From: Micrococcales bacterium
GTDB lineage: Bacteria; Actinomycetota; Actinomycetes; Actinomycetales; Dermatophilaceae
Assembly: GCA_021287075.1 (NCBI GenBank)
Contig: JAJTBD010000001.1
Span: 1-64,000 of the forward strand
Length of the DNA: 64,000 nt
Reading direction: 5' to 3'
Shown here: piece after piece, positions 1 to 64,000 of the stretch
Layout: each line of letters begins with the position of its first letter
Numbering within the stretch: the first letter of the stretch is position 1
Made by a program: the position numbers and the translations under genes
Notes under the pieces: model-generated
What the model was told of the DNA's origin: nothing
The model's input: the letters and a program-made list of their open reading frames with translations, nothing else
Databases searched by the model: none

Positions 1-73
1 GCCCCCAGCGAAATCAGATCACCCCACCCAGGCCATCGGTGGATCGAGGCTAAGGGGTGGTCTGCGCGAAGGG

Positions 74-1333
74 TCAGCACTTCTCCCAAGAGCCCGAGGA
101 GCTCTCTCGCAGGGTCGAGGTGTGGAAGGTGTTGTAGAGGCCGAGGTTCTGACCCGACCCCTTGGCATAGGCATATCCCAGCGAGTGATAGGCGCGGCCG
201 GCGGTCACGTGCGCGTAGTTGCTGGCGGTGACGCACTGTGCGCCGGGCGAGCTGGTCGAGCTTGTGTTCGACGTGGTCGGGGTCGTCGTCGAGGTGGTCG
301 GGCTCGTGCTGGTGGGGTCGGTCGGCGTGGTGGTGCCGCCGTCGAGCCCGAAGAAGACGACATCGTGGCATGCCGCGCAGACCGTGTCGATGAAGTAGGA
401 ACCCGCTGTGCCGCACTGGTTCTCGGCCGTCCCTGGGTCGACTGCGGTGCCATGGCCCATCCCTGCGATGCGGTAGAGACGGACCTGGCCGTCATACTCC
501 TCCCACGTGACCGCGGAGCTGAGCGATCCCGATGCGGTGGCCGTCGACGGGACGCCATTGGCGTTGGTGAACTGGTCGCGCAGTTCCTCGCCGTTGCGGG
601 GAGCCACCGTCGTGTCCGACTGGCCCTGCCAGACGGCGACCTTGGGGCGCGGACCGGCATAGCCGGCATACCCAGACCGGGCGAGGTCGCCCCACTGGGC
701 CGGGGACTTGTCCGTCCCGGGGCTCATGCACGAGAACGCCGCTGTCATCGAGGTGGCACAGCGATAGGGGATGCCGGCGTTGATGGAGCCACCCGCGAAC
801 TTGTCCGGATAGGCCGCGAGCATGACCGCGGTCATCGCGCCACCGGCCGACAGACCCGTCACGTAGACACGCTTCGGGTCCGAGCCGTAGGTGGCGATTG
901 CGTGGTCCACCATGGCCGCGATGGAGGCGGCCTCACCCTGGCCACGGGTGATGTCGCCGGACTCGAACCAGTTGAAGCATTTGTTGGCGTTGTTGCCGCT
1001 CGACTGCTGCGCCAATACCAGGGCGAACCCATGGCGGTCGGCCATCTCGCGCCAGCCCGACCCGGCGAAGTAGGTGGCCGCGTCCTGCGTGCAGCCGTGC
1101 AGCTCCACCACCACGGGCGCGCCGGCGGGGAGTCCGTCGGGCCGGTAGCTGTACATCGACAGCCCGCCGGGGTTGCTGCCGAAGGAGGTCACCTGCTGGA
1201 GCCCGGCAGCGCGTGCCGGAGGCGAGACCAGCACGACGAGGCCGAGCGCGAGCGCGAGGCTGGCCGCCAGAAGTGCCGCCACCAAGGTGGTCGGGCGTCG
1301 CAGGATGGGCAGGACGGACACGTGCTCGGTCAT
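74..1333 (-). CDS. secreted PHB depolymerase-family esterase
   Basis: A 419-aa secreted alpha/beta-hydrolase of the extracellular poly(3-hydroxybutyrate) depolymerase/LpqC family, expected to hydrolyse polyester or other ester substrates outside the cell. The start at 1333 is preceded by GGAGGT about 7 bases upstream; longer in-frame extensions give no better signal. Residues 1-43 form a signal peptide with two arginines, a long hydrophobic core and an ARAA cleavage site. The family block VELHGCTQ lies near residue 76, and the nucleophile box GLSAGG near 160-165 (Ser about 162). A Gly-His pair in GMGHG further on is the likely catalytic His. A Thr/Ser/Pro-rich linker (about 335-365) leads to a 55-residue C-terminal module starting CVTASNYAHV, of the type found in PHB depolymerases and probably substrate-binding. 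Substrate is inferred from family only. Confidence 0.85.
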   Translation of the reverse strand: MTEHVSVLPILRRPTTLVAALLAASLALALGLVVLVSPPARAAGLQQVTSFGSNPGGLSMYSYRPDGLPAGAPVVVELHGCTQDAATYFAGSGWREMADRHGFALVLAQQSSGNNANKCFNWFESGDITRGQGEAASIAAMVDHAIATYGSDPKRVYVTGLSAGGAMTAVMLAAYPDKFAGGSINAGIPYRCATSMTAAFSCMSPGTDKSPAQWGDLARSGYAGYAGPRPKVAVWQGQSDTTVAPRNGEELRDQFTNANGVPSTATASGSLSSAVTWEEYDGQVRLYRIAGMGHGTAVDPGTAENQCGTAGSYFIDTVCAACHDVVFFGLDGGTTTPTDPTSTSPTTSTTTPTTSNTSSTSSPGAQCVTASNYAHVTAGRAYHSLGYAYAKGSGQNLGLYNTFHTSTLRESSSGSWEKC

Positions 1334-1477
1334 CGGGACCTCCGGTGCTCGGCGGCGTCCTCGTTGACACCGCTGCGCATCACCGTGTCGTGCCTCGGGT
1401 GGCACCTTCGATGGTGTCGGACACCAGAGATGGCCTGTGCGCGGTGTGAGCACCACTCACCCGCAAGGCCGGACGAG

Positions 1478-2680
1478 CTAGTCCCTGTGGGTCTCGCCGG
1501 GGAGGGCGAGCATCTGGTCGAGGGCGACGCGGGCATAGTGCGCCACCTGCTCGTCAACGACGATCGGGTTGACGACCCGGCCGGAGTCAAGCGACTCCAG
1601 CGCCCAGACGAGGTGGGGGAGGTCGATGCGGTTCATGGTGGAGCAGTAGCAGACGTTCTTCTCCAGGAAGGCGATCTGCTGGTCGGGGAACTGCTCACCG
1701 AGCCGCTGGACGAGGTTGAGCTCGGTGCCGACGACCCATCTGGTGCCGGCCGGGGCGGCGGCGATGGTCTTGATGATCTTCTCGGTGGAGCCGACCTCGT
1801 CGGCGAGCTCGACGACCTCGTGACGGCACTCGGGGTGGACGATCACCTTGACTCCGGGGATCTCGCGCCGGGCCTGCTCGACCGCCTCGACGGTGAAGCG
1901 GCCGTGCACCGAGCAGTGGCCCCGCCACAGGATCATCCGCGCTTCACGCAGCTGCTCGAGGGTCAGCCCGCCCATGGGACGGTGCGGGTCCCACACGACG
2001 CAGTCTTCGAGCGAGCCACCGAGGTCGCGCGCCCAGGTGTTGCGGCCGAGGTGCTGGTCGGGGAGGAAGAGCACCTTGCCAGTGCCACCCTCGACCTGGC
2101 CGTCGCCAGCCTGCGAGAACGCCCATGACAGAGCGGTTTTGGCGTTGGACGAGGTGCAGATCGTGCCGCCGTGCCGGCCGGTAAAGGCCTTGATCGCTGC
2201 GGAGGAGTTCATATAGGTCACCGGGATCGTGTCGGCCGCGATGCCGGCCTCCTCGAGCTGCTCCCAGCAGTCCTCGACCTGGGCGATCGCGGCCATGTCG
2301 GCCATCGAGCAGCCCGCGGCGAGGTCGGGCAGGATGACCGTCTGCGCGTCGGAGGTGAGGATGTCGGCCGACTCGGCCATGAAGTGCACGCCGCAGAAGA
2401 CGATCCACGGCGAGTCGGGCCGCGCGGCCGCCTCCTTGGCGAGCTTGAACGAGTCGCCCGTGACATCGGCGAACTCGATGACCTCGTCGCGCTGGTAGTG
2501 GTGGCCGAGCACGAACACCTTGTCGCCGAGGCGCTCCTTGGCGGCGCGGGCACGCGCGACCAGCGCCGGGTCGGAGGCCGGTGGCAGGTCGCCGGGACAC
2601 TCGACGCCGCGCTCGGTGCGCAGGTCGGTGCCGGCCCCGAGGGCGAGCAGGGGCAGGGGGCGGCTGGTGTCGGTGCTCAC
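1478..2680 (-). CDS. nadA: quinolinate synthase NadA
   Basis: A 400-aa [4Fe-4S] quinolinate synthase, condensing iminoaspartate with dihydroxyacetone phosphate to quinolinate in de novo NAD synthesis. The family motifs are complete: VLGHHYQRDEV near residue 57, FCGVHFMAE near 95, AAGCSMADM near 122 (cluster Cys), CTSSNA near 175, a HPEC motif, and CYCSTM near the C-terminus. Start is a GTG with AAGGA about 8 bases upstream. No nadB or nadC is adjacent, so the gene appears monocistronic. It sits just downstream of a strong hairpin that ends the preceding minus-strand gene. In streptomycetes nadA lies near erpA and the ctaCD genes, and the same cluster is seen here. Confidence 0.96.
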   Translation of the reverse strand: MSTDTSRPLPLLALGAGTDLRTERGVECPGDLPPASDPALVARARAAKERLGDKVFVLGHHYQRDEVIEFADVTGDSFKLAKEAAARPDSPWIVFCGVHFMAESADILTSDAQTVILPDLAAGCSMADMAAIAQVEDCWEQLEEAGIAADTIPVTYMNSSAAIKAFTGRHGGTICTSSNAKTALSWAFSQAGDGQVEGGTGKVLFLPDQHLGRNTWARDLGGSLEDCVVWDPHRPMGGLTLEQLREARMILWRGHCSVHGRFTVEAVEQARREIPGVKVIVHPECRHEVVELADEVGSTEKIIKTIAAAPAGTRWVVGTELNLVQRLGEQFPDQQIAFLEKNVCYCSTMNRIDLPHLVWALESLDSGRVVNPIVVDEQVAHYARVALDQMLALPGETHRD

Positions 2681-2701
2681 GCACTGGATCCTTGCAGACC
2701 G

Positions 2702-2767
2702 CGCTCACGCGCGGGGGAGGTATGCCGCGCGGCCGGCCCCGCGGCATACCTCGCGCCCGCGTGAGCG
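2702..2767 (-). terminator. long hairpin built from two inverted GGTATGCC words
   Basis: Arms 2702-2728 and 2741-2767 (27 bases each, a few mismatches in the middle) surround a 12-base GC-rich loop. Each arm contains the recurrent word GGTATGCCGC in opposite orientation (2719-2726 and 2743-2750). It lies between the stop of the DUF2723 gene and the nadA start on the same strand, so it most likely terminates the former. No U-tract is visible, which is usual for actinobacteria. Confidence 0.75.
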
Positions 2768-2796
2768 GACGCAGGAGCCGTGGCCGCCGCCCTCGA

Positions 2797-4893
2797 TCAC
2801 CGGGTGCCGGCCAGCCCCTTGGTCGCGGCCGCGTTGGTGGGGTCGATGTCCAGTGCCCGCTGGTACCACTCGGCGGCGGCGGGCTTCTGGCCGGCCTTGA
2901 GCAGCTGGTCGCCGATGTTGGACATCGCGGCGGTGTAGGTGTCGAGGATGACCGGCTCGAAGGACACGGTGCGGGGCCGCACCTCGGCCCGGGTGGGCGG
3001 CTCGAACCCGTCGAAGAGCGCGGCATTCTGCCTGGCCACATCGAGCAGGTTGAGGTCGACCTCCTGCTTGACGACATCGGAGCCGAGTCCGCGCGGGGCG
3101 TAGTAGTAGCTGCCGGCAAGGCTGGTGTCGTCGGCGCCATTGATGCTGGTGCCGCCGAGCACATGGAAGGTGCGCTTGGGGTTGGCGTCGAAGAAGGCCT
3201 TGAGGGTCGTGCCGCCCGGGGCGAAATGCGGCCCCGGGAAGACCAGGTCGGGGTGGCGGGCCTTGAGGTTGTCGACATACCACGGCACGGCCAGCAGGGG
3301 AGTGACGACGACGGTGACGTCCGGCCGGACGTTCTCGACGGTGTGCTCATAGAGCGCCGGCAGCGCCGTGCCGTCCCCGGCGACGAGCAGCACGCCGTTC
3401 TGCGGCACCGACTCCAGCACATCCCGGCCGTGGCGCGCCGCGACGTCGTCACCGGCGAGCGAGGTGTGCGGCAGGGCGACGGCGCCGAGGACCACCGCGG
3501 CGAGCAGTCCCGCGCCCGCGGCAAGCCATGGCGCCCGGTCGGCCAGTGCCGGTCTCCGCTCACGCACGGCCTCGAGCAGCCACTGCAGGCCCAGCGCGAT
3601 GGCCGGCGCGAGCAGCACGTGGAACTGGAGGAAGAAGCGGGACAGCACGAAATAGCCATAGGTCGAGATCGCGCCGTTGAGGAGCACGAGCGCGACCGCC
3701 CAGGTGGCGACCCCGCCGAGGGCGAAGCGCGCCCACCAGCCGCGGTGGCGCCACGCCCACACCAGCCCAGCGACGATGAGCAGCCCGGCCACCCCGAAGG
3801 ACGAGACGAACCACCACAGCCGCTCCGGCGCCGAGCCCAGCCCGGACCCTCCGAAGGTGACATCGGTGTAGCCCTCGCGCCGGATGACCGGCCACAGCCG
3901 GCCGATGCTGTCGGGGCGGCCCCAGTTCATCACCGGGTCGCGGCCGGCAGCCCAGACGACGAAGAGATAGGGCAGCAGCCACGAGGCCAGCACCAGGCCG
4001 ATGCCCTTGGTGTAGAGCCACTCGTGCCTGGCCGTGCGCCGGCGCTCGGTCCACCCGAGGTAGAGGATCGCCGGCACCAGCAGCGCGATGTTCTGGTGGG
4101 CGACGAGCCCGAGACCGAAGCACACGGCAGCGGCATACAGCGGCCAGAGCGTGCGCGGGTCGAGCTTCCAGCGGACCAGGAAGTAGACGGTCGCGGCGAC
4201 CGAGGCCATCGCGAACGGGAAGGCCTCCAGCTGGAGGAAGTACTCCCAGACCAGCGGGTTGACGGCGAAGACGAGCGCGCCGGCCGCGGCCACCCAGGGG
4301 TGCGCGCCGAGCAGCCGCCCGGTGAGCGTCAGCAGGAAGACGGTCAGGGCGCCCATGAGCACGGCGGCGAGGTTGAGCCCGAAGGCCTCCGGGCCGGGCA
4401 CCCAGCCGGTGATGTGGCCGAGCACCACCGCGATCGGATAGCCCGGCGCGTGTGGCACGCCGAGCTCGTGTGCGGCAGTGAGGAAGTCGGGGTTGTCACC
4501 CGTGACCGGGTGGCGGGCCGCGGTGAGGACATAGAGCACGAATGCCGCGAGCGCTGCGGCCCCAGCGGCGATCCAGTCGGTGTCGGTATGCCGCGTCCAC
4601 GCGGCGTCCGCGCTCGCCGAGGGCACCCGCCGCTGGCCCGGTCGCCCCTTGGCCGGTCGGGCTGCCGCTGTCGCCCCGGCGCCCTTGGCGGGGGCACCGT
4701 TGGCGCGGGCTGGGGCCGTGGTGGTCGTGGCGCCGGAGGGGGAGTGGCCGCTGCCCGCGCCCCCCTTGCCCTTGGCGTGCTCGGGGTTGGGCGGGCTGGC
4801 CGCGCGGTGCTGCTGGCTGGTGCCCTTGGGCGGTCGGCCGGGGCGGGGCCCGGCGCTCTTGTTCCTGGCGGAGGACTTCTTCTTCTTGGCCAA
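2797..4893 (-). CDS. DUF2723 (GT117-type) membrane glycosyltransferase with C-terminal TPR
   Basis: A 698-aa polytopic membrane protein. Residues 1-100 are a basic, Ala/Pro/Gly-rich cytoplasmic tail beginning with a KKKK run. About ten hydrophobic segments follow. The first extracytoplasmic loop carries the DUF2723 signature GDNPDFLTAAHELGVPHAPG (Asp/Glu-rich plus PHAPGYP), typical of GT-C-fold lipid-linked sugar transferases related to TMEM260. The last ~45 residues form a single tetratricopeptide-like helix pair (QKPAAAEWYQRALDIDP). The start is a TTG at 4893 without a clear ribosome site, so it is less certain. Donor and acceptor are unknown; DUF2723 relatives act in O-mannosylation or surface glycan assembly. 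Confidence 0.8.
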   Translation of the reverse strand: MAKKKKSSARNKSAGPRPGRPPKGTSQQHRAASPPNPEHAKGKGGAGSGHSPSGATTTTAPARANGAPAKGAGATAAARPAKGRPGQRRVPSASADAAWTRHTDTDWIAAGAAALAAFVLYVLTAARHPVTGDNPDFLTAAHELGVPHAPGYPIAVVLGHITGWVPGPEAFGLNLAAVLMGALTVFLLTLTGRLLGAHPWVAAAGALVFAVNPLVWEYFLQLEAFPFAMASVAATVYFLVRWKLDPRTLWPLYAAAVCFGLGLVAHQNIALLVPAILYLGWTERRRTARHEWLYTKGIGLVLASWLLPYLFVVWAAGRDPVMNWGRPDSIGRLWPVIRREGYTDVTFGGSGLGSAPERLWWFVSSFGVAGLLIVAGLVWAWRHRGWWARFALGGVATWAVALVLLNGAISTYGYFVLSRFFLQFHVLLAPAIALGLQWLLEAVRERRPALADRAPWLAAGAGLLAAVVLGAVALPHTSLAGDDVAARHGRDVLESVPQNGVLLVAGDGTALPALYEHTVENVRPDVTVVVTPLLAVPWYVDNLKARHPDLVFPGPHFAPGGTTLKAFFDANPKRTFHVLGGTSINGADDTSLAGSYYYAPRGLGSDVVKQEVDLNLLDVARQNAALFDGFEPPTRAEVRPRTVSFEPVILDTYTAAMSNIGDQLLKAGQKPAAAEWYQRALDIDPTNAAATKGLAGTR

Positions 4894-4994
4894 CGAGGGA
4901 GACCGATCTCGTGCACGGGGATGGCAGGGTGGCGTCAGTATCGCGCATCCGGGCGCCCTCGCACGGGGCTTCCGGGCCGACAGGCCTGGCGCAC

Positions 4995-5000
4995 TAGGCT
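4995..5000 (+). promoter_or_regulatory. -10 element of leaderless glxK
   Basis: TAGGCT with 6 bases to the ATG at 5007 and no ribosome-binding site. This is the same arrangement as at many genes in this window. No convincing -35. Confidence 0.5.
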
Positions 5001-5006
5001 CCTCGC

Positions 5007-6170
5007 ATGCGTGTCCTGATCGCTCCCGACTGCTTCACCGGCACCCTCACGGCCGGCCAGGCCGCCGAGGCGATGGCACAGGGGTGGCGCGCGGCCGCCC
5101 CCCACGACGACGTGGTCGCCCAGCCGATGTCCGACGGAGGCCCCGGCTTCCTCGACGTCCTCGCCGGCGCACTCGACGGCCAGACGCTGTCGGTGACAGT
5201 GGCCGACCCGCTCGGGCGACCGGTGCCCGCAGGGGTGCTGATGGTGGGGGAGGGCGGCGAGCGCACGGCATACCTCGAGTCGGCGCAGGCCGCGGGTCTG
5301 CATCTGCTTGCGGACGACGAGCGCGACCCGGGCGTCACGGGCACCACCGGCGTGGGCCAGCTGGTCGCCGCCGCGCTGGAGGAGGGCGTCCGACGCATCG
5401 TGATCGGGCTGGGCGGCTCCGGCACCAACGACGCGGGGATGGGCGCGCTGTCGGCGCTCGGCGTCGGGCCGGCCGACCGGCTCGGCCGGGGCGGACTCGC
5501 CCTCGCCGACCTCACGCCCGACGACCTCGCCGGTCTGGCCCGGGCGCGGGAAAGACTCGCCGGGGTCGACCTGCGCGTGGCCACCGACGTCGAGGCCCCG
5601 CTGCTCGGGCTGCACGGCGCGAGCTATGGCTTCGGCCCGCAGAAGGGCGCCAGCCAGCAGAGGGCGCAGGACCTCGAGCGGGCCCTCGGCCACGTCACCG
5701 ATGTGGTGGCGCGGGCACTGCCACCGCAGACCGACCTGCTCACCGGCCGCCCCCGGCGCCTGGACACCACTCCTGGCGCGGGGGCGGCGGGCGGACTCGG
5801 CTATGGCCTGATGCTGCTGGGCGGCCGCCGTGTCTCTGGCGTGGCGGCCGTGATGGAGGCGGTCGGGCTGGTCGACGGCATCCGCGGCGCCGACCTGGTG
5901 GTGACTGGGGAGGGGACCTTCGACTGGCAGAGCCTGACCGGCAAGGTCGTCTCCGGCGTCGCCGAGACCGCCACCGCCGCGGCCGTTCCGTCGGTGGTCA
6001 TCGCCGGGCACGCGCTCGTCGGCCGCCGCGAGGCGATGTCGGTGGGCCTGGCCGGTGTGTATGCCGTGGCCGAGACCCCCGAGCAGGTCGCGGCCGCCCT
6101 CGACGACCCGGCCGGCACCCTGGCCGCGCGCACCGGCCGCGTCGCGCGGACATGGTCGCCGGGACGCTGA
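5007..6170 (+). CDS. glxK: glycerate kinase (GarK/GlxK family)
   Basis: A 387-aa glycerate 2-kinase family protein that phosphorylates D-glycerate to feed glyoxylate or serine-derived carbon into glycolysis. The N-terminus MRVLIAPDCFTGTLTA matches the family APDSFKG(S/T)L block, with a Cys in place of the usual Ser and Thr in place of Lys. MSDGGPGF (about residues 41-48) and GLGGSGTNDAGMGAL (about 134-148) are the conserved glycine-rich segments, and GEGTFDWQ near 303 is the C-terminal signature. There is no Shine-Dalgarno; a TAGGCT -10 element ends 6 bases before the ATG, so the message is probably leaderless. Confidence 0.92.
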   Translation: MRVLIAPDCFTGTLTAGQAAEAMAQGWRAAAPHDDVVAQPMSDGGPGFLDVLAGALDGQTLSVTVADPLGRPVPAGVLMVGEGGERTAYLESAQAAGLHLLADDERDPGVTGTTGVGQLVAAALEEGVRRIVIGLGGSGTNDAGMGALSALGVGPADRLGRGGLALADLTPDDLAGLARARERLAGVDLRVATDVEAPLLGLHGASYGFGPQKGASQQRAQDLERALGHVTDVVARALPPQTDLLTGRPRRLDTTPGAGAAGGLGYGLMLLGGRRVSGVAAVMEAVGLVDGIRGADLVVTGEGTFDWQSLTGKVVSGVAETATAAAVPSVVIAGHALVGRREAMSVGLAGVYAVAETPEQVAAALDDPAGTLAARTGRVARTWSPGR

Positions 6171-6291
6171 CTGCGCCACGTACAGTGGTGACGACCCCGG
6201 GGAACAAACCGGGCGTCGGAGCGGTTGGCCTGACACGGCTGACCTGCACCCAGTGGGCCACGCGCCCACCCTCGACTGCGAAGGACACACG

Positions 6292-6654
6292 ATGAGCGTT
6301 ACCCCCGAGACGGAGACCCAGACCGCGACCCACGGCGTCATCCTCACCGACGTCGCGGCTGGCAAGGTGAAGTCCCTGCTCGAGCAGGAGGGCCGCGACG
6401 ACCTGCGCCTGCGCGTCGGCGTCCAGCCCGGCGGCTGCTCGGGCCTGATCTACCAGCTCTACTTCGACGAGCGCACCCTCGATGGTGACCTCACCCGCGA
6501 CTTCGACGGCGTCGGTGTCGTCGTCGACCGGATGAGCGCCCCCTACCTCGAGGGCGCCACGATCGACTTCGCCGACACGATCGAGAAGCAGGGCTTCACG
6601 ATCGACAACCCCAACGCCGGCAGCTCGTGCGCCTGCGGCGACTCCTTCAGCTGA
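6292..6654 (+). CDS. erpA: iron-sulfur cluster insertion protein (ErpA/HesB type)
   Basis: A 120-aa A-type carrier that receives Fe-S clusters from the SUF scaffold and inserts them in apoproteins. Three conserved cysteines are present in the expected spacing: GGCSG near residue 45 and CACG five residues from the end. The ATG at 6292 is preceded by GAAGGA, and upstream in-frame codons belong to the glxK tail and intergenic DNA. Its position close to nadA (an Fe-S enzyme) and the respiratory genes parallels Streptomyces gene order as I recall it. A strong hairpin ends the gene. Confidence 0.93.
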   Translation: MSVTPETETQTATHGVILTDVAAGKVKSLLEQEGRDDLRLRVGVQPGGCSGLIYQLYFDERTLDGDLTRDFDGVGVVVDRMSAPYLEGATIDFADTIEKQGFTIDNPNAGSSCACGDSFS

Positions 6655-6680
6655 GCTGAGGACCCACCTGCACGCCTGAC

Positions 6681-6713
6681 GAGGGCGCTCCCCGGTCTCC
6701 GGGGAGCGCCCTC
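6681..6713. terminator. bidirectional terminator hairpin after erpA
   Basis: A perfect 15-bp stem (6681-6695 with 6699-6713) and a TCT loop. It lies between convergent stops: erpA on plus and the PadR-partner membrane gene on minus, which ends at 6732. A GTATGCCGC word follows immediately at 6718. Confidence 0.85.
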
Positions 6714-6731
6714 ATCTGTATGCCGCGGTGC

Positions 6732-7274
6732 TCAGTGCGCGCCGGCCGCGGCCCGGCTGCCGCGGCCGGTGACCAGCCGCCACGGGCGGGCGACGAGGAG
6801 GAAGACCAGGAGCGGGAGCACCAGCAGCGCCCACGGCAGCCCGCTGCCGACCGACAGGCCGCCGCCGCCCGGCTCGACCGTGGCCGTGAACTCGGTCCCC
6901 AGCCAGGGGAGCACGTCGGAGGAGCGGACCTCGCGTCCGGTGACGCCGCTGGCCACGACACCCTCGACGAAGGCGATCGAGGAGAACAGCCAGCCATAGA
7001 GGAGGGCGGCAAAGACCGGGACCGCAGCGAAGGCGCCGACCGCCCACCGCGGTCGGTGCGAATAGGGCTCGGCGAGCGCCTCGGCCCGCTCGCGCAGGCT
7101 GCCGACGTCGCGCAGGGCCTGGCGCATGCCGCCGTGGCCCGCGGCCTCGTCGAGGCCCGCCCGCAGCTCGCGTCGCTCCACGCGGCGCTGGCGCCCCGGG
7201 ACGCCGTGGTAGTCCATCCAGAAGTCGAAGCCCTGGACCGCGCTCTCGCGCCTGATGGTGTCGAAGGTGCTCAT
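6732..7274 (-). CDS. two-TM membrane protein co-encoded with PadR regulator
   Basis: A 180-aa protein. The N-terminal ~80 residues are soluble and charged, rich in Arg/Glu (RQRRVERRELRAGL), resembling the short helical prefix found in PadR-linked membrane proteins. Two hydrophobic helices follow, near 92-115 and 147-165, separated by a ~35-residue outside loop. The ATG at 7274 has a GGGGG tract upstream and overlaps the padR stop by four bases (ATGA), so the two are translationally coupled. Such partners of PadR regulators are common and usually uncharacterised; I assign no molecular function. Confidence 0.7.
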   Translation of the reverse strand: MSTFDTIRRESAVQGFDFWMDYHGVPGRQRRVERRELRAGLDEAAGHGGMRQALRDVGSLRERAEALAEPYSHRPRWAVGAFAAVPVFAALLYGWLFSSIAFVEGVVASGVTGREVRSSDVLPWLGTEFTATVEPGGGGLSVGSGLPWALLVLPLLVFLLVARPWRLVTGRGSRAAAGAH

Positions 7275-7630
7275 GCCGAAACCCCCTGCGGTGTCGTCGT
7301 GTCGGAAGGGTGGGAGGTGATCGTGGCGACGGCCGTGCTCAGCTCGTGCCACGAGCGGGTGCGATCGGCCAGCTCCTGCCGGCCGGTCGCGGTGATCCGG
7401 TAGTACTTGCGGGCCGGGCCCGAACCGGAGCGGACGAGATAGGACTCGAGGTGGCCGGCGTTCTCCAGGCGGGTCAGCGCCGGATAGACCGTGCCCTCGG
7501 CCAGCTCGGGGAAGCCCGCGGCCTTCAGCCGCGTGACGATGCTGTAGCCGTATCCGTCCTCGGTCGCCAGCAGGCTGAGGAGAAGGAGGGCAAGCACCCC
7601 CTTGAGCATCTGTGCGTCATGCTGTGCCAT
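7271..7630 (-). CDS. PadR-family transcriptional regulator
   Basis: A 119-aa winged-helix regulator. The signature MLKGVLALLLLSLLA followed by GYGYSIVTRL and EGTVYPALTRLE (residues 8-55) covers helices 1-3 and the recognition helix. A G-P-ARKYYRIT wing and a C-terminal dimerisation helix follow. It starts at the first ATG (7630): a TAGACA/17 bp/TAGTCT promoter ends 6 bases before it, so the transcript looks leaderless. The eight-residue MAQHDAQM extension before the family start is therefore probably real. It is likely autoregulatory, controlling itself and the membrane protein downstream. Confidence 0.9.
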   Translation of the reverse strand: MAQHDAQMLKGVLALLLLSLLATEDGYGYSIVTRLKAAGFPELAEGTVYPALTRLENAGHLESYLVRSGSGPARKYYRITATGRQELADRTRSWHELSTAVATITSHPSDTTTPQGVSA

Positions 7631-7636
7631 GACTCG

Positions 7637-7691
7637 AGACTATGCCCAGTACCTTTGATTGTCTAGTAGATGGCCAAATCCAATAGATGGC
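7637..7691 (-). promoter_or_regulatory. padR promoter and candidate operator
   Basis: On the minus strand, -35 TAGACA (7660-7665), a 17-bp spacer and -10 TAGTCT (7637-7642) precede the ATG by 6 bases. TCTAGTAGA (7662-7670) is palindromic around its central base and overlaps the -35. A TAGATGGC direct repeat lies nearby (7667-7674 and 7684-7691). The stretch is strikingly A+T-rich for this genome, as expected for a regulator-controlled divergent promoter region. Confidence 0.55.
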
Positions 7692-7747
7692 GATGTCGAC
7701 TAGGGTCGGGCACCCTCTCGCCGGCGCGGGCGCGATAGGGTCGCGCG

Positions 7748-8734
7748 GTGCGCATCGCCATCTGCGGGTCCATCGCGACCGACCATCTGATGACCTTCAA
7801 GGGCCGCTTCGCCGACAGCCTCGTCGTGGAGCAGCTCGACAAGATCTCCGTGTCCTTCCTGGCCGACGACCTGTCGATCCGCCGCGGCGGCATCGGCCCC
7901 AACATCGCGTTCGGCATGGCCAGCCTGGGCCAGACGCCGATCCTGGTCGGGGCGGCGGGGGAGGACTTCGCCGACTACCGCTCCTGGCTGGAGCGCCACA
8001 ACGTCGACTGCGAGTCGGTGTGGATCTCCGAGTCCAAGCACACCGCCCGGTTCGTCTGCACGACCGACGACGACATGGCCCAGATGGCGACCTTCTATGC
8101 CGGCGCCATGGCCGAGGCCCGCAACATCGAGCTCGAGCCGATCGCCCGGCGCGTCGGCGGTCTCGACCTCGTGCTCATCGGCGCAGACGACCCGACCGCG
8201 ATGGTGCGCCACACCCAGGAATGCCGCACCCGGGGCATCCCCTTTGTCGCCGACCCCTCCCAGCAGCTCGCCTTCGCCGACGGCGAGACGATCCGCCAGC
8301 TCATCCGCGGTGCGACCTACCTGATCACCAACGACTACGAGTCGCACCTCACCGAGCAGAAGACCGGCTGGAGCGCCGACGACATCGCCGAGCTCGTCAC
8401 CACCCGGGTGATCACCCGCGGCAAGGACGGCGCCACGATCCTGACCAAGGGCGAGGAGCCCATCCACGTCGACGTCGTCCCCGCCCGCCACCTCGCCGAC
8501 CCCACCGGTGTCGGCGACGCCTTCCGGGCCGGCTTCATCACCGGGCTGTCCGCGGGCCTGCCCTATCGCGAGTGCGCCGAGCTCGGGTCCACGCTGGCCA
8601 CCCATGTCATCGAGACGGTCGGCACCCAGGAGTACTCGATCAGCAAGGCGGCCTTCCTGAAGCGGCTGGCCGACACCTACGGCCAGGAGTCGGCCGACCT
8701 GATCGCGCCGCACATCACCTGTCACCGCCCCTGA
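7748..8734 (+). CDS. adoK: adenosine kinase (PfkB family, AdoK type)
   Basis: A 328-aa ribokinase-fold kinase matching the mycobacterial adenosine kinase type, which converts adenosine to AMP in purine salvage. Visible landmarks: N-terminal GSIATDHLM, RGGIGPNIAFGMASLG (about 45-60), the substrate/lid stretch DDMAQMATFYAGAM, FVADPSQQLA, TNDYE, and the C-terminal PfkB signature DPTGVGDAFRAGF with the catalytic Asp in GVGD. The closest described group is actinobacterial AdoK rather than eukaryotic-type adenosine kinase. GTG start; a TAGGGT -10 element ends 6 bases upstream (leaderless). Confidence 0.88.
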   Translation: MRIAICGSIATDHLMTFKGRFADSLVVEQLDKISVSFLADDLSIRRGGIGPNIAFGMASLGQTPILVGAAGEDFADYRSWLERHNVDCESVWISESKHTARFVCTTDDDMAQMATFYAGAMAEARNIELEPIARRVGGLDLVLIGADDPTAMVRHTQECRTRGIPFVADPSQQLAFADGETIRQLIRGATYLITNDYESHLTEQKTGWSADDIAELVTTRVITRGKDGATILTKGEEPIHVDVVPARHLADPTGVGDAFRAGFITGLSAGLPYRECAELGSTLATHVIETVGTQEYSISKAAFLKRLADTYGQESADLIAPHITCHRP

Positions 8735-8771
8735 CCGGCGCCGTCCCCGACCGACACCGCCCCTGACGGAC

Positions 8772-9479
8772 GTGAGCCGCGTGCCGACCCCGCCCCGGGA
8801 GCTGCCGTTCCCGCCGGTCGAGCCGCCGCCCACGCGGTGGGACCTGCCCACCCCCCAGCCCGACGACGATGACCTCGTCTCGCTGGGAGGTGACCTGCGG
8901 CCCGGGACGCTGCTCGCGGCATACCGCCGGGGGCTGTTCCCGATGGGGCTGGGCCAGCACGGCGCCCCGCCCATCGGCTGGTGGTCACCGGCGCCTCGGG
9001 GCGTGCTCCTGCCCGGTGGCTTCCACCTCAGCAGGTCGCTGCGCCGCTCGCTGCGGCGCTTCGAGATCACCGCCGACCGTGCCTTCGCCGAGGTAGTGCG
9101 TGGGTGCGCCGACCCCTCGAGGGACGGGCGGTGGATCACCCCCGCGGTCGCGGACGCCTACCGCCGCCTCCATGACCTCGGCTGGGCTCACAGCATCGAG
9201 GTGTGGGAGGGCGGGGAGCTGGTGGGCGGGCTCTACGGCCTGGCCGTCGGCGGGCTGTTCGCGGGGGAGTCGAAGTTCCACCGCGCCACCGATGCGTCCA
9301 AGGCGGCGGTCTGGGGCCTGGCCGAGCGATGCTTCACCGACGGCGACGCGCGCCGGATCATCGATGTGCAGTGGCACACGCCGCATCTGGGCACCCTGGG
9401 CGTGATCGAGCTGCCGCGGGAGGACTATCTCGACCGCCTCGCGTCCGCCCTCCAGGCTCCGCCGCTCGCCTTCTCCTGA
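8772..9479 (+). CDS. aat: leucyl/phenylalanyl-tRNA--protein transferase
   Basis: A 235-aa Aat that transfers Leu or Phe to N-terminal Arg/Lys of proteins, marking them for ClpAPS degradation. Conserved segments: LVSLGGDLRPGTLLAAYRRG (about 35-54), FPM, WWSPAPRGVL, GRWITPAV, HSIEVWEGGELVGGLYGL, and FAGESKFHRATDASKAAV. GTG start 37 bases after adoK, so the two are probably co-transcribed. Length is normal for the family. Confidence 0.94.
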   Translation: MSRVPTPPRELPFPPVEPPPTRWDLPTPQPDDDDLVSLGGDLRPGTLLAAYRRGLFPMGLGQHGAPPIGWWSPAPRGVLLPGGFHLSRSLRRSLRRFEITADRAFAEVVRGCADPSRDGRWITPAVADAYRRLHDLGWAHSIEVWEGGELVGGLYGLAVGGLFAGESKFHRATDASKAAVWGLAERCFTDGDARRIIDVQWHTPHLGTLGVIELPREDYLDRLASALQAPPLAFS

Positions 9480-9602
9480 GGGCCGGCAAGACCGTGTCCC
9501 AAACGAGACCCAGGTCACCTCTTGTGTATCTGGTTTCCGATAAGTAGCCTCGCGCTACCAGCGGCCGCGGCCGTACCCCCTCAGCGTGGAGGCACCCCCG
9601 AC

Positions 9603-10868
9603 ATGACCGTTCGTCCCCTGACCCTTGTGACCGCGGCCGCGGCATCCGCGGCGCTCGTCCTCGCCTCGACCCCGGCCGGAGCCGATGAGCACGCCATCCC
9701 CGGCACCGCGGGCGCCACGACGGTGACCGACGTCGCCGAGCCGACCCGTCCCGCGTTCTACGAGCCGCCGGCCTCCATCCCCGGCACGCCCGGGACGGTC
9801 ATCCGCACCGAGCCGGCGACCAACCTGCTCGACCCGCTCGGCCTGAGCGCCGCCTTCTATGACGCCAAGCGCGTGATGTATGCCTCGCGCGACCGCGAGG
9901 GCCGGCCCATCGCCGTCACCGGCACCGTGATCGTCCCCCGGGCGCCCTACGTCGGCCTGAGCAGCCGGCCGCTGGTCAGCTACTCCGTCGGCACCCAGGG
10001 CATGGCCGACCGCTGCGCGCCCTCCCGCCAGATGGCCGAGGGCTTCGAATACGAGTCGCTCTTCTTCCAGAACCTCCTCAACCGCGGGTATGCCGTCGCG
10101 ATGACCGACTACCAGGGGCTCGGCACCCCCGGCACCCACACCTACATGAACCGTCAGGTGCAGGGTCAGGCCGTGCTCGACATGGCCCGCGCGGCACAGC
10201 GCCTGGGCAACGGCCTGACCGGCACCAGCCCGGTCGGCTTCATGGGCTACTCCCAGGGCGGCGGTGGCGCCGCCAGCGCCGCGGAGCTGGCCGGCGCCTA
10301 TGCGCCCGAGCTGCGCGTCAAGGGCACCGTCGCCGGTGCCGTGCCCGCCGACCTGGGCAAGGTCGGCGAGAGCCTCGAGGGTGGCCTGTGGGCGACCTTC
10401 CTCGACTTCGCGACCGTCGGCCTCGCCGCCGGCTACCACATCGACATGGACCCGATCCTCAACGACAAGGGCGAGGCCATGGCCCGACAGGTCGAGGGCG
10501 AGTGCGTCTTCGACTTCGCCAAGCACGCCTTCCAGAAGTCCGCGCAGCTGACCGAGGACGGCCGCAGCCTGACCGAGACGATGAAGAGCGAGCCGTTTGC
10601 CTCGGTCATCGCCGACAACCGCATCGGCAACCGCAAGCCGACCGCCCCCGTCCTGATCAGCCACAGCATGCTGGATGACACCATCCCCTATGGAGTCGGC
10701 CGGCAACTGGCCAAGGACTGGTGCGCCAAGGGGGTCAACGTGCGCTTCAGCCCCAACGTCGGCCCGGCCCACGTCGGCGGTATGCCGCCGAGCGCCACCG
10801 AGGCGCTCTCCTTCTTCGAGGCCCGCTTCGCAGGCTTCCCCCAGGTGAGCAACTGCTGGATCCTCTGA
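9603..10868 (+). CDS. secreted lipase (LIP family)
   Basis: A 421-aa secretory lipase of the LIP/triacylglycerol lipase group. The ATG at 9603 has GGAGG about 10 bases upstream and opens a classical signal peptide (residues 1-28, cleavage after PAGA-like). The mature part holds SVGTQGMADRCAPS, MTDYQGLG and the nucleophile elbow GYSQGG near residue 219. A C-terminal acidic motif MLDDTIP and an AHVGGMP motif supply the likely catalytic Asp and His. Cysteines at CAPS, GECVFD and DWCAKG may form disulfides. It ends six bases from the convergent TusA-like gene. Confidence 0.88.
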   Translation: MTVRPLTLVTAAAASAALVLASTPAGADEHAIPGTAGATTVTDVAEPTRPAFYEPPASIPGTPGTVIRTEPATNLLDPLGLSAAFYDAKRVMYASRDREGRPIAVTGTVIVPRAPYVGLSSRPLVSYSVGTQGMADRCAPSRQMAEGFEYESLFFQNLLNRGYAVAMTDYQGLGTPGTHTYMNRQVQGQAVLDMARAAQRLGNGLTGTSPVGFMGYSQGGGGAASAAELAGAYAPELRVKGTVAGAVPADLGKVGESLEGGLWATFLDFATVGLAAGYHIDMDPILNDKGEAMARQVEGECVFDFAKHAFQKSAQLTEDGRSLTETMKSEPFASVIADNRIGNRKPTAPVLISHSMLDDTIPYGVGRQLAKDWCAKGVNVRFSPNVGPAHVGGMPPSATEALSFFEARFAGFPQVSNCWIL

Positions 10869-10874
10869 CGCTGT

Positions 10875-11234
10875 TCAGCCGACGCGGCCGCGCACCTCGA
10901 TGACCATCGTGGTGACGCGGCCGTCGTCGTCTCTGCCCTCGTCGTCTCTGCCCTCGTCGTCTCTGCCGCCGTCGTCGCGGCCCTCGTCGCTGCCGCCCTC
11001 GTCGCTGCCGCGGTCGTCCGGGGCCTCGGAGACCGAGAGCAGCCGATGGCCCCGCATCCGGCACCACGCCGGGACGTCATGCCGGGCAGCCGGGTCGGTG
11101 GCTAGCAGGGTGACGAGCGCGCCCGGCTCGAGCGCGCCTGCCAGCCGGGCGAGGCGGATCACCGGCAGCGGGCAGCGCTCGCCGCGGGCGTCGACGAAAT
11201 GGCCGGACCCCTCGGGAGGGCGATCTTCGCTCAC
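10875..11234 (-). CDS. TusA-like sulfur carrier with acidic repeat insertion
   Basis: A 119-aa protein with the TusA/SirA fold motif DARGERCPLPVIRLARL near residues 15-31; the Cys of CPLP is the persulfide carrier. The last beta strand reads VTTMVIEVRG. Between them, where TusA proteins normally have a short loop, sits a ~33-residue tract of repeated GRDDE/GSDEG units encoded by imperfect 15-bp tandem repeats. The GTG start overlaps the stop of the upstream desulfurase-like gene (GTGA), so the pair is coupled and presumably acts together in sulfur relay. Domain assignment is firm; its acceptor is unknown. Confidence 0.82.
   Translation of the reverse strand: MSEDRPPEGSGHFVDARGERCPLPVIRLARLAGALEPGALVTLLATDPAARHDVPAWCRMRGHRLLSVSEAPDDRGSDEGGSDEGRDDGGRDDEGRDDEGRDDDGRVTTMVIEVRGRVG
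10924..10968. repeat. 3 x 15-bp tandem repeat in the TusA-like gene
   Basis: Three near-identical copies of TCGTCGTCTCTGCCC (10924-10938, 10939-10953, 10954-10968, last base differs), grading into related trinucleotide-rich sequence up to about 11018. The unit length is a multiple of three, so the reading frame survives copy-number change. Confidence 0.9.
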
Positions 11235-12442
11235 AGGCCCCGCACCCCCAGGGCCGCGCGGATCTGCTCGACCGCGGCGGGCAGTGCCGCGGCCAGCCGC
11301 TCGACCTGCTCGGCGCGGTCGGGGGCCACGCTGCGCAGCGGCAGAGTGACCCGCACGTTGCCGTGGGTGAGGGCGCCCATCGCGGCCAGGACATGGCTCG
11401 GCTCGAGGGTGCTCGCCGTGCAGGCCGAGCCGGAGGCGAGGGCCAGCCCCTCGCGGTCGAGCGCACCGACCAGCCGCTCGGCGTCGACATAGAGAGCAGA
11501 GAAGGTCAGCACGTGGGGGAGCCGGGCGACCGGGTCGCCGACCACCTCCACATCGGGCACGGCGGCGAGGCCCTGTCGCAGGCGCTCGATCAGCGCGTGC
11601 GCCTCGGCGCGCTCCTCCTCGAGGTCGTGGGCGGTCTGCTGCCATGCCTCGGCCGCGGCGAGTGCGAGCGGCACCCACGGGGCGGCGAGCGCGCGGCCGC
11701 CCTCTGCCTCCCGCCGCGGGCCGGGGAGGGCGAAGCCGGCGCCCTCCCGCACGACCAGCACGCCGAGCGGTGGCCCGCCCCACGACGAGGCGCTGCCGAC
11801 CAGGACGTCGTATGCCGCGGGCGGAGCCACCCTGCCCAGGCTCGCCTGGGCGTCGACGACGAGCGGGGTGCCGGCGCCGCGGCATACCTCATGGACCTCC
11901 GGCAGGGGCTGGAGCGTGCCGACCTCGCCGTTGGCGTGCTGCACGGCGACGGCCCGGGCGCCGGGGACCAGCTCGCCCAGCGCTGCCAGGTCGACGCGGC
12001 CGAGTCGGTCGACGCGGGCGACCCGGCCGGCGTCTGGGTCGAGTGCCCGCTCGGCCTCGAGCCGCTCGAGGGCCACCCGGTGCTCCACCGCGGAGGCGAC
12101 CAGCGGCCCCGGCCTGCGGCGCCGGGCGTGGAGGACCCCGTCGAGGGCCGTCGAGAGCGCAGTGGGCCCGTCGGGGAGGAAGCTCACCTCGGCCGGCCGC
12201 ACGCCCAGGCCATCGGCGACGGTCGCCCGCGCGGTCTCGAGCAGGTGGGCGGCCTGGCGGGCCTCGGAGTAGAGGCGCCTGGGGTCCGCCCATGCCTGGT
12301 CGACGGCGGCGTGGAGGACCTCCCGGGCCACTGGGTGCAGGGGAGTGGCGGCCGCGTCCAGCAGCCCCCGCGCGGGCGGGCGCCGGTCCGCCGCCACCGG
12401 TGTGGCGGAGGGGGGCGGGCCCTCGTCGGGTGCTCGCGACAC
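11231..12442 (-). CDS. class V aminotransferase-fold, cysteine desulfurase-like protein lacking the PLP lysine
   Basis: A 403-aa NifS/IscS-like protein. Family landmarks retained: LDAAATPLHP near the N-terminus, ASAVEHRVAL (PLP-stacking His), HANGEVGTLQPLPEV, VVDAQASLGRV (PLP Asp and Gln), ASGSACTAST (the active-site Cys loop) and HGNVRVTLP. Where desulfurases have a S-x-HK-x-x-GPKG motif with the PLP-forming lysine, this protein has GSASSWGGPPLG, with no lysine. Desulfurase chemistry is therefore doubtful. The GTG at 12442 is chosen because further extension would run into the divergent promoter region; it is not certain. Coupled to the TusA-like gene and divergent from ctaC, a pairing I recall from other actinobacteria. 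Confidence 0.75.
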   Translation of the reverse strand: MSRAPDEGPPPSATPVAADRRPPARGLLDAAATPLHPVAREVLHAAVDQAWADPRRLYSEARQAAHLLETARATVADGLGVRPAEVSFLPDGPTALSTALDGVLHARRRRPGPLVASAVEHRVALERLEAERALDPDAGRVARVDRLGRVDLAALGELVPGARAVAVQHANGEVGTLQPLPEVHEVCRGAGTPLVVDAQASLGRVAPPAAYDVLVGSASSWGGPPLGVLVVREGAGFALPGPRREAEGGRALAAPWVPLALAAAEAWQQTAHDLEEERAEAHALIERLRQGLAAVPDVEVVGDPVARLPHVLTFSALYVDAERLVGALDREGLALASGSACTASTLEPSHVLAAMGALTHGNVRVTLPLRSVAPDRAEQVERLAAALPAAVEQIRAALGVRGL

Positions 12443-12499
12443 GTGCGCATCCGTCCGTTGTGTGAGATACCCAGGGGGGCATTTACGGCTGTGGCGGGG

Positions 12500-12533
12500 G
12501 TGGCGAATCGCCACAACGTGGACGTTAGTCCAC
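12500..12533. promoter_or_regulatory. two operator-like palindromes upstream of ctaC
   Basis: GTGGCGAATCGCCAC (12500-12514, 7-bp arms around one base) is followed three bases later by GTGGACGTTAGTCCAC (12518-12533, 6-bp arms around GTTA). Both lie in the divergent region between the desulfurase-like gene and ctaC, upstream of a TAAGGT -10 candidate (12563-12568). Binding protein unknown. Confidence 0.45.
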
Positions 12534-12602
12534 CCTGCGCGCACGGGAGGGGGTCTCTCCAGTAAGGTGTGACCCGAATGTCGGCTCCCATGACCAGAAA
12601 AG

Positions 12603-13502
12603 GTGCCAATCTTGCGTCTGCGTGACCACGCCCGCCAGCAGCCCGCACGGCTGCGCGCGCGCGGCTCTGCCGTTGTCGTCGGCCTCAGCGCCCTGGCCCT
12701 GACGGGTTGTGGGCTCAACAACAAGTTCACCGACGGCTACCTGCCGCCGCCCGCCACCGAGGGCGCCGACCGGGTCAAGTCCCTCTGGCTCGGGTCCTGG
12801 ATCGCCGCGATCGTGGTCGGTCTGGTCGTGGTCGGCCTCGCCCTGTGGTGCATCGTGATGTACCGCCGGCGCAAGGACGCGACCGGCCTGCCGCCGCAGC
12901 TGCGCTACAACGTGCCGATCGAGATCCTCTACACGGTCGTCCCGGTCATGATGGTGGCGGTGCTCTTCTACTACACCGCCCGTGACGAGGCCGCCCTCCT
13001 CGACACCTCCAAGCCGGCCGATGTGACGGTCAACGTCGTCGGCAAGCAGTGGAGCTGGGACTTCAACTACATGGACGACGACGTCCACGAGGCGGGCACC
13101 CACGCCCAGCTCACCGGCGAGCCCGGCGTCGAGGAGCAGCTCCCGACGCTCTACCTGCCCGTGGGCAAGCGCGTCGAGTTCGTGCTGACCTCCCGTGACG
13201 TCATCCACTCCTTCTGGGTGCCGGCGTTCCTCCAGAAGCTCGACATGGTCCCCGGCCGGGTCAACCGCTTCCAGGTCCTGCCGACCGAGGAGGGCACCTA
13301 CGCCGGCAAGTGCGCCGAGCTCTGCGGCGCCTACCACTCGCAGATGCTGTTCAACGTCAAGGTGGTCTCCGAGGCCGAATACGACAAGCACATCGCCGAG
13401 CTCAAGGCCAAGGGCAACACCGGCCTGCTCGACAACGGCGTCAGCCGCGAGGAGATCATGAAGATCGACGAAGACAAGCTCAAGACTGGGACGGAGAACT
13501 GA
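12603..13502 (+). CDS. ctaC: cytochrome c oxidase subunit II
   Basis: A 299-aa subunit II of the aa3 oxidase, which takes electrons from the cytochrome bcc complex through the CuA centre. The N-terminus ends in a lipobox-like LALTGC (Cys about 37), predicting a lipoprotein anchor. Two transmembrane helices follow near 65-87 and 105-125. The soluble cupredoxin domain has the aromatic QWSWDFNY and the CuA ligands [12 protein letters not shown], plus an upstream His in RDVIHSFW. I report the GTG at 12603; a TTG at 12612 with AGGTG upstream is an alternative. Its stop overlaps the ctaD start (TGATG). Confidence 0.96.
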
Positions 13503-15271
13503 TGAGCGCCGCATCTGACGCCGGCACGGTCTACCGCACGACCGAGCAGGCCACGACCCGTCGCCCGATCTCGGCGACGTCGGCCCTGCGCGAGTGGCTG
13601 ACCACGACCGATCACAAGAAGATCGGCTACCTCTACCTCTGGTCCTCCTTCATCTGGTTCTGCCTCGCCGGTGTGATGGCCCTGGTCATCCGCGCCGAGT
13701 TGGTCGCCCCCGGCCTCCAGGTCGTGGACAACCCGGAGCAGTTCAACCAGCTGTTCACCATGCACGGCACGATCATGCTGCTGCTGTTTGCGACCCCGGC
13801 CTTCGCCGGCTTCGCCAACGCGCTCATGCCGATCCAGATCGGCGCGCCGGACGTGGCCTTCCCCCGCCTCAACATGTTCGCCTTCTGGCTCTACCTCTTC
13901 GGTGGACTGATCGCGGCCTTCGGCTTCCTGACCCCCAACGGCGCCGCCTCCTTCGGCTGGTTCGCCTACGCCCCGCTGTCCGACTCGGCCTACAGCCCGG
14001 GCCTCGGTGGCGACCTGTGGGTCTTCGGTCTGGCCATGGGCGGCTTCGGCACCATCCTCGGTGCCGTCAACTTCATCACGACGATCATCAGCATGCGCGC
14101 CCCGGGCATGACCATGTTCCGGATGCCGATCTTCACCTGGACGGTGCTGGTCACCTCCGTGCTGATCCTGATGGCCTTCCCCGTGCTCGCCTCCGCGCTG
14201 CTCGCGCTCGGTGGTGACCGCCGCTTCGGGATGCACATCTTCGACCCGGAGAACGGCGGCCCAATCCTGTGGCAGCACCTGTTCTGGTTCTTCGGCCACC
14301 CCGAGGTCTACATCCTCGCCCTGCCCTTCTTCGGCGTGATCTCCGAGATCCTCCCGGTGTTCTCCCGCAAGCCGATCTTCGGATACAAGACGCTGATCTT
14401 CGCGACGATCGCGATCGCCGCGCTGTCGGTCTCGGTCTGGGCCCACCACATGTACGTCACCGGCCAGGTGCTGCTGCCGTTCTTCTCCGTGATGACGATG
14501 CTCATCGCGGTGCCGACCGGCGTGAAGTTCTTCAACTGGATCGGCACGATGTGGGGCGGCTCGCTCACCTTCGAGACCCCGATGATCTGGGCCCTCGGCT
14601 TCCTGGTGACCTTCCTCTTCGGCGGTCTGACCGGTGTCGTCCTGGCCTCCCCGGCCATGGACTTCCACCTGTCCGACAGCTACTTCGTGGTCGCCCACTT
14701 CCACTACGTCATCTTCGGCACCGTCGTCTTCGCGATGTTCGCCGGGTTCTACTTCTGGTGGCCCAAGTGGACGGGCAAGATGCTCGACGAGGGCCTGGGC
14801 AAGATCCACTTCTGGCTGGTCTTCATCGGCTTCCACACCACCTTCCTCATCCAGCACGTGCTCGGCGTCGAGGGCATGCCCCGTCGCTACGCCGACTACC
14901 TGCCCGAGGACGACTGGCAGCTGCCCAACCAGATCTCCACGGCCGGTGCCGCGATCCTCGCGGTCTCGATGATCCCGTTCTTCATCAACGTGTGGAAGAC
15001 CCACCGCTCGGCCCCCCTCGTGGAGACCGACGACCCGTGGGGCTACGGCGGCTCGCTCGAGTGGGCCACGTCCTGCCCGCCGCCGCGCCACAACTTCAAC
15101 TCGATCCCGCGCATCCGCTCCGAGCGCCCGGCCTTCGACCTGCACCACCCCGAGGCCGCCCCGCACGCCGGTGTGCAGGCCGACCCCGGCACGATCATCC
15201 GCGTGCTCGGCCCGGCCGACCTCGGCGACCGCATCGAGACCAAGCGCGACAAGCGCCGTAAGGAGCACTGA
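13502..15271 (+). CDS. ctaD: cytochrome c oxidase subunit I
   Basis: A 589-aa haem-copper oxidase subunit I with about twelve transmembrane helices, the catalytic subunit reducing O2 and pumping protons. Haem and CuB ligands are all visible: TMHGT (low-spin haem His), WFFGHPEVY (CuB His and crosslinked Tyr), WAHHMY (CuB His pair), and VAHFHYV (haem a3 and haem a His). The D-channel region PNG and a K-channel TGV motif are conserved. The start overlaps the ctaC stop. Codon use favours TAC for Tyr, unlike many neighbours, consistent with high expression. A 60-residue hydrophilic C-terminal tail is longer than in proteobacteria and typical of actinobacteria. Confidence 0.98.
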
Positions 15272-15273
15272 CC

Positions 15274-15678
15274 ATGAAGACCGCAGCCAAGCTGTTCTAC
15301 TTCATCGCGGCCTTCTTCCTCCCGGTCGGCCTGCTCTACGGCTTCTGGAGCGAGTGGAAGGAGCCGATGGGCGTCACCACGCTGCTGCTGTGCTCCGGCA
15401 TGGCTCTCATGATCGCCTTCTATGTCAGCCGCACCGAGAAGCAGCTCCCGGCCAACCGCCCCGACGACGACCCCTCGGGCATGATCGAGGACGCCGAGGG
15501 CGACTACGGCTTCTTCAGCCCCGGCTCCTGGTGGCCGCTGTGGCTGGCCCTGGCCGCCTCGGTCTGCTTCGCCGGCCTGGCCATCGGCTGGTGGGTCTTC
15601 GCCCTCGGCGCCGTCATGGGCGTCTGGGCCCTGTTCGGCTGGGTCTTCGAGTACTTCAAGGGCGAGCACGCCCTCTGA
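15274..15678 (+). CDS. ctaF: cytochrome c oxidase subunit IV (actinobacterial CtaF)
   Basis: A 134-aa membrane protein with four hydrophobic helices (about 5-25, 33-52, 85-105, 107-125). It matches the actinobacterial subunit IV that packs against subunit I in the bcc-aa3 supercomplex. The loop EDAEGDYGFFSPGSWWPL is the family hallmark. It begins two bases after the ctaD stop, completing the ctaC-ctaD-ctaF operon, with a hairpin 23 bases after its stop. Confidence 0.93.
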   Translation: MKTAAKLFYFIAAFFLPVGLLYGFWSEWKEPMGVTTLLLCSGMALMIAFYVSRTEKQLPANRPDDDPSGMIEDAEGDYGFFSPGSWWPLWLALAASVCFAGLAIGWWVFALGAVMGVWALFGWVFEYFKGEHAL

Positions 15679-15700
15679 GGCCCAGCGCGCGAGACAGCCA

Positions 15701-15750
15701 CGAACCGCCCCTTGGCGGTGTCCTACACTGGGCACCCGAGGGGCGGTTCG
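15701..15750 (+). terminator. hairpin after ctaCDF
   Basis: Perfect 12-bp arms (15701-15712 and 15739-15750) enclose a 26-base loop, just downstream of ctaF. Probable terminator of the oxidase operon; the long loop makes it less certain. Confidence 0.6.
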
Positions 15751-15808
15751 CGTCACTGGCGCCTGCCACCCCACGTTCAGGGGGAGTTCCAGCAGAGGTG
15801 TCTACCGC

Positions 15809-17173
15809 GTGAAGTCTGTCTCGTCGCCGCATCGTCTCGGCCGTTCGCTGCTGCCCGTCTCCGGACTGGCCCTGCTCTGCCTCGTCGGGGCCTGCACCGG
15901 TGGTGCCGGCGGCGCCGAGCCCGGCCCCGACAGCGCTGGGTCGTCATCGTCCTCGAGCCCCACGAGTGCCGCCCCCACGCCCGCAGAGCTGACGATCAGC
16001 CCGGCCAAGGGGGCCACGGGCGTGCTGCCCTCCCAGCAGGTGACGGTCACCGCCGACACCGGCGAGCTCGGCGCGGTGACGGTCAAGGACGCGGCAGGCA
16101 CGGCGCTGGCGGGCACCGTCGAAGGGGGCACCTGGCGCTCCACCGCCCGGCTGAAGCCCAGCGCCCGCTACACCGTCGCGGTGAAGGCCACCGGCCCCGA
16201 TGGCACCCCCACCACCGAGACCTCCACTTTCAGCACGCTCAAGCCCAAGGTCACCGCCACCTATGGCGTCTTCTATGACGGCGAGACCGTCGGGGTGGGG
16301 ATGCCCGCGACGATCCAGTTCGACTCGCAGGTGGCGACCAAGGACCTGCGCGAGGAGGTCGAGCGGCGCGTCAAGGTGACCACGGTCCCGGCCACCGAGG
16401 GCTCCTGGGGCTGGCTCGACAACCGCCAGCTGATGTGGCGGCCCAAGGACTACTGGAAGCCCGGCACCAAGGTCACCGTGAGCGCGCCCCTGACGGGCGT
16501 GCAGACCGGGCCCGACAAGTGGATCGACAAGGACCACAGCGCGCGCTTCACCATCGGCGAGGAGGTCATCAGCCACGTCGACATGAAGGCCCACACGATG
16601 ACCGTCACCCGCGGCGGCAAGGTCCAGCGGGTCATCCCCGTCAGCACCGGCAAGGACGAGCCACGGTTCGTCACCCGCTATGGCACCAAGGTGATCATCA
16701 CCAAGGAGGGTGACGTGACGATGGACTCCGCCACCGTCGGCATCCCCAAGGGCGACCCCAACTACTACAAGCTGACATCCCACTGGAACCTCCGCGTCAC
16801 CTGGACGGGGGAGTACCTCCACTCCGCCCCGTGGTCGCAGGGCTCGCAGGGCGTGGCCAACGTCTCGCACGGCTGCGTCAACATGTCGCCCGGCAACGCC
16901 GAGTGGATGTTCGTCAACTCCAAGGTCGGCGATGTCGTGAAGTTCACCGGCTCCAGCCGCCCCTTCCTGCCCACCGAGGGCATCGGCGTGTGGGAGTACT
17001 CCTGGGCCGGGTGGCAGAAGCAGAGCGCGCTGCACGGCCTGCCGCGCGCCGACGCCGCCCCGACGGGCGAGCCCACCACCGGGAGCCCCACCAGCGGCCC
17101 GCCCGGCGGCTCTGCGAGCCCCACCAGCGCTCCCTCCTCCACCGCAGCCACCGAGACGTCCCCGGCGGCCTGA
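15809..17173 (+). CDS. L,D-transpeptidase lipoprotein (Ig-like domains + YkuD)
   Basis: A 454-aa cell-wall enzyme making 3-3 peptidoglycan crosslinks, of the mycobacterial LdtMt2 type. A lipobox LVGAC places the acylated Cys near residue 29. A Ser-rich linker is followed by two Ig-like domains (about 58-150 and 150-250, starting LTISPAKGATGV and TATYGVFYDGE). The YkuD catalytic domain (about 255-375) includes the active-site VSHGCVNMSPGNAEW with nucleophile Cys and catalytic His. A conserved C-terminal subdomain (GIGVWEYSWAGWQ) and a Ser/Thr/Pro-rich tail of about 50 residues close the protein. GTG start. Confidence 0.94.
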   Translation: MKSVSSPHRLGRSLLPVSGLALLCLVGACTGGAGGAEPGPDSAGSSSSSSPTSAAPTPAELTISPAKGATGVLPSQQVTVTADTGELGAVTVKDAAGTALAGTVEGGTWRSTARLKPSARYTVAVKATGPDGTPTTETSTFSTLKPKVTATYGVFYDGETVGVGMPATIQFDSQVATKDLREEVERRVKVTTVPATEGSWGWLDNRQLMWRPKDYWKPGTKVTVSAPLTGVQTGPDKWIDKDHSARFTIGEEVISHVDMKAHTMTVTRGGKVQRVIPVSTGKDEPRFVTRYGTKVIITKEGDVTMDSATVGIPKGDPNYYKLTSHWNLRVTWTGEYLHSAPWSQGSQGVANVSHGCVNMSPGNAEWMFVNSKVGDVVKFTGSSRPFLPTEGIGVWEYSWAGWQKQSALHGLPRADAAPTGEPTTGSPTSGPPGGSASPTSAPSSTAATETSPAA

Positions 17174-17233
17174 GCGCCCCACAGCGGCCTGCTGCGGGGT
17201 CCGCGGCGAGCCCGATCGGTCGCGCCGGCGCGG

Positions 17234-17578
17234 TCAGCCCCAGCCGAGCGCGTGGAGCCGCTCGTCGTCGATGCCGAAGTGGTGGGCGATCTCGTGGACC
17301 ACGGTCACCGCGATCTCGTCCTCCAGCTCCTCGCGGTCGGCGCACATCCGCGTCAGCGGCCCGCGATACAGGGTGATCCGGTCGGGGAGGACCCCAGCCC
17401 ACCCGCCATCGCGCTCGGTCAGCGGTATGCCGTCATACAGGCCCAGCAGCTCCGGCGCGCCGGGCTCGGGCTCCTCCTCGACGAGGAAGACGACATTGTC
17501 GAGCAGGTCCATCAGCTCCGCCGGGACCTGGTCGAGGGCGGCCCGCACCGCCTCGTCGAACTCCTCCGGGCTCATCAC
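17234..17578 (-). CDS. zincin-like metallopeptidase family protein
   Basis: A 114-aa member of the Zincin_1 family of small predicted zinc peptidases. The motif VVHEIAHHFGIDDERL near the C-terminus supplies HExxH and a third ligand region; IPLTERDGGWAG and DRITLYRGPL are the usual family blocks. The GTG at 17578 is chosen over the adjacent ATG (17575) because a TAGGGT -10 element (17586-17591) ends 7 bases before it, the leaderless pattern repeated across this window. Substrate unknown. Confidence 0.85.
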   Translation of the reverse strand: MMSPEEFDEAVRAALDQVPAELMDLLDNVVFLVEEEPEPGAPELLGLYDGIPLTERDGGWAGVLPDRITLYRGPLTRMCADREELEDEIAVTVVHEIAHHFGIDDERLHALGWG

Positions 17579-17635
17579 AGCCCCAACCCTAGCCAGCGCG
17601 CCGACGGCGGCCCTCCTGTGGGCGAGGCCCCAGAT

Positions 17636-17677
17636 GCACGTATGCCGCGCGCCCAGGTGGGCGCGCGGCATACGTGC
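17636..17677 (-). terminator. perfect 20-bp hairpin containing inverted GTATGCCGC words
   Basis: Arms 17636-17655 and 17658-17677 are perfect reverse complements with a two-base centre. Each arm carries GTATGCCGC. It starts 14 bases after the qcrB stop, so it most likely terminates the ctaE-qcrCAB operon before the zincin gene. Confidence 0.85.
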
Positions 17678-17691
17678 TGGTGCGGTGGACC

Positions 17692-19446
17692 TCAGGAGCG
17701 CATGTCGTCCTCGGTCGCGTGGGCACTCGTGCCGACCGACGCGGGCGCGTCGTGGGGCTCGATCGCCTCGTGGCCGTGGCCGTCGTGGTGGGCGGCCTCC
17801 AGCTCGGACGGGGTGACGGCGTCGACCCTGTCGCGGTAGTAGAAGTTGGACAGTCGGCTGCGCAGCGCCGCGTGCTTGCCCTTGGGGGAGCGCACGCCGT
17901 TGGCGTCGACGCCCGACTCCAGCTCCAGCGGCTGGGGGATCTCCTGCTGAACGAGCTTCCAGCGGGTGTACTCGTCGAGGGGCTCGTGGGCCTCGAAGAA
18001 GCGTCCCTCGGCCGTGCGGACGAGCCGGCCGGACTCGCGGCCGTGCAGCACGGTGTCGCGGTCGTAGGCCTGGAGCGCCAGACAGATCCGCTTGGTCACC
18101 CAGAACACGATGGGCGGCAGCACGAACAGCAGGATCCGCAGGGCGATCGTGATGTCGTTGATCGACATGTGCAGCTTGATCGCGATGATGTCGTTGGTGC
18201 AGGCAAGCGCCAGGACGGTGTAGGCCGCGATGGCGGCGGCGCCGATCGCCGTGCGCGTCGGGTTGTTGCGTGGGCGGTCGAGCAGGTGGTGCTCGCGCTT
18301 GTCACCGGTGGCCCAGGCCTCCACGAAGGGGTAGATGGCCAGCAGCACGTAGACCAGCGGCAGCAGCAGCAGCGAGCCGGGGAAGATGTTCATCGACCAG
18401 GTGAAGCCGAAGGTCTCGAACTCCAGCCAGCCCGGCAGCAGACGCAGCGCGCCGTCGGTGAACCACATGTACCAGTCGGGCTGGGAGCCGGCGGTCACCG
18501 GCGAGGGGTCATAGGGGCCGTAGGCCCAGATCGCGTTGATCTGGAACAGGGCGCCCATGAGGGCCAGGATGCCGAAGACGATGAAGAAGAATCCACCGGC
18601 CTTGGCGGCATACACCGGCATGACGGGGTAGCCGACGACGTTGTCGTTGGTGCGGCCGGGCCCGGGGAACTGGGTGTGCTTCTGCACCGCGACCAGGACG
18701 ATGTGGGCGGTGAACAGGCCGATGAGGATCGCCGGGATCAGCAGCACGTGGGCCGAGTAGAGCCGCGGGATGATCGCCTCGCCGGGGAAGGCGCCACCGA
18801 AGACCGCGTAGGTCAGGTAGGAGCCGATGACCGGCGCGGACTGCATGAAGCCGTTCATGGCGCGGATACCGGTGCCCGACAGCAGGTCGTCGGGAAGGGA
18901 GTAGCCGGCGAAGCCCTCGACGGCGGCCAGCAGGGCCAGGACGGAGCCGATGACCCAGTTGAGCTCACGGGGCTTGCGGAAGGCGCCGGTGAAGAACACG
19001 CGCATCATGTGCACCGAGAGCGACACGACGAACATCAGCGCGGCCCAGTGGTGGATCTGCCGGATGAGCAGACCACCGCGGATGTCGAACGAGATGTTGA
19101 GCGTCGAGGCGTAGGCCTCGGACATCCCCACGCCCTTGAGCGGGGCGTAGGAGCCGTCGTAGACCGTGTGGCCCAGGCTCGGGACGAACCAGAAGGTGAG
19201 GAAGACGCCGGTCAGCAGGCAGATGATCATGCTGTACATGGCGACCTCGCCCAGCATGAACGACCAGTGGTCGGGGAAGACCTTCTTCATGAGGTAGCCG
19301 ACGCCCTTGCCGGCACCCGTGCGGTCGTCGACCCAGCCGGCGACCCCGCCCAGCTTGCGCTGGCCGGCGGTGGCACCCGGGCGTGCGGTGCGGTCGCTCG
19401 CGCGGAGCGCGTCGGCCGACTGCGGGTATGAGGTGTGCGTCGTCAT
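17692..19446 (-). CDS. qcrB: cytochrome bc1 (bcc) complex cytochrome b subunit
   Basis: A 584-aa cytochrome b that carries the quinol oxidation and reduction sites and haems bL/bH. Transmembrane core about 60-420. Haem ligands lie in IHHWAALMF and the SVHMMRVFF helix, with the partner pair in RLYSAHVLLIP and GLFTAHIVL. The Qo-site loop appears as PDWYMWF where classical enzymes have PEWY, the normal actinobacterial variant. A C-terminal extension of about 130 residues, His/Asp-rich at the end, is typical of actinobacterial QcrB. The start overlaps the qcrA stop. Last gene of ctaE-qcrC-qcrA-qcrB. Confidence 0.97.
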   Translation of the reverse strand: MTTHTSYPQSADALRASDRTARPGATAGQRKLGGVAGWVDDRTGAGKGVGYLMKKVFPDHWSFMLGEVAMYSMIICLLTGVFLTFWFVPSLGHTVYDGSYAPLKGVGMSEAYASTLNISFDIRGGLLIRQIHHWAALMFVVSLSVHMMRVFFTGAFRKPRELNWVIGSVLALLAAVEGFAGYSLPDDLLSGTGIRAMNGFMQSAPVIGSYLTYAVFGGAFPGEAIIPRLYSAHVLLIPAILIGLFTAHIVLVAVQKHTQFPGPGRTNDNVVGYPVMPVYAAKAGGFFFIVFGILALMGALFQINAIWAYGPYDPSPVTAGSQPDWYMWFTDGALRLLPGWLEFETFGFTWSMNIFPGSLLLLPLVYVLLAIYPFVEAWATGDKREHHLLDRPRNNPTRTAIGAAAIAAYTVLALACTNDIIAIKLHMSINDITIALRILLFVLPPIVFWVTKRICLALQAYDRDTVLHGRESGRLVRTAEGRFFEAHEPLDEYTRWKLVQQEIPQPLELESGVDANGVRSPKGKHAALRSRLSNFYYRDRVDAVTPSELEAAHHDGHGHEAIEPHDAPASVGTSAHATEDDMRS

Positions 19447-20576
19447 CAGCCACGCTCCCAGAAGCTCGGGCCGACAGCCTCTTTGAAGGGCTGCTCGGCG
19501 ATGAGGTAACCCTCGTCGTCAACGGTGATCTTCAGCTGCGGCAGCGCGCGCTTGGCCGGGCCGAAGATGACCTTGCAGTCCTGCGTCACGTCGAAGGTCG
19601 ACTGGTGGCAGGGGCAGAGCAGGTGGTGCGTGGTCTGCTCGTACAGGCCCACGGGGCAGCCCACGTGGGTGCAGATCTTGGAGTAGGCCACGATGCCCTC
19701 GTGGCTCCAGTCCAGCGCCTTGCGGCCGAGCTCGTTGTCGGCGAAGTCGCCGGGGTTGAGCCGGATGAGCAGGACGGCGGCCTTGGCCTTCTCCTCGAGC
19801 ACGCCGTGCTCGAGGTCGAGAAGCCCGGCGGGCAGCACGTGGTAGACCGAGCCGATGGTGACGTCGGTCGCCTTGATGGGGGTGTTCTCCGGGTCACGGA
19901 CCAGGCGGGGCTTGGTGAACGCGTACTTGTTCTCGCCCTCCTTCTCACCGTCCCAGAAGGTGTGCGACAGCTCGTCGTGGGGGAGCGGGCCGAGCGAACC
20001 GGCCACCTGCAGCAGCGGCGGGACCGCGAAGAGCCCGAGAGCCGTGCCGGCGGCGGCCTTGAGCAGCGGGCGGCGGGTCAGCTGCGAGGCCTCTGCGCCG
20101 TTGAGGAAGGTCGCGGCGACACCCTCGCGGGCCTCGTCCTCGCTGCGCATGGGGTGACGCATCTCGACCGACTCCTCGTCGGGCATGAGCGTCTTGGCCC
20201 AGTGGACGGCGCCGAGGCCGATGCCGAGCAGCGACAGGCCCATGCCGAGGCCGAGCGTGAGGTTGCTGGCGCTCATCCGCCCGATGAAGGGGACGAAGAC
20301 CTGCTGGCGCGGGTCGAAGGCGAAGTAGGCGACGATGAAGCCGAGCGTGGCCAGGATGGACAGGGTGAACAGGCCGACGACCTGCTTCTCGGCCCGCTTG
20401 GCGGCCTTCTCGTCCAGGTCGGCCTTGCGGGCGACGTGGGGCGGCAGGCCCGGGTTCTCGAACCGGTCGGGCAGGCCGCCCGTGCCCTCGATGTGGCCCT
20501 CGTCCAGCCGGACGGCGTCGCGGCCGAACTCGTCGGCCGGGCCCGAGCCGGGGCTGGGGGTGTGGCGCTCGCTCAT
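19446..20576 (-). CDS. qcrA: Rieske iron-sulfur subunit of cytochrome bcc complex
   Basis: A 376-aa QcrA with three predicted transmembrane helices (about 62-82, 100-120, 170-190), the actinobacterial three-helix Rieske arrangement. The C-terminal Rieske domain holds the 2Fe-2S ligands CTHVGCPVG and CPCHQSTFD. A charged 60-residue N-terminus precedes the membrane part. The third helix is preceded by TRRPLLKAAA, a twin-Arg motif as expected for Tat insertion of the folded cluster domain. It lies between qcrC and qcrB in the operon. Confidence 0.97.
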   Translation of the reverse strand: MSERHTPSPGSGPADEFGRDAVRLDEGHIEGTGGLPDRFENPGLPPHVARKADLDEKAAKRAEKQVVGLFTLSILATLGFIVAYFAFDPRQQVFVPFIGRMSASNLTLGLGMGLSLLGIGLGAVHWAKTLMPDEESVEMRHPMRSEDEAREGVAATFLNGAEASQLTRRPLLKAAAGTALGLFAVPPLLQVAGSLGPLPHDELSHTFWDGEKEGENKYAFTKPRLVRDPENTPIKATDVTIGSVYHVLPAGLLDLEHGVLEEKAKAAVLLIRLNPGDFADNELGRKALDWSHEGIVAYSKICTHVGCPVGLYEQTTHHLLCPCHQSTFDVTQDCKVIFGPAKRALPQLKITVDDEGYLIAEQPFKEAVGPSFWERG

Positions 20577-20631
20577 CGTGTCTTCGTTCCTGTCGTCGTG
20601 CTGTGGCGGGAGGAAACAGTCATGTGGGAGG

Positions 20632-21423
20632 TCAGGCGCCCTTCTGGCCGAGCCAGACGGCCGCGCCGACCATCACGGCCAGGCCGATGGTCCAGGCGAA
20701 CAGACCCTCGGGCACCGGGCCGAGGCCGCCGAGCTTGTAGCCGCCCGGGTTGCCCTCGCGCTCCATGGACTTGAGATAGGTGATGACGTCGGCCTTGGCC
20801 TGGGGGTCCAGGTTGCTGTCATTGAAGACGGGCATGCTCTGCGGGCCGGTCTCCATGGCCTCGTAGATGTGCTTGCCCTTGACGCCCTGGAGGGTGGGGG
20901 CGTACTTGCCGCGGGTCAGCGCGCCGCCGGCGCCGGCAGCGTTGTGGCACATGGCGCAGTTGACGCGGAAGATCTCGCCACCGCGGCCGGCGTCGCCGCT
21001 GGTGCCGTCGGTGTACTTGCTGTCGGGCACGGACGGGCCGGGGCCGAGCGTGGCGACATAGGCGCCGATCTGGGCGATCTGCTCGTTGCTGAACTTGATC
21101 TTGTCGCTGCGGGGGGCCTGGACGCCGGGGGCGGCCATGGGCATGCGCCCGGTGCCCATCTGGAAGTCGACGGAGGCCGCGCCGACGCCCACGAGGCTGG
21201 GGCCGTCCTCGGTGCCGGTGGCGTTCAGGCCATGGCAGGTGGCGCAGTTGGCCTGGAAGAGCTTCTTGCCCTGGGCGGCGTCCTGGCCGGCGTCGGCGGC
21301 AGCAGCGGCCTGGACGCGCTGGGGCGCCAGTGCGGAGTAAACGGCGCCGGTGACCAGGAGGCCCAGCAGGAGGAGCAGCGCGATCGCTGCGGGGTGGCGG
21401 CGGCGGGCGGCCAGTGAGTTCAC
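20632..21423 (-). CDS. qcrC: diheme cytochrome c subunit QcrC
   Basis: A 263-aa membrane-anchored diheme cytochrome c that passes electrons from the Rieske centre directly to CuA of CtaC, replacing soluble cytochrome c. An N-terminal signal/anchor (about 10-35) is followed by two haem-binding motifs, CATCH near 60 and CAMCH near 155. Axial Met candidates lie in GTGRMPM and [10 protein letters not shown]-terminal helix is near 235-255. GTG start. It lies directly downstream of ctaE. Confidence 0.97.
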
Positions 21424-21469
21424 GGTGTGGGTCCTGTCGTCAGTCGTCGGGGTGCCTGCTGGGGCCGGG

Positions 21470-22132
21470 TCACTTCAGGAGGTAGATCGTCGCGAACAGT
21501 GCGATCCACACGACGTCGACGAAGTGCCAGTAGTAGGAGGTCACGATCGCGCCGGTCTCGTGGAACCGGTTGAAGTGCCGCGACGTGAAGGTGCGGCCGA
21601 TGATCAGCAGGAAGGCGATGAGTCCGCCGGTGACGTGGATCGCGTGGAAGCCGGTGGTCATGTAGAAGACCGACCCGTAGACGTCGGAGGAGAGCGTGAC
21701 GTGCTCGGTGACCAGCTTGGCGTACTCGAAGACCTGGCCGGAGACGAAGATCGCGCCGAAGATGTAGGTCAGGACATACCACTCGCGCATGCCCCACTTG
21801 CCGACCTCGAGCAGCTTGCCCGTGCGCGAGCCCTGGCCGTGCTCGGCCCGGTGCACGCCGATCTGGCACCACACCGAGGAGATCACCAGGATCAGGGTGT
21901 TGGCCGCGGCGAACGGCACGTTGAGCTTCTCCGTCTGCTCCGCCCACAGCTGCGGCTCCACCGCGCGGATCGTGAAGTACATGGCGAACAGGCCGGCGAA
22001 GAACATGAGCTCGCTGGCCAGCCACACGATCGTGCCCACGGCAACCATGTTGGGCCGGGTGACGGGCCCATGGCCGGGGAGGGTCGCCGCGTGGGCGCTG
22101 GACTCTGCGGGAACTGCTGCTGCTGTCGACAC
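21470..22132 (-). CDS. ctaE: cytochrome c oxidase subunit III
   Basis: A 220-aa subunit III with five transmembrane helices; motifs [31 protein letters not shown] and [12 protein letters not shown] are diagnostic. The GTG at 22132 gives a start ([10 protein letters not shown]) like other actinobacterial CtaE. Longer in-frame extensions cross the promoter palindrome and are rejected. First gene of the ctaE-qcrC-qcrA-qcrB operon, read divergently from the receiver-domain gene. Confidence 0.95.
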
Positions 22133-22138
22133 GCTGCA

Positions 22139-22154
22139 GATTATGCCCATAATC
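22139..22154. promoter_or_regulatory. 16-bp palindrome / -10 element at ctaE
   Basis: GATTATGCCCATAATC is a perfect palindrome (7-bp arms, CC centre). Read toward ctaE it contains CATAAT, a good -10 hexamer ending 7 bases before the GTG. It contains the same hexamer on the plus strand. It could be an operator, a leaderless -10, or a symmetric divergent promoter. Confidence 0.55.
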
Positions 22155-22229
22155 GCGCGCCGATGTGTCGCCGACCCCCTTATTGGGCGTGCCTGCGTCT
22201 CAAAATCGTTGCCCGGGTAGGATCGCGCC

Positions 22230-22694
22230 ATGACCGCTTCGCACGCTTCTGCCGCTTCTGCCGAGTCCGTCACCTCCGAGACCGGCACCGCGGCGGCCCG
22301 TCAGATCACGGTGCTGCTCTACAGCGACGACCGCGCCGTCCGCGACCAGGTCCGTGTCTCCGTCGGTCGGTTCCCCGCCCGCGACGTCGAGGTGGTCGAC
22401 TGGCTCGAGTGCGCGACCGCGGCGGCAGTCGACGAGGCCGTCAAGGGTGGCGGCTTCGACGTGCTGATCCTCGACGGCGAGGCGGCCAAGGTCGGCGGCC
22501 TGGGCCTGTGCCGCCAGCTCAAGAACGAGGTCTACGACTGCCCGCCGGTGCTCGTGCTCACCGGTCGCCCGCAGGACGCCTGGCTCGCGGCGTGGTCGCT
22601 CGCCGACTATGCCGTCCCCCACCCCCTCGACCCGATCCAGCTGGGCGAGGCCGTGGCGGGACTCGCCCGCGGCGTGTCCTACGAGCCGAAGTGA
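22230..22694 (+). CDS. stand-alone receiver-like (REC) domain protein
   Basis: A 154-aa protein with a ~25-residue Ala/Ser/Thr-rich N-terminus and one CheY-like domain. The acidic pair is in LLYSDDRAV, the phospho-acceptor Asp in [10 protein letters not shown], and the switch Thr in VLVLTGRP. The conserved Lys before Pro is replaced (AVPHPLDP), so phosphotransfer competence is uncertain. No output domain. A TAGGAT -10 element ends 6 bases before the ATG (leaderless). Its stop overlaps the trpD start. A homologue between ctaE and trpD is a recurring actinobacterial arrangement in my recollection; function unknown. Confidence 0.75.
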
Positions 22695-23758
22695 CGTCGC
22701 CGGCCCGCTTCTCCTGGCCCGACCTGCTCACCGCGCTGCTGCGCGGTGACGATCTCGGCTATGACGAGACCGCCCGGGCGATGGACCAGGTGATGTCCGG
22801 CGAGGCCGGCCCTGTGCAGGTGGCCGCCTTCCTCGTCGCCCTGCGGGCCAAGGGGGAGTCGGTCGCCGAGATGCACGGGCTGGCCGACATCATGCTCGCC
22901 CACGCCCGTCGGATCGAGGTGGCGGGGCCCTCGCTCGACATCGTCGGCACCGGCGGCGACCGGATGAACACCGTCAACATCTCCACGATGTCCTCGATCG
23001 TGATCGCCTCCACCGGCGTGCGGGTGGTCAAGCACGGCAACCGGGCGGCCTCGTCGAAGTCGGGGTCGGCCGACGTGCTGGAATCCCTAGGGGTCAACCT
23101 CACCTTGAGTCCTGAGGCGGTGGCGGCTGTCGCGACCGAGGCCGGCATCACCTTCTGTTTCGCGCAGACCTTCCACCCGTCGATGCGCCACGCTGCGCCG
23201 GTGCGTGCCCAGCTGGGTGTCGCCACGGCCTTCAACGTGCTCGGCCCGCTGACCAACCCCGCCCAGCCGACCTATGCCGCGATCGGCGTCGCCCAGGAGC
23301 AGATGCTCGACCTGATGGCCGGCGTCTTCGCGGCCCGGGGCAAGGACGCGGCGATCTTCCGCGGCGACGATGGCCTGGACGAGATCACCGTGACCACCAC
23401 GAGCATGGTGCGCTGGGTGCGCGACGGGGTCGTGCGCGAGCACACGATCGACCCGGCCAGGCTCGGGATCGGCTACAGCCCGATCGAGGCGATCCGGGGA
23501 GAGGACGCCGACTACAACGCGGGCGTGGCCCGGCGCCTGTTCGCGGGAGAGCCCGGCCCGGTGCGCGACGCGGTGCTGCTCAACGCGGGGCTGGCCCTGA
23601 CACTCGCCGGCGAGGACAGCGGGAGCAGCCAGGACAGCTTTGAGGCCGACCTGCGTCGGGGCATCGAGCTGGCCGCCGACGCGATCGACAGCGGCGCTGC
23701 CGCGCGGCGGCTCGAGCGCTGGGTCGAGGTGTCCTCGGCCCACGCAGAGCCCGCCTGA
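22691..23758 (+). CDS. trpD: anthranilate phosphoribosyltransferase
   Basis: A 355-aa TrpD, the second step of tryptophan synthesis, joining anthranilate and PRPP. Motifs: [16 protein letters not shown] (PRPP loop, about 79-94), [38 protein letters not shown], and [11 protein letters not shown]. The GTG start overlaps the preceding stop (GTGA), giving a coupled pair without other trp genes nearby. Confidence 0.96.
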
Positions 23759-23816
23759 CCGCGCCCGGCACGGCTGAGCGAGCGCGCGGGCCCAACCAGC
23801 GGGTGGAGCCGCTCCC

Positions 23817-24101
23817 TCAGCCCTCGTCGAGGCCGAGGCTGAAGGCAGTCTCGAGGTCGTGCTGGGAGTAGGTCCGGAAGGCGATGTGCGTGGAGGTGGA
23901 CTGCACGCCGGCCACCTTGCTCAGCCGGTCGGCGATCACATCGGCAAGGTCGTCGTGGGCGCGCACCCGGACCATCGCGATCAAGTCGGCGTCGCCGGCC
24001 ACGGAGTAGACCTCGCTCACGCCCTCGATATCGGCGATCTCCTGCGCGGCCTCGGGGATGCGGTCGGCGTCGGCCTGGATGACAACGATGGCGGTGATCA
24101 C
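23817..24101 (-). CDS. stand-alone Lrp/AsnC ligand-binding (RAM) domain protein
   Basis: A 94-aa protein consisting only of the AsnC effector-binding fold, without a DNA-binding domain. The start at GTG 24101 (VITAIVVIQADADRIPE) matches the usual length of these proteins and is supported by a TAGGGT -10 (24109-24114) ending 7 bases before it. Conserved features: VSEVYSVAGDADLIAMVRV and AGVQSTSTHIAFRTYS. It probably binds an amino acid and forms oligomers; partner unknown. Confidence 0.85.
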   Translation of the reverse strand: MITAIVVIQADADRIPEAAQEIADIEGVSEVYSVAGDADLIAMVRVRAHDDLADVIADRLSKVAGVQSTSTHIAFRTYSQHDLETAFSLGLDEG

Positions 24102-24124
24102 AGCGCTCACCCTATCGCCCGGGC

Positions 24125-25849
24125 TCAGCCCGCCCGGGCGAACCCCGTGGCCTGCGACCGCGAGGACTCCAGCGGCTCCAGCTCTGCCCGGTCGGCACCT
24201 GCGCCGTTGACGGGGCAGGACCACTCGCCATCGAGCTCGACGATCCGCACCCCGGGCAGCTCCAGCCAGTGCAACACCCGCTCGGCCTCCTCCGCGGTCG
24301 CGGCAGGCAGCGGCCCGGTGGGCGTGGCGACGACCTCAGAGCTGGCCTTGAGGGCGTCGACGTAGACCATCGGGTCGGCACCCCGCGGGGCGTGGCTGGT
24401 GCCGGCGAGGCGGCCATAGCGCACGCACACCAACTCCCACCCGCCGACGGCCGAGCGCCGGGCGGCGACGACCTGTGGGGTGGCCGCGAGGGGGGCCAGC
24501 CGCTGGACGCGGGCCAGGCCGCGCACGAGGGCGAGAGTGCGGTCACGGACCTCACCTGCGCTCTCGAAGCGCTCCTGGCCGGCCAGCTCGACCATCCGCT
24601 CGCGCAGCGCCGCCACCACCTCCCGGGACCCACCGGACATCGCGGCTGACGCGCGAGCGGTGACCGCGGCATACTCCTGCGGCGTCTGCGCCCCGGTGCA
24701 CGGGGCGCCGCAGCGGCCCATCTCGGCCAGGGCGCAGGCCGTGCGCGGAGAGCGGGGGGAGAGGCGCTCGGTGCACTGGCGCAGCGGCACCACCTCGTGG
24801 AGGGCGGCGACGGCGTCATCGGCCGCCTGCCTCGAGGAATAGGGGCCCATGTAGTCGGCGCCGTCGTCGCGGACCTGGCGCACGACCGAGAGCCTGGGGA
24901 AGGCCTCCTGGGTCAGCTTGACCCAGTGGAGCCGGTGCGGCCGCTTGGAGCGCCGGTTGTATCGCGGGGTGTGCTCGGCGATGAGTCGCAGCTCGCGCAC
25001 CTCGGCCTCGAGCGCGGTCGCGCACACCACGGGTGTCACCGAGTGGGCCAGCCGGACCATCTCGCCCATGCGGGAGCGCTTCTCGGAGGAGGTGAAATAG
25101 GAGCGGACGCGGGTGCGGATGTTGACCGAGGTGCCGACATAGAGCACCCGGCCCTGGTCGTCCTTGAAGAGATAGACCCCCGGGGCGTCGGGCAGCCCGT
25201 CGGCGAGATAGCGCTTGCGACGGGTCGCCTCGGGCACCCGGGAGGTATAGCTCGAGAGCTCCTCGAGAGTGTGGACGCCCAGCGCGCCGACCCGCCCGAT
25301 GAGGCCGTGCAGGACGTCGACGGTGGCCCGGGCGTCCTGGAGCGCGCGGTGGTTGGGCGTGGTCTCGGCACCGAAGAGCGCGGCCAGCGTCGAGAGCTTG
25401 TGGTTGCGGGCCTCGTCGCGGCGGACGAGCTGGCGGGCGAGGTGGACGGTGTCGAGGACTCTGGGCGCAGGGCTCGGCCAGGGCGTCCCCGTCGCGGCCG
25501 CGGCAGCGCGGAGGAAGCCGATGTCGAAGCGGGCGTTGTGGGCGACCAGCACTGTGCCGGAGGCGAACTCGAGGAAGGCGGGCAGCGCCGTGTCGATGCG
25601 CGGGGCGTCGGCGACCATCGAGGTGGTGATGCCGGTGAGGACCTGGATGAAGGCGGGGATGGGCTCGCCGGGGTTGACCAGGGTCTGGAACTCGCCGATC
25701 ACCTCGCCGCCGCGCACCTTGACCGCGCCGATCTCGGTGATCCCACACTCGGCGGGGCTGCCGCCGGTGGTCTCGAGGTCGACCACCACGAAGGTGACAT
25801 CGCGCAGAGGGGTGCCCAGGTCATCGAGCGTGGCCTGGACGATCTGCAT
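24125..25849 (-). CDS. DEDD exonuclease / GIY-YIG (UvrC N-like) fusion nuclease
   Basis: A 574-aa fusion. Residues about 15-180 are a DnaQ-like 3'-5' exonuclease: Exo I VVDLETTGG, Exo II LVAHNARFDIGFL, and Exo III-epsilon NHRALQDARATVD with catalytic Asp and His. Residues about 215-290 are a GIY-YIG domain (DAPGVYLFKDDQGRVLYVGTS, RVRSYF, EVRELRLIAEHTPRYN), as in the UvrC N-terminus and Cho. A Cys-containing CALAEMGRCGAPCTG segment follows. Similar fusions are widespread in actinobacteria and are thought to act in DNA repair; the precise role is not known to me. ATG start at 25849. Confidence 0.88.
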   Translation of the reverse strand: MQIVQATLDDLGTPLRDVTFVVVDLETTGGSPAECGITEIGAVKVRGGEVIGEFQTLVNPGEPIPAFIQVLTGITTSMVADAPRIDTALPAFLEFASGTVLVAHNARFDIGFLRAAAAATGTPWPSPAPRVLDTVHLARQLVRRDEARNHKLSTLAALFGAETTPNHRALQDARATVDVLHGLIGRVGALGVHTLEELSSYTSRVPEATRRKRYLADGLPDAPGVYLFKDDQGRVLYVGTSVNIRTRVRSYFTSSEKRSRMGEMVRLAHSVTPVVCATALEAEVRELRLIAEHTPRYNRRSKRPHRLHWVKLTQEAFPRLSVVRQVRDDGADYMGPYSSRQAADDAVAALHEVVPLRQCTERLSPRSPRTACALAEMGRCGAPCTGAQTPQEYAAVTARASAAMSGGSREVVAALRERMVELAGQERFESAGEVRDRTLALVRGLARVQRLAPLAATPQVVAARRSAVGGWELVCVRYGRLAGTSHAPRGADPMVYVDALKASSEVVATPTGPLPAATAEEAERVLHWLELPGVRIVELDGEWSCPVNGAGADRAELEPLESSRSQATGFARAG

Positions 25850-26008
25850 GTCTGCGACCGTATGCCGCGCCACCGACAGCCGAAGGACAGGCACGCCGGG
25901 AGGGCGCCTGGGGCGGCCCCCGTGGGAGGGGCGTCGCCCCTGCGGCCGGGCCGGCGGGCTTCGGCTGTCGGTTGCCCCTCCTAGGTTTGCTGTCAGCCAA
26001 CGGAAGGG

Positions 26009-26266
26009 GTGAGCCAGATGCTTGCCGGCAACGGAGGGGGCAGCAGCCTCCTGGTCGACTGCGCACGGTGCCCGGCGCGTGACATCGAGTGTGACGGGTG
26101 CATGGTCACCGCCCTGCTCGATCCGCCACAGGTCGGGCTGCCGCTCGACAACGACGAGCGGGCAGCCGTGGCGCTGCTGGTGTCGGCGGGTCTGGTGAGC
26201 GCCGAGACCGCGGCGGTGGCGCGTGCCACCGCCGACGACGAGAGGCGCTTCCGCCGCGTCGTCTGA
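26009..26266 (+). CDS. small protein with C-x2-C-x6-C-x2-C motif
   Basis: An 85-aa conserved-looking protein beginning at GTG 26009 with GGAAGGGG immediately upstream. Cys18, Cys21, Cys28 and Cys31 (VDCARCPARDIECDGC) could bind zinc or an Fe-S cluster. The remainder is an acidic helical C-terminus (DNDERAAVALLVSAG). It is divergent from the exonuclease fusion. I recognise it only as an actinobacterial hypothetical. Confidence 0.65.
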   Translation: MSQMLAGNGGGSSLLVDCARCPARDIECDGCMVTALLDPPQVGLPLDNDERAAVALLVSAGLVSAETAAVARATADDERRFRRVV

Positions 26267-26305
26267 CCGGCCGCCCGCGTGCAGGAGGGGCGTGCGCGGG
26301 CGACC

Positions 26306-26311
26306 TACGAT
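26306..26311 (+). promoter_or_regulatory. -10 element of leaderless metalloprotease-like lipoprotein gene
   Basis: TACGAT ends 7 bases before the ATG at 26319, with no ribosome site. The start codon itself lies inside a GGTATGCCGC word (26316-26323). Confidence 0.5.
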
Positions 26312-26318
26312 GACGGGT

Positions 26319-27557
26319 ATGCCGCGCAGCCCAGCCCTCGCTGCGCTCGCCCTCGCCGTCCTGCTCGCCCCTGCGGCCTGCGCCGACGCAGGTGCGGGCG
26401 ACGGTGGCACCGCCCGTGGCGGGCAGCCCTCGTCGAGCGCCGCCATGCCGAGCGCCGCCGACTCGGCCGGGTCACTGCCCACGGGGTCGCAGTCCTCCGG
26501 CGTCGGGGCGGCTGCGCCATCGAGCGCTGAGATCGCCTCGGCCCTGTCGCGGCACGCCGCGTCGAGACCGGGGGGCCTCGACCTTGCCGTGCTGCGCTAT
26601 GCCCCGGCGGGTGAGGGTGCGGCCGGGGGCGACGGGTCGTGGCGGCTGCCGGTCACCGGTGTCCTCCAGCTGCGCGGATATGACTCTGCCACAAGGCCGT
26701 TCGCCGGATCGGTCACCCTGCGGCGCAGTGCGGGCACCTGGCAGGTCGCCTCCGAGTCGGCGGCCAAGGGTGGCCTGTGGGCGTTGCCCGGCGGGCCCGT
26801 GGAGACCGTGCGGGGGCGGCATTCGATCGTGATCGGCCAGGGCGATCGCGCGCGGCTGAGCGCCCTTGCGGCACAGGCGGATCGGGCCGCGAGCGTGGTC
26901 GCACGCAGGTGGCGCCGCGCCGAGCCGGTGCGTCTGGTGGTGATGGCACCGCGGAGGGCGGACGGGGTGCGGGCGGTCCTGGGGGTGGGCCCACCAGCCG
27001 GCGTCGCCGCGATCACGGACGGTCCGCTGCCCGCAGGCCGGTCGGCACCGGCCGACCGCATCGTCCTCATGCCGGATGCCTTCGGTGCCCTGACCCCCGA
27101 GGGCGCGCAGATGGTCCTGACCCACGAGGCCGTCCATGTGGCGATGCGCGCTGCCACCGATCGCACCGCGCCGCTGTGGCTGGTCGAGGGGCTGGCCGAC
27201 CAGGCCGGCTACGCCGAGACCGGACTTGCGCCGGACGGGATCGCGGGCTCCCTGCTGGACGAGGTGCGGGCTGCGGGCGCGCCCGGCCGGCTGCCCACCG
27301 ACGCCGACCTCGAGAGCACGGGCGGGGAGGCGCTCTCGCGTCTCTACACCTCGGCGTGGCTCGCCGTGCAGACGCTCGACGAGCACCACGGCCAGGGGAC
27401 CGCCCAGCGCGTCTATGCCGCGACCACTGCCCGCACGGCGAGCGGCACCACGGCAGCGGACGCAGTGGATTCGGCACTGGCCGAGGTCGCCCAGACCACG
27501 ACGGCCGAGGTCACCCGCCAGTGGCGGGAGCGGCTGGTGGAGCTGGCCGGTCGGTGA
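26319..27557 (+). CDS. lipoprotein with HExxH metalloprotease-like domain
   Basis: A 412-aa predicted lipoprotein: signal peptide residues 1-21 with lipobox APAAC, then a ~70-residue Ser/Ala/Gly-rich linker. The C-terminal half holds LTHEAVHVAMRA (HExxH) followed by PLWLVEGLADQAGY, a plausible third zinc ligand Glu, as in gluzincins. Between them and the linker are an NTF2-like or beta-rich region (LDLAVLRYAPAGEG) and VVARRWRRAEPVRLVV. Protease activity is inferred from the motif only. The 3' end overlaps the end of the convergent membrane gene by 47 bp. Confidence 0.7.
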   Translation: MPRSPALAALALAVLLAPAACADAGAGDGGTARGGQPSSSAAMPSAADSAGSLPTGSQSSGVGAAAPSSAEIASALSRHAASRPGGLDLAVLRYAPAGEGAAGGDGSWRLPVTGVLQLRGYDSATRPFAGSVTLRRSAGTWQVASESAAKGGLWALPGGPVETVRGRHSIVIGQGDRARLSALAAQADRAASVVARRWRRAEPVRLVVMAPRRADGVRAVLGVGPPAGVAAITDGPLPAGRSAPADRIVLMPDAFGALTPEGAQMVLTHEAVHVAMRAATDRTAPLWLVEGLADQAGYAETGLAPDGIAGSLLDEVRAAGAPGRLPTDADLESTGGEALSRLYTSAWLAVQTLDEHHGQGTAQRVYAATTARTASGTTAADAVDSALAEVAQTTTAEVTRQWRERLVELAGR

Positions 27558-29022
27558 CCCGGCCGCTCGGCCCGCGACCCGCGTCCGGCCCGGGCTCCGC
27601 GTCCGAGACGAGCGCCGCGTCCGAGACGAGCTCCACGTCCGAGACGATCTCGTCCTCGTCGGCGCCGTGTCCGGCCTCCGCCGCGAGGGACAGCGCGACG
27701 AGGGCCCCGGTCAGCCAGTACTGGTTGTAGAAGGCCTGCTTGTTGACGATGTTGGCGGCCAGCAGCACGAGCGCGAGCCAGCGCAGCAGCTGGGGCAGGG
27801 CGGGCTGGCGCCGCCAGACCAGCCAACCGGCCGCGGCCAGCGTGCCCAGGACGGCCAGACCGGTGACCCAGAAGGGCAGGTGGACGCCATAGACGTTGAG
27901 GGCGAGCAGATAGAAGGTGTTGGCGAAGCGGATCGCGTGGAAGCCCACCAGCGCCGTGACCGTGTCGTGGACGAAGTCGGCCGGGCTTGCGATGAACCAC
28001 GGGAGCATCAGCGCGGCCGCCAGCGCGCCGGTCGCGATCGCACGTCGAGCGCCGAAGGGCCGCCAGAGCAGCAGCACGGGCAGCAGCACCGCGAAGTGCT
28101 GCTTGCTGGCGCAAGCCAGGGCGAGGGGCACGACCGCCCACCACGCATGCCCACGCCGGACGAGCACCGCCCACCACACCACGCAGGCGGCCAGCAGCGG
28201 CTCGGTCCATGCCTGGTCGAGCTGGGTGAGCTGGCCGGGCACGGTCGCCAGCAGGGCGATCACCGCGGCGGCCACCCACTGGTGACGGGGGGCCGCCTGG
28301 CGCCCGCCCGCCAGGGCCCACACACCGGCATACAGCACGAGGGACCACACCAGCAGGGCCCACCGCACGTCGCCGGCCAGCCAGCGGCCGGGCGCGAGGA
28401 GCAGCGCGGTCCACGGCAGATAGCTGAAGATGTCCTTGACGCCGGGAGAGCCCGACCAGGCCATGTCATAGATGTTCTCGCCACGGGCGATCGCGTCGGC
28501 GCCCTGCTGGAGGATCGTCCAGACGTCGATGCGCGGGGCCGGGTCGGCGATGATCGCCGCCGCCGAGGCCACCACGTGCACCAACCCGCCCAGAAGCGCC
28601 ACCAGCAGGGGCGCGACTCGTGTGGCCAGGAGCAGCCCGGCGCACCCGAGCGCCGCCGCGGCCAGCAGCCAGCGCACCGCGGTCTCCGCCCCGTCGGGCA
28701 GATAGCTGAAGAGGGGCACGACCAGGGTGAGCAGTGCCGAGCCGGCCAGGGCCGCGCCGACCGCCGGCCCGGTGAGCCGCACACGTCGGCCGGAGAACTG
28801 CCACGCCGCAAGCAGCACCGCGCAGAGCGCCAGAGTGAGCACGATCGGCACCCGGAAGCGCACCACGCTCCACTGGAGCACGCAGAAATACGCAAGCCAG
28901 GCCAGTGCGAGCACCAGTGCGGGCCAACGGTTCTCGGCCTGGAGCGCGCGGGCGGCCGGGGAACGCCGAGCGGACGCACCCTGTCGGGCGCGTCCGCTCG
29001 GCGAGGCGGGGGAGGGGGTCAC
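27511..29022 (-). CDS. polytopic GT-C type membrane glycosyltransferase (DUF2029-like)
   Basis: A 503-aa membrane protein with about twelve hydrophobic helices after a short basic N-terminus. Between helices are DPAPRIDVWTILQQGADAI and ENIYDMAWSG, the DxW/ENxY type loop of alpha-mannosyltransferase-like GT87 proteins. LTQLDQAWTEPLL and SKQHFAVLLP support the assignment. The GTG start overlaps the stop of the acyl-CoA synthetase (GTGA). The last 60 residues are hydrophilic with three VSDxE/A repeats and overlap the convergent gene. Donor likely a polyprenyl-phosphate sugar; acceptor unknown. Confidence 0.72.
   Translation of the reverse strand: MTPSPASPSGRARQGASARRSPAARALQAENRWPALVLALAWLAYFCVLQWSVVRFRVPIVLTLALCAVLLAAWQFSGRRVRLTGPAVGAALAGSALLTLVVPLFSYLPDGAETAVRWLLAAAALGCAGLLLATRVAPLLVALLGGLVHVVASAAAIIADPAPRIDVWTILQQGADAIARGENIYDMAWSGSPGVKDIFSYLPWTALLLAPGRWLAGDVRWALLVWSLVLYAGVWALAGGRQAAPRHQWVAAAVIALLATVPGQLTQLDQAWTEPLLAACVVWWAVLVRRGHAWWAVVPLALACASKQHFAVLLPVLLLWRPFGARRAIATGALAAALMLPWFIASPADFVHDTVTALVGFHAIRFANTFYLLALNVYGVHLPFWVTGLAVLGTLAAAGWLVWRRQPALPQLLRWLALVLLAANIVNKQAFYNQYWLTGALVALSLAAEAGHGADEDEIVSDVELVSDAALVSDAEPGPDAGRGPSGRVTDRPAPPAAPATGG
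27599..27652. repeat. 3 x 18-bp tandem repeat in membrane GT C-terminus
   Basis: Three copies of an 18-bp unit beginning (G/A)CGTCCGAGACGA at 27599, 27617 and 27635, encoding repeated (A/V/E)LVSD-type hexapeptides in the cytoplasmic tail. Confidence 0.85.
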
Positions 29023-30803
29023 GAGTAGAGCGACTCGACCTCGGAGTTGTAGTCCCGCATGACCTCGGCCCGGCGCAGTTTGAGCGACGGCGTGAGATGG
29101 CCGGTCTCCTCGGTGAAGTCGTGGTCGATCAGGCGCCACTTGCGGATCGACTCGGCCTTGGAGACGGCCTTGTTGGCGCGGTCGACGGCCTCCTGGATGT
29201 GCTCGTGGACGGTCGGGTCGTCGAGGGCCTGCTCGAGCGTGATGCCGTCGAGGCCGTGGTTGGCCGCCCAGGTGGGCAGCATCTCCTCGTCGAGGGTGAC
29301 CAGGGCGCCGATGAAGGGCTTGCCGTCGCCGACCACCATGCACTGGGAGACCAGCGGGTGCGCGCGGAGGCGGTCCTCCAGCACCGCTGGCGCGACGTTC
29401 TTGCCGCCCGCCGTCACCAGGATCTCCTTCTTGCGCCCGGTGATCCGCAGGTAGCCGTCCTCGTCGAGCTCGCCGAGGTCACCGGTGTGGAACCACCCGT
29501 CCGAGATCGCGGACGCGGTGGCCTCGGCGTTGTCGTGGTAGTTGCGGAAGACGCCGACGCCCTGGACGAGGATCTCGCCGTCGTCGGCGACCCGGACGCT
29601 CGTGCCGGGCAGCGGCGGGCCGACGGTGCCGATCTTGATGCGCTCGGGCACGTTGACGCACAGGGGCGCCGTGGTCTCGGTGAGGCCGTAGCCCTCGAGG
29701 ATGGTGACCCCGATGCCGCGGAAGAAGTGGCCGAGCCGCTCGCCCAGGGGGGCGCCGCCGGACACGGCATACTCCACCTGCCCGCCCATCGCGGCGCGCA
29801 GCTTGCTGTAGACGAGCTTGTCGAAGACCTTGTGCTGGGCCCGCAGGGCCAGCCCCGGCCGGCCGCCGTCCATCGCCCGGGAGTAGGCGATCGCCGTGGC
29901 CGCGGCCCGGTGGAAGATCGCGCCCTTGCCGTCGCCGGACGCCTTGGCCTCGGAGGAGTTGTAGATCTTCTCGAACACCCGGGGGACGGCGAGGATGAAC
30001 GTGGGACGGAAGGCCGCGAAGTCGTCGAGGACGTTCTTGATGTCGGCGCTGTGGCCCATCCGGGCCTCGCCCTCGACACACAGGACCTGGATATAGCGGG
30101 CGAACACGTGGGCGATCGGCAGGAAGAGCAGAGTGGAGGCGCCGTCGCGGCTGACGACCGTGCCCAGTCGGGCGACGGTGTTCTCGCACAGGTCGAGGAA
30201 GTTGCCGTGGGTCAGCTCGCAGCCCTTGGGCCGTCCCGTGGTGCCCGAGGTGTAGATGATCGTCGCGAGCGAGTCGCGGTTCTGCCCCGCCCGGGCCGCG
30301 GCCAGGGCGTCGTCACTGACCCCCGAGCCTGCCTCCCGCAGCTCGCGCAGGTCGTCGACGCGCCACACATGGGTGAGGCTGGGCAGCTCGTCACGCACGG
30401 ACTCCAGCAGCCGGACGTGGGCGTCCTTCTCGAGGAAGACGCCGGTGGCGCCCGAGTCGCTGAGGATCCACTGGATCTGCTCGGCCGAGGACGACTCGTA
30501 GATCGGCACCCCGGCGGCGCCGGCCGCCCAGAGCGCGAAGTCGACCAGCGTCCACTCGTAGCGCGTGGCGCTCATGATGCCGACGCGGTCACCGGGCGCG
30601 ATGCCGGCACCGACCAGCCCGCGGGCCAGGCTGGCGACGTCGGCGGCGAACTCGCTCGCGGTGATGTCGCTCCACTGTCCGCCCGGGCCCTTGACGGTGA
30701 ATGCCGCGCGATGGGGCTGGCGCTGGGCATTGCGTGCCGGGAGGTCGCCCAGGTGCCCCTCGGTGGTCTGAGGTGCCATTGGGGGGACAACGTGCTCTTT
30801 CAC
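29019..30803 (-). CDS. long-chain fatty acid--CoA ligase (AMP-forming)
   Basis: A 594-aa ANL-superfamily enzyme of the FadD15/long-chain group, activating fatty acids to acyl-CoA. Motifs: P-loop-like IIYTSGTTGRPKGCELTHGN (about 180-199), FLPIAHVFARY, AVSGGAPLG, GYGLTETTAP, the motor GDLGELDEDGYLRITGRKKE (about 440-459), and the C-terminal catalytic Lys in LTPSLKLRR. GTG start with AGGAGGAA 7 bases upstream. It probably forms an operon with the membrane glycosyltransferase that overlaps its stop. A palindrome upstream (30838-30849) is a candidate operator. Confidence 0.92.
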   Translation of the reverse strand: MKEHVVPPMAPQTTEGHLGDLPARNAQRQPHRAAFTVKGPGGQWSDITASEFAADVASLARGLVGAGIAPGDRVGIMSATRYEWTLVDFALWAAGAAGVPIYESSSAEQIQWILSDSGATGVFLEKDAHVRLLESVRDELPSLTHVWRVDDLRELREAGSGVSDDALAAARAGQNRDSLATIIYTSGTTGRPKGCELTHGNFLDLCENTVARLGTVVSRDGASTLLFLPIAHVFARYIQVLCVEGEARMGHSADIKNVLDDFAAFRPTFILAVPRVFEKIYNSSEAKASGDGKGAIFHRAAATAIAYSRAMDGGRPGLALRAQHKVFDKLVYSKLRAAMGGQVEYAVSGGAPLGERLGHFFRGIGVTILEGYGLTETTAPLCVNVPERIKIGTVGPPLPGTSVRVADDGEILVQGVGVFRNYHDNAEATASAISDGWFHTGDLGELDEDGYLRITGRKKEILVTAGGKNVAPAVLEDRLRAHPLVSQCMVVGDGKPFIGALVTLDEEMLPTWAANHGLDGITLEQALDDPTVHEHIQEAVDRANKAVSKAESIRKWRLIDHDFTEETGHLTPSLKLRRAEVMRDYNSEVESLYS

Positions 30804-30837
30804 GGACTTCCTCCTGGTCGACGACTGCCACGCACCC

Positions 30838-30849
30838 TACCGATCGGTA
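30838..30849. promoter_or_regulatory. TACCGATCGGTA palindrome upstream of acyl-CoA ligase
   Basis: A perfect 12-bp palindrome 35 bases before the ligase GTG. The form ACCGATCGGT resembles operators of TetR-family regulators of fatty-acid genes in actinobacteria; that assignment is inference. Confidence 0.5.
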
Positions 30850-31029
30850 ATGGCAAGGGGGGAGGGCTGCCGAGCACCTCCGACAGTAATCCCTGCCACA
30901 GCGGTCCCTCCGCGGGGGCCCGCCACCTGCCCGGATGCGGGGGCGGGTCCGGTCCGAGGGGGGGGGTGGGAGTCGATGCCGCGCTCCGGCAGGGCCGCAC
31001 CCGCTCGCCGGGCGGGTACTCTCCTCACC

Positions 31030-31473
31030 ATGGCCGACCGCACTGAGTCCCGGATCACGATCGACGCCCCGCCCGGCGCCGTGCTCGATGTCATCGCCGA
31101 CTTCGAGGCCTACCCGCAGTGGGCGACCGAGGTGAAGGAGGCCCAGATCCTCGCCGAGGACGGTGACGGCTGGGCCGACCAGGTCCGCTTCACCCTCGAC
31201 GCGGGCGCCATCCAGGACACCTACACCCTCGAATACGACTGGGACATCGACGAGGACGGCGCCGGCGTCGTCTCCTGGAGCCTGGTCGAGGGCCGGGTGC
31301 TGAAGATGATGACCGGGTCCTACACCCTCACCGCCAAGGGCGAGAGCACCGAGGTCGTCTATCGCCTCGCCGTCGACGTCATCATCCCCATGATGGGCAT
31401 GCTCAAGCGCAAGGCGGAGAAGATCATCGTCGACACCGCCCTGAAGGAGCTGAAGAAGCGCGCCGAGGGCTGA
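31030..31473 (+). CDS. SRPBCC (START-like) family protein
   Basis: A 147-aa lipid-binding-fold protein: TESRITIDAPPGAVLDVIADFEAYPQWATEV at the N-terminus is the typical polyketide-cyclase/CoxG-like opening, with a long C-terminal helix (MLKRKAEKIIVDTALKELK). A TACTCT -10 element ends 7 bases before the ATG (leaderless). It is the first of a tightly packed set with the ArsA-like, Cys-motif and ROK genes, an association I recall near glkA in Streptomyces. Ligand unknown. Confidence 0.85.
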   Translation: MADRTESRITIDAPPGAVLDVIADFEAYPQWATEVKEAQILAEDGDGWADQVRFTLDAGAIQDTYTLEYDWDIDEDGAGVVSWSLVEGRVLKMMTGSYTLTAKGESTEVVYRLAVDVIIPMMGMLKRKAEKIIVDTALKELKKRAEG

Positions 31474-31482
31474 CCCGGCCCG

Positions 31483-32610
31483 ATGCGACTCCTGCTCCAC
31501 ACCGGCGCCGGCGGGGTCGGCACCACCACCGTCGCCGGCGCGTATGCCGCCCACACGGCCGCCGAGGGCGGCCGCGCGCTCGCGCTCTCCCTCCGCCGCG
31601 GCCGGGGGCTGGCCGAGGCGCTCGAGGCGCCTGCGGACTGCGACCCCGGCGCCCCCGTCGAGGTCGCGCCCCGGCTGTCCGTCCTCGGGGCGCCCCCGCT
31701 GGACGGGGAGCGGCTGGCGGCGGGGCGCGGTGCCCCGGTGCGCGACTACCTCACCTCCGTGCTGCCACGGGTGGGTCTGCCCGACACCATCGCCGAGGAG
31801 CTGGCCTGGCTGCCGCAGGGGGCCGATGTCGCCGCGCTGCTGGGGCTGCTCGCCGAGGCCGAGTCGGGGCGGTGGGACCTGATCAGTGTCGATGCCGGAC
31901 CGCTGCCCTCGGCGGCCGAGCTCGTCGGCGCCCCCGCGGTGCTGGCGTGGCTGCTCGGCCAGACCGACGGGCTCCAGCAGCGCATCGTGACCCTCGGACG
32001 GGCCATCGCGGCCGCCGCCGGCCCGGTCCTGCCCGGGCCGGACAGTTTTGAGGCCATCGCCTCCGTGCGCACCCGGCTGGCGCGGCTGGCCGAGCTGCTC
32101 GCCGGGCCCGAGACCTCCGCCGCCCTGGTGCTCTCGCCGCGGTCGGCCGCGCTCCTCGAGGCCGCCGACGCGCTGCTGCCGCTGGCGCTCGCCGGCGTCC
32201 CCGTCGACCGCCTGACGATGACGCCGGCCGGCGCGGAGGTGGCCCTGCCAGCGCAGCTGCGCGGCATACCTCTGGCGCAGTGGCCGGACCTGGGGAGGGA
32301 GCCGCGCGGGCCCCAGGAGCACGCGGATCTCGTTGTCCCGCAGCCGGATCCGCAGGTGCAGCCGGCGCGGCGCGCCGTGCTCGAGGGCGCCGGTGGATAC
32401 CGCCTGGTCCAGCCCGTGCCGGGGGTGAGCGCCGGCGAGGTGCTCCTTCGCCGGCAGGGGAGCAGTCTGGTGGCGACCGTGCGCGGGCACCGGGCGATCC
32501 TGCCGCTGCCGGGTGCGCTGCGACGATGCTCCGCCGGGGCCGCCAGCGTGCGCGACGGCCGACTCGAGATCGACTTCACCAGAGACGAGGAGGAGTGGCC
32601 CCGTGGCTGA
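31483..32610 (+). CDS. degenerate ArsA/MinD-like P-loop protein
   Basis: A 375-aa protein opening with LLLHTGAGGVGTTTVAGAYA, clearly derived from the deviant Walker A KGGxGKTT of ArsA/MinD ATPases, but with both lysines gone (Ala and Thr instead). A Walker B-like WDLISVDAGPLPSAAE is near residues 128-143. The C-terminal third contains a beta-rich domain (GYRLVQPVPGVSAGEVLLRRQGSSLVATV), as in actinobacterial ArsA-like proteins. It is probably unable to hydrolyse ATP by the usual route. It starts 9 bases after the SRPBCC gene and overlaps the next gene by 8 bases. Confidence 0.78.
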   Translation: MRLLLHTGAGGVGTTTVAGAYAAHTAAEGGRALALSLRRGRGLAEALEAPADCDPGAPVEVAPRLSVLGAPPLDGERLAAGRGAPVRDYLTSVLPRVGLPDTIAEELAWLPQGADVAALLGLLAEAESGRWDLISVDAGPLPSAAELVGAPAVLAWLLGQTDGLQQRIVTLGRAIAAAAGPVLPGPDSFEAIASVRTRLARLAELLAGPETSAALVLSPRSAALLEAADALLPLALAGVPVDRLTMTPAGAEVALPAQLRGIPLAQWPDLGREPRGPQEHADLVVPQPDPQVQPARRAVLEGAGGYRLVQPVPGVSAGEVLLRRQGSSLVATVRGHRAILPLPGALRRCSAGAASVRDGRLEIDFTRDEEEWPRG

Positions 32611-33097
32611 GCACCGCAGCGGCGATGTCGGGAGCGTCGCCGAGGAGACCGCACGCCTGGTCGCCGCGCTCCGGGAGTATGCCGTGCCCCCGCCTCCCAG
32701 CGAGGGCGCGCCGGCGGGTCAGACGCCCCCGCCGTCCCCATCCGCGTCGCGCTGCGCCGACCACGACGCGCGCGGCGAGCGCCCCGTCGCCTGCGAGCTC
32801 TGCCCCGTCTGCCAGGGCATCGCGGTGCTCCACTCGCTCCGGCCCGAGGTCGTCGAGCGCCTCGCCGAGCTCGCCTCCACGGCCGCGGCCTTCCTCGGCG
32901 AGCTGGCCCAGGAGGCCAGGTCCGGGAGCGAGCGCGACCCCGGCCCGGGCGCCGACACCAGCGGCTGGCCGGCCCCCGAGAGGCCGGCATCCCGCGAGCG
33001 GCACCACGACATCCCCGTGACCGACGGACGCCCGGCCCCCGCCGCCGTGGATGATGGGGAGCGACGCGAGCACCCGCATGGAGAGGACCCGGCATGA
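32603..33097 (+). CDS. uncharacterised protein with CELCPVCQ motif
   Basis: A 164-aa protein starting at GTG 32603 (AGGAGG about 8 bases upstream, overlapping the ArsA-like stop). Residues about 50-70 hold RCADHDARGERPVACELCPVC, with three cysteines and a His that could bind metal. LHSLRPEVVERLAELASTAAAFLGEL is an amphipathic helix. The last 60 residues are low-complexity Pro/Arg/Asp/His. No domain recognised. Coupled to the ROK kinase downstream (ATGA). Confidence 0.65.
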   Translation: MAEHRSGDVGSVAEETARLVAALREYAVPPPPSEGAPAGQTPPPSPSASRCADHDARGERPVACELCPVCQGIAVLHSLRPEVVERLAELASTAAAFLGELAQEARSGSERDPGPGADTSGWPAPERPASRERHHDIPVTDGRPAPAAVDDGERREHPHGEDPA

Positions 33098-34053
33098 CCC
33101 TGACGATCGGCATCGACATCGGCGGCACCAAGCTGGCCGGGGGACTGGTCGACGAGCACGGCACCATCCTCAGGGAGGGGCGGCGCGACACCCCCGCCCA
33201 GGACCCCGCCGCCATCGCCACCGAGGCCGCCGACATCGTGCGCGAACTGGCCGAGGGCGCGCCCGCAGACGTCGCCGGGGTGGGCCTGGCCTGCGCCGGC
33301 TTCATCAACGCCGAGGGCACCCACATCCTCTTCGCGCCCAACCTCGCGTGGCGCAACGAGCCGATGCAGGAGCGGCTGTCCGCGCTCGTCGACTATCCCG
33401 TTGTCATCGAGAACGACGCTAATGCCGCGGCCTGGGGCGAGTTCCGGCACGGGGCCGCCAGCGACGCCGACGACATGCTGCTCGTCACGATCGGCACCGG
33501 CGTCGGCGGCGGCATCGTCAGCGACGGCAAGCTCCTGCGCGGTGCCTATGGCATCGGTGGGGAGATCGGCCACATGCGGCTCGTGCCGGGCGGCCACCGC
33601 TGCGGCTGCGGCAACCGCGGCTGCTTCGAGGTCTATGGCTCCGGCTCCGCGCTGGTGCGCGAGGCCCGTGAGCTGATCGCGTCGGGCACCCCGCTGGCCG
33701 CCGGCCTGTCCGAGCGGTGCGGGGGAGACCCCGACCGGCTCAAGGGCCGCGACGTGACCGCAGCGGCGGAGGCAGACGACCCCGCCGCCAAGGAGCTGCT
33801 CACCGACCTCGGCACCTGGATCGGCGAGGGCGTCGCCTCTCTCGGCGCGGTGCTCGACCCCGGCCGCATCGTCATCGGTGGCGGTGTCGTCGAGGCCGGT
33901 GACCTGCTCATGCAGCCCATCCGGGCCGCCTACGGCCGCAACCTGATCGGCCGCGGATACCGCCCGATGCCCGAGATCGTCGCGGCCAGCCTCGGCAACC
34001 GGGCCGGCCTCATCGGCGCCGCCGCGCTGGCGGCCGACGAGGCCCGCCGATGA
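33094..34053 (+). CDS. ROK-family glucokinase
   Basis: A 319-aa sugar kinase, probably glucose to glucose-6-phosphate. Phosphate-1 GIDIGGTKLAGGLVD at the N-terminus, catalytic ENDANAAAWGE near 106-116, TIGTGVGGGIV, and the zinc-binding ROK signature GHMRLVPGGHRCGCGNRGCFE (His plus CGCGNRGC). Adenosine motif VIGGGVVEAGDLL near 255. It is the first of two ROK kinases in tandem and is coupled to its neighbours by 4-base overlaps at both ends. Confidence 0.92.
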   Translation: MTLTIGIDIGGTKLAGGLVDEHGTILREGRRDTPAQDPAAIATEAADIVRELAEGAPADVAGVGLACAGFINAEGTHILFAPNLAWRNEPMQERLSALVDYPVVIENDANAAAWGEFRHGAASDADDMLLVTIGTGVGGGIVSDGKLLRGAYGIGGEIGHMRLVPGGHRCGCGNRGCFEVYGSGSALVREARELIASGTPLAAGLSERCGGDPDRLKGRDVTAAAEADDPAAKELLTDLGTWIGEGVASLGAVLDPGRIVIGGGVVEAGDLLMQPIRAAYGRNLIGRGYRPMPEIVAASLGNRAGLIGAAALAADEARR

Positions 34054-35048
34054 GCGCAGGGCAGGCCCCGTCCGACGGGCTCGCGATCGGCATCGACATC
34101 GGCGGCACCAAGGTGGCCGGTGGGCTGGTCGACGCCGACGGAGCGGTGCTCTGCCGGGCCCGTCGCGACACCCCGCACCGCTCCAAGAGCCCCGACGTCG
34201 TCGAGTCCCTCATCGTCGACGTGGTGCGCGAGCTGCGCGAGCAGGCAGGCGGCCGCGAGATCGTCGGGGTCGGCATCGGCGCGGCCGGCTTCGTCGCCGC
34301 CGACCGCGCCACCATCGTCTTCGCCCCCCACCTGTCCTGGCGGCACGAGCCGCTGCGCGACGGGCTGGCCAGTCGCATCGACCTGCCCGTGTGCATCGAC
34401 AACGACGCCAACGCGGCGGTGTGGGGGGAGTGGCGCTTCGGCGCCGGCCGCGGCGAGAGCCACCTCATGCTCGTCAACCTCGGCACCGGCATCGGCGGTG
34501 GCCTGATGATCAACGGCGAGGTGATCCGCGGGCGCTATGGCATCGCGGGCGAGTTCGGCCACATGCAGGTCGTGCCTGGCGGCCAGCGCTGCGAGTGCGG
34601 CAACCGCGGCTGCTGGGAGCAATATGCCTCGGGCAATGCCCTTGTGCGAGAGGCCCGTTCGCTGATGACAGCCAACAGCCCCATGGCCACCGATCTGCTC
34701 GACCGGGTCGACGGCGATCCGGCCGGTCTCACCGGGCCGCTCATCACCGAGGCCGCCCAGGACGGCGACCAGACGGCCGTCGAGTTGCTCGCGGAGATCG
34801 GCCAGTGGCTGGGGGTGGGCATCGCCAACCTCGCGGCGGCCTTCGACCCCGGCGTCTTTGTCATCGGCGGTGGCGTCAGCGCCGCCGGTGACCTGCTGCT
34901 CGGGCCCGCCCGCGAGACCTTCGGCCGTCAGCTGACCGGTCGCGGCTATCGCCCCAAGGCCGAGATCCGCGCGGCCGAGCTCGGCAACGAGGCCGGGCTG
35001 GTCGGGGCGGCCGACCTGGCCCGGCGCGACGCGGCAGGCCGCAGGTGA
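34050..35048 (+). CDS. second ROK-family glucokinase
   Basis: A 332-aa paralogue of the preceding gene with all kinase motifs intact: GIDIGGTKVAGGLVD, DNDANAAVWGEWR (catalytic Asp), LGTGIGGGL, and GHMQVVPGGQRCECGNRGCWE (zinc site). Actinobacterial glucokinases (polyphosphate- or ATP-dependent) share these, so cosubstrate cannot be told from sequence alone. It overlaps both neighbours by four bases. The two copies differ clearly throughout, so this is not a recent duplication. Confidence 0.9.
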   Translation: MSAGQAPSDGLAIGIDIGGTKVAGGLVDADGAVLCRARRDTPHRSKSPDVVESLIVDVVRELREQAGGREIVGVGIGAAGFVAADRATIVFAPHLSWRHEPLRDGLASRIDLPVCIDNDANAAVWGEWRFGAGRGESHLMLVNLGTGIGGGLMINGEVIRGRYGIAGEFGHMQVVPGGQRCECGNRGCWEQYASGNALVREARSLMTANSPMATDLLDRVDGDPAGLTGPLITEAAQDGDQTAVELLAEIGQWLGVGIANLAAAFDPGVFVIGGGVSAAGDLLLGPARETFGRQLTGRGYRPKAEIRAAELGNEAGLVGAADLARRDAAGRR

Positions 35049-35869
35049 GCGCACCCACCCTCCCGGAGCCCGGGTCGATGCGGGTGATGTCCTACAACAC
35101 CCGTGACTTCCAGGACGATGTGGCCGCGGCCATCCGGGTCATCCGCGCCGTCGACCCCGACGTGCTCTGCCTCCAGGAGGTCCCGCGCCGCCTCCTCTCG
35201 CCCTTCCGGGTCGCCTCCTTCGCCCGCCGCACGGGCATGTACTGGTCGGGCCGGCACACCGGCAGCGGCGGCACGACGATCCTGACCTCGCTGCGGGTGC
35301 AGGTGCGCGAGTCCCGGCATCACCGCCTGCGGGTCGCGCGCCTCCAGCGCACCAGGGGGTATGCCGTGATCCGCGTCGCGCCGCCCGGCTGCCAGCCCGT
35401 GGTGGTCGGCAGCGTGCACCTGAGCCTGGACCCGCGTGAGCGCGAGCAGCATGCCCGCGAGATCCTCACGACGGTCTCGCACGGCGAGCCCGTCATCCTC
35501 GCCGGCGACCTCAACGAGGGGGAGTCGGGCAGGGCCTGGCAGCTGATCGCCTCGCCCCTGCGGCTGGTCTCCAGCCCCGCGCCGACCTATCCGTCCGCTC
35601 ATCCGCGCCGGCTGCTGGATGTCATCTTCGCCTCGCCCGAGCTGGCCGTGCGTGCCGGTGGCCACGTCGACCTCGACCCGGCCGATGTCACGGCCGGTTC
35701 CGACCACCGCCCCGTGTGGGTCGACGTCGTCGCGGCCCCGCTGACCTCGGCCGACGCCAGGCGCGAGCAGCGTCAGGAGGAGCTGTCCACCCGGATCACC
35801 GAGGAGCAGGTCGCCGAGGCCGAGGTGGTCGCGCGCGAGGCCACGCCCCCCGCCACACCCGAGGGCTGA
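35045..35869 (+). CDS. endonuclease/exonuclease/phosphatase (EEP) family protein
   Basis: A 274-aa EEP-fold metal-dependent phosphoesterase: MRVMSYNTRDF, DVLCLQEVPRRL (metal-binding Glu), GSVHLSL, ILAGDLNEG (Asp and Asn), LLDVIFASPE, and SDHRPVWVDV (catalytic Asp-His). No signal peptide. GTG start overlaps the ROK stop. The C-terminal 40 residues are charged and probably disordered. Substrate (nucleic acid, lipid or inositol phosphate) cannot be decided. Confidence 0.85.
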   Translation: MSAPTLPEPGSMRVMSYNTRDFQDDVAAAIRVIRAVDPDVLCLQEVPRRLLSPFRVASFARRTGMYWSGRHTGSGGTTILTSLRVQVRESRHHRLRVARLQRTRGYAVIRVAPPGCQPVVVGSVHLSLDPREREQHAREILTTVSHGEPVILAGDLNEGESGRAWQLIASPLRLVSSPAPTYPSAHPRRLLDVIFASPELAVRAGGHVDLDPADVTAGSDHRPVWVDVVAAPLTSADARREQRQEELSTRITEEQVAEAEVVAREATPPATPEG

Positions 35870-35872
35870 GCC

Positions 35873-36439
35873 TCAGACCTGTGCGCCGTCGTCGGGCCCG
35901 TTGCCGGGGCCGCGCGTGACGAGCAGCCCGAATCCCACGGCGCACATCAGCAGCCCGAGCACGGTCACCCAGCCGCCGACGACGGGGCGGGCGATGACCA
36001 GCCACAGCAGCAGCAGCGGCCCGCCGACCAGCCCGACGAGGGCGCCCCAGAAGTGCCAGTCCTCCGGCGGCGGCAGCGCGCGCGGGGGGCCGGGCTCGAA
36101 GTGCTCGTCGTCCTCCTCCTCGATCACCCGGTCGGCGCGCCCGAGATCCCACGAGGCGCCGGCACCACGCCAGACCGGGATGTCCATATCGAGCGGGTCC
36201 CGGCCTGGGGACTGCTCGCGCGCCGCAGGTGACTCGGGCGCGGGGCCGCCCCGCGGCATACCCCCGTCTGTGGACCGGGGGTCCCTGGCGTGAGGGGGGA
36301 GGGGGAAGCGGTTGGGGGTGAAGCCGCCGGCGCTGTCGGCGCTCTTGGCGGGCGGCTCGTGACCGGCAGCCGTCTGGTCCCACCCGGCGATGATCCGGTG
36401 GAACTCCTCGTCGATGTCGCGGTCCCGCGGGTCGCTCAT
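35873..36439 (-). CDS. two-TM membrane protein of actinobacterial type
   Basis: A 188-aa protein with a ~115-residue hydrophilic N-terminus (Pro/Asp-rich, ending HFEPGPPRALPPPEDWHFWG) and two C-terminal helices separated by a short turn (WGALVGLVGGPLLLLWLVIA and WVTVLGLLMCAVGFGLL). The HFxPPxPPPLP-FWG pre-membrane motif recurs in many actinobacterial proteins of unknown role. The ATG has GGAGCG upstream. It converges on the EEP gene with a 3-base gap. Confidence 0.72.
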   Translation of the reverse strand: MSDPRDRDIDEEFHRIIAGWDQTAAGHEPPAKSADSAGGFTPNRFPLPPHARDPRSTDGGMPRGGPAPESPAAREQSPGRDPLDMDIPVWRGAGASWDLGRADRVIEEEDDEHFEPGPPRALPPPEDWHFWGALVGLVGGPLLLLWLVIARPVVGGWVTVLGLLMCAVGFGLLVTRGPGNGPDDGAQV

Positions 36440-36543
36440 CGGGTCTGCGCTCCATCTGGGTCGTACGGCAGGTGCGTGGGCAATCCTCGCACGGGCTCGC
36501 GAGACGCGGGTAGAGTGCAGGCGATTCGAACGAGGGAGAAACG

Positions 36544-37434
36544 GTGTTCTACTGGCTGCTCAAGACGGTCGTGCTGGGCCCCGTCCTGCGGGTGCTCTTC
36601 CGGCCGTGGGTGGAGGGGGAGGAGCACATCCCCGAGGAGGGCGCCGCGATCTTCGCGAGCAACCACCTGAGCTTCTCGGACTCGATCTTCCTGCCTCTGA
36701 TGGTGCCGCGCCGGGTGACCTTCCTGGCCAAGGCCGACTACTTCACCGGCCGCGGCGCCAAGGGCCGGCTGACCGCGATGTTCTTCAAGGGCGTGGGCCA
36801 GGTCCCCGTCGACCGCTCCGGCGGCAAGGCCAGCGACGCCGCCCTGCGCTCGGGCCTGCGGATCCTGCGCCGCGGCGAGTTCCTCGGCATCTATCCCGAG
36901 GGCACCCGCAGCCCCGACGGCCGGCTCTATCGCGGCCGCACCGGCGTCGCGCGGATGGCGCTGGAGGCCAAGGTCCCGGTCATCCCCGTCGCCATGATCG
37001 GCACCGACAAGGCCCAGCCGACCGGTCAGATCATCCCCAACATCACCCGTGTCGGCATCCGGGTGGGCGAGCCCCTCGACTTCTCCCGCTACTACGGCAT
37101 GGAGGGCGACCGCTTCGTCCTGCGCTCGGTGACCGACGAGATCATGTACGAGCTGATGCTGCTGTCCGAGCAGGAGTACGTCGACATGTACGCCAGCTCG
37201 ATGAAGGACCGGCTTCTCCAGGCCGCCAAGGCCAAGGCCCAGGAGCTCCAGGCGGCCGTGCGCCCCAGCGGGTCCCCCGACCTCGAGTCCGCCCTCGACG
37301 AGGCCGAGGCCGAGGTGGAGCGCCGAGCCAACGAGGCCAACAACCCCGTCGAGCCGGCCGACGCCTCACCCGACCGCCCGGTCGACGAGCGCCCCGAGTC
37401 CGACGGCGGCCTGCCCGGCGCCCGCGCCAGCTGA
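36544..37434 (+). CDS. 1-acyl-sn-glycerol-3-phosphate acyltransferase family protein
   Basis: A 296-aa PlsC-family enzyme acylating lysophosphatidic acid (or a related acceptor) in phospholipid synthesis. Block I NHLSFSDS (NHx4D), block II-III GVGQVPVDRSGG and YPEGTRSPDGRLYRGRTG, and block IV VPVIPVAMIG are present. The last 90 residues are an acidic, probably coiled tail that the core family lacks. GTG start with a purine-rich GAGGGAGAAA upstream. It stands alone before the two-component genes, 19 bases away. Confidence 0.92.
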   Translation: MFYWLLKTVVLGPVLRVLFRPWVEGEEHIPEEGAAIFASNHLSFSDSIFLPLMVPRRVTFLAKADYFTGRGAKGRLTAMFFKGVGQVPVDRSGGKASDAALRSGLRILRRGEFLGIYPEGTRSPDGRLYRGRTGVARMALEAKVPVIPVAMIGTDKAQPTGQIIPNITRVGIRVGEPLDFSRYYGMEGDRFVLRSVTDEIMYELMLLSEQEYVDMYASSMKDRLLQAAKAKAQELQAAVRPSGSPDLESALDEAEAEVERRANEANNPVEPADASPDRPVDERPESDGGLPGARAS

Positions 37435-37453
37435 CCGCGGCCCCACCAGCGCC

Positions 37454-38602
37454 ATGCCCGTCCACGAGGCGCCCGGCGACAAGCCGTTCAACGACGCCTA
37501 CTGGCGCGGCATCCACATCCTGCGCGTGCTCACGGTGGTGTATGCCGCCGTCACCCTCTGGCTGCGCTGGGACGACCTGGTCCGCCCCCGACTGGGCGCG
37601 ACCGTCCTCGCCGTGCTGGGCCTGTTCAGCCTCGCCCTGATGGTGCGACGGCGGCGCAGCGTGGTGCTGGTCGTCATCGAGGTGGCGCTCGCCTGCGCCG
37701 CCGTCCTGCTCACCCGCCTCGTCGACTCGCCGGAGCAGATCGCCTCGGGGGCGCCCACGGTGCCCGGGCTCTTCCCCGCTGCGGGTGTGGTCGCCGCCGC
37801 CGTGCTCACCGGCCCGTGGGGCGGGCTCGCTGCCGCGGCCGCAGTCTCGGTCGCCGACCTGGTCGAGGTCGGCGAGCCCAACCGCTTCACCCTGCACAAC
37901 ATCCTGCTGCTGCTCATGCTGGGTGGGCTGATCGGGCTGGCCGCCCAGTCCGCCCGCCGGGCGGAGGCCCGCGCCCGTGAGGCGATGGCCCTGCGCGCCC
38001 GCCTCACCGAGCGCGAACGACTGGGCCGGGCGGTCCACGACGGCGTGCTCCAGGGCCTCGCGCTCATCCACCGCCGTGGTCGCGACATCGGCGGGGAGGC
38101 CGCCGAGCTGGGCGAGATCGCCGCCGAGCAGGAGCAGTCGCTGCGCCAGCTGGTCAGCCGGCTGGCACCCGAGGACACCGCCCCGTCGGGGGCCGCGCTG
38201 ACCCGCGACGTGGCAGGGGAGCTGATGCGCCTGTCCGGTGCCGGGGTCGACGTGACCGGTCCGGCGACCCCGCTGCCCATGGCTGCCCAGGCCTGCGACG
38301 AAGTCGTGGCGGCCGTGCGCGCCGCCCTCGACAACGTCCGCACCCACGCCGGCGACGGCGCCCACGCCTGGGTCCTGGTCGAGGACGGCGGGGAGGAGGT
38401 CCTGGTGACCGTGCGCGACAACGGCGTCGGTATGCCGCGCGAGCGGCTCACGGAGGCCGCCGCCTCCGGGCGGATGGGCTTCGCCCGCAGCATCCGGGGC
38501 CGGCTGGAGGACCTCGGCGGCTCCGCCCACCTGACCTCCCGCGAGGGCGGCGGCACGACCGTGCGGCTGCGAGCCCCGCTGGAACGCAGCGGATCCCACT
38601 GA
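37454..38602 (+). CDS. sensor histidine kinase (MacS/NarL-partner type)
   Basis: A 382-aa membrane histidine kinase. Five to six hydrophobic helices fill residues 20-165. The dimerisation/phospho-acceptor helix is ERERLGRAVHDGVLQGLALI (about 190-210, His in AVHDG). The ATPase domain has the N-box DNVRTHA and G-boxes VRDNGVGMP and GRMGFARSIRGRL. It is followed by a LuxR-type regulator 38 bases on. The N-terminal sensor resembles MacS-like kinases; signal unknown. Confidence 0.88.
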   Translation: MPVHEAPGDKPFNDAYWRGIHILRVLTVVYAAVTLWLRWDDLVRPRLGATVLAVLGLFSLALMVRRRRSVVLVVIEVALACAAVLLTRLVDSPEQIASGAPTVPGLFPAAGVVAAAVLTGPWGGLAAAAAVSVADLVEVGEPNRFTLHNILLLLMLGGLIGLAAQSARRAEARAREAMALRARLTERERLGRAVHDGVLQGLALIHRRGRDIGGEAAELGEIAAEQEQSLRQLVSRLAPEDTAPSGAALTRDVAGELMRLSGAGVDVTGPATPLPMAAQACDEVVAAVRAALDNVRTHAGDGAHAWVLVEDGGEEVLVTVRDNGVGMPRERLTEAAASGRMGFARSIRGRLEDLGGSAHLTSREGGGTTVRLRAPLERSGSH

Positions 38603-38640
38603 CCACCGCACACGGCATACCGACCGACGAAGGAGACCCG

Positions 38641-39333
38641 ATGGCCGAGGCGCCGCCCATCCCGCCCGCTGACGAGGCACACCTGCGGGTGCTCGTCGCC
38701 GACGACCACCCCATGTGGCTCGACGCCCTCGCCCGCGACCTCGACGGCGCGGGCATCGAGGTGGTCGGCACTGCGGCCGACGGCCCCCAGACGGTCGCGC
38801 GGGTGCGGGCCACCCGGCCCGACGTGCTCGTGCTCGACCTCAACCTCCCCGGCATGCGGGGCGATGAGGTGTGCCGCGCGCTCGGTGATGTGCCCGTGCG
38901 TGTGCTCATCCTCTCGGCCAGCGGCGAGCAGCAGGACGTCCTCGACGCGGTGAAGGCCGGTGCGTCCGGCTATCTGGTCAAGTCGGCCACGAGCGCCGAG
39001 ATCGTCGAGGCGGTGCGGGCGACCGGGCGCGGCGAGGCCGTCTATACCCCCGGGCTGGCCGGCATGGTGCTGGGGGAGTTCCAGCGGATGTCGCACGAGC
39101 CAGAGGCCGCCGCCCGGCCGGAGCGGCCCATCCCCGAGCTGACCGAGCGCGAGACCGAGATCCTGCGGCTGGTGGCGACCGGCATGGGCAGCAAGGAGAT
39201 CGCGGCCGAGCTGTTCATCTCCCACCGCACCGTGCAGAACCACGTGCAGAACACGCTCGGCAAGCTGCACCTGCACAACCGGGTGGAGCTGGTCCGGTTC
39301 GCGCTCGCCCGGGGGCTGGACCTGCCGGAGTAG
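38641..39333 (+). CDS. LuxR/NarL-family response regulator
   Basis: A 230-aa regulator. Receiver domain: VLVADDHPMW (acidic pocket), DVLVLDLNLPGM (phospho-acceptor Asp about residue 63), LILSAS, and YLVKSAT (switch Lys). The C-terminal GerE helix-turn-helix is ELTERETEILRLVATGMGSKEIAAELFIS followed by HRTVQNHVQNTLGKL. Cognate partner of the kinase immediately upstream. GGCATACC words lie on either side of it (38614 and 39344). Confidence 0.95.
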   Translation: MAEAPPIPPADEAHLRVLVADDHPMWLDALARDLDGAGIEVVGTAADGPQTVARVRATRPDVLVLDLNLPGMRGDEVCRALGDVPVRVLILSASGEQQDVLDAVKAGASGYLVKSATSAEIVEAVRATGRGEAVYTPGLAGMVLGEFQRMSHEPEAAARPERPIPELTERETEILRLVATGMGSKEIAAELFISHRTVQNHVQNTLGKLHLHNRVELVRFALARGLDLPE

Positions 39334-39407
39334 GCGGCCGCGCGGCATACCGGCGCCGCAGGCCAGCCACCATGCGGGCGGCCGGTGGGTGGCGCGCCGC
39401 GGGGACC

Positions 39408-39413
39408 TATCCT
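39408..39413 (+). promoter_or_regulatory. -10 element of leaderless aroG
   Basis: TATCCT followed by six bases and the GTG start; no Shine-Dalgarno and no clear -35. Confidence 0.45.
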
Positions 39414-39419
39414 TAGGCG

Positions 39420-40772
39420 GTGAGCACGATCGACACCACTGACGTCCTGGCCGGCCTCGCCGCCGGCGCCGACCTGCCGGCTGCCCAGCAGCCGGAGTGG
39501 CCCGACCGGGCCGCCCTGGACCGTGCGGTGGAGACCCTGCGCACCTATCCGCCGCTGGTCTTCGCCGGCGAGTGCGATGTCCTGCGAGAGCGGATGGCCG
39601 CGGCCTCGCGCGGTGAGGCCTTCGTCCTCCAGGGCGGCGACTGCGCCGAGACCTTCGCCGCGGCGACGGCCAACAACATCCGCGACCGGGTCAAGACGAT
39701 CCTCCAAATGGCGGCCGTGCTGACCTATGGCGCGTCCGTGCCGGTCGTCAAGGTCGGCCGCATGGCGGGGCAGTACGCCAAGCCGCGTTCGTCCTCCACC
39801 GAGACCCGCGAGGGCGTGACGCTGCCGGCCTACCGCGGCGACATGGTCAACGACTTCGAGTTCACACCCGAGTCGCGCCTGCCCGACCCCGACCGACTGG
39901 TGCGCGGCTACCACGCGAGCTCGGCGACGCTCAATCTCGTGCGCGCCTTCACCCAGGGTGGTTTCGCCGACCTGCGCTATGTGCACGAGTGGAACCGCGG
40001 CTTCGTCACCAACGCCGCCAACGCCCGCTATGACCGCATCGCCCGCGACATCGACAAGGCGATGAAGTTCATGGCCGCGTGCGGCGCCGACTTCGACGCG
40101 ATGCGCACGACCGAGTTCTTCGCCGCCCACGAGGGCCTGCTGCTCGACTACGAGCGGCCGCTGACCCGCGTCGACTCGCGCACCGGGCAGCTCTATGACA
40201 CCGCCGGCCACTTCATCTGGGTCGGTGAGCGCACCCGCGACCTCGACGGCGCCCACATCGACTTCGTCTCGCGCGTGCGCAACCCGATCGGCATCAAGCT
40301 CTCGGCCAAGGCCGACCCCGAGATGGTGCTGCGGATGATCGACAAGGTCGACCCCGAGCGCGAGCCCGGCCGCCTGACCTTCATCACGCGCATGGGCGCC
40401 GGCACCGTCCGTGACGCGCTGCCCCCACTGGTGGAGCGGGTCACCGCCTCGGGAGCCCAGGTCACCTGGATCTGCGACCCGATGCACGGCAACACCTTCG
40501 AGTCGACCACCGGCTACAAGACGCGCCGCTTCGACGATGTCATCGAGGAGGTGCGCGGCTTCTTCGACGTGCACCAGGGCCTGGGCACCGTCCCGGGTGG
40601 TCTGCACATCGAGCTCACGGGCAATGACGTCACCGAGTGCCTCGGCGGCTTCGAGCGGATCTCCGACGAAGACCTCTCGCAGCGCTACGAGAGCGTCTGC
40701 GACCCGCGGCTGAACCACCAGCAGAGCCTCGAGCTGGCCTTCCTCGTCGCCGACATGCTCAACCGCGACTGA
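39420..40772 (+). CDS. aroG: class II DAHP synthase
   Basis: A 450-aa type II 3-deoxy-D-arabino-heptulosonate 7-phosphate synthase, first step of the shikimate pathway. Recognisable throughout: QGGDCAETF (about 75-83, metal Cys), GRMAGQYAKPRS, YRGDMVNDF, EGLLLDYE, FIWVGERTR, RVRNPIGIK, WICDPMHGNTF, and GGLHIELTG. GTG start with no ribosome site; TATCCT ends 6 bases before it (leaderless). As in Mycobacterium tuberculosis, it is near a PknB-type kinase gene. Confidence 0.97.
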   Translation: MSTIDTTDVLAGLAAGADLPAAQQPEWPDRAALDRAVETLRTYPPLVFAGECDVLRERMAAASRGEAFVLQGGDCAETFAAATANNIRDRVKTILQMAAVLTYGASVPVVKVGRMAGQYAKPRSSSTETREGVTLPAYRGDMVNDFEFTPESRLPDPDRLVRGYHASSATLNLVRAFTQGGFADLRYVHEWNRGFVTNAANARYDRIARDIDKAMKFMAACGADFDAMRTTEFFAAHEGLLLDYERPLTRVDSRTGQLYDTAGHFIWVGERTRDLDGAHIDFVSRVRNPIGIKLSAKADPEMVLRMIDKVDPEREPGRLTFITRMGAGTVRDALPPLVERVTASGAQVTWICDPMHGNTFESTTGYKTRRFDDVIEEVRGFFDVHQGLGTVPGGLHIELTGNDVTECLGGFERISDEDLSQRYESVCDPRLNHQQSLELAFLVADMLNRD

Positions 40773-40786
40773 CCCTCGAGGCACCG

Positions 40787-41854
40787 ATGACCCAGATCGT
40801 CGCCGACCTCCTCTCCGACACCCTCACCCGGCCCACGGCCGGGATGCGTGCGGCCATCGCCGCCGCCGAGGTCGGCGACGACGTCTTCGGCGAGGACCCG
40901 ACCGTCGCCCGGCTCGAGGCGCGCGTGGCCGAGCTGCTCGGCCACGAGGCGGGGCTGTTCGCGCCCACGGGCTCGATGGCCAACCAGCTGGGGGTGCGGC
41001 TGCACGTCGGGCCCGGCCAGGAGCTGGTGGCCGACTCGCTCGCGCACGTGCTGCGTGCCGAGCTGGGGGCGGCCGCGATCCTCTCCGGCATCAGCTCGCG
41101 CACCTGGGTCGCCGACCGCGGTCTCCTCGACGCCCGCCAGGCCGCCGGGCTGATGATCACCGGCGCCGGCGTCTATCAGGTCAACACGGCACTCGCGGTC
41201 GTCGAGAACACCCACAACTTCGGTGGTGGCACCGTGCAGCCCATCGAGCAGATCCGGGCGCTGCGCGAGGAGACCCGGCGCCAGGGGGTCGCCATGCACC
41301 TCGACGGCGCCCGCCTGTGGAATGCCCATGTCGCCACCGGCATCCCCCTCGCCGACTATGGCCGCGAGTTCGACACCGTGAGCGTCTGCCTGTCCAAGGG
41401 CCTGGGCGCGCCGGTCGGCTCGGTGCTGGTCGGCACCCGTGAGCACATCGACGAGGCGCGGGTGTGGCGCAAGCGGTTCGGTGGCGGCATGCGCCAGGTC
41501 GGCGTCCTCGCCGCCGCGGGCCTGTATGCCCTCGACCACCACATCGAGCGCCTCGCCGACGACCACGCGCGGGCCCGGCGCTTCGCCGAGGCCGCGGCCG
41601 CGGTGGCGCCCGGCTCGATCGAGCCGACCCAGGTCGAGACCAATATCGTCATCCTCGATGTCGCCCAGTCCGGTTGGGCCGCAGCCGATCTCGTCACCGA
41701 GGCGGCCGCTCGCGGCATACGCCTGTATGCCGTGGGGCCCGGCAAGGTGCGCCTGGTCTGGCATCTCGACGTCGATGACGCCGCGACCGACCACGCCATC
41801 GCCGAGCTCGGCCCGCTCCTGTCGGGCGGCCCGAGGCAGTCCCGGCAGGTCTAG
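40787..41854 (+). CDS. ltaE: low-specificity L-threonine aldolase
   Basis: A 355-aa fold-type I PLP enzyme cleaving threonine/allo-threonine to glycine and acetaldehyde. Landmarks: DLLSDTLTRPTAGMR, GDDVFGEDPTVARLE, FAPTGSMANQL, VENTHNFGGGTVQP, MHLDGARLWNAHVATG (PLP Asp), and VSVCLSKGLGAPVGS with the PLP lysine (about residue 202). ATG 14 bases after aroG, so probably co-transcribed with it; no ribosome site is evident. Two recurrent words face each other inside the gene (41714 and 41725). Confidence 0.92.
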   Translation: MTQIVADLLSDTLTRPTAGMRAAIAAAEVGDDVFGEDPTVARLEARVAELLGHEAGLFAPTGSMANQLGVRLHVGPGQELVADSLAHVLRAELGAAAILSGISSRTWVADRGLLDARQAAGLMITGAGVYQVNTALAVVENTHNFGGGTVQPIEQIRALREETRRQGVAMHLDGARLWNAHVATGIPLADYGREFDTVSVCLSKGLGAPVGSVLVGTREHIDEARVWRKRFGGGMRQVGVLAAAGLYALDHHIERLADDHARARRFAEAAAAVAPGSIEPTQVETNIVILDVAQSGWAAADLVTEAAARGIRLYAVGPGKVRLVWHLDVDDAATDHAIAELGPLLSGGPRQSRQV

Positions 41855-41905
41855 ACGCGCCCAGTCGCCCCGGCGGACGGTCCAGTCGCGCGGGGCCCTC
41901 GCTCC

Positions 41906-42828
41906 TCAGACCTCGTGGTGGAGCAGCTCGGCGGGCGGGTCCTGCTCGGCGGTGGCGTCGGGGTCGGGCGGCGAGCCGCGCAGCTCGACCAGATACATGG
42001 CCGCGAGCACGAGCAGCCCGCCGACGAGCATGCGCCAGGTGAGTGACTCGCCGCCGAGCGCGACCGCGAATCCGGCGGCGAAGACCGGCTCCAGCGTCAT
42101 GATGATCGCCGCCCGCGTCGCCGCGATGTGGGCCTGGGCATAGGTCTGGGCCCAGAGGGCGAAGGCCCCGGCCACCAGCGCCATATAGAGCAGCGAGAGC
42201 CACTGACCGCCGTCGGCGGGGAGGGTCAGGCCGCCGGGCACGGCCGCGATCCCGGCGACGGGGATGATCCCGAGCGCCTGCACCACGGCCAGCCCGGTCG
42301 CGCGCTGTGGTGTGCTCCAGCGCCCGAGGGCCACGATGTGCAGGGCATAGAGCGCGGCCGAGCACAGCGTGAGCGCCTCGCCGAGGCCGACCGTGACGCC
42401 CCGGAGCGACAGCACGGCCAGGCCGAGTGTGGAGAGGCCGACGGCCACCCACATCACCCCAGGGATGCGCTCACGCAGGACGAGCGCGCCCAGCAGGGGC
42501 GTCAGCACCACATAGGTGCCGGTGATGAAGCCGGACACCGATGCCGAGGTGTGCTCGAGGCCGACCGTCTGGAGCAGCTGCGCCGACCCATAGAGCACCC
42601 CCAGGCCCAGACCGGTGAGCACGTCGCGACGCTCCAGGGCGCGCAGCTGACGGTGGAAGACCGCGGCCATCGCGAGCGCGGCGACCGAGAAGCGCACGAC
42701 CAGGAAGTCGGCCGAGGGCACGTGGGCGACGAGGTCGCGGATGAGGAAGAAGGTCGAGCCCCAGGAGGCGGTGACGGCGACGAGGAGCAGCGTGGCCAGG
42801 CGGCCCGAGCGCACCGGGCGCTCGCCCA

Positions 42829-42829
<1 letters not shown>
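41906..42829 (-). CDS. EamA/DMT-family transporter
   Basis: A 307-aa permease with ten predicted transmembrane helices in two EamA repeats (WGSTFFLIRDLV, SASVSGFITGTYVVLTPLLG; then YALHIVALG, AAIIMTLEPVFAAGFA). Probably exports or imports a small metabolite; substrate not predictable. The ATG overlaps the stop of the upstream kinase gene (ATGA), so it is translated from the same message. Confidence 0.88.
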
Positions 42830-44706
<1,877 letters not shown>

Positions 44707-44713
44707 GGCCGTG

Positions 44714-44719
44714 AGTGTA
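44714..44719 (-). promoter_or_regulatory. -10 element of leaderless PASTA kinase gene
   Basis: TACACT on the minus strand with seven bases to the GTG at 44706 and no ribosome site. Confidence 0.45.
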
Positions 44720-44755
44720 GTTTCGATGGCTGGGTGCCTCGTGGGGTTGTCCCGA

Positions 44756-45829
44756 TCAGAGCCTGCTGTAGTGGTGCTTCACGTTGGCGACATAGCGCTT
44801 GGTGTCGGGATACAGGCCGTGCTCCCGGACCGAGCCCAGGCCCTGGTAGTAGCCGGCGATCGCGTGGTCCAGGCTGCCCGCCTCGCGGGTCAGATAGCGC
44901 AGGATCGCGACGCCGGCGGTGACGTTGTCCTGCGTCTTGCGCAGATCCAGACGCTGTCCGACCATGTCCGAGGCCCACTCGCCGGAGGTGGGGATAACCT
45001 GCATCGTGCCGACCGCGTTGGCGACCGAGACCTGCGACTGGTCCCACCCGGACTCCTGGTAGGCGATCGCCAGGGCGAGCTTGGGGTCGATGCCGTGGCG
45101 GCGGGCCGTCTTCTCGATGATCGCCTTGGTCTCGGTCCGGCCCGGCACCCCCGCGCGGGCCAGCTGGGCGCGGGTGCGCGCAGCCTGCGCCACGGTCGCG
45201 TTGGGATAGCGGCGCCCCTCGAAGGTGTGGGAGTCGAAGCGCGTCGTGGCCTTGCTGGCCTGCGCCGGCCGGGCGGTCCTGGTGGCCGGCCGGGCGGTCC
45301 TGGTGGCCGGCCGGGCCGCGGCGCCCGCCTTGCCCTTCGCCGGCACCGCGATGCGCTGGCCGGGCTTCAGGCCGCGCGGGTCGATCCCCGGGTTGAGCTT
45401 GAGCAGGCGCGAGACGGTGGTGCGCCGGGCCGCCGCGACGTGGGTGAGGGTCTCTCCCCTGCGGATGCGGTATGCCGCGCTGCCACCCTGCGAGGGCCGC
45501 TTGGCGGGGCGCGCGGCCGGCTTCGCCTTCGCCGCCGGCGTGGCCACGCGCTTGGCCACGGGTGTGGCGGAGCGGGGGGCCGGGGCGGTGCGGGGCACCC
45601 ACAGCCGCTGGCCGGGCTTGATCAGCCCGCCGCCGTAGGGGAGGTGGTTGCGGGTGGCGATCACCCGGCTGGTCGTGCGGTGGCGGGTCGCGATCGCCTT
45701 GACGGTGTCGCCGGGGCGCACGACATAGGTGGTCCAGCCGTGCGGCGCCGCGGGCCCGCTGTGGGCGGCCGCCGTCGCGGGCAGGGCGTGGGTGGTCGGG
45801 GGCATCGCGGGCGGCAGGAAGACGGGCAC
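44756..45829 (-). CDS. LysM-containing lytic transglycosylase
   Basis: A 357-aa cell-wall hydrolase. Two LysM repeats: YVVRPGDTVKAIATRHRTTS near 38-80 and YRIRRGETLTHVAAARRTTV near 120-162. An Arg/Ala/Pro/Thr-rich linker comes next, then an SLT goose-lysozyme-like domain (about 245-357): GIDPKLALAIAYQESGWDQSQVS with catalytic Glu, AVGTMQVIP, and YYQGLGSVREHG. Start uncertain: GTG 45829 is the first good codon, with AAGGA upstream, and gives only a weak Ala/Pro-rich export signal. Lies beside the PASTA kinase, consistent with cell-wall control. Confidence 0.82.
   Translation of the reverse strand: MPVFLPPAMPPTTHALPATAAAHSGPAAPHGWTTYVVRPGDTVKAIATRHRTTSRVIATRNHLPYGGGLIKPGQRLWVPRTAPAPRSATPVAKRVATPAAKAKPAARPAKRPSQGGSAAYRIRRGETLTHVAAARRTTVSRLLKLNPGIDPRGLKPGQRIAVPAKGKAGAAARPATRTARPATRTARPAQASKATTRFDSHTFEGRRYPNATVAQAARTRAQLARAGVPGRTETKAIIEKTARRHGIDPKLALAIAYQESGWDQSQVSVANAVGTMQVIPTSGEWASDMVGQRLDLRKTQDNVTAGVAILRYLTREAGSLDHAIAGYYQGLGSVREHGLYPDTKRYVANVKHHYSRL
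45264..45316. repeat. 21-bp tandem repeat in LysM-SLT linker
   Basis: Two and a half identical copies of a 21-bp unit (45264-45284, 45285-45305, partial 45306-45316), encoding ARPATRT heptads in the linker between LysM and transglycosylase domains. Confidence 0.9.
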
Positions 45830-46001
45830 GGCGGGCGGGTCCTTCCGATGGGGTGTCGCGGCGGCCGGTGCGGCGGCGCAGCGATCGGTGTGACTGGTGT
45901 GACAACTGAGGTTTGACGTTAACGGAGCCCCGGCCCCGATTGTGGGAGCACACGCCCGCGCGGACAGCGGGTGTCGGCGACCGGCGCGGCATACTGTCGG
46001 G

Positions 46002-46400
46002 GTGAGCGAGACCCCCACGCAGACCGCAGGCCAGCCCGACGCCGCCGACCTCGAGAGCCTGGTCGCCGACTGGCTGACCGTCCCCGACGCCGCCGAGCGG
46101 CTCGGCGTGCCACTGTCGGCCGTGCGGCGGATGATCGAGGAGCGCGACCTGCTCGCCCACCGCGTCGGTGAGCGCCGGGTCGTGGCCGTGCCGGCCCGGT
46201 TCATCGGCGACGAGGGGCCACTGGCACCGCTCAAGGGCACCTTCACCGTGCTGGCCGACGGCGGCATGCGCGACGAGGAGATCATCGCCTGGCTCTTCAC
46301 GCCCGACGCCACGCTGCCGGTGTCGGGCGCCCCGATCGACGCCCTCATCGGCGGCTTCAAGACCGAGGTGCGCCGCCGCGCGATGGAGACCGCCCTCTAG
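46002..46400 (+). CDS. Rv2175c-like DNA-binding protein
   Basis: A 132-aa protein matching Rv2175c, a winged-helix DNA-binding substrate of the PknL kinase in M. tuberculosis. ADWLTVPDAAERLGVPLSAVRRMIEERDLLAHRVGERRVVAVP is the N-terminal HTH/wing. LVPLKGTFTVL-like PLKGTFTVLADGG and DEEIIAWLF are conserved. The N-terminal region contains several Thr (ETPTQTAG), as in the phosphorylated mycobacterial protein. GTG start; TACTGT four bases upstream overlaps a GGCATAC word. Confidence 0.88.
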   Translation: MSETPTQTAGQPDAADLESLVADWLTVPDAAERLGVPLSAVRRMIEERDLLAHRVGERRVVAVPARFIGDEGPLAPLKGTFTVLADGGMRDEEIIAWLFTPDATLPVSGAPIDALIGGFKTEVRRRAMETAL

Positions 46401-46410
46401 GAGGGGTCGC

Positions 46411-47499
46411 TCAGAAGGCCCGCGCGGTCGAGACGCCGACCAGGGCCTCGAGCGCGTCGGCCGCCTCGGGGTCGATGCTCGGGCGGGCCCGTCCCAGCGA
46501 CTCGTGTGCGGTCGCGACCAGCCCGTCGATGTGCCGCTCGACCGCCTCCAGCCCGCCGCTGTCGCGCACGATCGCGCGCAGCCGCTCGACATCGGCGGCG
46601 CCCAGCTGCGGGTCGCCCAGCAGCGACCACACCGTCTGCTGGTCCTCGGGGGAGGCGCCGGCCAGGGTGTGGGCGACCAGCACGGTGCGCTTGCCCTCGC
46701 GCAGGTCGTCGCCCGCAGGCTTGCCCGTCACCTCCGGGTCGCCGAAGACGCCGAGCACGTCGTCGCGCAGCTGGAAGGCCCGGCCGAGCGCGAGCCCATA
46801 GTCGCCGAGTGCCGTCAGCGCGGCCCCGTCGAGGCCGCCAGTCCGGGCACCGATGAGCAGCGGGTGCTCGATGCTGTACTTGGCGCTCTTGTAGGTGATC
46901 ACGTGCAGGGCCCGCTCGATGCGCTCCTGCTGCGAGAGCGCGCGCCAGTCGACCGAGGCCTCCGCCACGTCGAGGAACTGCCCGGCCATGAGCTGGGTGC
47001 GCATCGTGTCGAACATGCCGCGCCCCCGAGCGATCTCCTCGGCCGGCAGCCCGCACGTCGCGACCATCTCGTCGCACCACGTCAGGCACAGGTTGCCGGC
47101 GAGGATCGCGCCGGCGGCCCCGAACCGGCCGGCGTCGCCGCTGAGGCCACGCTCGCCGTGGTGGGCCGCGAGCGCGCGGTGCGCAGCCGGCATACCCCTG
47201 CGTGTGTCGCTGTCGTCCATGACATCGTCGTGGATGAGGGCGGCGGCCTGGAAGAGCTCCATGGCGCTCGCCAGCCGGACCAGCGCGGGGGAGTCGGCGC
47301 CCCCGGCGGCCCGGTAGCCCCAGTAGAGGAAACCGGCCCGCAGCCGCTTGCCTCCGGTGAGCAGGCGCCGCACGGCGTCGAGGAGGACCGCGGCGTCGGG
47401 GCCCACCTCCGCCAGGACGCCGGCCTGGGCGTCCAGCTCGGCGTCGACGCACTCCTGCACACGGGTGCGCAGGTCAGCGGCCTCGAGGGGGTTGGTCAC
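46411..47499 (-). CDS. polyprenyl (geranylgeranyl-type) diphosphate synthase
   Basis: A 362-aa trans-isoprenyl diphosphate synthase. First Asp-rich motif HDDVMDDSDTRRG (about 92-104) and second RDDVLGVFGDPE (about 235-246); GGKRLRAGFLYW and YKSAKYSIEHPLLIG are family blocks. GTG start with AAGGAGC upstream. Matches IdsA2 of mycobacteria by position next to metF and the Rv2175c-like gene. Chain length (C15-C20) cannot be read directly. Confidence 0.92.
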   Translation of the reverse strand: MTNPLEAADLRTRVQECVDAELDAQAGVLAEVGPDAAVLLDAVRRLLTGGKRLRAGFLYWGYRAAGGADSPALVRLASAMELFQAAALIHDDVMDDSDTRRGMPAAHRALAAHHGERGLSGDAGRFGAAGAILAGNLCLTWCDEMVATCGLPAEEIARGRGMFDTMRTQLMAGQFLDVAEASVDWRALSQQERIERALHVITYKSAKYSIEHPLLIGARTGGLDGAALTALGDYGLALGRAFQLRDDVLGVFGDPEVTGKPAGDDLREGKRTVLVAHTLAGASPEDQQTVWSLLGDPQLGAADVERLRAIVRDSGGLEAVERHIDGLVATAHESLGRARPSIDPEAADALEALVGVSTARAF

Positions 47500-47573
47500 C
47501 GGTGCTCCTTCGCGCGGGGTGTGAGGGGTGGTCCGCATGGTGTCCCACGTGAGCCTACGGCAGCGCCGCCCGC

Positions 47574-47579
47574 TACCCT
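47574..47579 (+). promoter_or_regulatory. -10 element of leaderless metF
   Basis: TACCCT ends seven bases before the ATG at 47587, with no ribosome site. I see no cobalamin or SAM riboswitch upstream. Confidence 0.45.
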
Positions 47580-47586
47580 CACCGCC

Positions 47587-48489
47587 ATGGCCCCTGCAGT
47601 CCCCGCCGACCTGCGCATCCCCCGCCGCCTGGCCGGGGCGCGCCCCTCGATCAGCTTCGAGTTCATGCCGCCGCGCTCCGACGAGGGCGAGGCGCAGCTG
47701 TGGGATGCCGTGCGCCGGCTCGAGCGGCTGCGGCCGGACTTCGTCTCGGTCACCTATGGCGCCGGCGGCTCGACCCAGGACCGCACCGTTCGGGTCACCG
47801 AGCGCATCGCGCGCGAGACCACGATGACGCCGATCGGCCACCTCACCTGCGTGGGCGCCTCCGTCGCCCAGCTGCGCAAGGTCATCGGGCAGTATGCCGC
47901 GGCCGGGGTCCGCGACATCCTCGCCCTCCGCGGCGACCCGCCGGGCGATGTGAGCGGGGACTGGGTCGCCCACCCCGAGGGCCTGCGCCACGCCGACGAG
48001 CTGGTCGCGCTGGTGCGCACGCTCGGCGACTTCACGGTCGGGGTGGCGGCCTTCCCCGATGTCCACCCGCGCTCGCAGGGCTTCGACCAGGACGTCGAGG
48101 TGCTGGTGCGCAAGGCCGACGCCGGCGCCGAGTTCGCGATCACCCAGATGGTCTTCGACCCGGCCACCTATGCGCGGCTGCGCGACGCCGTCGCGGCCCG
48201 CCGGGAGCTGCCCATCACGCCCGGCCTGATGCCGATCACCAATCTCAGGCAGATCCGACGGATGTCAGAGCTGATGGGCACGCCGATACCGGCCGGCATC
48301 GTCGAGCGCCTCGAGGCGGCTGGCGATGACCCGGGCGCGGTCCGGGCGGCAGGCGTGGAGATCGCCACCGAGCTGGCGCAGCAGCTGCTCGACGAGGGCG
48401 CGCCGGGCATCCACTTCATCACGATGAACCGGTCCACGGCCGCGCTCGAGGTCTATGGCAACCTCAGCCTCGCCGAGACCGCTGTCTGA
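47587..48489 (+). CDS. metF: methylenetetrahydrofolate reductase
   Basis: A 300-aa FAD-dependent reductase forming 5-methyl-THF for methionine synthesis. Signature elements: ISFEFMPPRSDEGE (active-site Glu in the FEFxPP motif), FVSVTYGAGGSTQDRT, HLTCVG, LALRGDPPG, AFPDVHP, FAITQMVFDP, and ITPGLMPITNLRQI. Divergent from the isoprenyl synthase with 87 bases between starts. ATG start leaderless. Confidence 0.95.
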   Translation: MAPAVPADLRIPRRLAGARPSISFEFMPPRSDEGEAQLWDAVRRLERLRPDFVSVTYGAGGSTQDRTVRVTERIARETTMTPIGHLTCVGASVAQLRKVIGQYAAAGVRDILALRGDPPGDVSGDWVAHPEGLRHADELVALVRTLGDFTVGVAAFPDVHPRSQGFDQDVEVLVRKADAGAEFAITQMVFDPATYARLRDAVAARRELPITPGLMPITNLRQIRRMSELMGTPIPAGIVERLEAAGDDPGAVRAAGVEIATELAQQLLDEGAPGIHFITMNRSTAALEVYGNLSLAETAV

Positions 48490-48508
48490 GGCTCCGGCCT
48501 CTTAGGGC

Positions 48509-49117
48509 TCAGGCCCGCTCCGCGCCCAGCCCGCGCTCGGTGCCCCAGGCGTCATAGCGACGGCGCCAACGGCGCACCCGCAGCAGGATGAAGGACAGGG
48601 CGAACAGGCCCAGGACCAGCAGCACACCGGCGATGCCCGCGGCCAGCCAGGGGTTGGCCAGGGCGAGGGTCATCACGCCCGCGACGGTGATGTCCTCGGC
48701 CGTGCTGACGGCGACATTGCTCGCCGGCTCCGGCGAGGCGTTGACGCCCAGGCGCACACCCGACTTGACCAGGTGGGAGACCAGCGCGGTGACACCACCG
48801 GCCGCAGCGGTGAAGGCCGCGTTGAGGTCGGCGTGCTCGTGGCCGATCAGATAGCCCACCGTCGCGCCGACGGCCGGCCGCAGGAAGGTCGAGAGGCCAT
48901 CCCACGCGGAGTCGAGGAAGGGGATCTTGTCGGCGAACATCTCGAGCAGGAAGAGCACGGTGGCCGCGGCGAGCACGTCGGTGCGGCCGAGTGCGCCAGG
49001 CAGGGAGTCGACCCCGGCGAAGCGCTGGGCCAGGCCCATGACGAGCACGACGGCATACGCGTTGATGCCGGCAGCCCAGCCCTGCGTGAAGACGAGCGGG
49101 ATGATCTCGGTGCCCAA
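48509..49117 (-). CDS. DUF4126 family membrane protein
   Basis: A 202-aa integral membrane protein with about five helices: QGWAAGINAYAVVLVMGLAQR, LAAATVLFLLEMFADKIPFLDSAWD, VGATVGYLIGHE, a Gly/Ala-rich AAAGGVTALVSHLVKSGVRLG, and a long C-terminal helix. The FADKIPxxDSxWD motif is diagnostic of DUF4126. The TTG start is required because no ATG/GTG precedes the first helix. Function unknown. Confidence 0.82.
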   Translation of the reverse strand: MGTEIIPLVFTQGWAAGINAYAVVLVMGLAQRFAGVDSLPGALGRTDVLAAATVLFLLEMFADKIPFLDSAWDGLSTFLRPAVGATVGYLIGHEHADLNAAFTAAAGGVTALVSHLVKSGVRLGVNASPEPASNVAVSTAEDITVAGVMTLALANPWLAAGIAGVLLVLGLFALSFILLRVRRWRRRYDAWGTERGLGAERA

Positions 49118-49409
49118 TTCCTAACCCCCGGTGACGCTCGGGCGCGGCCCGGCGGGCCGCTGCTCCGCGGCATACAACAGTGGGGATGCCCCGCTGCTTC
49201 CCAGCGGGCGGCGAGGACCAGGGGGCCGGTCCGCAGACCGGTGGACGAGTGGACCCGGCCGGCGGGCCCGAGTCCCCCTCCCTGGCTCGGGCCCGCCGAC
49301 CGGGCCGGCGATCGCGCCCCCTGATGCGCGACGTCGACCAGCCTGCCGGGGCTCCCGGCCCCGCGCATGAGCGCACGTACTCATCCGCGGGGAGTCGGTG
49401 CGAGGCCGG
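49118..49409. other. 292-base intergenic region
   Basis: Between the DUF4126 gene start and the stop of the membrane glycosyltransferase, both on the minus strand. It contains one GCGGCATAC word (49167-49175). I see no credible reading frame: candidate small plus-strand frames are Pro/Arg/Gly-rich and lack ribosome sites. Confidence 0.5.
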
Positions 49410-51251
49410 TCAGGAGCCGCTGCGCCAGTGGCGCAGGAAGGGGAAGTTGTTGAGGTTGCCCTCGAAGTAGTCGCGGTTGCCCATGTGGTTCAGGGCCGAG
49501 CTGTCCTTGGCCATCTGCTGGATGGCGGCCCAGGTCTGCGGGTCGATGTCGGGGCGGGCATAGACCTGCATGTAGTAGCTGGAGCGCATCCGCGCCCCCG
49601 GGCTGAACAGGTAGCCGTTGCGCTGGGCGTAGGCCGAGGTCAGGGCCATTCCCTTGACCTTGTGGGACTTCGGCGGCATCTTCTGCGGGCGGCCGGCGGT
49701 CACCACGATGATCTCGGGCTTCTTCTCCTCGAGATAGGCGTCGTTGAAGGTGCCGTTGGCCACGGCCCGGTTGGCCAGGCCGTAGACGTCGAGGGTCGTC
49801 CAGCCGCTCTCGAGAGGGATCACACCCGCGTCGCCGACGGTGAGCACCCGATGGTCCTCGCGGGAGTCGTGCAGCACCTTGGCCAGCCGGCCGTGCGCGT
49901 CGTCGAGGCGGGGGCGGTAGTTGACCATCGTCAGGAGGGACTCGGGGGTCATGAACCCGGCCGAGGCGACCAGCGACAGCCCGGCGAGCAGCAGCAGCGA
50001 GGTGCGCTGCCGGGCCGCCACGGCCACCGCGAGGACCACCGCGAGCAGCAGCAGCGCCCGGACCACCTGCCCCTTGACGTGCCCGGTATTGGTCATCATC
50101 ACCGCTGCGGTCCCGAGCAGCGCGATCGCCGGCCAGAGGACGGGCGCGGCCACGGTCTCGGGGACCTGTCGGGCGAGGGTGCGCACCGCCACGGGGCGGG
50201 CGAGGGCGACGAGGACCACGGGGAGGACGAGCTGCCACTCGAACCTGTTGACATAGTTCATCAGCAGGTTGGAGGAGCGGTAGAGCACCAGGATCACGCC
50301 CGCGGACGCGACGGCGAAGACGACAGGCGTGAGCGCGGCCCGGTCGATGCGGGCCCACCAGCCGCGCCTGCCCTCACCGGCGGTGTCCGTGCCCGAGGCC
50401 AGACCCGACCGGCCGAGCCAGCGGTCCAGCAGCACGGCCGTGACGAGCAGCGCGGCCGCGACCGCTCCCGCGGTGAGCACGACGCGGATGAGCGCGCCCA
50501 GCCGGTCCGAGCCCCCGGCGTGCACGGTCTTGATGTAGAAGGTGTTGGGGAAGAAGGCGCCGAAGTAGGCGGCCCGGGCCGCCCAGTAGGCGCAGATCGC
50601 GCCGATCACGGCGATGGCGCCGGTGAGGCGGCCACGGCTGGGCCGGATGAGCAGGGCCCACAGCACCGCGAGGACGGCGAAGCCGATGCCCTCAGGTCGG
50701 GTCAGCGCGATCAGCAGCGCCAGGACATAGCCGGTGCGGCCGAGGCCGCCGTGCACATAGAGGCTGCCGAAGACGAGGGTGAGGAAGACGACGTACATCG
50801 GCGTCTCCAGGCCCGACCAGAGGTGGACGTGGAAGGTCGGGTTGGCGGCCGTGAGCAGGAGCAGGACCGCCCGGTGCGCCCAGTGCAGGCCGGGCAGGCG
50901 CATGATCCAGACGACGAGCGTGACCAGCAGGGCGAGCGAGACGAGCTTGAAGAAGAACTCCGCGGACAGGCCGATCGCAGGGGGGATGATCGACAGCGCG
51001 GCATAGGTCGGGTTGGTGTAGGCCTCGACCTTGTCGGTGGCCGACGGGTTCCAGTTCCACACCCCGTGGCGGATGAGGTTGTCGCCATAGCGCCAGGTGA
51101 TGAACGAGTCGTCGATCGTGAACCGGCTCAGCAGCCAGGTCAGGAACAGCGTCGCCGCTGCGATCAGCGCATAGGCGGTCTGACCTGCTGCGCCGAGGCC
51201 GCGGCGGGAGGTGGGATGCGAGGGGGTCTGGCTGGCTCTGCTCGTCGACAC
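49410..51251 (-). CDS. polytopic glycosyltransferase (AftB-like GT-C fold)
   Basis: A 613-aa membrane protein with about ten helices, then a ~200-residue soluble C-terminal domain. The first loop FTIDDSFITWRYGDNLIRHG and WNPSATDKVEAYTNPTYAAL match the DDxxITxRYxxN...E(G/A)YTNP signature of GT-C arabinofuranosyl/mannosyl transferases such as AftB. LWSGLETPMYV and TRPEGIGF are further family blocks. Acceptor unknown (a wall polysaccharide or protein). GTG start; TACCGT ends six bases upstream (leaderless). Confidence 0.75.
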   Translation of the reverse strand: MSTSRASQTPSHPTSRRGLGAAGQTAYALIAAATLFLTWLLSRFTIDDSFITWRYGDNLIRHGVWNWNPSATDKVEAYTNPTYAALSIIPPAIGLSAEFFFKLVSLALLVTLVVWIMRLPGLHWAHRAVLLLLTAANPTFHVHLWSGLETPMYVVFLTLVFGSLYVHGGLGRTGYVLALLIALTRPEGIGFAVLAVLWALLIRPSRGRLTGAIAVIGAICAYWAARAAYFGAFFPNTFYIKTVHAGGSDRLGALIRVVLTAGAVAAALLVTAVLLDRWLGRSGLASGTDTAGEGRRGWWARIDRAALTPVVFAVASAGVILVLYRSSNLLMNYVNRFEWQLVLPVVLVALARPVAVRTLARQVPETVAAPVLWPAIALLGTAAVMMTNTGHVKGQVVRALLLLAVVLAVAVAARQRTSLLLLAGLSLVASAGFMTPESLLTMVNYRPRLDDAHGRLAKVLHDSREDHRVLTVGDAGVIPLESGWTTLDVYGLANRAVANGTFNDAYLEEKKPEIIVVTAGRPQKMPPKSHKVKGMALTSAYAQRNGYLFSPGARMRSSYYMQVYARPDIDPQTWAAIQQMAKDSSALNHMGNRDYFEGNLNNFPFLRHWRSGS

Positions 51252-51257
51252 TCAAGC

Positions 51258-51263
51258 ACGGTA
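51258..51263 (-). promoter_or_regulatory. -10 element of leaderless membrane GT gene
   Basis: TACCGT on the minus strand, six bases before the GTG at 51251; no ribosome site. Confidence 0.45.
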
Positions 51264-51320
51264 CTGGGGGAGGGCTGCCGTGCTGAGGAGGCACGCCGTG
51301 CCTGGGCCCGGTCGGCTGGC

Positions 51321-51848
51321 TCAGCCCACGTCGAGCGGGCTGCCGCCGGTGATGGCGAGCAGCTCGCGATAGGTCGTGGGGAAGACGGTGTGGCTGTGGC
51401 CGGCGGCCGCCCACACCCGCGGGTAGCGGCTCAGGGCCGAGTCGACGAAGGTCCGCAGGGGAGTGAGGTGGCCGACGGGGGCCACGCCGCCGATGGCGAA
51501 GCCGGTGGCCGCCCGGATGCTCTCGGCGTCGGCCTTGCCCAGGGTGCGCAGGTCGAGGATCGCGCGCACCGACCTCTCGTTGACCCGGTGGCCGCCCGAG
51601 GACAGGATCAGGATGAGCTCCTCGGTCCCGTCGTGGTGGACGGCCTGGAAGACAAGGGAGTTGGCGATCTCGGCCGGGGTGATGCCCAGGGCCTCAGCGG
51701 CCGCGGCGGCCGTGCGGACGGCGTCGGGCAGGACGGTGATCTCGGCCGTCACCCCGCGCTCGCGGAGGGTCTCGGTGACCCGCCGGACGGCGGGGTGGGC
51801 GCTGAGGTCTCGGGCGGTCGCGGCGTCATCGGCTCGGCTGTCGGACAT
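51321..51848 (-). CDS. YbaK/ProX-type aminoacyl-tRNA deacylase
   Basis: A 175-aa stand-alone editing domain. Family blocks: ITVLPDAVRTAAAAAEALGI, EIANSLVFQA, LILSSGGHRVNE, ATGFAIGGVAPVGH with catalytic-site Gly/His region, and VWAAAGHSHTVFPTT. It probably hydrolyses mischarged tRNA such as Ala- or Cys-tRNA(Pro). TACCCT (51856-51861) ends seven bases before the ATG (leaderless). Divergent from the SOS cassette. Confidence 0.9.
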   Translation of the reverse strand: MSDSRADDAATARDLSAHPAVRRVTETLRERGVTAEITVLPDAVRTAAAAAEALGITPAEIANSLVFQAVHHDGTEELILILSSGGHRVNERSVRAILDLRTLGKADAESIRAATGFAIGGVAPVGHLTPLRTFVDSALSRYPRVWAAAGHSHTVFPTTYRELLAITGGSPLDVG

Positions 51849-51896
51849 GGCTGCGAGGGTAGCCCCCGAGGCCGCTCCTGACCGTGGGATGACGTC

Positions 51897-51925
51897 TTGA
51901 CGTCCGCTCCGCGGATGGGTGTAGT
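51897..51925 (+). promoter_or_regulatory. promoter of the dnaE2 cassette
   Basis: -35 TTGACG (51897-51902), 17-bp spacer, -10 TGTAGT (51920-51925). The LexA box begins 10 bases after the -10, over the predicted transcription start, ideal for repression. Confidence 0.7.
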
Positions 51926-51935
51926 CTCGAACTGT

Positions 51936-51951
51936 TCGAACAGGTGTTCGA
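51936..51951. promoter_or_regulatory. LexA (SOS) box
   Basis: TCGAACAGGTGTTCGA fits the actinobacterial LexA consensus TCGAAC-N4-GTTCGA exactly. A second palindrome, TCGAACTGTTCGA (51927-51939, one-base centre), overlaps it and shares the TCGA at 51936-51939. It controls the downstream DUF6504-HEPN-dnaE2 genes. Confidence 0.9.
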
Positions 51952-52119
51952 GTGCTTCGGTGCTTGGGCCGCTGTGCGGACACACGAACGGGACGGTCGG
52001 CCGGTCTGGGGCTCGGCCGACCCGGTCGTCGGCTCCGGTCCGCCCCGCGCGCACCCTCGACCCGCCGCAGCGGGCCGGGGCCACCCCCTCATCCCTGCCT
52101 GCCCGGAAGGACTGCTGTC

Positions 52120-52398
52120 GTGGTGCGCCGATATGACGATCCGATCGAGGTCCGGGCGACCGCGGACGCACCCCAGTCCTTCCTGTGGCACGGGCGGCTC
52201 TATGTCGTGCGCGAGATCCTCGCCCAGTGGCAGGAGCGCCGCGCCTGGTGGCGCGACGAGAGCGGGCGGTCCCACGCGGGGGCGCCGGAGCGCCGGGTGT
52301 GGCGTGTGGAGGCCAGCCGGGGCCGTGCGCTCGGCTCGGGGGTCTTCGAGCTGGGGTGCGACGCCTCGGCGTGGACCCTGCTGCGAGCGGAGGACTGA
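52120..52398 (+). CDS. DUF6504 family protein (SOS cassette)
   Basis: A 92-aa protein: RRYDDPIEVRATADAPQSFLWHGRLYVVREILAQW, then WRVEASRGRALGSGVFELG and a final WTLLRAED. This matches the short DUF6504 proteins encoded with error-prone polymerases in actinobacteria. The GTG at 52120 has GGAAGGA eight bases upstream; an adjacent GTG at 52123 is possible. It follows the LexA box after a ~190-base leader. Biochemical role unknown; likely a DNA-damage-response accessory. Confidence 0.8.
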   Translation: MVRRYDDPIEVRATADAPQSFLWHGRLYVVREILAQWQERRAWWRDESGRSHAGAPERRVWRVEASRGRALGSGVFELGCDASAWTLLRAED

Positions 52399-52427
52399 GC
52401 GATGCCCGGACAGGAGGACCGATAGCC

Positions 52428-52865
52428 ATGGCCGCCCTCGATCTGATCGAGCGCTCCGAGGAGTCGCTCGCCGACGCCTCCCACGCGCAGCGCAGTGCCG
52501 AGCGATACCTGCACGCCCAGCTCGGCGCGCTCCGCGCCGCGGCCGCCCTCGTCGCCGCGCGCTCCGACCTCGGCCTGGCCGAGAGCGGGCCGCAGAGCCT
52601 GTGGGCACTCCTGCCCGGGCTCGCCCCCGAGCTGGCCGAGTGGGCCGACTTCTTCGCCTGGTCGACCGCCCGGCGTGACCGGATCAGCCAGGGTCGGATC
52701 CGGGTGACGCCGCGCGAGGCCGACGACCTGCTGCGCCAGGCCGAGACCTTTGTCGACCTGGTGGCCGTCACCCTCGGCATGCCGCACCGCTCCGGGCGCG
52801 CCGACCTGATCACCCCCACGGTGGCGGGCGAGCCCGGCCCCGGTCTCGCGGCAGGGTGGGCGTGA
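52428..52865 (+). CDS. SAV_6107-type HEPN domain protein (SOS cassette)
   Basis: A 145-aa all-helical protein of the SAV_6107 HEPN type: LIERSEESLADASHAQRSAERYLHAQLGALRAAAALVAAR, LWALLPGLAPELAEWADFF, and a C-terminal ADDLLRQAETFVDLV helix. The canonical HEPN RNase Rx4-6H motif is not evident, so nuclease activity is doubtful. AGGAGG lies 9 bases before the ATG. It overlaps the dnaE2 start (GTGA). Role in mutagenic repair is inferred from the conserved neighbourhood. Confidence 0.8.
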   Translation: MAALDLIERSEESLADASHAQRSAERYLHAQLGALRAAAALVAARSDLGLAESGPQSLWALLPGLAPELAEWADFFAWSTARRDRISQGRIRVTPREADDLLRQAETFVDLVAVTLGMPHRSGRADLITPTVAGEPGPGLAAGWA

Positions 52866-55800
52866 GCGGTGGCTTCGCCCATCTCCACGTCGCCTCCGGC
52901 TTCTCGATGCGCTATGGCGCCTCGATGCCCGAGCAGCTGGTGGAGAGGGCGGCCGAGCAGGGGCAGCATGCGCTCGCGCTGACCGACCGCGATGGGCTCT
53001 ATGGCGCGGTCCGCTTCGCCCAGGCGGCGACCAAGGCCGGCCTGGCCACCGTCCTCGGCGTCGATCTCGCCGTGGTCGACCCATCGCCGGCTCCCTTCTC
53101 CCACAGTGCTCCCCGCTCCGCGAGGCCCGCTCGCACGCCGGTCCGCGGCGGACAGCTCGTCGACCCCCGCCACCCCCGTGTCACCGCCCTCGCCCGCGGG
53201 GGCGGCCTCGGCATGGGCGTGGGGGAGGGCTGGGCGGCCCTGTGCCGCCTCGTGACCGAGACCCACCTCGGCGGCGAGCGTGGGCGCCCGGTGACCACGC
53301 CCGACCTGCTCGCCCGCTATGCGCCGGGGCTGGTGGTCCTGCTCGGCCCCGACTCCGATGTCGGGCGGGCGCTGCTGCGGCGGCACACCGCCCAGGCCCG
53401 CGGGCTGCTCGCCCAGTGGCAGCGACGGCTGCCGCCCGGGGCGCTCGCGATCGAGGTCGTCTGCCACGGCGGGCCCGAGGGCAGCCCCGCCTCGGTCGGC
53501 CATGCGGCCCGGCTGCTCGGGCTCGCCGACGAGGCGGGTGTGCCGGCCGTGCTCACCGCCGCGGTCCGTCATGTCGGTCGCGAGCAGGCCGCCACCGCAG
53601 ACCTGCTCGACGCCGCACGCCGCCTCGTGCCGCTCTCCTCCCGCCACCTCGACCGGGTCACCGACGCCGGCCACCTCGCCGACACCGCGACGATGGAGCG
53701 GGCCGCGCTCCAGGTGTGCGAGCGGCTGGGGCCCAGCGCCGACGCCCACCGCGCCGGTCCCGCAGACCGGGCCCGCCGGCTGATCGCCGACACCCTGGCC
53801 CTCGCCGACGGCTGCACGCTCGACCCCCGCGCCGACCTCGGCATCGGCTCGGTCCACCTGCCCGAGCCCGGGGTCCTCGGCATCCGCCCCGGCCAGGATC
53901 CCCAGCAGGTGCTCCAGGAGCGCTGTGCCGCAGCGATATCGAGGCGATACCCGCACGCCGACGCAGCCCTGCGGCATACCGTCGAGCAGCGGCTGCGCGA
54001 CGAGCTCGACACGGTCGCCCAGCTCGGCTACGCGACCTACTTCCTCGCGGTCGCAGCCGTCACCGACCTCATCCGCGACATGGGGGTGCGCGCGGCAGCG
54101 CGGGGCTCCGGCGCGGGCAGCCTGGTCAACTACCTCCTCGGCATCTCCGGGGTCGACCCGGTGCGCTATCACCTGCTCATGGAGCGCTTCTGCACCCCAC
54201 TGCGCGCGCAGCTGCCCGACATCGACGTCGACGTCGAGTCGGCCCGGCGCACCGAGGTCTATGAGCGCATCCTCGAGCGCTTCGGCGGCGACCGGGTGAC
54301 CTGCGTGTCGATGATGGACACCTACAAGGTGCGCCATGCCGTGCGCGACGCCGGCTCCGCCCTGGGCATGGACCCCGTCGAGATCGACGAGATCGCAAAG
54401 GCCTTCCCGCACATCCGTGCCCGCGACGCCCGCCAGGCCATCCTCGACCTGCCAGAGCTGCGCGCCCGTGGTCTGGACTCGCCCCGGCTGGAGCGGCTGC
54501 TCGACCTCGTCGAGAGCCTCGACGGGCTGCCCAGGCATGTCGCCCTCCACCCGTGCGGGGTGATCCTGTCCAACTCCGGCCTGCTCGACCGCACCCCCGT
54601 CGAGGCGAGCTGGCTGGGCTTCCCGATGAGCCAGTTCGACAAGGACGACGTCGAGACCCTCGGGCTGCTCAAGCTCGACATCCTCGGCATCCGCATGCAG
54701 TCGGCGATGGCCCATGCCGTCGCCGAGGTCGAGCGGGTCGACGAGGTGCGCATCGACCTCGACGACCAGGCCCAGGTGCCGCTCGACGACGAGGAGACGT
54801 ATCGGCTCATCCGCACCACCCACACCCTCGGGTGCTTCCAGATCGAGAGCCCCGGTCAGCGGGAGCTCATCGGCAAGTTCGGGCCGGTGCGCTTCGAGGA
54901 CCTGATCATCGACATCTCGCTCTTCCGGCCGGGCCCGGTCAAGTCCGACATGATCAACCCCTTCCTGCGGGCCAGACACGGCTGGGACGAGCCCGACTGC
55001 CTCCACCCGCGGCTGGTCTCCGCCCTCGCCGAGACCGAGGGGGTCGTGGTCTTCCACGAGCAGATCCTGCTCATCGTCGCCGAGACGACCGGCGTCAGCC
55101 TCGCCCAGGCCGACGAGGTGCGCCGGGCCCTCGGCACCCCCCAGGGCCAGGACGAGATCGAGGCCTGGTGGCGCCCCGCCGCCCGCGCCCGCGGCTACAC
55201 CGCGTCCGAGCGCGACCGCATCTGGGAGGTGCTGCGCTCCTTCGCGTCCTTCGGCTTCTGCAAGGCCCATGCCGCGGCCTTCGCGCTGCCGACCTATCAC
55301 TCGGCCTGGCTCAAGACCCACCACCCGGCCGCCTTCCTCGCCGGCGTGCTCACCCACGACCCGGGGATGTATCCCAAGCGGCTCATCCTCGATGACGCCC
55401 GCAGCCTCGGCATCGCCGTCCTCGGGCTCGACGTCAACCGCTCCGACGGCACCTATCGCATCGAGCGGGTCGAGCCAGGCTCCCAGCCGCCGCACCAGCG
55501 GCTCGCCCCGGTCGTGCCCGCCCGCCCGCAGCGGCCGGACCTGCCCGACGGCAGCGCCTATGGCATCCGCCTCTCCTTCGCCGATGTCAAGGGGATGAGC
55601 GAGGCCGAGATCGCCCGGGCCGTCGCCGGCCAGCCCTATGCCGACCTCGCCGACTTCGTCCGGCGGGCCGAGGTCTCCTATCCGGTGGCCGAGCGGCTCG
55701 TCCTCGCCGGCGCCTTCGACGCCCTGCACGGTGTCGCCGGCACCGACGAGCCCGGCCACCGGGGCCGCACCACCCGTCGCGACCTGCTGCTCCACCTCGC

Positions 55801-56758
55801 CGAGCTCGACCGGTGGGGACGGGCCCACCGGCCACGCGGGCGGGCCCGGGGCTCCTCATCACGTGGGCGCCCTGGCGAGCAGCCCACCCGCCGCCCACGG
55901 CCCGACAGCGAGGAGGCCGACCTCGCCCGGCTCGAGCGGCCGGACTGGATCGATGTCCGGGGTGCCGCGGCCGCCCAGTCCCAGGCCGCCGCCAAGGCCA
56001 GCGCCGACGCGCCCGTCCAGCTCGCCCTCGACCTCGGCGACCGACCCGAGCTGCGTTCCGGCACAGGGCTGCCCGAGCTGAGCGGGCCGGAGCGGGTGCG
56101 TGCCGAGCTCGACATCCTCGGGCTCGACGCGAGCGGCCATGTCGTCGACTTCTATGCCCCCATGCTGGAGGCGCTCGGGGTCACCCGCAGTCGCGACCTG
56201 CTCGGCGCGCGCAGCCGCTCGACCGTGCTCGTGTGCGGGGTCAAGGTCGCCACCCAGACCCCGCCGGTGCGCTCCGGCCGCCGGGTCGTCTTCCTCACCC
56301 TCGACGACGCGACGGGTCCGGTCGACGCGACCTTCTTCGAGGATGTCCAGGGCCCCTATGCCGCGACCGTCTTCCACTCCTGGATGCTGCTCGTCCGCGG
56401 TGAGCTGCGCCGCACGGGGGAGCGCGGGGTGTCGGTCCGGGCGACCGGGGCCTGGGAGCTCTCCGAACTCTGGCAGGCCTGGCGCGAGGGCGGTCTCGAC
56501 GCGGTGCGCGTCGCGCTCGAGGCCCAGGACAGCCTCCAGCGGGAGCGGGCCGACCAGGCCGCCCCGACCGGCCCCCGGCGGGTGCTGCGACACGCCTCGG
56601 GCTTCCGGCAGTCGCCCTATGCCGACACCCGTCCGGCGGGGGCCAGCGTGCAGAACGGCCGGGCGCTGCCCTCGGCCGTCCCGGACCCGGCCGGCGGCGA
56701 TGTCGGGGCCGCGCCACGCAAGCTGTGGCACGCGAGCCCAGGCAGCTCGGGGCACTAG
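52862..56758 (+). CDS. dnaE2: error-prone DNA polymerase III alpha (DnaE2)
   Basis: A ~1298-aa C-family polymerase for damage-induced translesion synthesis. An N-terminal PHP domain starts FAHLHVASGFSMRYGAS (metal His pair) and continues ALTDRDGLYGAVRFA. The palm has PDIDVDVE (catalytic Asp pair) and KLDILGIRM (third Asp). RGSGAGSLVNYLLGI and FGFCKAHAAAFALPTY are Pol III alpha blocks. An HhH region (QPYADLADFVRR) and OB fold (VKVATQTPPVRSGRRVVFLTLDD) end the protein. A ~70-residue Arg/Gly/Pro/Ala-rich insertion sits near 980-1050. GTG 52862 overlaps the HEPN stop; GTG 52856 is an alternative. Under the LexA box. Confidence 0.94.
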   Translation: MSGGFAHLHVASGFSMRYGASMPEQLVERAAEQGQHALALTDRDGLYGAVRFAQAATKAGLATVLGVDLAVVDPSPAPFSHSAPRSARPARTPVRGGQLVDPRHPRVTALARGGGLGMGVGEGWAALCRLVTETHLGGERGRPVTTPDLLARYAPGLVVLLGPDSDVGRALLRRHTAQARGLLAQWQRRLPPGALAIEVVCHGGPEGSPASVGHAARLLGLADEAGVPAVLTAAVRHVGREQAATADLLDAARRLVPLSSRHLDRVTDAGHLADTATMERAALQVCERLGPSADAHRAGPADRARRLIADTLALADGCTLDPRADLGIGSVHLPEPGVLGIRPGQDPQQVLQERCAAAISRRYPHADAALRHTVEQRLRDELDTVAQLGYATYFLAVAAVTDLIRDMGVRAAARGSGAGSLVNYLLGISGVDPVRYHLLMERFCTPLRAQLPDIDVDVESARRTEVYERILERFGGDRVTCVSMMDTYKVRHAVRDAGSALGMDPVEIDEIAKAFPHIRARDARQAILDLPELRARGLDSPRLERLLDLVESLDGLPRHVALHPCGVILSNSGLLDRTPVEASWLGFPMSQFDKDDVETLGLLKLDILGIRMQSAMAHAVAEVERVDEVRIDLDDQAQVPLDDEETYRLIRTTHTLGCFQIESPGQRELIGKFGPVRFEDLIIDISLFRPGPVKSDMINPFLRARHGWDEPDCLHPRLVSALAETEGVVVFHEQILLIVAETTGVSLAQADEVRRALGTPQGQDEIEAWWRPAARARGYTASERDRIWEVLRSFASFGFCKAHAAAFALPTYHSAWLKTHHPAAFLAGVLTHDPGMYPKRLILDDARSLGIAVLGLDVNRSDGTYRIERVEPGSQPPHQRLAPVVPARPQRPDLPDGSAYGIRLSFADVKGMSEAEIARAVAGQPYADLADFVRRAEVSYPVAERLVLAGAFDALHGVAGTDEPGHRGRTTRRDLLLHLAELDRWGRAHRPRGRARGSSSRGRPGEQPTRRPRPDSEEADLARLERPDWIDVRGAAAAQSQAAAKASADAPVQLALDLGDRPELRSGTGLPELSGPERVRAELDILGLDASGHVVDFYAPMLEALGVTRSRDLLGARSRSTVLVCGVKVATQTPPVRSGRRVVFLTLDDATGPVDATFFEDVQGPYAATVFHSWMLLVRGELRRTGERGVSVRATGAWELSELWQAWREGGLDAVRVALEAQDSLQRERADQAAPTGPRRVLRHASGFRQSPYADTRPAGASVQNGRALPSAVPDPAGGDVGAAPRKLWHASPGSSGH

Positions 56759-56797
56759 GGTGAGAGCGAGCACCCCACCCATGGCGAGGAGAAGACC

Positions 56798-57568
56798 GTG
56801 TCCGAGGAGCGTCGTCGTCGCGGCGGCCACCAGTCGACCCGCACCACCGCGGTCCACACGGCGGTCCAGGCACTGGCGGCCTCGCGTGAGCACGATCTCG
56901 GCCGCCCCCTGCGCGTCCTCGATCTCGGCGGCGGCACCGGTGGCATGGCGGTCCCGCTCGCCGAGGCCGGTCACCACGTCACGGTCGTCGACCCCAGCCC
57001 AGATGCCCTCGCCTCGCTGCGCCGACGGGCCCACGACAGCGGTGTCGAGGAGCGCATCACCGCGGTGCAGGGCGATTCCGACACGCTCGACCAGGTCGTC
57101 GGCAGCGAGCACATCGACCTCGTCACCTGCCACGGCACCCTCGAGGTCGTCGACGACCCCGCGGCTGCGCTGGCCCAGATCGGCCGCGTCCTCGGCCCCG
57201 GCGGCTATCTCTCGATCGTGGCCGCCCAGCGCCTGGCCGTCGTCCTGGCGCGTGCGCTGGCCGGTCAGTTCCGGCAGGCCCAGCAGGCCCTCACCAGCGC
57301 CGACGGCCGCTGGGGCGAGGGCGACCCGCTGCCGCGCCGGTTCGACGCCGACCACCTGCGTGACCTTGTCGAGGGCGCGGGCCTGGCCGTCGAGGACGTC
57401 CAGGGCGTGCGCATCTTCGCCGACCTGGTGCCCTCGGGCCTGGTCGAGACCGACGCCGACCGGGCCGCCCTGCGCGAGCTGGAGCAGACCGCCAGCCGCC
57501 ACCCCGACTACGGCTTCCTCGGTGAGCTGGGCGCCGCCGTCCACGTCGTGGCCCGCCGCCGCGGCTGA
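56798..57568 (+). CDS. class I SAM-dependent methyltransferase
   Basis: A 256-aa Rossmann methyltransferase: VLDLGGGTGGMAVPLAEAGH (motif I, about 40-59), VTVVDPSPDAL (acidic end of beta2), ITAVQGDSDTLD, and LVTCHGTLEVVDDP (motif IV). The C-terminal half has a lid region (QFRQAQQALTSADGRWGEGDPLP) similar to actinobacterial SmtA/CmoM-like enzymes acting on tRNA or small molecules. GTG start with GAGGAGAAG upstream. It lies between dnaE2 and dinB, only 39 and 15 bases away; whether it belongs to the SOS transcript is not shown. Confidence 0.85.
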   Translation: MSEERRRRGGHQSTRTTAVHTAVQALAASREHDLGRPLRVLDLGGGTGGMAVPLAEAGHHVTVVDPSPDALASLRRRAHDSGVEERITAVQGDSDTLDQVVGSEHIDLVTCHGTLEVVDDPAAALAQIGRVLGPGGYLSIVAAQRLAVVLARALAGQFRQAQQALTSADGRWGEGDPLPRRFDADHLRDLVEGAGLAVEDVQGVRIFADLVPSGLVETDADRAALRELEQTASRHPDYGFLGELGAAVHVVARRRG

Positions 57569-57583
57569 GATCCGGGGCCGCCG

Positions 57584-58834
57584 ATGAGCCGGCGCCAGTT
57601 CGCCCTTCCCGAGCGCGCCGCCGAGGGTCCTCCCGACGACACCGGCTGCACGGTGCTCCATGTCGACATGGACGCTTTCTATGCCTCGGCCTCGCTGCTG
57701 AGCCGTCCGGAGCTGGTCGGCACCCCCGTCATCATCGGCGGGGGCAACCGCGGCGTGGTGCTCTCGGCGACCTATGAGGCCCGCCGCTTCGGCGTCACCA
57801 GCGCGATGCCCATGGGCCGGGCCAGACGGCTCTGCCCGCAGGCGACCGTCATCCGTCCCGACCACGAGCTCTACAGCCAGATCTCCAAGGCGGTCATGGC
57901 CACCTTCGCCTCGATCACCCCGCTGGTCGAGCCGCTCTCGCTCGATGAGGCCTTCCTCGACGTCTCGGGTGCGATCCGCAGGCTGGGCCCGCCCGCCCAG
58001 ATCGCCCAGCAGATCCGCGACGCAGTCCACGACGAGCAGGGCATCACCTGCTCGGTCGGTGTCGCGCCGACCAAGTTCGTCGCCAAGCTCGCCTCGGGGC
58101 TGGCCAAGCCCGATGGGCTGGTCGTCGTCCCCGTCGACGAGGTCGTGCCCTTCGTCCAACAGCTGCCGGTGGGTGCGCTGTGGGGGGTGGGCGATCGCAC
58201 GGAGGAGGCCCTCCTGCGCCTGGGGCTGCACACCGTCGCCGACATCGCCCACACCCCCGTCGAGACGCTGCGCCGCGGGCTCGGCGAGGCGATGGGCAGC
58301 CAGCTGCACGAGCTGTCCTGGGCCCGCGACCCCCGCCGGGTCGAGCCGGTCCACCGCGAGAAGTCCATCGGCGCCGACGAGACCTTCCCCTACGACGTCG
58401 ACGACCCGGCATACATCCACCGCGAGTTGCTGCGCCTGAGCGACCGTGTCGCCGCCCGGCTCCGCTCCGCCGGGATGATGGGGCGCACCGTCTCGATCAA
58501 GGTGCGCTTCGCCGACTTCACCACGATCACCCGCAGCAGGACCCTGCGCGACCCCACCGATGTCAGCCGCGACATCCTGGCGACGGCACGGTCCCTCTAT
58601 GACGCGCTCGGCCTCCAGCGGGCCCGCATCCGCCTCGTGGGGGTGCGTGTCGAGGGCCTCCTCGACGCCGAGCGGGCGCCCATCCAGGGCCTGCTCGACG
58701 AGCCCGACCACGGCTGGCGCGAGGCCGACCGGGCGGTCGACCTGGCCTCGCGGCGCTTCGGCGCGGGCAGCGTCCGGCCGGCCAGCCTGATCGACCGCAA
58801 GGACGACCAGGGCGGGCCCGCCGCCGGGGGATAG
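57584..58834 (+). CDS. dinB: DNA polymerase IV (DinB, Y family)
   Basis: A 416-aa translesion polymerase. Catalytic residues intact: LHVDMDAFYAS (first Asp, about 24-34) and EPLSLDEAFLDVSG (Asp-Glu pair, about 117-130). YEARRFGVTSAMPMGRARRLCP and CSVGVAPTKFVAKLASGLAKPDG complete palm and fingers. The little finger has REKSIGADETFPYDV. No clear C-terminal beta-clamp peptide, and it is not an ImuB (whose catalytic acidic residues are lost). A hairpin overlaps its stop. Confidence 0.95.
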   Translation: MSRRQFALPERAAEGPPDDTGCTVLHVDMDAFYASASLLSRPELVGTPVIIGGGNRGVVLSATYEARRFGVTSAMPMGRARRLCPQATVIRPDHELYSQISKAVMATFASITPLVEPLSLDEAFLDVSGAIRRLGPPAQIAQQIRDAVHDEQGITCSVGVAPTKFVAKLASGLAKPDGLVVVPVDEVVPFVQQLPVGALWGVGDRTEEALLRLGLHTVADIAHTPVETLRRGLGEAMGSQLHELSWARDPRRVEPVHREKSIGADETFPYDVDDPAYIHRELLRLSDRVAARLRSAGMMGRTVSIKVRFADFTTITRSRTLRDPTDVSRDILATARSLYDALGLQRARIRLVGVRVEGLLDAERAPIQGLLDEPDHGWREADRAVDLASRRFGAGSVRPASLIDRKDDQGGPAAGG

Positions 58835-58841
58835 CCCCCGG
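58824..58841 (+). terminator. hairpin overlapping dinB stop
   Basis: CCGGGGG (58824-58830) pairs with CCCCCGG (58835-58841) around ATAG; the TAG stop codon lies in the loop. Probable terminator of the dnaE2-dinB region. Confidence 0.6.
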
Positions 58842-58886
58842 TCGACAACACCGGCCCACACCATGGGCCCGCGCCGCGCTGCTGCC

Positions 58887-58892
58887 TAGCGT
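58887..58892 (+). promoter_or_regulatory. -10 element of leaderless pspC-domain gene
   Basis: TAGCGT, seven bases before the ATG at 58900. A GAAGG in between is too close to serve as a ribosome site. Confidence 0.45.
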
Positions 58893-58899
58893 TGAAGGC

Positions 58900-59097
58900 A
58901 TGAACAACACCACCAGCACCGCCCTCGCCCGCCCCCGCAACGACCGTGTCATCGCCGGTGTCTGCGCGGCCCTCGCGCCGCGTTTCGGCCTGAGCCCCAA
59001 CGTCGTCCGCCTGCTGTTCGTGCTGTCCTGCCTGCTGCCGGGGCCGCAGTTCATCGCCTACCTGGTGCTGTGGGCGGTCATCCCCGAGCAGCGCTAG
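58900..59097 (+). CDS. PspC-domain membrane protein
   Basis: A 65-aa protein that is essentially one PspC domain: NDRVIAGVCAALAPRFGLSPNVVRLLFVLSCLLPGPQFIAYLVLWAVIPE (blocks AGVCAAL and LLFVLS). One or two helices; single-domain PspC proteins are common in actinobacteria and linked to envelope stress. Its TAG stop interlocks with the stop of the convergent M50B gene in the tetramer CTAG (59094-59097). Confidence 0.9.
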   Translation: MNNTTSTALARPRNDRVIAGVCAALAPRFGLSPNVVRLLFVLSCLLPGPQFIAYLVLWAVIPEQR

Positions 59098-59795
59098 AGA
59101 GCGAGGAGCCCGCGCCCGCCGAGCACCAGGGCCGCCGCGCACACCAGCCAGAAGAGCGCGACCCACACCATGGCGGGCAGCCCCGTCAGCCGGGCGAGCT
59201 GGTCGGCGTCACTGTCGGCGGCCCCCGTGCCCCGGCGCGCCCGCTGGAGCTCGACGACCGAGCGGGGCGCGGCCAGCAGCAGCACCCAGACCATGAGGTA
59301 TGCCGCGGCCGAGAGCAGCTGCGCAGGTGCCAGCCAGGAGAGCGCTCCGACCGCGGTGCCGGTCACCAGCACCACCCACAGCCCATAGAGATTGCGCACG
59401 AGCACCAGCATCAGCGCGCAGGTGAGGACCAGGCCCCACAGCAGGGCCGCGGCATACCCCGCACCGAGCACCAGCGCACCCACCAGGCCCACCAGCGCCG
59501 GAGCCGGGTAGCCCGCGACGAGCGTGGCGACCATGCCCGGCCCCCGCGCCCGGCCCCGCGAGAGCGTGACGCCGGAGGTGTCGGAGTGCAGCCGGATGCC
59601 GCGCAGGGACCGCCCGGCCAGTGCCGCGGTGACGGCGTGGCCCGCCTCGTGGGTGAGGGTGACCAGGTGACGCACCAGGCGATAGCCGCCTGGGCTCCAG
59701 GTCAGGGCCAGCGCGAGCAGGCACAGCACCAGGCTGGGCTGCCACGCGAGGGGAGGGGTGGCCGCTGTCACGCGGTCGAGAAGGTCATCGATCAT
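59094..59795 (-). CDS. M50B-type site-2 protease-like membrane protein
   Basis: A 233-aa membrane protein with the zinc motif HLVTLTHEAGHAVTAALAGRSL (HExxH, about 43-64) in the first helices and about six helices in all. The block SGVTLSRGRARGPG and GYPAPALVGLVGA match the peptidase M50B-like family. It lacks a PDZ domain. A third metal ligand is not obvious (candidate Asn in RNLYG). Function in actinobacteria not established. Confidence 0.82.
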   Translation of the reverse strand: MIDDLLDRVTAATPPLAWQPSLVLCLLALALTWSPGGYRLVRHLVTLTHEAGHAVTAALAGRSLRGIRLHSDTSGVTLSRGRARGPGMVATLVAGYPAPALVGLVGALVLGAGYAAALLWGLVLTCALMLVLVRNLYGLWVVLVTGTAVGALSWLAPAQLLSAAAYLMVWVLLLAAPRSVVELQRARRGTGAADSDADQLARLTGLPAMVWVALFWLVCAAALVLGGRGLLAL

Positions 59796-60043
59796 CGCGT
59801 CGGCAAGGCTGCCACCGTCACCTGTGGGCCGGCCGGGGACCCCACGTGAGGGTGGAATCCGTGCTCACGCGTGCCACGGAGAGCAAGGATCCCGGGCGCC
59901 AGCCTTCCACCACACAGGTGGCGGGCATATCCTTTGGTCACCCTCGGGGTCCGCAGCGACGCGCACATCGGCTGCGGTGCAACCTTTTCGGTCCCTGCCG
60001 CGTTTGCAGAGCAGGTGGGTCGAGACGTCGAAGGAGGCCAGCC

Positions 60044-60475
60044 GTGCCGCTGTCGGAGCGTGAGCAGCAGATGCTCGAGCAGATGGAACGAGCCCTCTAT
60101 GCCGAGGACCCGAAGTTCGCGACGCAGATGAAGTCGAGCGTCGACCGGCGGGCCCAGCGCACCCGCTGGCTCATCGGCGGCGTCGGGGTGGCCGCCGGGC
60201 TGGCCCTGGTGCTGCTCGGCGTCAACACGACGATGTGGGTCGGGGCCCTCGGCTTCGCGCTCATGGTGGCGGCCGCGGCATACGCGGTGACCGCACCCCG
60301 CCCGGCCCAGCTGGGCGCCGTGCAGGCCGACGGATCGGTCCGGGCCAGCACCGCCAGGAAGGGCAGGAAGGGCGCGACCGCGGCCCGTCGCCCCGGTCGC
60401 GCGAGCAGCGGCGGCTTCATGCAGCGGCTCGAGCAGCGCTGGGACAGGCGACGCGACGACAACAGCGGCTGGTGA
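60044..60475 (+). CDS. DUF3040 membrane protein
   Basis: A 143-aa protein: PLSEREQQMLEQMERALYAEDPKFATQM is the DUF3040 hallmark, followed by two short helices (WLIGGVGVAAGLALVLLGV and WVGALGFALMVAAAAYAV) and a basic tail. GTG with AAGGAGG upstream. In many actinobacteria this gene precedes mraZ and the division/cell-wall cluster; here a minus-strand gene follows instead. Confidence 0.9.
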   Translation: MPLSEREQQMLEQMERALYAEDPKFATQMKSSVDRRAQRTRWLIGGVGVAAGLALVLLGVNTTMWVGALGFALMVAAAAYAVTAPRPAQLGAVQADGSVRASTARKGRKGATAARRPGRASSGGFMQRLEQRWDRRRDDNSGW

Positions 60476-60529
60476 CCCGCCCGGCGCGGCCCTCGAGGTG
60501 CGCGTCCTAAGGAGCCAGGCCCTGCGACC

Positions 60530-61078
60530 TCAGCCGGTCAGGACCGCGACCACCCACAGGGTGGCTATGAGCAGCGCGCCGATCAGCTCGATCCCGATGC
60601 TGGTCAGCACCGCCTTGAGCGCGTGCTTGGTCTGGGTCCACGCCTGGGCGCGATCGCGCGCGCGGGCGTGCTCGACGAGATAGATCCCCAGCACGAAGCC
60701 GAGCGGCCCGCCGATGACTGGCACGACGAAGAAGCCGACGATCGCGAGCGCCACGGCCAGGAGCAGCGTGGTGGTCCGCACGCCGGCAGCGCGCAGCCGG
60801 CGGCCGGGCACGAGGTACTGGAGGGTGACCGAGACCAGATAGATCGCGGCGCAGACGCCGAAGACCACCCAGCCCCGGGTGGTGCCCTCGGTCCAGGCCC
60901 ACACACCGACACCGGCCAGCGCGAGCAGGAAGCCGGGCAGGACGGGCACAACGATCCCGGCGATGCCGATCACGATCAGCACCGCCGGGATCCAGATGTG
61001 GGCTCCGTCAGGGGCGATCCCCATGTTGGGGTCGGCCGTCAGCAGCCCGAGCGGGGCCAGGCCCGCCAGGTCTGCCAT
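60530..61078 (-). CDS. DUF456 membrane protein
   Basis: A 182-aa protein with three to four helices including the DUF456 repeats WIPAVLIVIGIAGIVVPVLPGFLLALAGV and VGFFVVPVIGGPLGFVLGIYLVE (Gly/Pro-rich VPxxPG and GxxG). A C-terminal helix follows an amphipathic ARARDRAQAWTQTKHALK. ATG overlaps the DUF7455 stop (ATGA). Function unknown. Confidence 0.85.
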   Translation of the reverse strand: MADLAGLAPLGLLTADPNMGIAPDGAHIWIPAVLIVIGIAGIVVPVLPGFLLALAGVGVWAWTEGTTRGWVVFGVCAAIYLVSVTLQYLVPGRRLRAAGVRTTTLLLAVALAIVGFFVVPVIGGPLGFVLGIYLVEHARARDRAQAWTQTKHALKAVLTSIGIELIGALLIATLWVVAVLTG

Positions 61079-61296
61079 CAGTCCTCGATCGCGCTCGGCT
61101 CGTCCTGCGTGTGCAGGCGGTCGGACTGGTCGTGGATCTCGGCGTGCTCGCGCAGCTTGGGCAGGTGCTCGCGTCCGTGGTGGGCGCAGAAGAGCAGCTC
61201 GCCGCCGGCGTTGAGGCGGGCGCGCACGTAGGCCTGGGCGCCGCAGCGGTCGCAGCGGTCGGCCGCGGTCAGGTCGGGTGCCAGAGCAGTGGTCAC
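61078..61296 (-). CDS. DUF7455 zinc-ribbon-like protein
   Basis: A 72-aa protein: LTAADRCDRCGAQAYVRARL, then LLFCAHHGREHLPKL, giving C-x2-C and a C-x-H-H site likely to bind zinc. GTG start with AAGGAG upstream. Encoded divergently from a type IIA topoisomerase B gene, an arrangement common in actinobacteria; role unknown. Confidence 0.85.
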   Translation of the reverse strand: MTTALAPDLTAADRCDRCGAQAYVRARLNAGGELLFCAHHGREHLPKLREHAEIHDQSDRLHTQDEPSAIED

Positions 61297-61446
61297 GTCT
61301 GCCTTCTCCTTAGTGTCGTGGGGCGATGGTTCCGTCCCCCGATGGCCAACAGTCAAACACGGCGGAACCTTCCCGGCCGACATTCTCCGGCCCCCGGGTC
61401 GCCGATGTCACAGGCTTTTCGGGGCCGCGGACCGGACAGACTGGGA

Positions 61447-61477
61447 GGTATGCCGCGGCCGGGGTCCGCGGCATACC
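61447..61477. repeat. inverted pair of GGTATGCCGCGG words in a divergent promoter region
   Basis: GGTATGCCGCGG (61447-61458) and its perfect complement (61466-61477) with a 7-base spacer. Unlike the other two paired sites it lies between divergent genes (DUF7455 and the topoisomerase), where a terminator would not be expected. Confidence 0.8.
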
Positions 61478-61591
61478 CCGCCTCCCGGCGTGCTCGGGTG
61501 CCGCGCGCCTGCGGGGGCAGGCGGTGGCGCCGGGTTAGCCTTCCGGGGGTCGGTCACGACCCGCACGCAGCACGTCGAAAGGCTCCGCACC

Positions 61592-63733
61592 GTGGCACCC
61601 CCCGCCGCCAAGAAGTCGGCCACCAGCAAGTCGGCCTCGGACTACTCCGCCCACCACCTCCAGGTCCTCGAGGGGCTGGAGGCCGTGCGCAAGCGACCGG
61701 GCATGTACATCGGCTCGACCGACGGCCGGGGCCTGATGCACTGCCTGTGGGAGATCATCGACAACGCCGTCGACGAGGCGCTCGGTGGCCACGGTGACCG
61801 CATCGACGTGATCCTCCACGGCGACGGCTCGGTGGAGGTGCGCGACCAGGCGCGCGGCATCCCCGTCGACATCGAGCCCCGCACCGGTCTGTCCGGTGTC
61901 GAGGTCGTCTTCACCAAGCTGCACGCCGGCGGCAAGTTCGGCGGCGGCTCCTACACCGCCTCCGGCGGCCTGCACGGTGTCGGTGCCTCGGTCGTCAACG
62001 CCCTGTCCGCCCGGCTCGATGTCGAGGTCGACCGCGGCGGCAAGACCTATGGCATGAGCTTCCGCCGGGGCGAGCCAGGCTTCTTCAAGGACGGCCCGGA
62101 GGGGCCCTCGCCGGACAGCGAGTTCACCCCCTTCGAGAAGGGCAGCGAGCTCGAGATCGTCGGCAAGGCCAAGCGCGGGGCCACCGGCACCCGCGTGCGC
62201 TACTGGGCCGACCCGCAGATCTTCCTCAAGGACGCCGGCTTCGACGACGAGTCCCTGCGCCAGCGCGCCCGCCAGACCTCCTTCCTGATCCCCGGGCTGA
62301 CGCTCGTGATCCGCGACGAGCGCGGACTGCCGGGCACGCCGGGGGAGACCGGGCCGCACGAGGAGACCTTCCTGCACGACGGCGGGATCTCCGAGTTCGT
62401 CGAGTACCTCGCGCCGGACCCGCACGTCAGCGATGTGTGGCGGCTCCAGGGCAGCGGCACCTTCACCGAGACCGTCCCGGTGCTGGACTCCAAGGGGCAT
62501 ATGACGCCCAAGGAGGTCGAGCGCGAGTGCGGCGTCGACATCGCCCTGCGCTGGGGCACGGGCTATGAGACGCGGGTCAAGACCTTCGTCAACATCATCG
62601 CCACCCCCAAGGGCGGCACCCACCTCGCCGGCTTCGAGCAGTCGCTGCTCAAGGTCTTCCGCAAGCAGCTCGAGCTCAACGCCCGCCGGCTCAAGGTCGG
62701 CGGCGACAAGCCCGAGAAGGACGACGTGCTGGCCGGCCTGACCGCGGTCGTCACGGTGCGCCTGGCCGAGCCCCAGTTCGAGGGCCAGACCAAGGAGGTG
62801 CTCGGCACCAGCGCCGTGCGGGCCATCGTGGCCCGCGTGGTCGAGCGCGAGCTCACCGCCCGGCTGACCGCGACCAAGCGCCACGAGAAGGCTCAGGCCG
62901 GCCTCGTGCTCGAGAAGGTCGTCGCCGAGATGAAGACGCGCATCAGCGCGCGCAAGCACAAGGAGACCCAGCGCGCCAAGAGCGCCCTGGAGTCCTCGTC
63001 GCTCCCGGCCAAGCTGGCCGACTGCCGCAGCCACGACGTCGCCCGCACCGAGCTGTTCATCGTCGAGGGCGACAGCGCCCTCGGCACCGCCAAGCTGGCC
63101 CGCAGCTCCGACTACCAGGCGCTGCTGCCGATCCGCGGCAAGATCCTCAACGTCCAGAAGGCCTCGATCGGCGACATGCTCAAGAACGCCGAGTGCGCCG
63201 CGATCCTCCAGGTCATCGGCGCCGGCTCCGGGCGCACCTTCGATGTCGACGCGGCCCGCTACGGCAAGGTCATCATCATGACCGACGCCGATGTCGACGG
63301 CGCCCACATCCGCACGCTGCTGCTCACCCTCTTCTTCCGCTACATGCGCCCGCTCGTCGAGGCCGGCCGGGTGTATGCCGCCGTGCCCCCGCTGCACCGC
63401 ATCGAGGTGGTCAACCCCGGCGCCAAGAAGAACGAGCTGATCTACACCTACTCCGAGGCCGAGATGCGCAAGCAGGTGGCGGCCCTCAACAAGCGCGGCA
63501 AGAGCATCAAGCAGCCGATGCAGCGCTACAAGGGCCTCGGCGAAATGGACGCCGACCAGCTGGCCGAGACCACGATGGACCCGCGCCACCGCACCCTGCG
63601 CCGGGTCACCCTCGCCGACGCCGAGGCGGCGACGAGCGTCTTCGAGCTGCTGATGGGCAACGAGGTCGCCCCGCGGCGCGACTTCATCGTGCGCTCGGCC
63701 GACCACCTCGACAAGGAGCGCATCGACGCCTGA
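61592..63733 (+). CDS. type IIA DNA topoisomerase B subunit (GyrB/ParE)
   Basis: A 713-aa ATPase subunit. GHKL ATP site: EIIDNAVDEALGG (catalytic Glu about 46, Mg Asn), GRGIPVD-like QARGIPVDIEP, HAGGKFGGGSYTASGGLHGVGASVVNALS (ATP lid). Toprim: LFIVEGDSALGTAKLARSSDYQALLPIRGKILN and IIMTDADVDGAHIRTLLL. A C-terminal QRYKGLGEMDADQLAETTMDP completes it. GTG 61592 with GAAAGG upstream. It carries the EGDSAlGTA rather than EGDSAgGSA sequence. Together with the divergent DUF7455 neighbour, this suggests ParE/topo IV or a second GyrB, not the oriC-linked copy. Confidence 0.92.
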   Translation: MAPPAAKKSATSKSASDYSAHHLQVLEGLEAVRKRPGMYIGSTDGRGLMHCLWEIIDNAVDEALGGHGDRIDVILHGDGSVEVRDQARGIPVDIEPRTGLSGVEVVFTKLHAGGKFGGGSYTASGGLHGVGASVVNALSARLDVEVDRGGKTYGMSFRRGEPGFFKDGPEGPSPDSEFTPFEKGSELEIVGKAKRGATGTRVRYWADPQIFLKDAGFDDESLRQRARQTSFLIPGLTLVIRDERGLPGTPGETGPHEETFLHDGGISEFVEYLAPDPHVSDVWRLQGSGTFTETVPVLDSKGHMTPKEVERECGVDIALRWGTGYETRVKTFVNIIATPKGGTHLAGFEQSLLKVFRKQLELNARRLKVGGDKPEKDDVLAGLTAVVTVRLAEPQFEGQTKEVLGTSAVRAIVARVVERELTARLTATKRHEKAQAGLVLEKVVAEMKTRISARKHKETQRAKSALESSSLPAKLADCRSHDVARTELFIVEGDSALGTAKLARSSDYQALLPIRGKILNVQKASIGDMLKNAECAAILQVIGAGSGRTFDVDAARYGKVIIMTDADVDGAHIRTLLLTLFFRYMRPLVEAGRVYAAVPPLHRIEVVNPGAKKNELIYTYSEAEMRKQVAALNKRGKSIKQPMQRYKGLGEMDADQLAETTMDPRHRTLRRVTLADAEAATSVFELLMGNEVAPRRDFIVRSADHLDKERIDA

Positions 63734-63771
63734 GGCCGCCCGGCGGCGCGGCGCAGACTGCCGGCGCAGGC

Positions 63772-63778
63772 GGCATAC
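63772..63778. repeat. GGCATAC word in gap between topoisomerase and permease genes
   Basis: One of the intergenic single copies of the recurrent word (as GCGGCATAC). The rest of this 148-base gap shows no gene; a purine-rich AAGGGAGGA at its end is the ribosome site of the permease. Confidence 0.6.
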
Positions 63779-63881
63779 GGTCTCTATCGGGCCACAAGGC
63801 GCGGCTTGCCCTGTGACGAAGCGCACATTTGCGCCCCGCTGGCGGTAGCGTGCCTCCCAGCCATCTCACAAGGGAGGACAG

Positions 63882-64000
63882 ATGAGCCAGGACACCGCGC
63901 CCGCGGGGGAGCACCAGACCGAGCTCAAGCGGGTCATGGGGCCCGGACTGCTGCTGCTGTTCATCGTCGGGGACATCCTCGGCACGGGCGTATACGCACT
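63882..64000 (+). CDS. APC-family amino acid permease (5' part only)
   Basis: The first 39 codons of a gene cut off by the window edge. After a ~19-residue charged leader (ending HQTELKRVMGPG) the first helix GLLLLFIVGDILGTGVYAL has the GDxxGTGVY glycine motif of APC superfamily TM1. GGGAGGA lies six bases before the ATG. Confidence 0.8.
   Translation, partial: MSQDTAPAGEHQTELKRVMGPGLLLLFIVGDILGTGVYA

Follow-up and report, generated by a model that had tools for sequence, protein, structure and literature searches.

The stretch of DNA analysed here, 64,000 b with 72.4% G+C and referred to as the window, is strewn with one short word, GTATGCC, and we wondered what could have multiplied it and kept it there. 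The initial annotation had counted about 52 copies of this word and about 36 of the 9-mer GTATGCCGC. On recounting, the window holds 53 of the former (25 + and 28 −, the even strand use that had been put at about 24 versus 28) and 36 of the latter (17 + and 19 −), with GTATGCCG present at 23 + and 28 −; GTATGC is directly followed by C in 53 of 53 cases. Apart from copies in four close pairs described below, the word lies on the + strand at 4586..4592, 6059..6065, 6718..6724, 9878..9884 (then T instead of G), 10088..10094, 10780..10786, 11810..11816, 17425..17431, 25860..25866, 26317..26323, 31542..31548, 32677..32683, 35359..35365, 37540..37546, 38430..38436, 41524..41530 (then C instead of G), 43698..43704, 45470..45476, 47892..47898, 59298..59304 and 63373..63379, and on the − strand at 665..671, 4132..4138, 5267..5273, 8918..8924, 11881..11887, 18607..18613, 24668..24674, 28327..28333, 29766..29772, 32263..32269, 36255..36261, 38614..38620, 39344..39350, 43414..43420, 44098..44104, 45988..45994, 47189..47195, 49052..49058, 49169..49175, 53973..53979, 58408..58414, 59451..59457, 60277..60283 and 63772..63778. 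An order-2 Markov model predicts 4.65 copies of the 7-mer and 0.62 of the 9-mer in the window, and an order-5 model predicts 12.1 copies of the 9-mer compared with the 36 observed.

Such an excess might reflect base composition, codon usage or mutational bias. As this origin would have it, the word does not stand out among the window's largest excesses at the maximal Markov order (k−2), although its sub-words are saturated by the word itself, which accounts for this. In contrast, a synonymous-codon null that preserves every predicted protein together with codon usage, applied to a 447-kb genome sample, yields 30.8 coding copies of GTATGCCG where 272 are observed. Across the 3.56 Mb genome, GTATGCCGC occurs 2,311 times (1152 + and 1159 −), whereas the reversed word occurs 35 times (17 and 18 by strand). 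One-letter variants at positions 3–8 are near or below expectation, with 0–6 copies each compared with 307 for the word, and sister genera use a different word. A codon or Markov artefact is rejected by the synonymous-codon null, and a compositional origin of any kind is extremely improbable. As the initial annotation had proposed a Markov or codon null and a genome-wide count as tests of its observation, both results therefore favour it. Its statement that the word forces the rare Ile codon ATA also stands: of 46 such codons counted over the 447 kb, 22 lie within the word. The commonest peptides, however, are AAYx and xYAA, not the GMPR that it had described.

The informative part of the word spans ten bases, GTATGCCGYG. 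The 406 copies in the 447-kb sample divide into 196 + and 210 −, the strand split shows no variation among 22 stretches (chi2 6.2, 21 d.f.), and genic copies fall on the coding strand in 134 cases and on the template strand in 138. A Chi-like role would be expected to bring polarity by strand, which is absent here, and a Chi/KOPS-type polarity word is rejected on the lack of strand bias across the 22 stretches. Copies are enriched between genes: 14 of the 53 in the window lie in the 9.1% left non-coding by a simple gene caller (p = 2e-4), close to the roughly 13 of 52 in about 7% given before, and the 447-kb sample has 132 intergenic copies in 50.5 kb, an enrichment of 2.61/kb versus 0.69/kb. 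Density is maximal between convergent genes (5.4/kb) and minimal between divergent genes (1.9/kb). The two long stretches said to be empty of the word are indeed present in the window. For 53 random sites, however, a largest gap of at least 6,061 has P = 0.26 and a second gap of at least 5,536 has P = 0.056; the proposed avoidance of respiratory genes is therefore not shown, and we rejected the empty stretches as a sign that highly expressed genes are avoided.

Close copies tend to face one another. Neighbours at most 60 bp apart are inverted in 33 cases and on the same strand in 3 (p = 2e-7), a skew in orientation only, as neighbours within 100 bp total 41, near the Poisson value of 35.3; one dialect sample (G037) has two inverted and two same-strand pairs. 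As judged from their sequence, close inverted pairs would form hairpins that are mostly intergenic, have recurring stem interiors and are terminator-like. The four pairs folded from the window all give strong predicted structures: 2720..2749 (words at 2720 + and 2743 −; −39.4 kcal/mol, z −3.65), 17640..17673 (17640 + and 17667 −; −45.7 kcal/mol, z −6.69), 61448..61476 (61448 + and 61470 −; −32.3 kcal/mol, z −2.89) and, within a predicted gene, a divergent inverted pair at 41713..41732 (41714 − and 41725 +; −25.4 kcal/mol, z −3.13). Intergenic placement, stem interiors and strong folds would suit a terminator or REP-like repeat, in which gene-end hairpins have been copied about and single words are their debris. 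Nonetheless, inverted pairs within 60 bp take in only 66 of the 406 copies, 274 of the 406 lie inside genes, 340 solitary copies are left when the paired ones are set aside, their flanks carry at most 0.21 bits per position outside the 10-base motif, and in a comparison of congeners words are kept while their flanks diverge. With no flank sequence in common beyond the motif, repeat-element debris was rejected, and we regard a REP-like origin as very unlikely.

The word is confined to one family in our samples. It is carried by 87 of 149 sampled genomes of Dermatophilaceae, which we take to be the sampled family, and was found in none of the 229 other genomes of the order sample and none of the 391 other genomes of the phylum sample. 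Many relatives have hundreds to thousands of copies too, sometimes with a swapped spelling. Two sister genera have CGAAGGGRG in its place, in all 11 of their genomes that were sampled, with only 2–18 copies of GTATGCCGC left per genome. A GGATGCCGG dialect reaches 656–2,027 copies in seven genomes, the Flexivirga dialect is GTATGNCG, and related dialects were placed along the family tree (38 genomes). Single members of word-bearing genera have nearly none (G068, 2 copies; G124, 9 copies). A search for substitute words, judged by eye from the top five words, revealed none comparably strong in samples of the wordless genomes G010, G041, G009, G002, G044, G048, G028, G124, Arsenicicoccus and Phycicoccus HDW14. 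An apparent enrichment of GTACGGCG in G068 and of GTACGCCG in G040 is not claimed, because unrelated actinobacteria show similar words. CGATGNGGG, at 1.01/kb between genes versus 0.76/kb within genes in G056 (2,785,024 bp), is a candidate for a further dialect; G008, a congener of G056, has 3 copies in 41.6 kb. Among the genome samples, the gene caller marked 5% of G014 and 1% of G019 as coding, and both rows were left out; it performed poorly on G002 and G003 (56% and 57% coding).

Positional conservation in relatives, which had been suggested as a check, exceeds that of controls. Between congeners that are 75–84% identical, 372 of 483 words (77%) and 390 of 642 (61%) are exact in place at ComEC loci, the only loci at which retention was measured, compared with 22–26% for controls. 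Conversely, 85.8 kb of presumed inserted mobile DNA within tadA in seven word-bearing hosts holds 10 copies of GTATGNCG versus 50.6 expected, a five-fold depletion. Retention and depletion of this kind would also suit a word read inside the cell.

One such word would be bound by a nucleoid-associated or segregation protein and kept by selection on chromosome structure. Retention in place, restriction to the family in our samples, scarcity in inserted DNA and a density of 0.65–2.15 words per kb in every one of the 22 sampled stretches would fit a role in chromosome organisation. However, wholesale dialect swaps and the near-absence from G068 and G124 are odd for an architectural site, strand polarity is absent, and neither the inverted pairing nor the link to one tad locus described below is explained, which makes this role unlikely. 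Alternatively, the word could be a self mark for restriction, methylation or another defence, being itself modified or sparing the DNA that carries it; the depletion in mobile DNA and the lineage-specific dialects do resemble defence specificities. Yet usual restriction sites are shorter than this ungapped, non-palindromic site of 8–10 bases, and restriction usually depletes its own site, so that a defence mark is decidedly improbable.

The initial annotation had suggested a search for ComEA, ComEC and pilins, and the genome encodes both Com proteins and has two tad pilus loci, with genes for TadA/B/C, TadE, a TadG-like protein and a DUF4244 pilin. Two pilus-type ATPases are above the cut-off, both best matched by TadA-type models. 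We named the loci after tad-1 and tad-2 of Micrococcus luteus, a member of another family, the tad-2 type being the one with a TIGR03819 ATPase. Presence of the word tracks the tad-1-type locus: its tadA is kept, whole or split, in 35 of 35 word-bearing genera, and the 6 genera that lack this gene all lack the word as well (p = 8e-4, not corrected for phylogeny). As ComEC is present in 145 of 149 family genomes and 12 of 18 wordless genera still have the tad-1-type tadA, the machinery is not sufficient for the word. ComEC, being near-universal, was rejected as a gene that tracks the word, and so was the tad-2-type locus, which shows no link. The tad-1-type tadA has been split repeatedly by mobile elements, also in some word-rich genomes, and five word-bearing genomes have no full tadA ortholog (G037, G046, G091 and the incomplete MAGs G084 and G086). 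Word-bearing genomes with a missing or split tadA fit recent loss, or the locus could perhaps be dispensable.

We favour uptake because of the dialects, the retention in place, the depletion in mobile DNA, the competence genes and the tad link: most likely, GTATGCCGYG serves as a DNA uptake sequence that marks DNA as 'self', a reading of the sequence data that we hold with good though not full confidence. The initial annotation had ranked methylation, restriction and chromosome organisation as its equals. In the mechanism that we propose, a Tad competence pilus would recognise the word on free DNA, and DNA from the cells' own kind would be taken in preferentially, by way of ComEA and ComEC. 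The tad-1-type locus may supply the receptor in the form of a minor pilin, with the TadE, TadF-like and TadG-like proteins as candidates. Word-bearing fragments would be favoured in import, and recombination of imported fragments may maintain and multiply the words, a molecular drive. Dialect differences would act as barriers between lineages, and by splitting tadA, mobile elements might avoid being removed through transformation.

To our knowledge, uptake tags of this kind have so far been reported from two Gram-negative families only, and the system described here would most likely be the first in Gram-positive bacteria. Somewhat less firmly, we consider it probable that it is a third, independent uptake-word system, the first Gram-positive and first Tad-read one, ancestral to the family and lost or re-spelled several times; that its dialects form a mating-type-like barrier; and that tadA, the gene for the pilus motor, has repeatedly been split by serine-recombinase elements, which in this way avoid being cured by transformation. 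If so, uptake words evolve repeatedly and are tied neither to the outer membrane nor to type IVa pili. The dialects swapped between sister genera would then offer a fresh system for finding receptors, and the word would predict which genomes of the family are transformable, and by whose DNA.

A comparable set of comEA, comEC and two tad loci is described for Flp/Tad transformation of M. luteus in the available excerpts of PMC4322843 and PMC8467076, two papers from which the phrase 'uptake sequence' is absent. According to the excerpted text of PMC4322843, deletion of comEC abolishes transformation, as does deletion of genes of either tad cluster, tadB excepted. The part of PMC8467076 at hand places M. 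luteus tad-1 beside an FtsK/SpoIIIE gene, a position shared by the tad-1-type locus here. Both tad clusters are needed in M. luteus, whereas no close counterpart of the tad-2-type TadA is present in G004, a word-bearing genome that is 99% complete (best E 2e-63).

The neisserial DUS, read by ComP, resembles the word in several respects: as far as the excerpts of PMC3630211 and PMC2397512 go, it is short and present in thousands of copies, forms inverted pairs that serve as terminators, has lineage dialects (two in one genome), and shows strongly conserved sites, while recently acquired genes have none. Inverted pairs and dialects are found here too, and site conservation and depletion are similar. 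The host here differs from Neisseria in being a high-GC Gram-positive in which uptake is predicted, with Tad pilus genes in the place of the neisserial type IV pilus. The neisserial AT-DUS is a 12-mer that contains ATGCCG, which it probably has in common with the word by chance. For the USS of Pasteurellaceae, the available portion of PMC12616744 describes a highly enriched nine-base core, two variants within the family and a receptor that is a predicted minor pilin. The word here is a different one, with about ten informative bases and weak flanking preferences. Like HIP1 of cyanobacteria, whose function is debated, it is short, very abundant and lineage-bound; HIP1 is palindromic, whereas the word here is non-palindromic and pairs as inverted repeats.

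The initial annotation had claimed massive repetition of one short word across the window, and the counts bear this out: GTATGCC is present 53 times (25 copies on the plus strand and 28 on the minus strand) and its nine-letter form GTATGCCGC 36 times, against 4.65 and 0.62 expected under an order-2 Markov model. Because C comes after every GTATGC in the window, maximal-order Markov models mask this excess. Over-representation extends to the rest of the genome, where 3,556,373 bases hold 1152 plus-strand and 1159 minus-strand copies of GTATGCCGC compared with 17 and 18 of the reversed word. The excess also survived a codon-shuffled null. In a 446,952-base sample of the source genome (the window, one ComEC stretch and 20 more stretches), 272 coding copies of the spelling GTATGCCG were observed versus 30.8 under synonymous-codon shuffling with proteins kept, and 132 copies lie in 50.5 kb of intergenic DNA. 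Two other words are scarce in the window, CTAG strongly so (26 versus 129 expected) and CTGCAG also (8 versus 32).

The core of the word is rigid. Changing a single letter of the 9-mer at positions 3–8 gives forms with 0–6 copies each, near or below expectation, compared with 307 for the unaltered word; forms altered at position 1 (CTATGCCGC, 20 versus 4.4), position 2 (GAATGCCGC, 27 versus 2.4) and position 9 (T, 77 versus 1.8; G, 18 versus 4.1) exceed expectation. In 340 solitary copies of GTATGCCG, the next base is C or T in 94%, followed by G in 77%. In the same 447-kb sample, 274 of 406 copies are inside genes, and strand use is balanced within individual stretches. The per-stretch counts are more even than chance (χ2 of 6.2 on 21 d.f.), perhaps partly due to inverted pairs. 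Neighbours at most 60 bp apart are inverted in 33 cases and on the same strand in 3. As the total of neighbours within 100 bp (41) is close to the Poisson value (35.3), orientation of the pairs rather than clustering is the special feature. Inverted pairs up to 60 bp apart account for 66 copies, 50 of them intergenic, and word density peaks between convergent genes. Three convergent pairs in the window fold at −32.3 to −45.7 kcal/mol, but no T run was seen by eye in these pairs, so a terminator function of the hairpins is a guess. Separately, TTAGCCCA/TGGGCTAA occurs in the sample 8 times in intergenic DNA and never in coding DNA, and is a possible regulatory or terminator motif.

Positional conservation in related genomes, a further point raised by the initial annotation, was likewise found. 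At the ComEC loci of 8 of the 9 sampled genomes of genus g18 and all 9 of g33, where aligned DNA is 75–84% identical, the exact word was retained in 372/483 and 390/642 comparisons, respectively, which are ordered, with every pair counted both ways, and thus not independent. Control 8-base windows 10–60 bases away were retained in 21.8% and 23.3%, and other 8-mers of equal composition in 26.2% and 26.4%. At these loci the word is conserved in place between congeners, like the neisserial DNA uptake sequence (DUS), described as strongly conserved (Treangen et al., PMC2397512).

The word is widespread in the family of the source, Dermatophilaceae. The source genus is represented by one genome only; by one protein, the nearest named relatives include Terracoccus, Knoellia, Janibacter, Phycicoccus, Terrabacter and Flexivirga. 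Copies of GTATGCCGC range from 1 to 2,321 among 149 family genomes, of which 87 count as carriers (a minimum of 90 copies and of three times the reversed control plus one). The maximum is 48 in 229 genomes of other families of the order, and 122 (G425, reversed control 82) in 391 genomes of the phylum outside the family, 11 of them shared with the order sample.

Some relatives carry a differently spelled word, or dialect. CGAAGGGRG has 1,452–2,412 copies (reversed control 14–43) in all three g38 and all eight g39 genomes sampled, which hold merely 2–18 GTATGCCGC; the remaining 138 family genomes have at most 127, and Janibacter terrae has 9 in 21.7 kb. GGATGCCGG is abundant in G026 (2,027), both g17 genomes (1,068 and 1,040) and all four g44 genomes (656–1,227); the next-highest count is 351 (G001, reversed control 72). 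By our thresholds, five of these seven GGATGCCGG-rich genomes have both words and two have GGATGCCGG alone. In g44, GTATGCCGC accompanies GGATGCCGG in varying proportion (399, 391, 110 and 79 copies), as if a word change were in progress. In Flexivirga meconopsidis, the word is GTATGNCG, with A, C or G as middle base. In sampled DNA, dialect words are denser between genes than within them in G026 (2.50 versus 0.71 per kb), G137 (1.80 versus 0.61) and G037 (3.09 versus 0.31). Dialect words up to 60 bp apart form inverted pairs in 3/4 cases in G026 and 9/9 in G137; G037, with 2/4, gives no support for inverted pairing. In a tree built from LeuS and ComEC of 38 genomes (a single midpoint-rooted FastTree run, support values not given, LeuS absent for six), GTATGCCG spans the whole family, and re-spelled and wordless tips are nested within.

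Other words were seen in passing. CGATGSGGG words, a possible further dialect, are over-represented in G056 (2,785,024 bases; stretches L135, L136, L177 and L213), with almost none in its congener G008. GTACGGCG (G068; L100, L122–L124) and GTACGCCG (G040; L114, L131, L132) are about four- to six-fold above the codon null, and words resembling them are found in loci of Nocardioidaceae and Kribbella. Two octamers are intergenic only, AAGGGCCC (8 copies; Terrabacter and Terracoccus, L001 and L005) and AACCGTTT (7 copies; Flexivirga, L008, L189 and L190). G037 (L102, L169, L170) has long C runs between genes, with 48 intergenic CCCCCCCC positions.

As the pattern agrees with uptake words on every testable point, we adopted the uptake reading: the word is probably part of an uptake-word system. 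Free word-bearing DNA is predicted to be caught by a Tad pilus, probably via a minor pilin, and would be pulled to ComEA, with ComEC carrying it into the cell; recombination of fragments with the word would then both maintain it and add copies. We infer the identity of the receptor, a bias in import and a barrier effect of dialects. A 2025 paper lists uptake words for just two families, Neisseriaceae and Pasteurellaceae (PMC12616744). Full-text searches, with most subscription journals and preprints outside their coverage, gave one match to the four spellings looked up, by title a Ralstonia typing paper, and no report, among the matches listed, of uptake sequences in actinobacteria or the source's family.

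ComEA, ComEC and pilins, which the initial annotation had suggested looking for, were found in the source genome, together with two tad loci. ComEA (SLBB plus helix-hairpin-helix, above Pfam cut-offs and below NCBIfam's) adjoins ComEC (above its Pfam cut-off, with the full-length NCBIfam model TIGR00361 below its own). The first tad locus encodes TadA, two T2SSF proteins (TadB, TadC), a short pilin, TadE, a TadF-like protein named from position with no family match, and a TadG-like protein. The second encodes a TIGR03819 TadA, a DUF4244 pilin and an Ssd-like protein (below cut-off), with a DECH helicase at a distance of a few genes. The first adjoins an FtsK/SpoIIIE gene, and on that basis we equate it with tad-1 of Micrococcus luteus and take the second as the counterpart of tad-2. 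M. luteus loses transformation when comEC, or genes of either tad cluster other than tadB, are deleted (PMC4322843).

Across the family, presence of the word shows a link to the first of these loci. A tad-1-type TadA ortholog, whole or split, is present in 35/35 word-bearing genera; the six genera without it (g7, g14, g15, g42, g45 and g49) are all wordless, and 12 wordless genera retain it (Fisher P = 8e-4 by genus and 3e-4 by genome, kinship ignored). Among family genomes, the word showed no link to tad-2-type TadA (P = 0.73) or to ComEC (P = 0.3), which is present in 145/149. Five word-bearing genomes are missing a full tad-1-type ortholog (G037, G046, G091 and the incomplete G084 and G086). 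Among 38 ComEC loci searched by tblastn, only that of G048, wordless and without tad-1-type tadA, is without comEA and the first part of comEC. At the expected pilin positions, G068 (L272), the sole wordless genome sampled in g26, has a shortened tadC followed by unrelated small genes in place of flp/tadE–G, and no pilin gene was called in the flp and tadE–G stretch of G026 (L265).

In eight genomes (G007, G134, G121, G145 (Phycicoccus sp. HDW14), G142, G136, G028 and G119), tad-1-type tadA is split into two complementary pieces that share a contig and are separated by 4 to 79 kb of foreign-looking DNA at three or more sites (L219, L220, L221, L222, L223–L224, L225–L226, L227–L228 and L229; also L230, L231 and L237). 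Breaks fall near residues 203–209 (G007, G121, G028 and probably G145), 205–233 (G134, G142, G136) and 293–295 (G119). In G007, G121, G145, G142 and G136, a large serine recombinase lies no more than 50 bases from the break; none was seen near it in G134, G028 or G119. A single piece is seen in G129 (to residue 297) and in G135 (to residue 322), and in G110 residues 106–406 adjoin a tyrosine integrase. No split pair was found for tad-2-type TadA among the matches listed. In other bacteria, competence genes are known targets of disruption by mobile elements (PMC4774983). Three wordless hosts have inserts (30.3 kb) with zero GTATGNCG; these were excluded from the depletion test. Seven word-bearing hosts gave 85.8 kb of presumed inserts (just the ends in G142 and G136, a single side in G135 and G129), in which 10 GTATGNCG were observed versus 50.6 predicted from host densities (P = 4e-12); the inserted foreign DNA is therefore largely without the tag.
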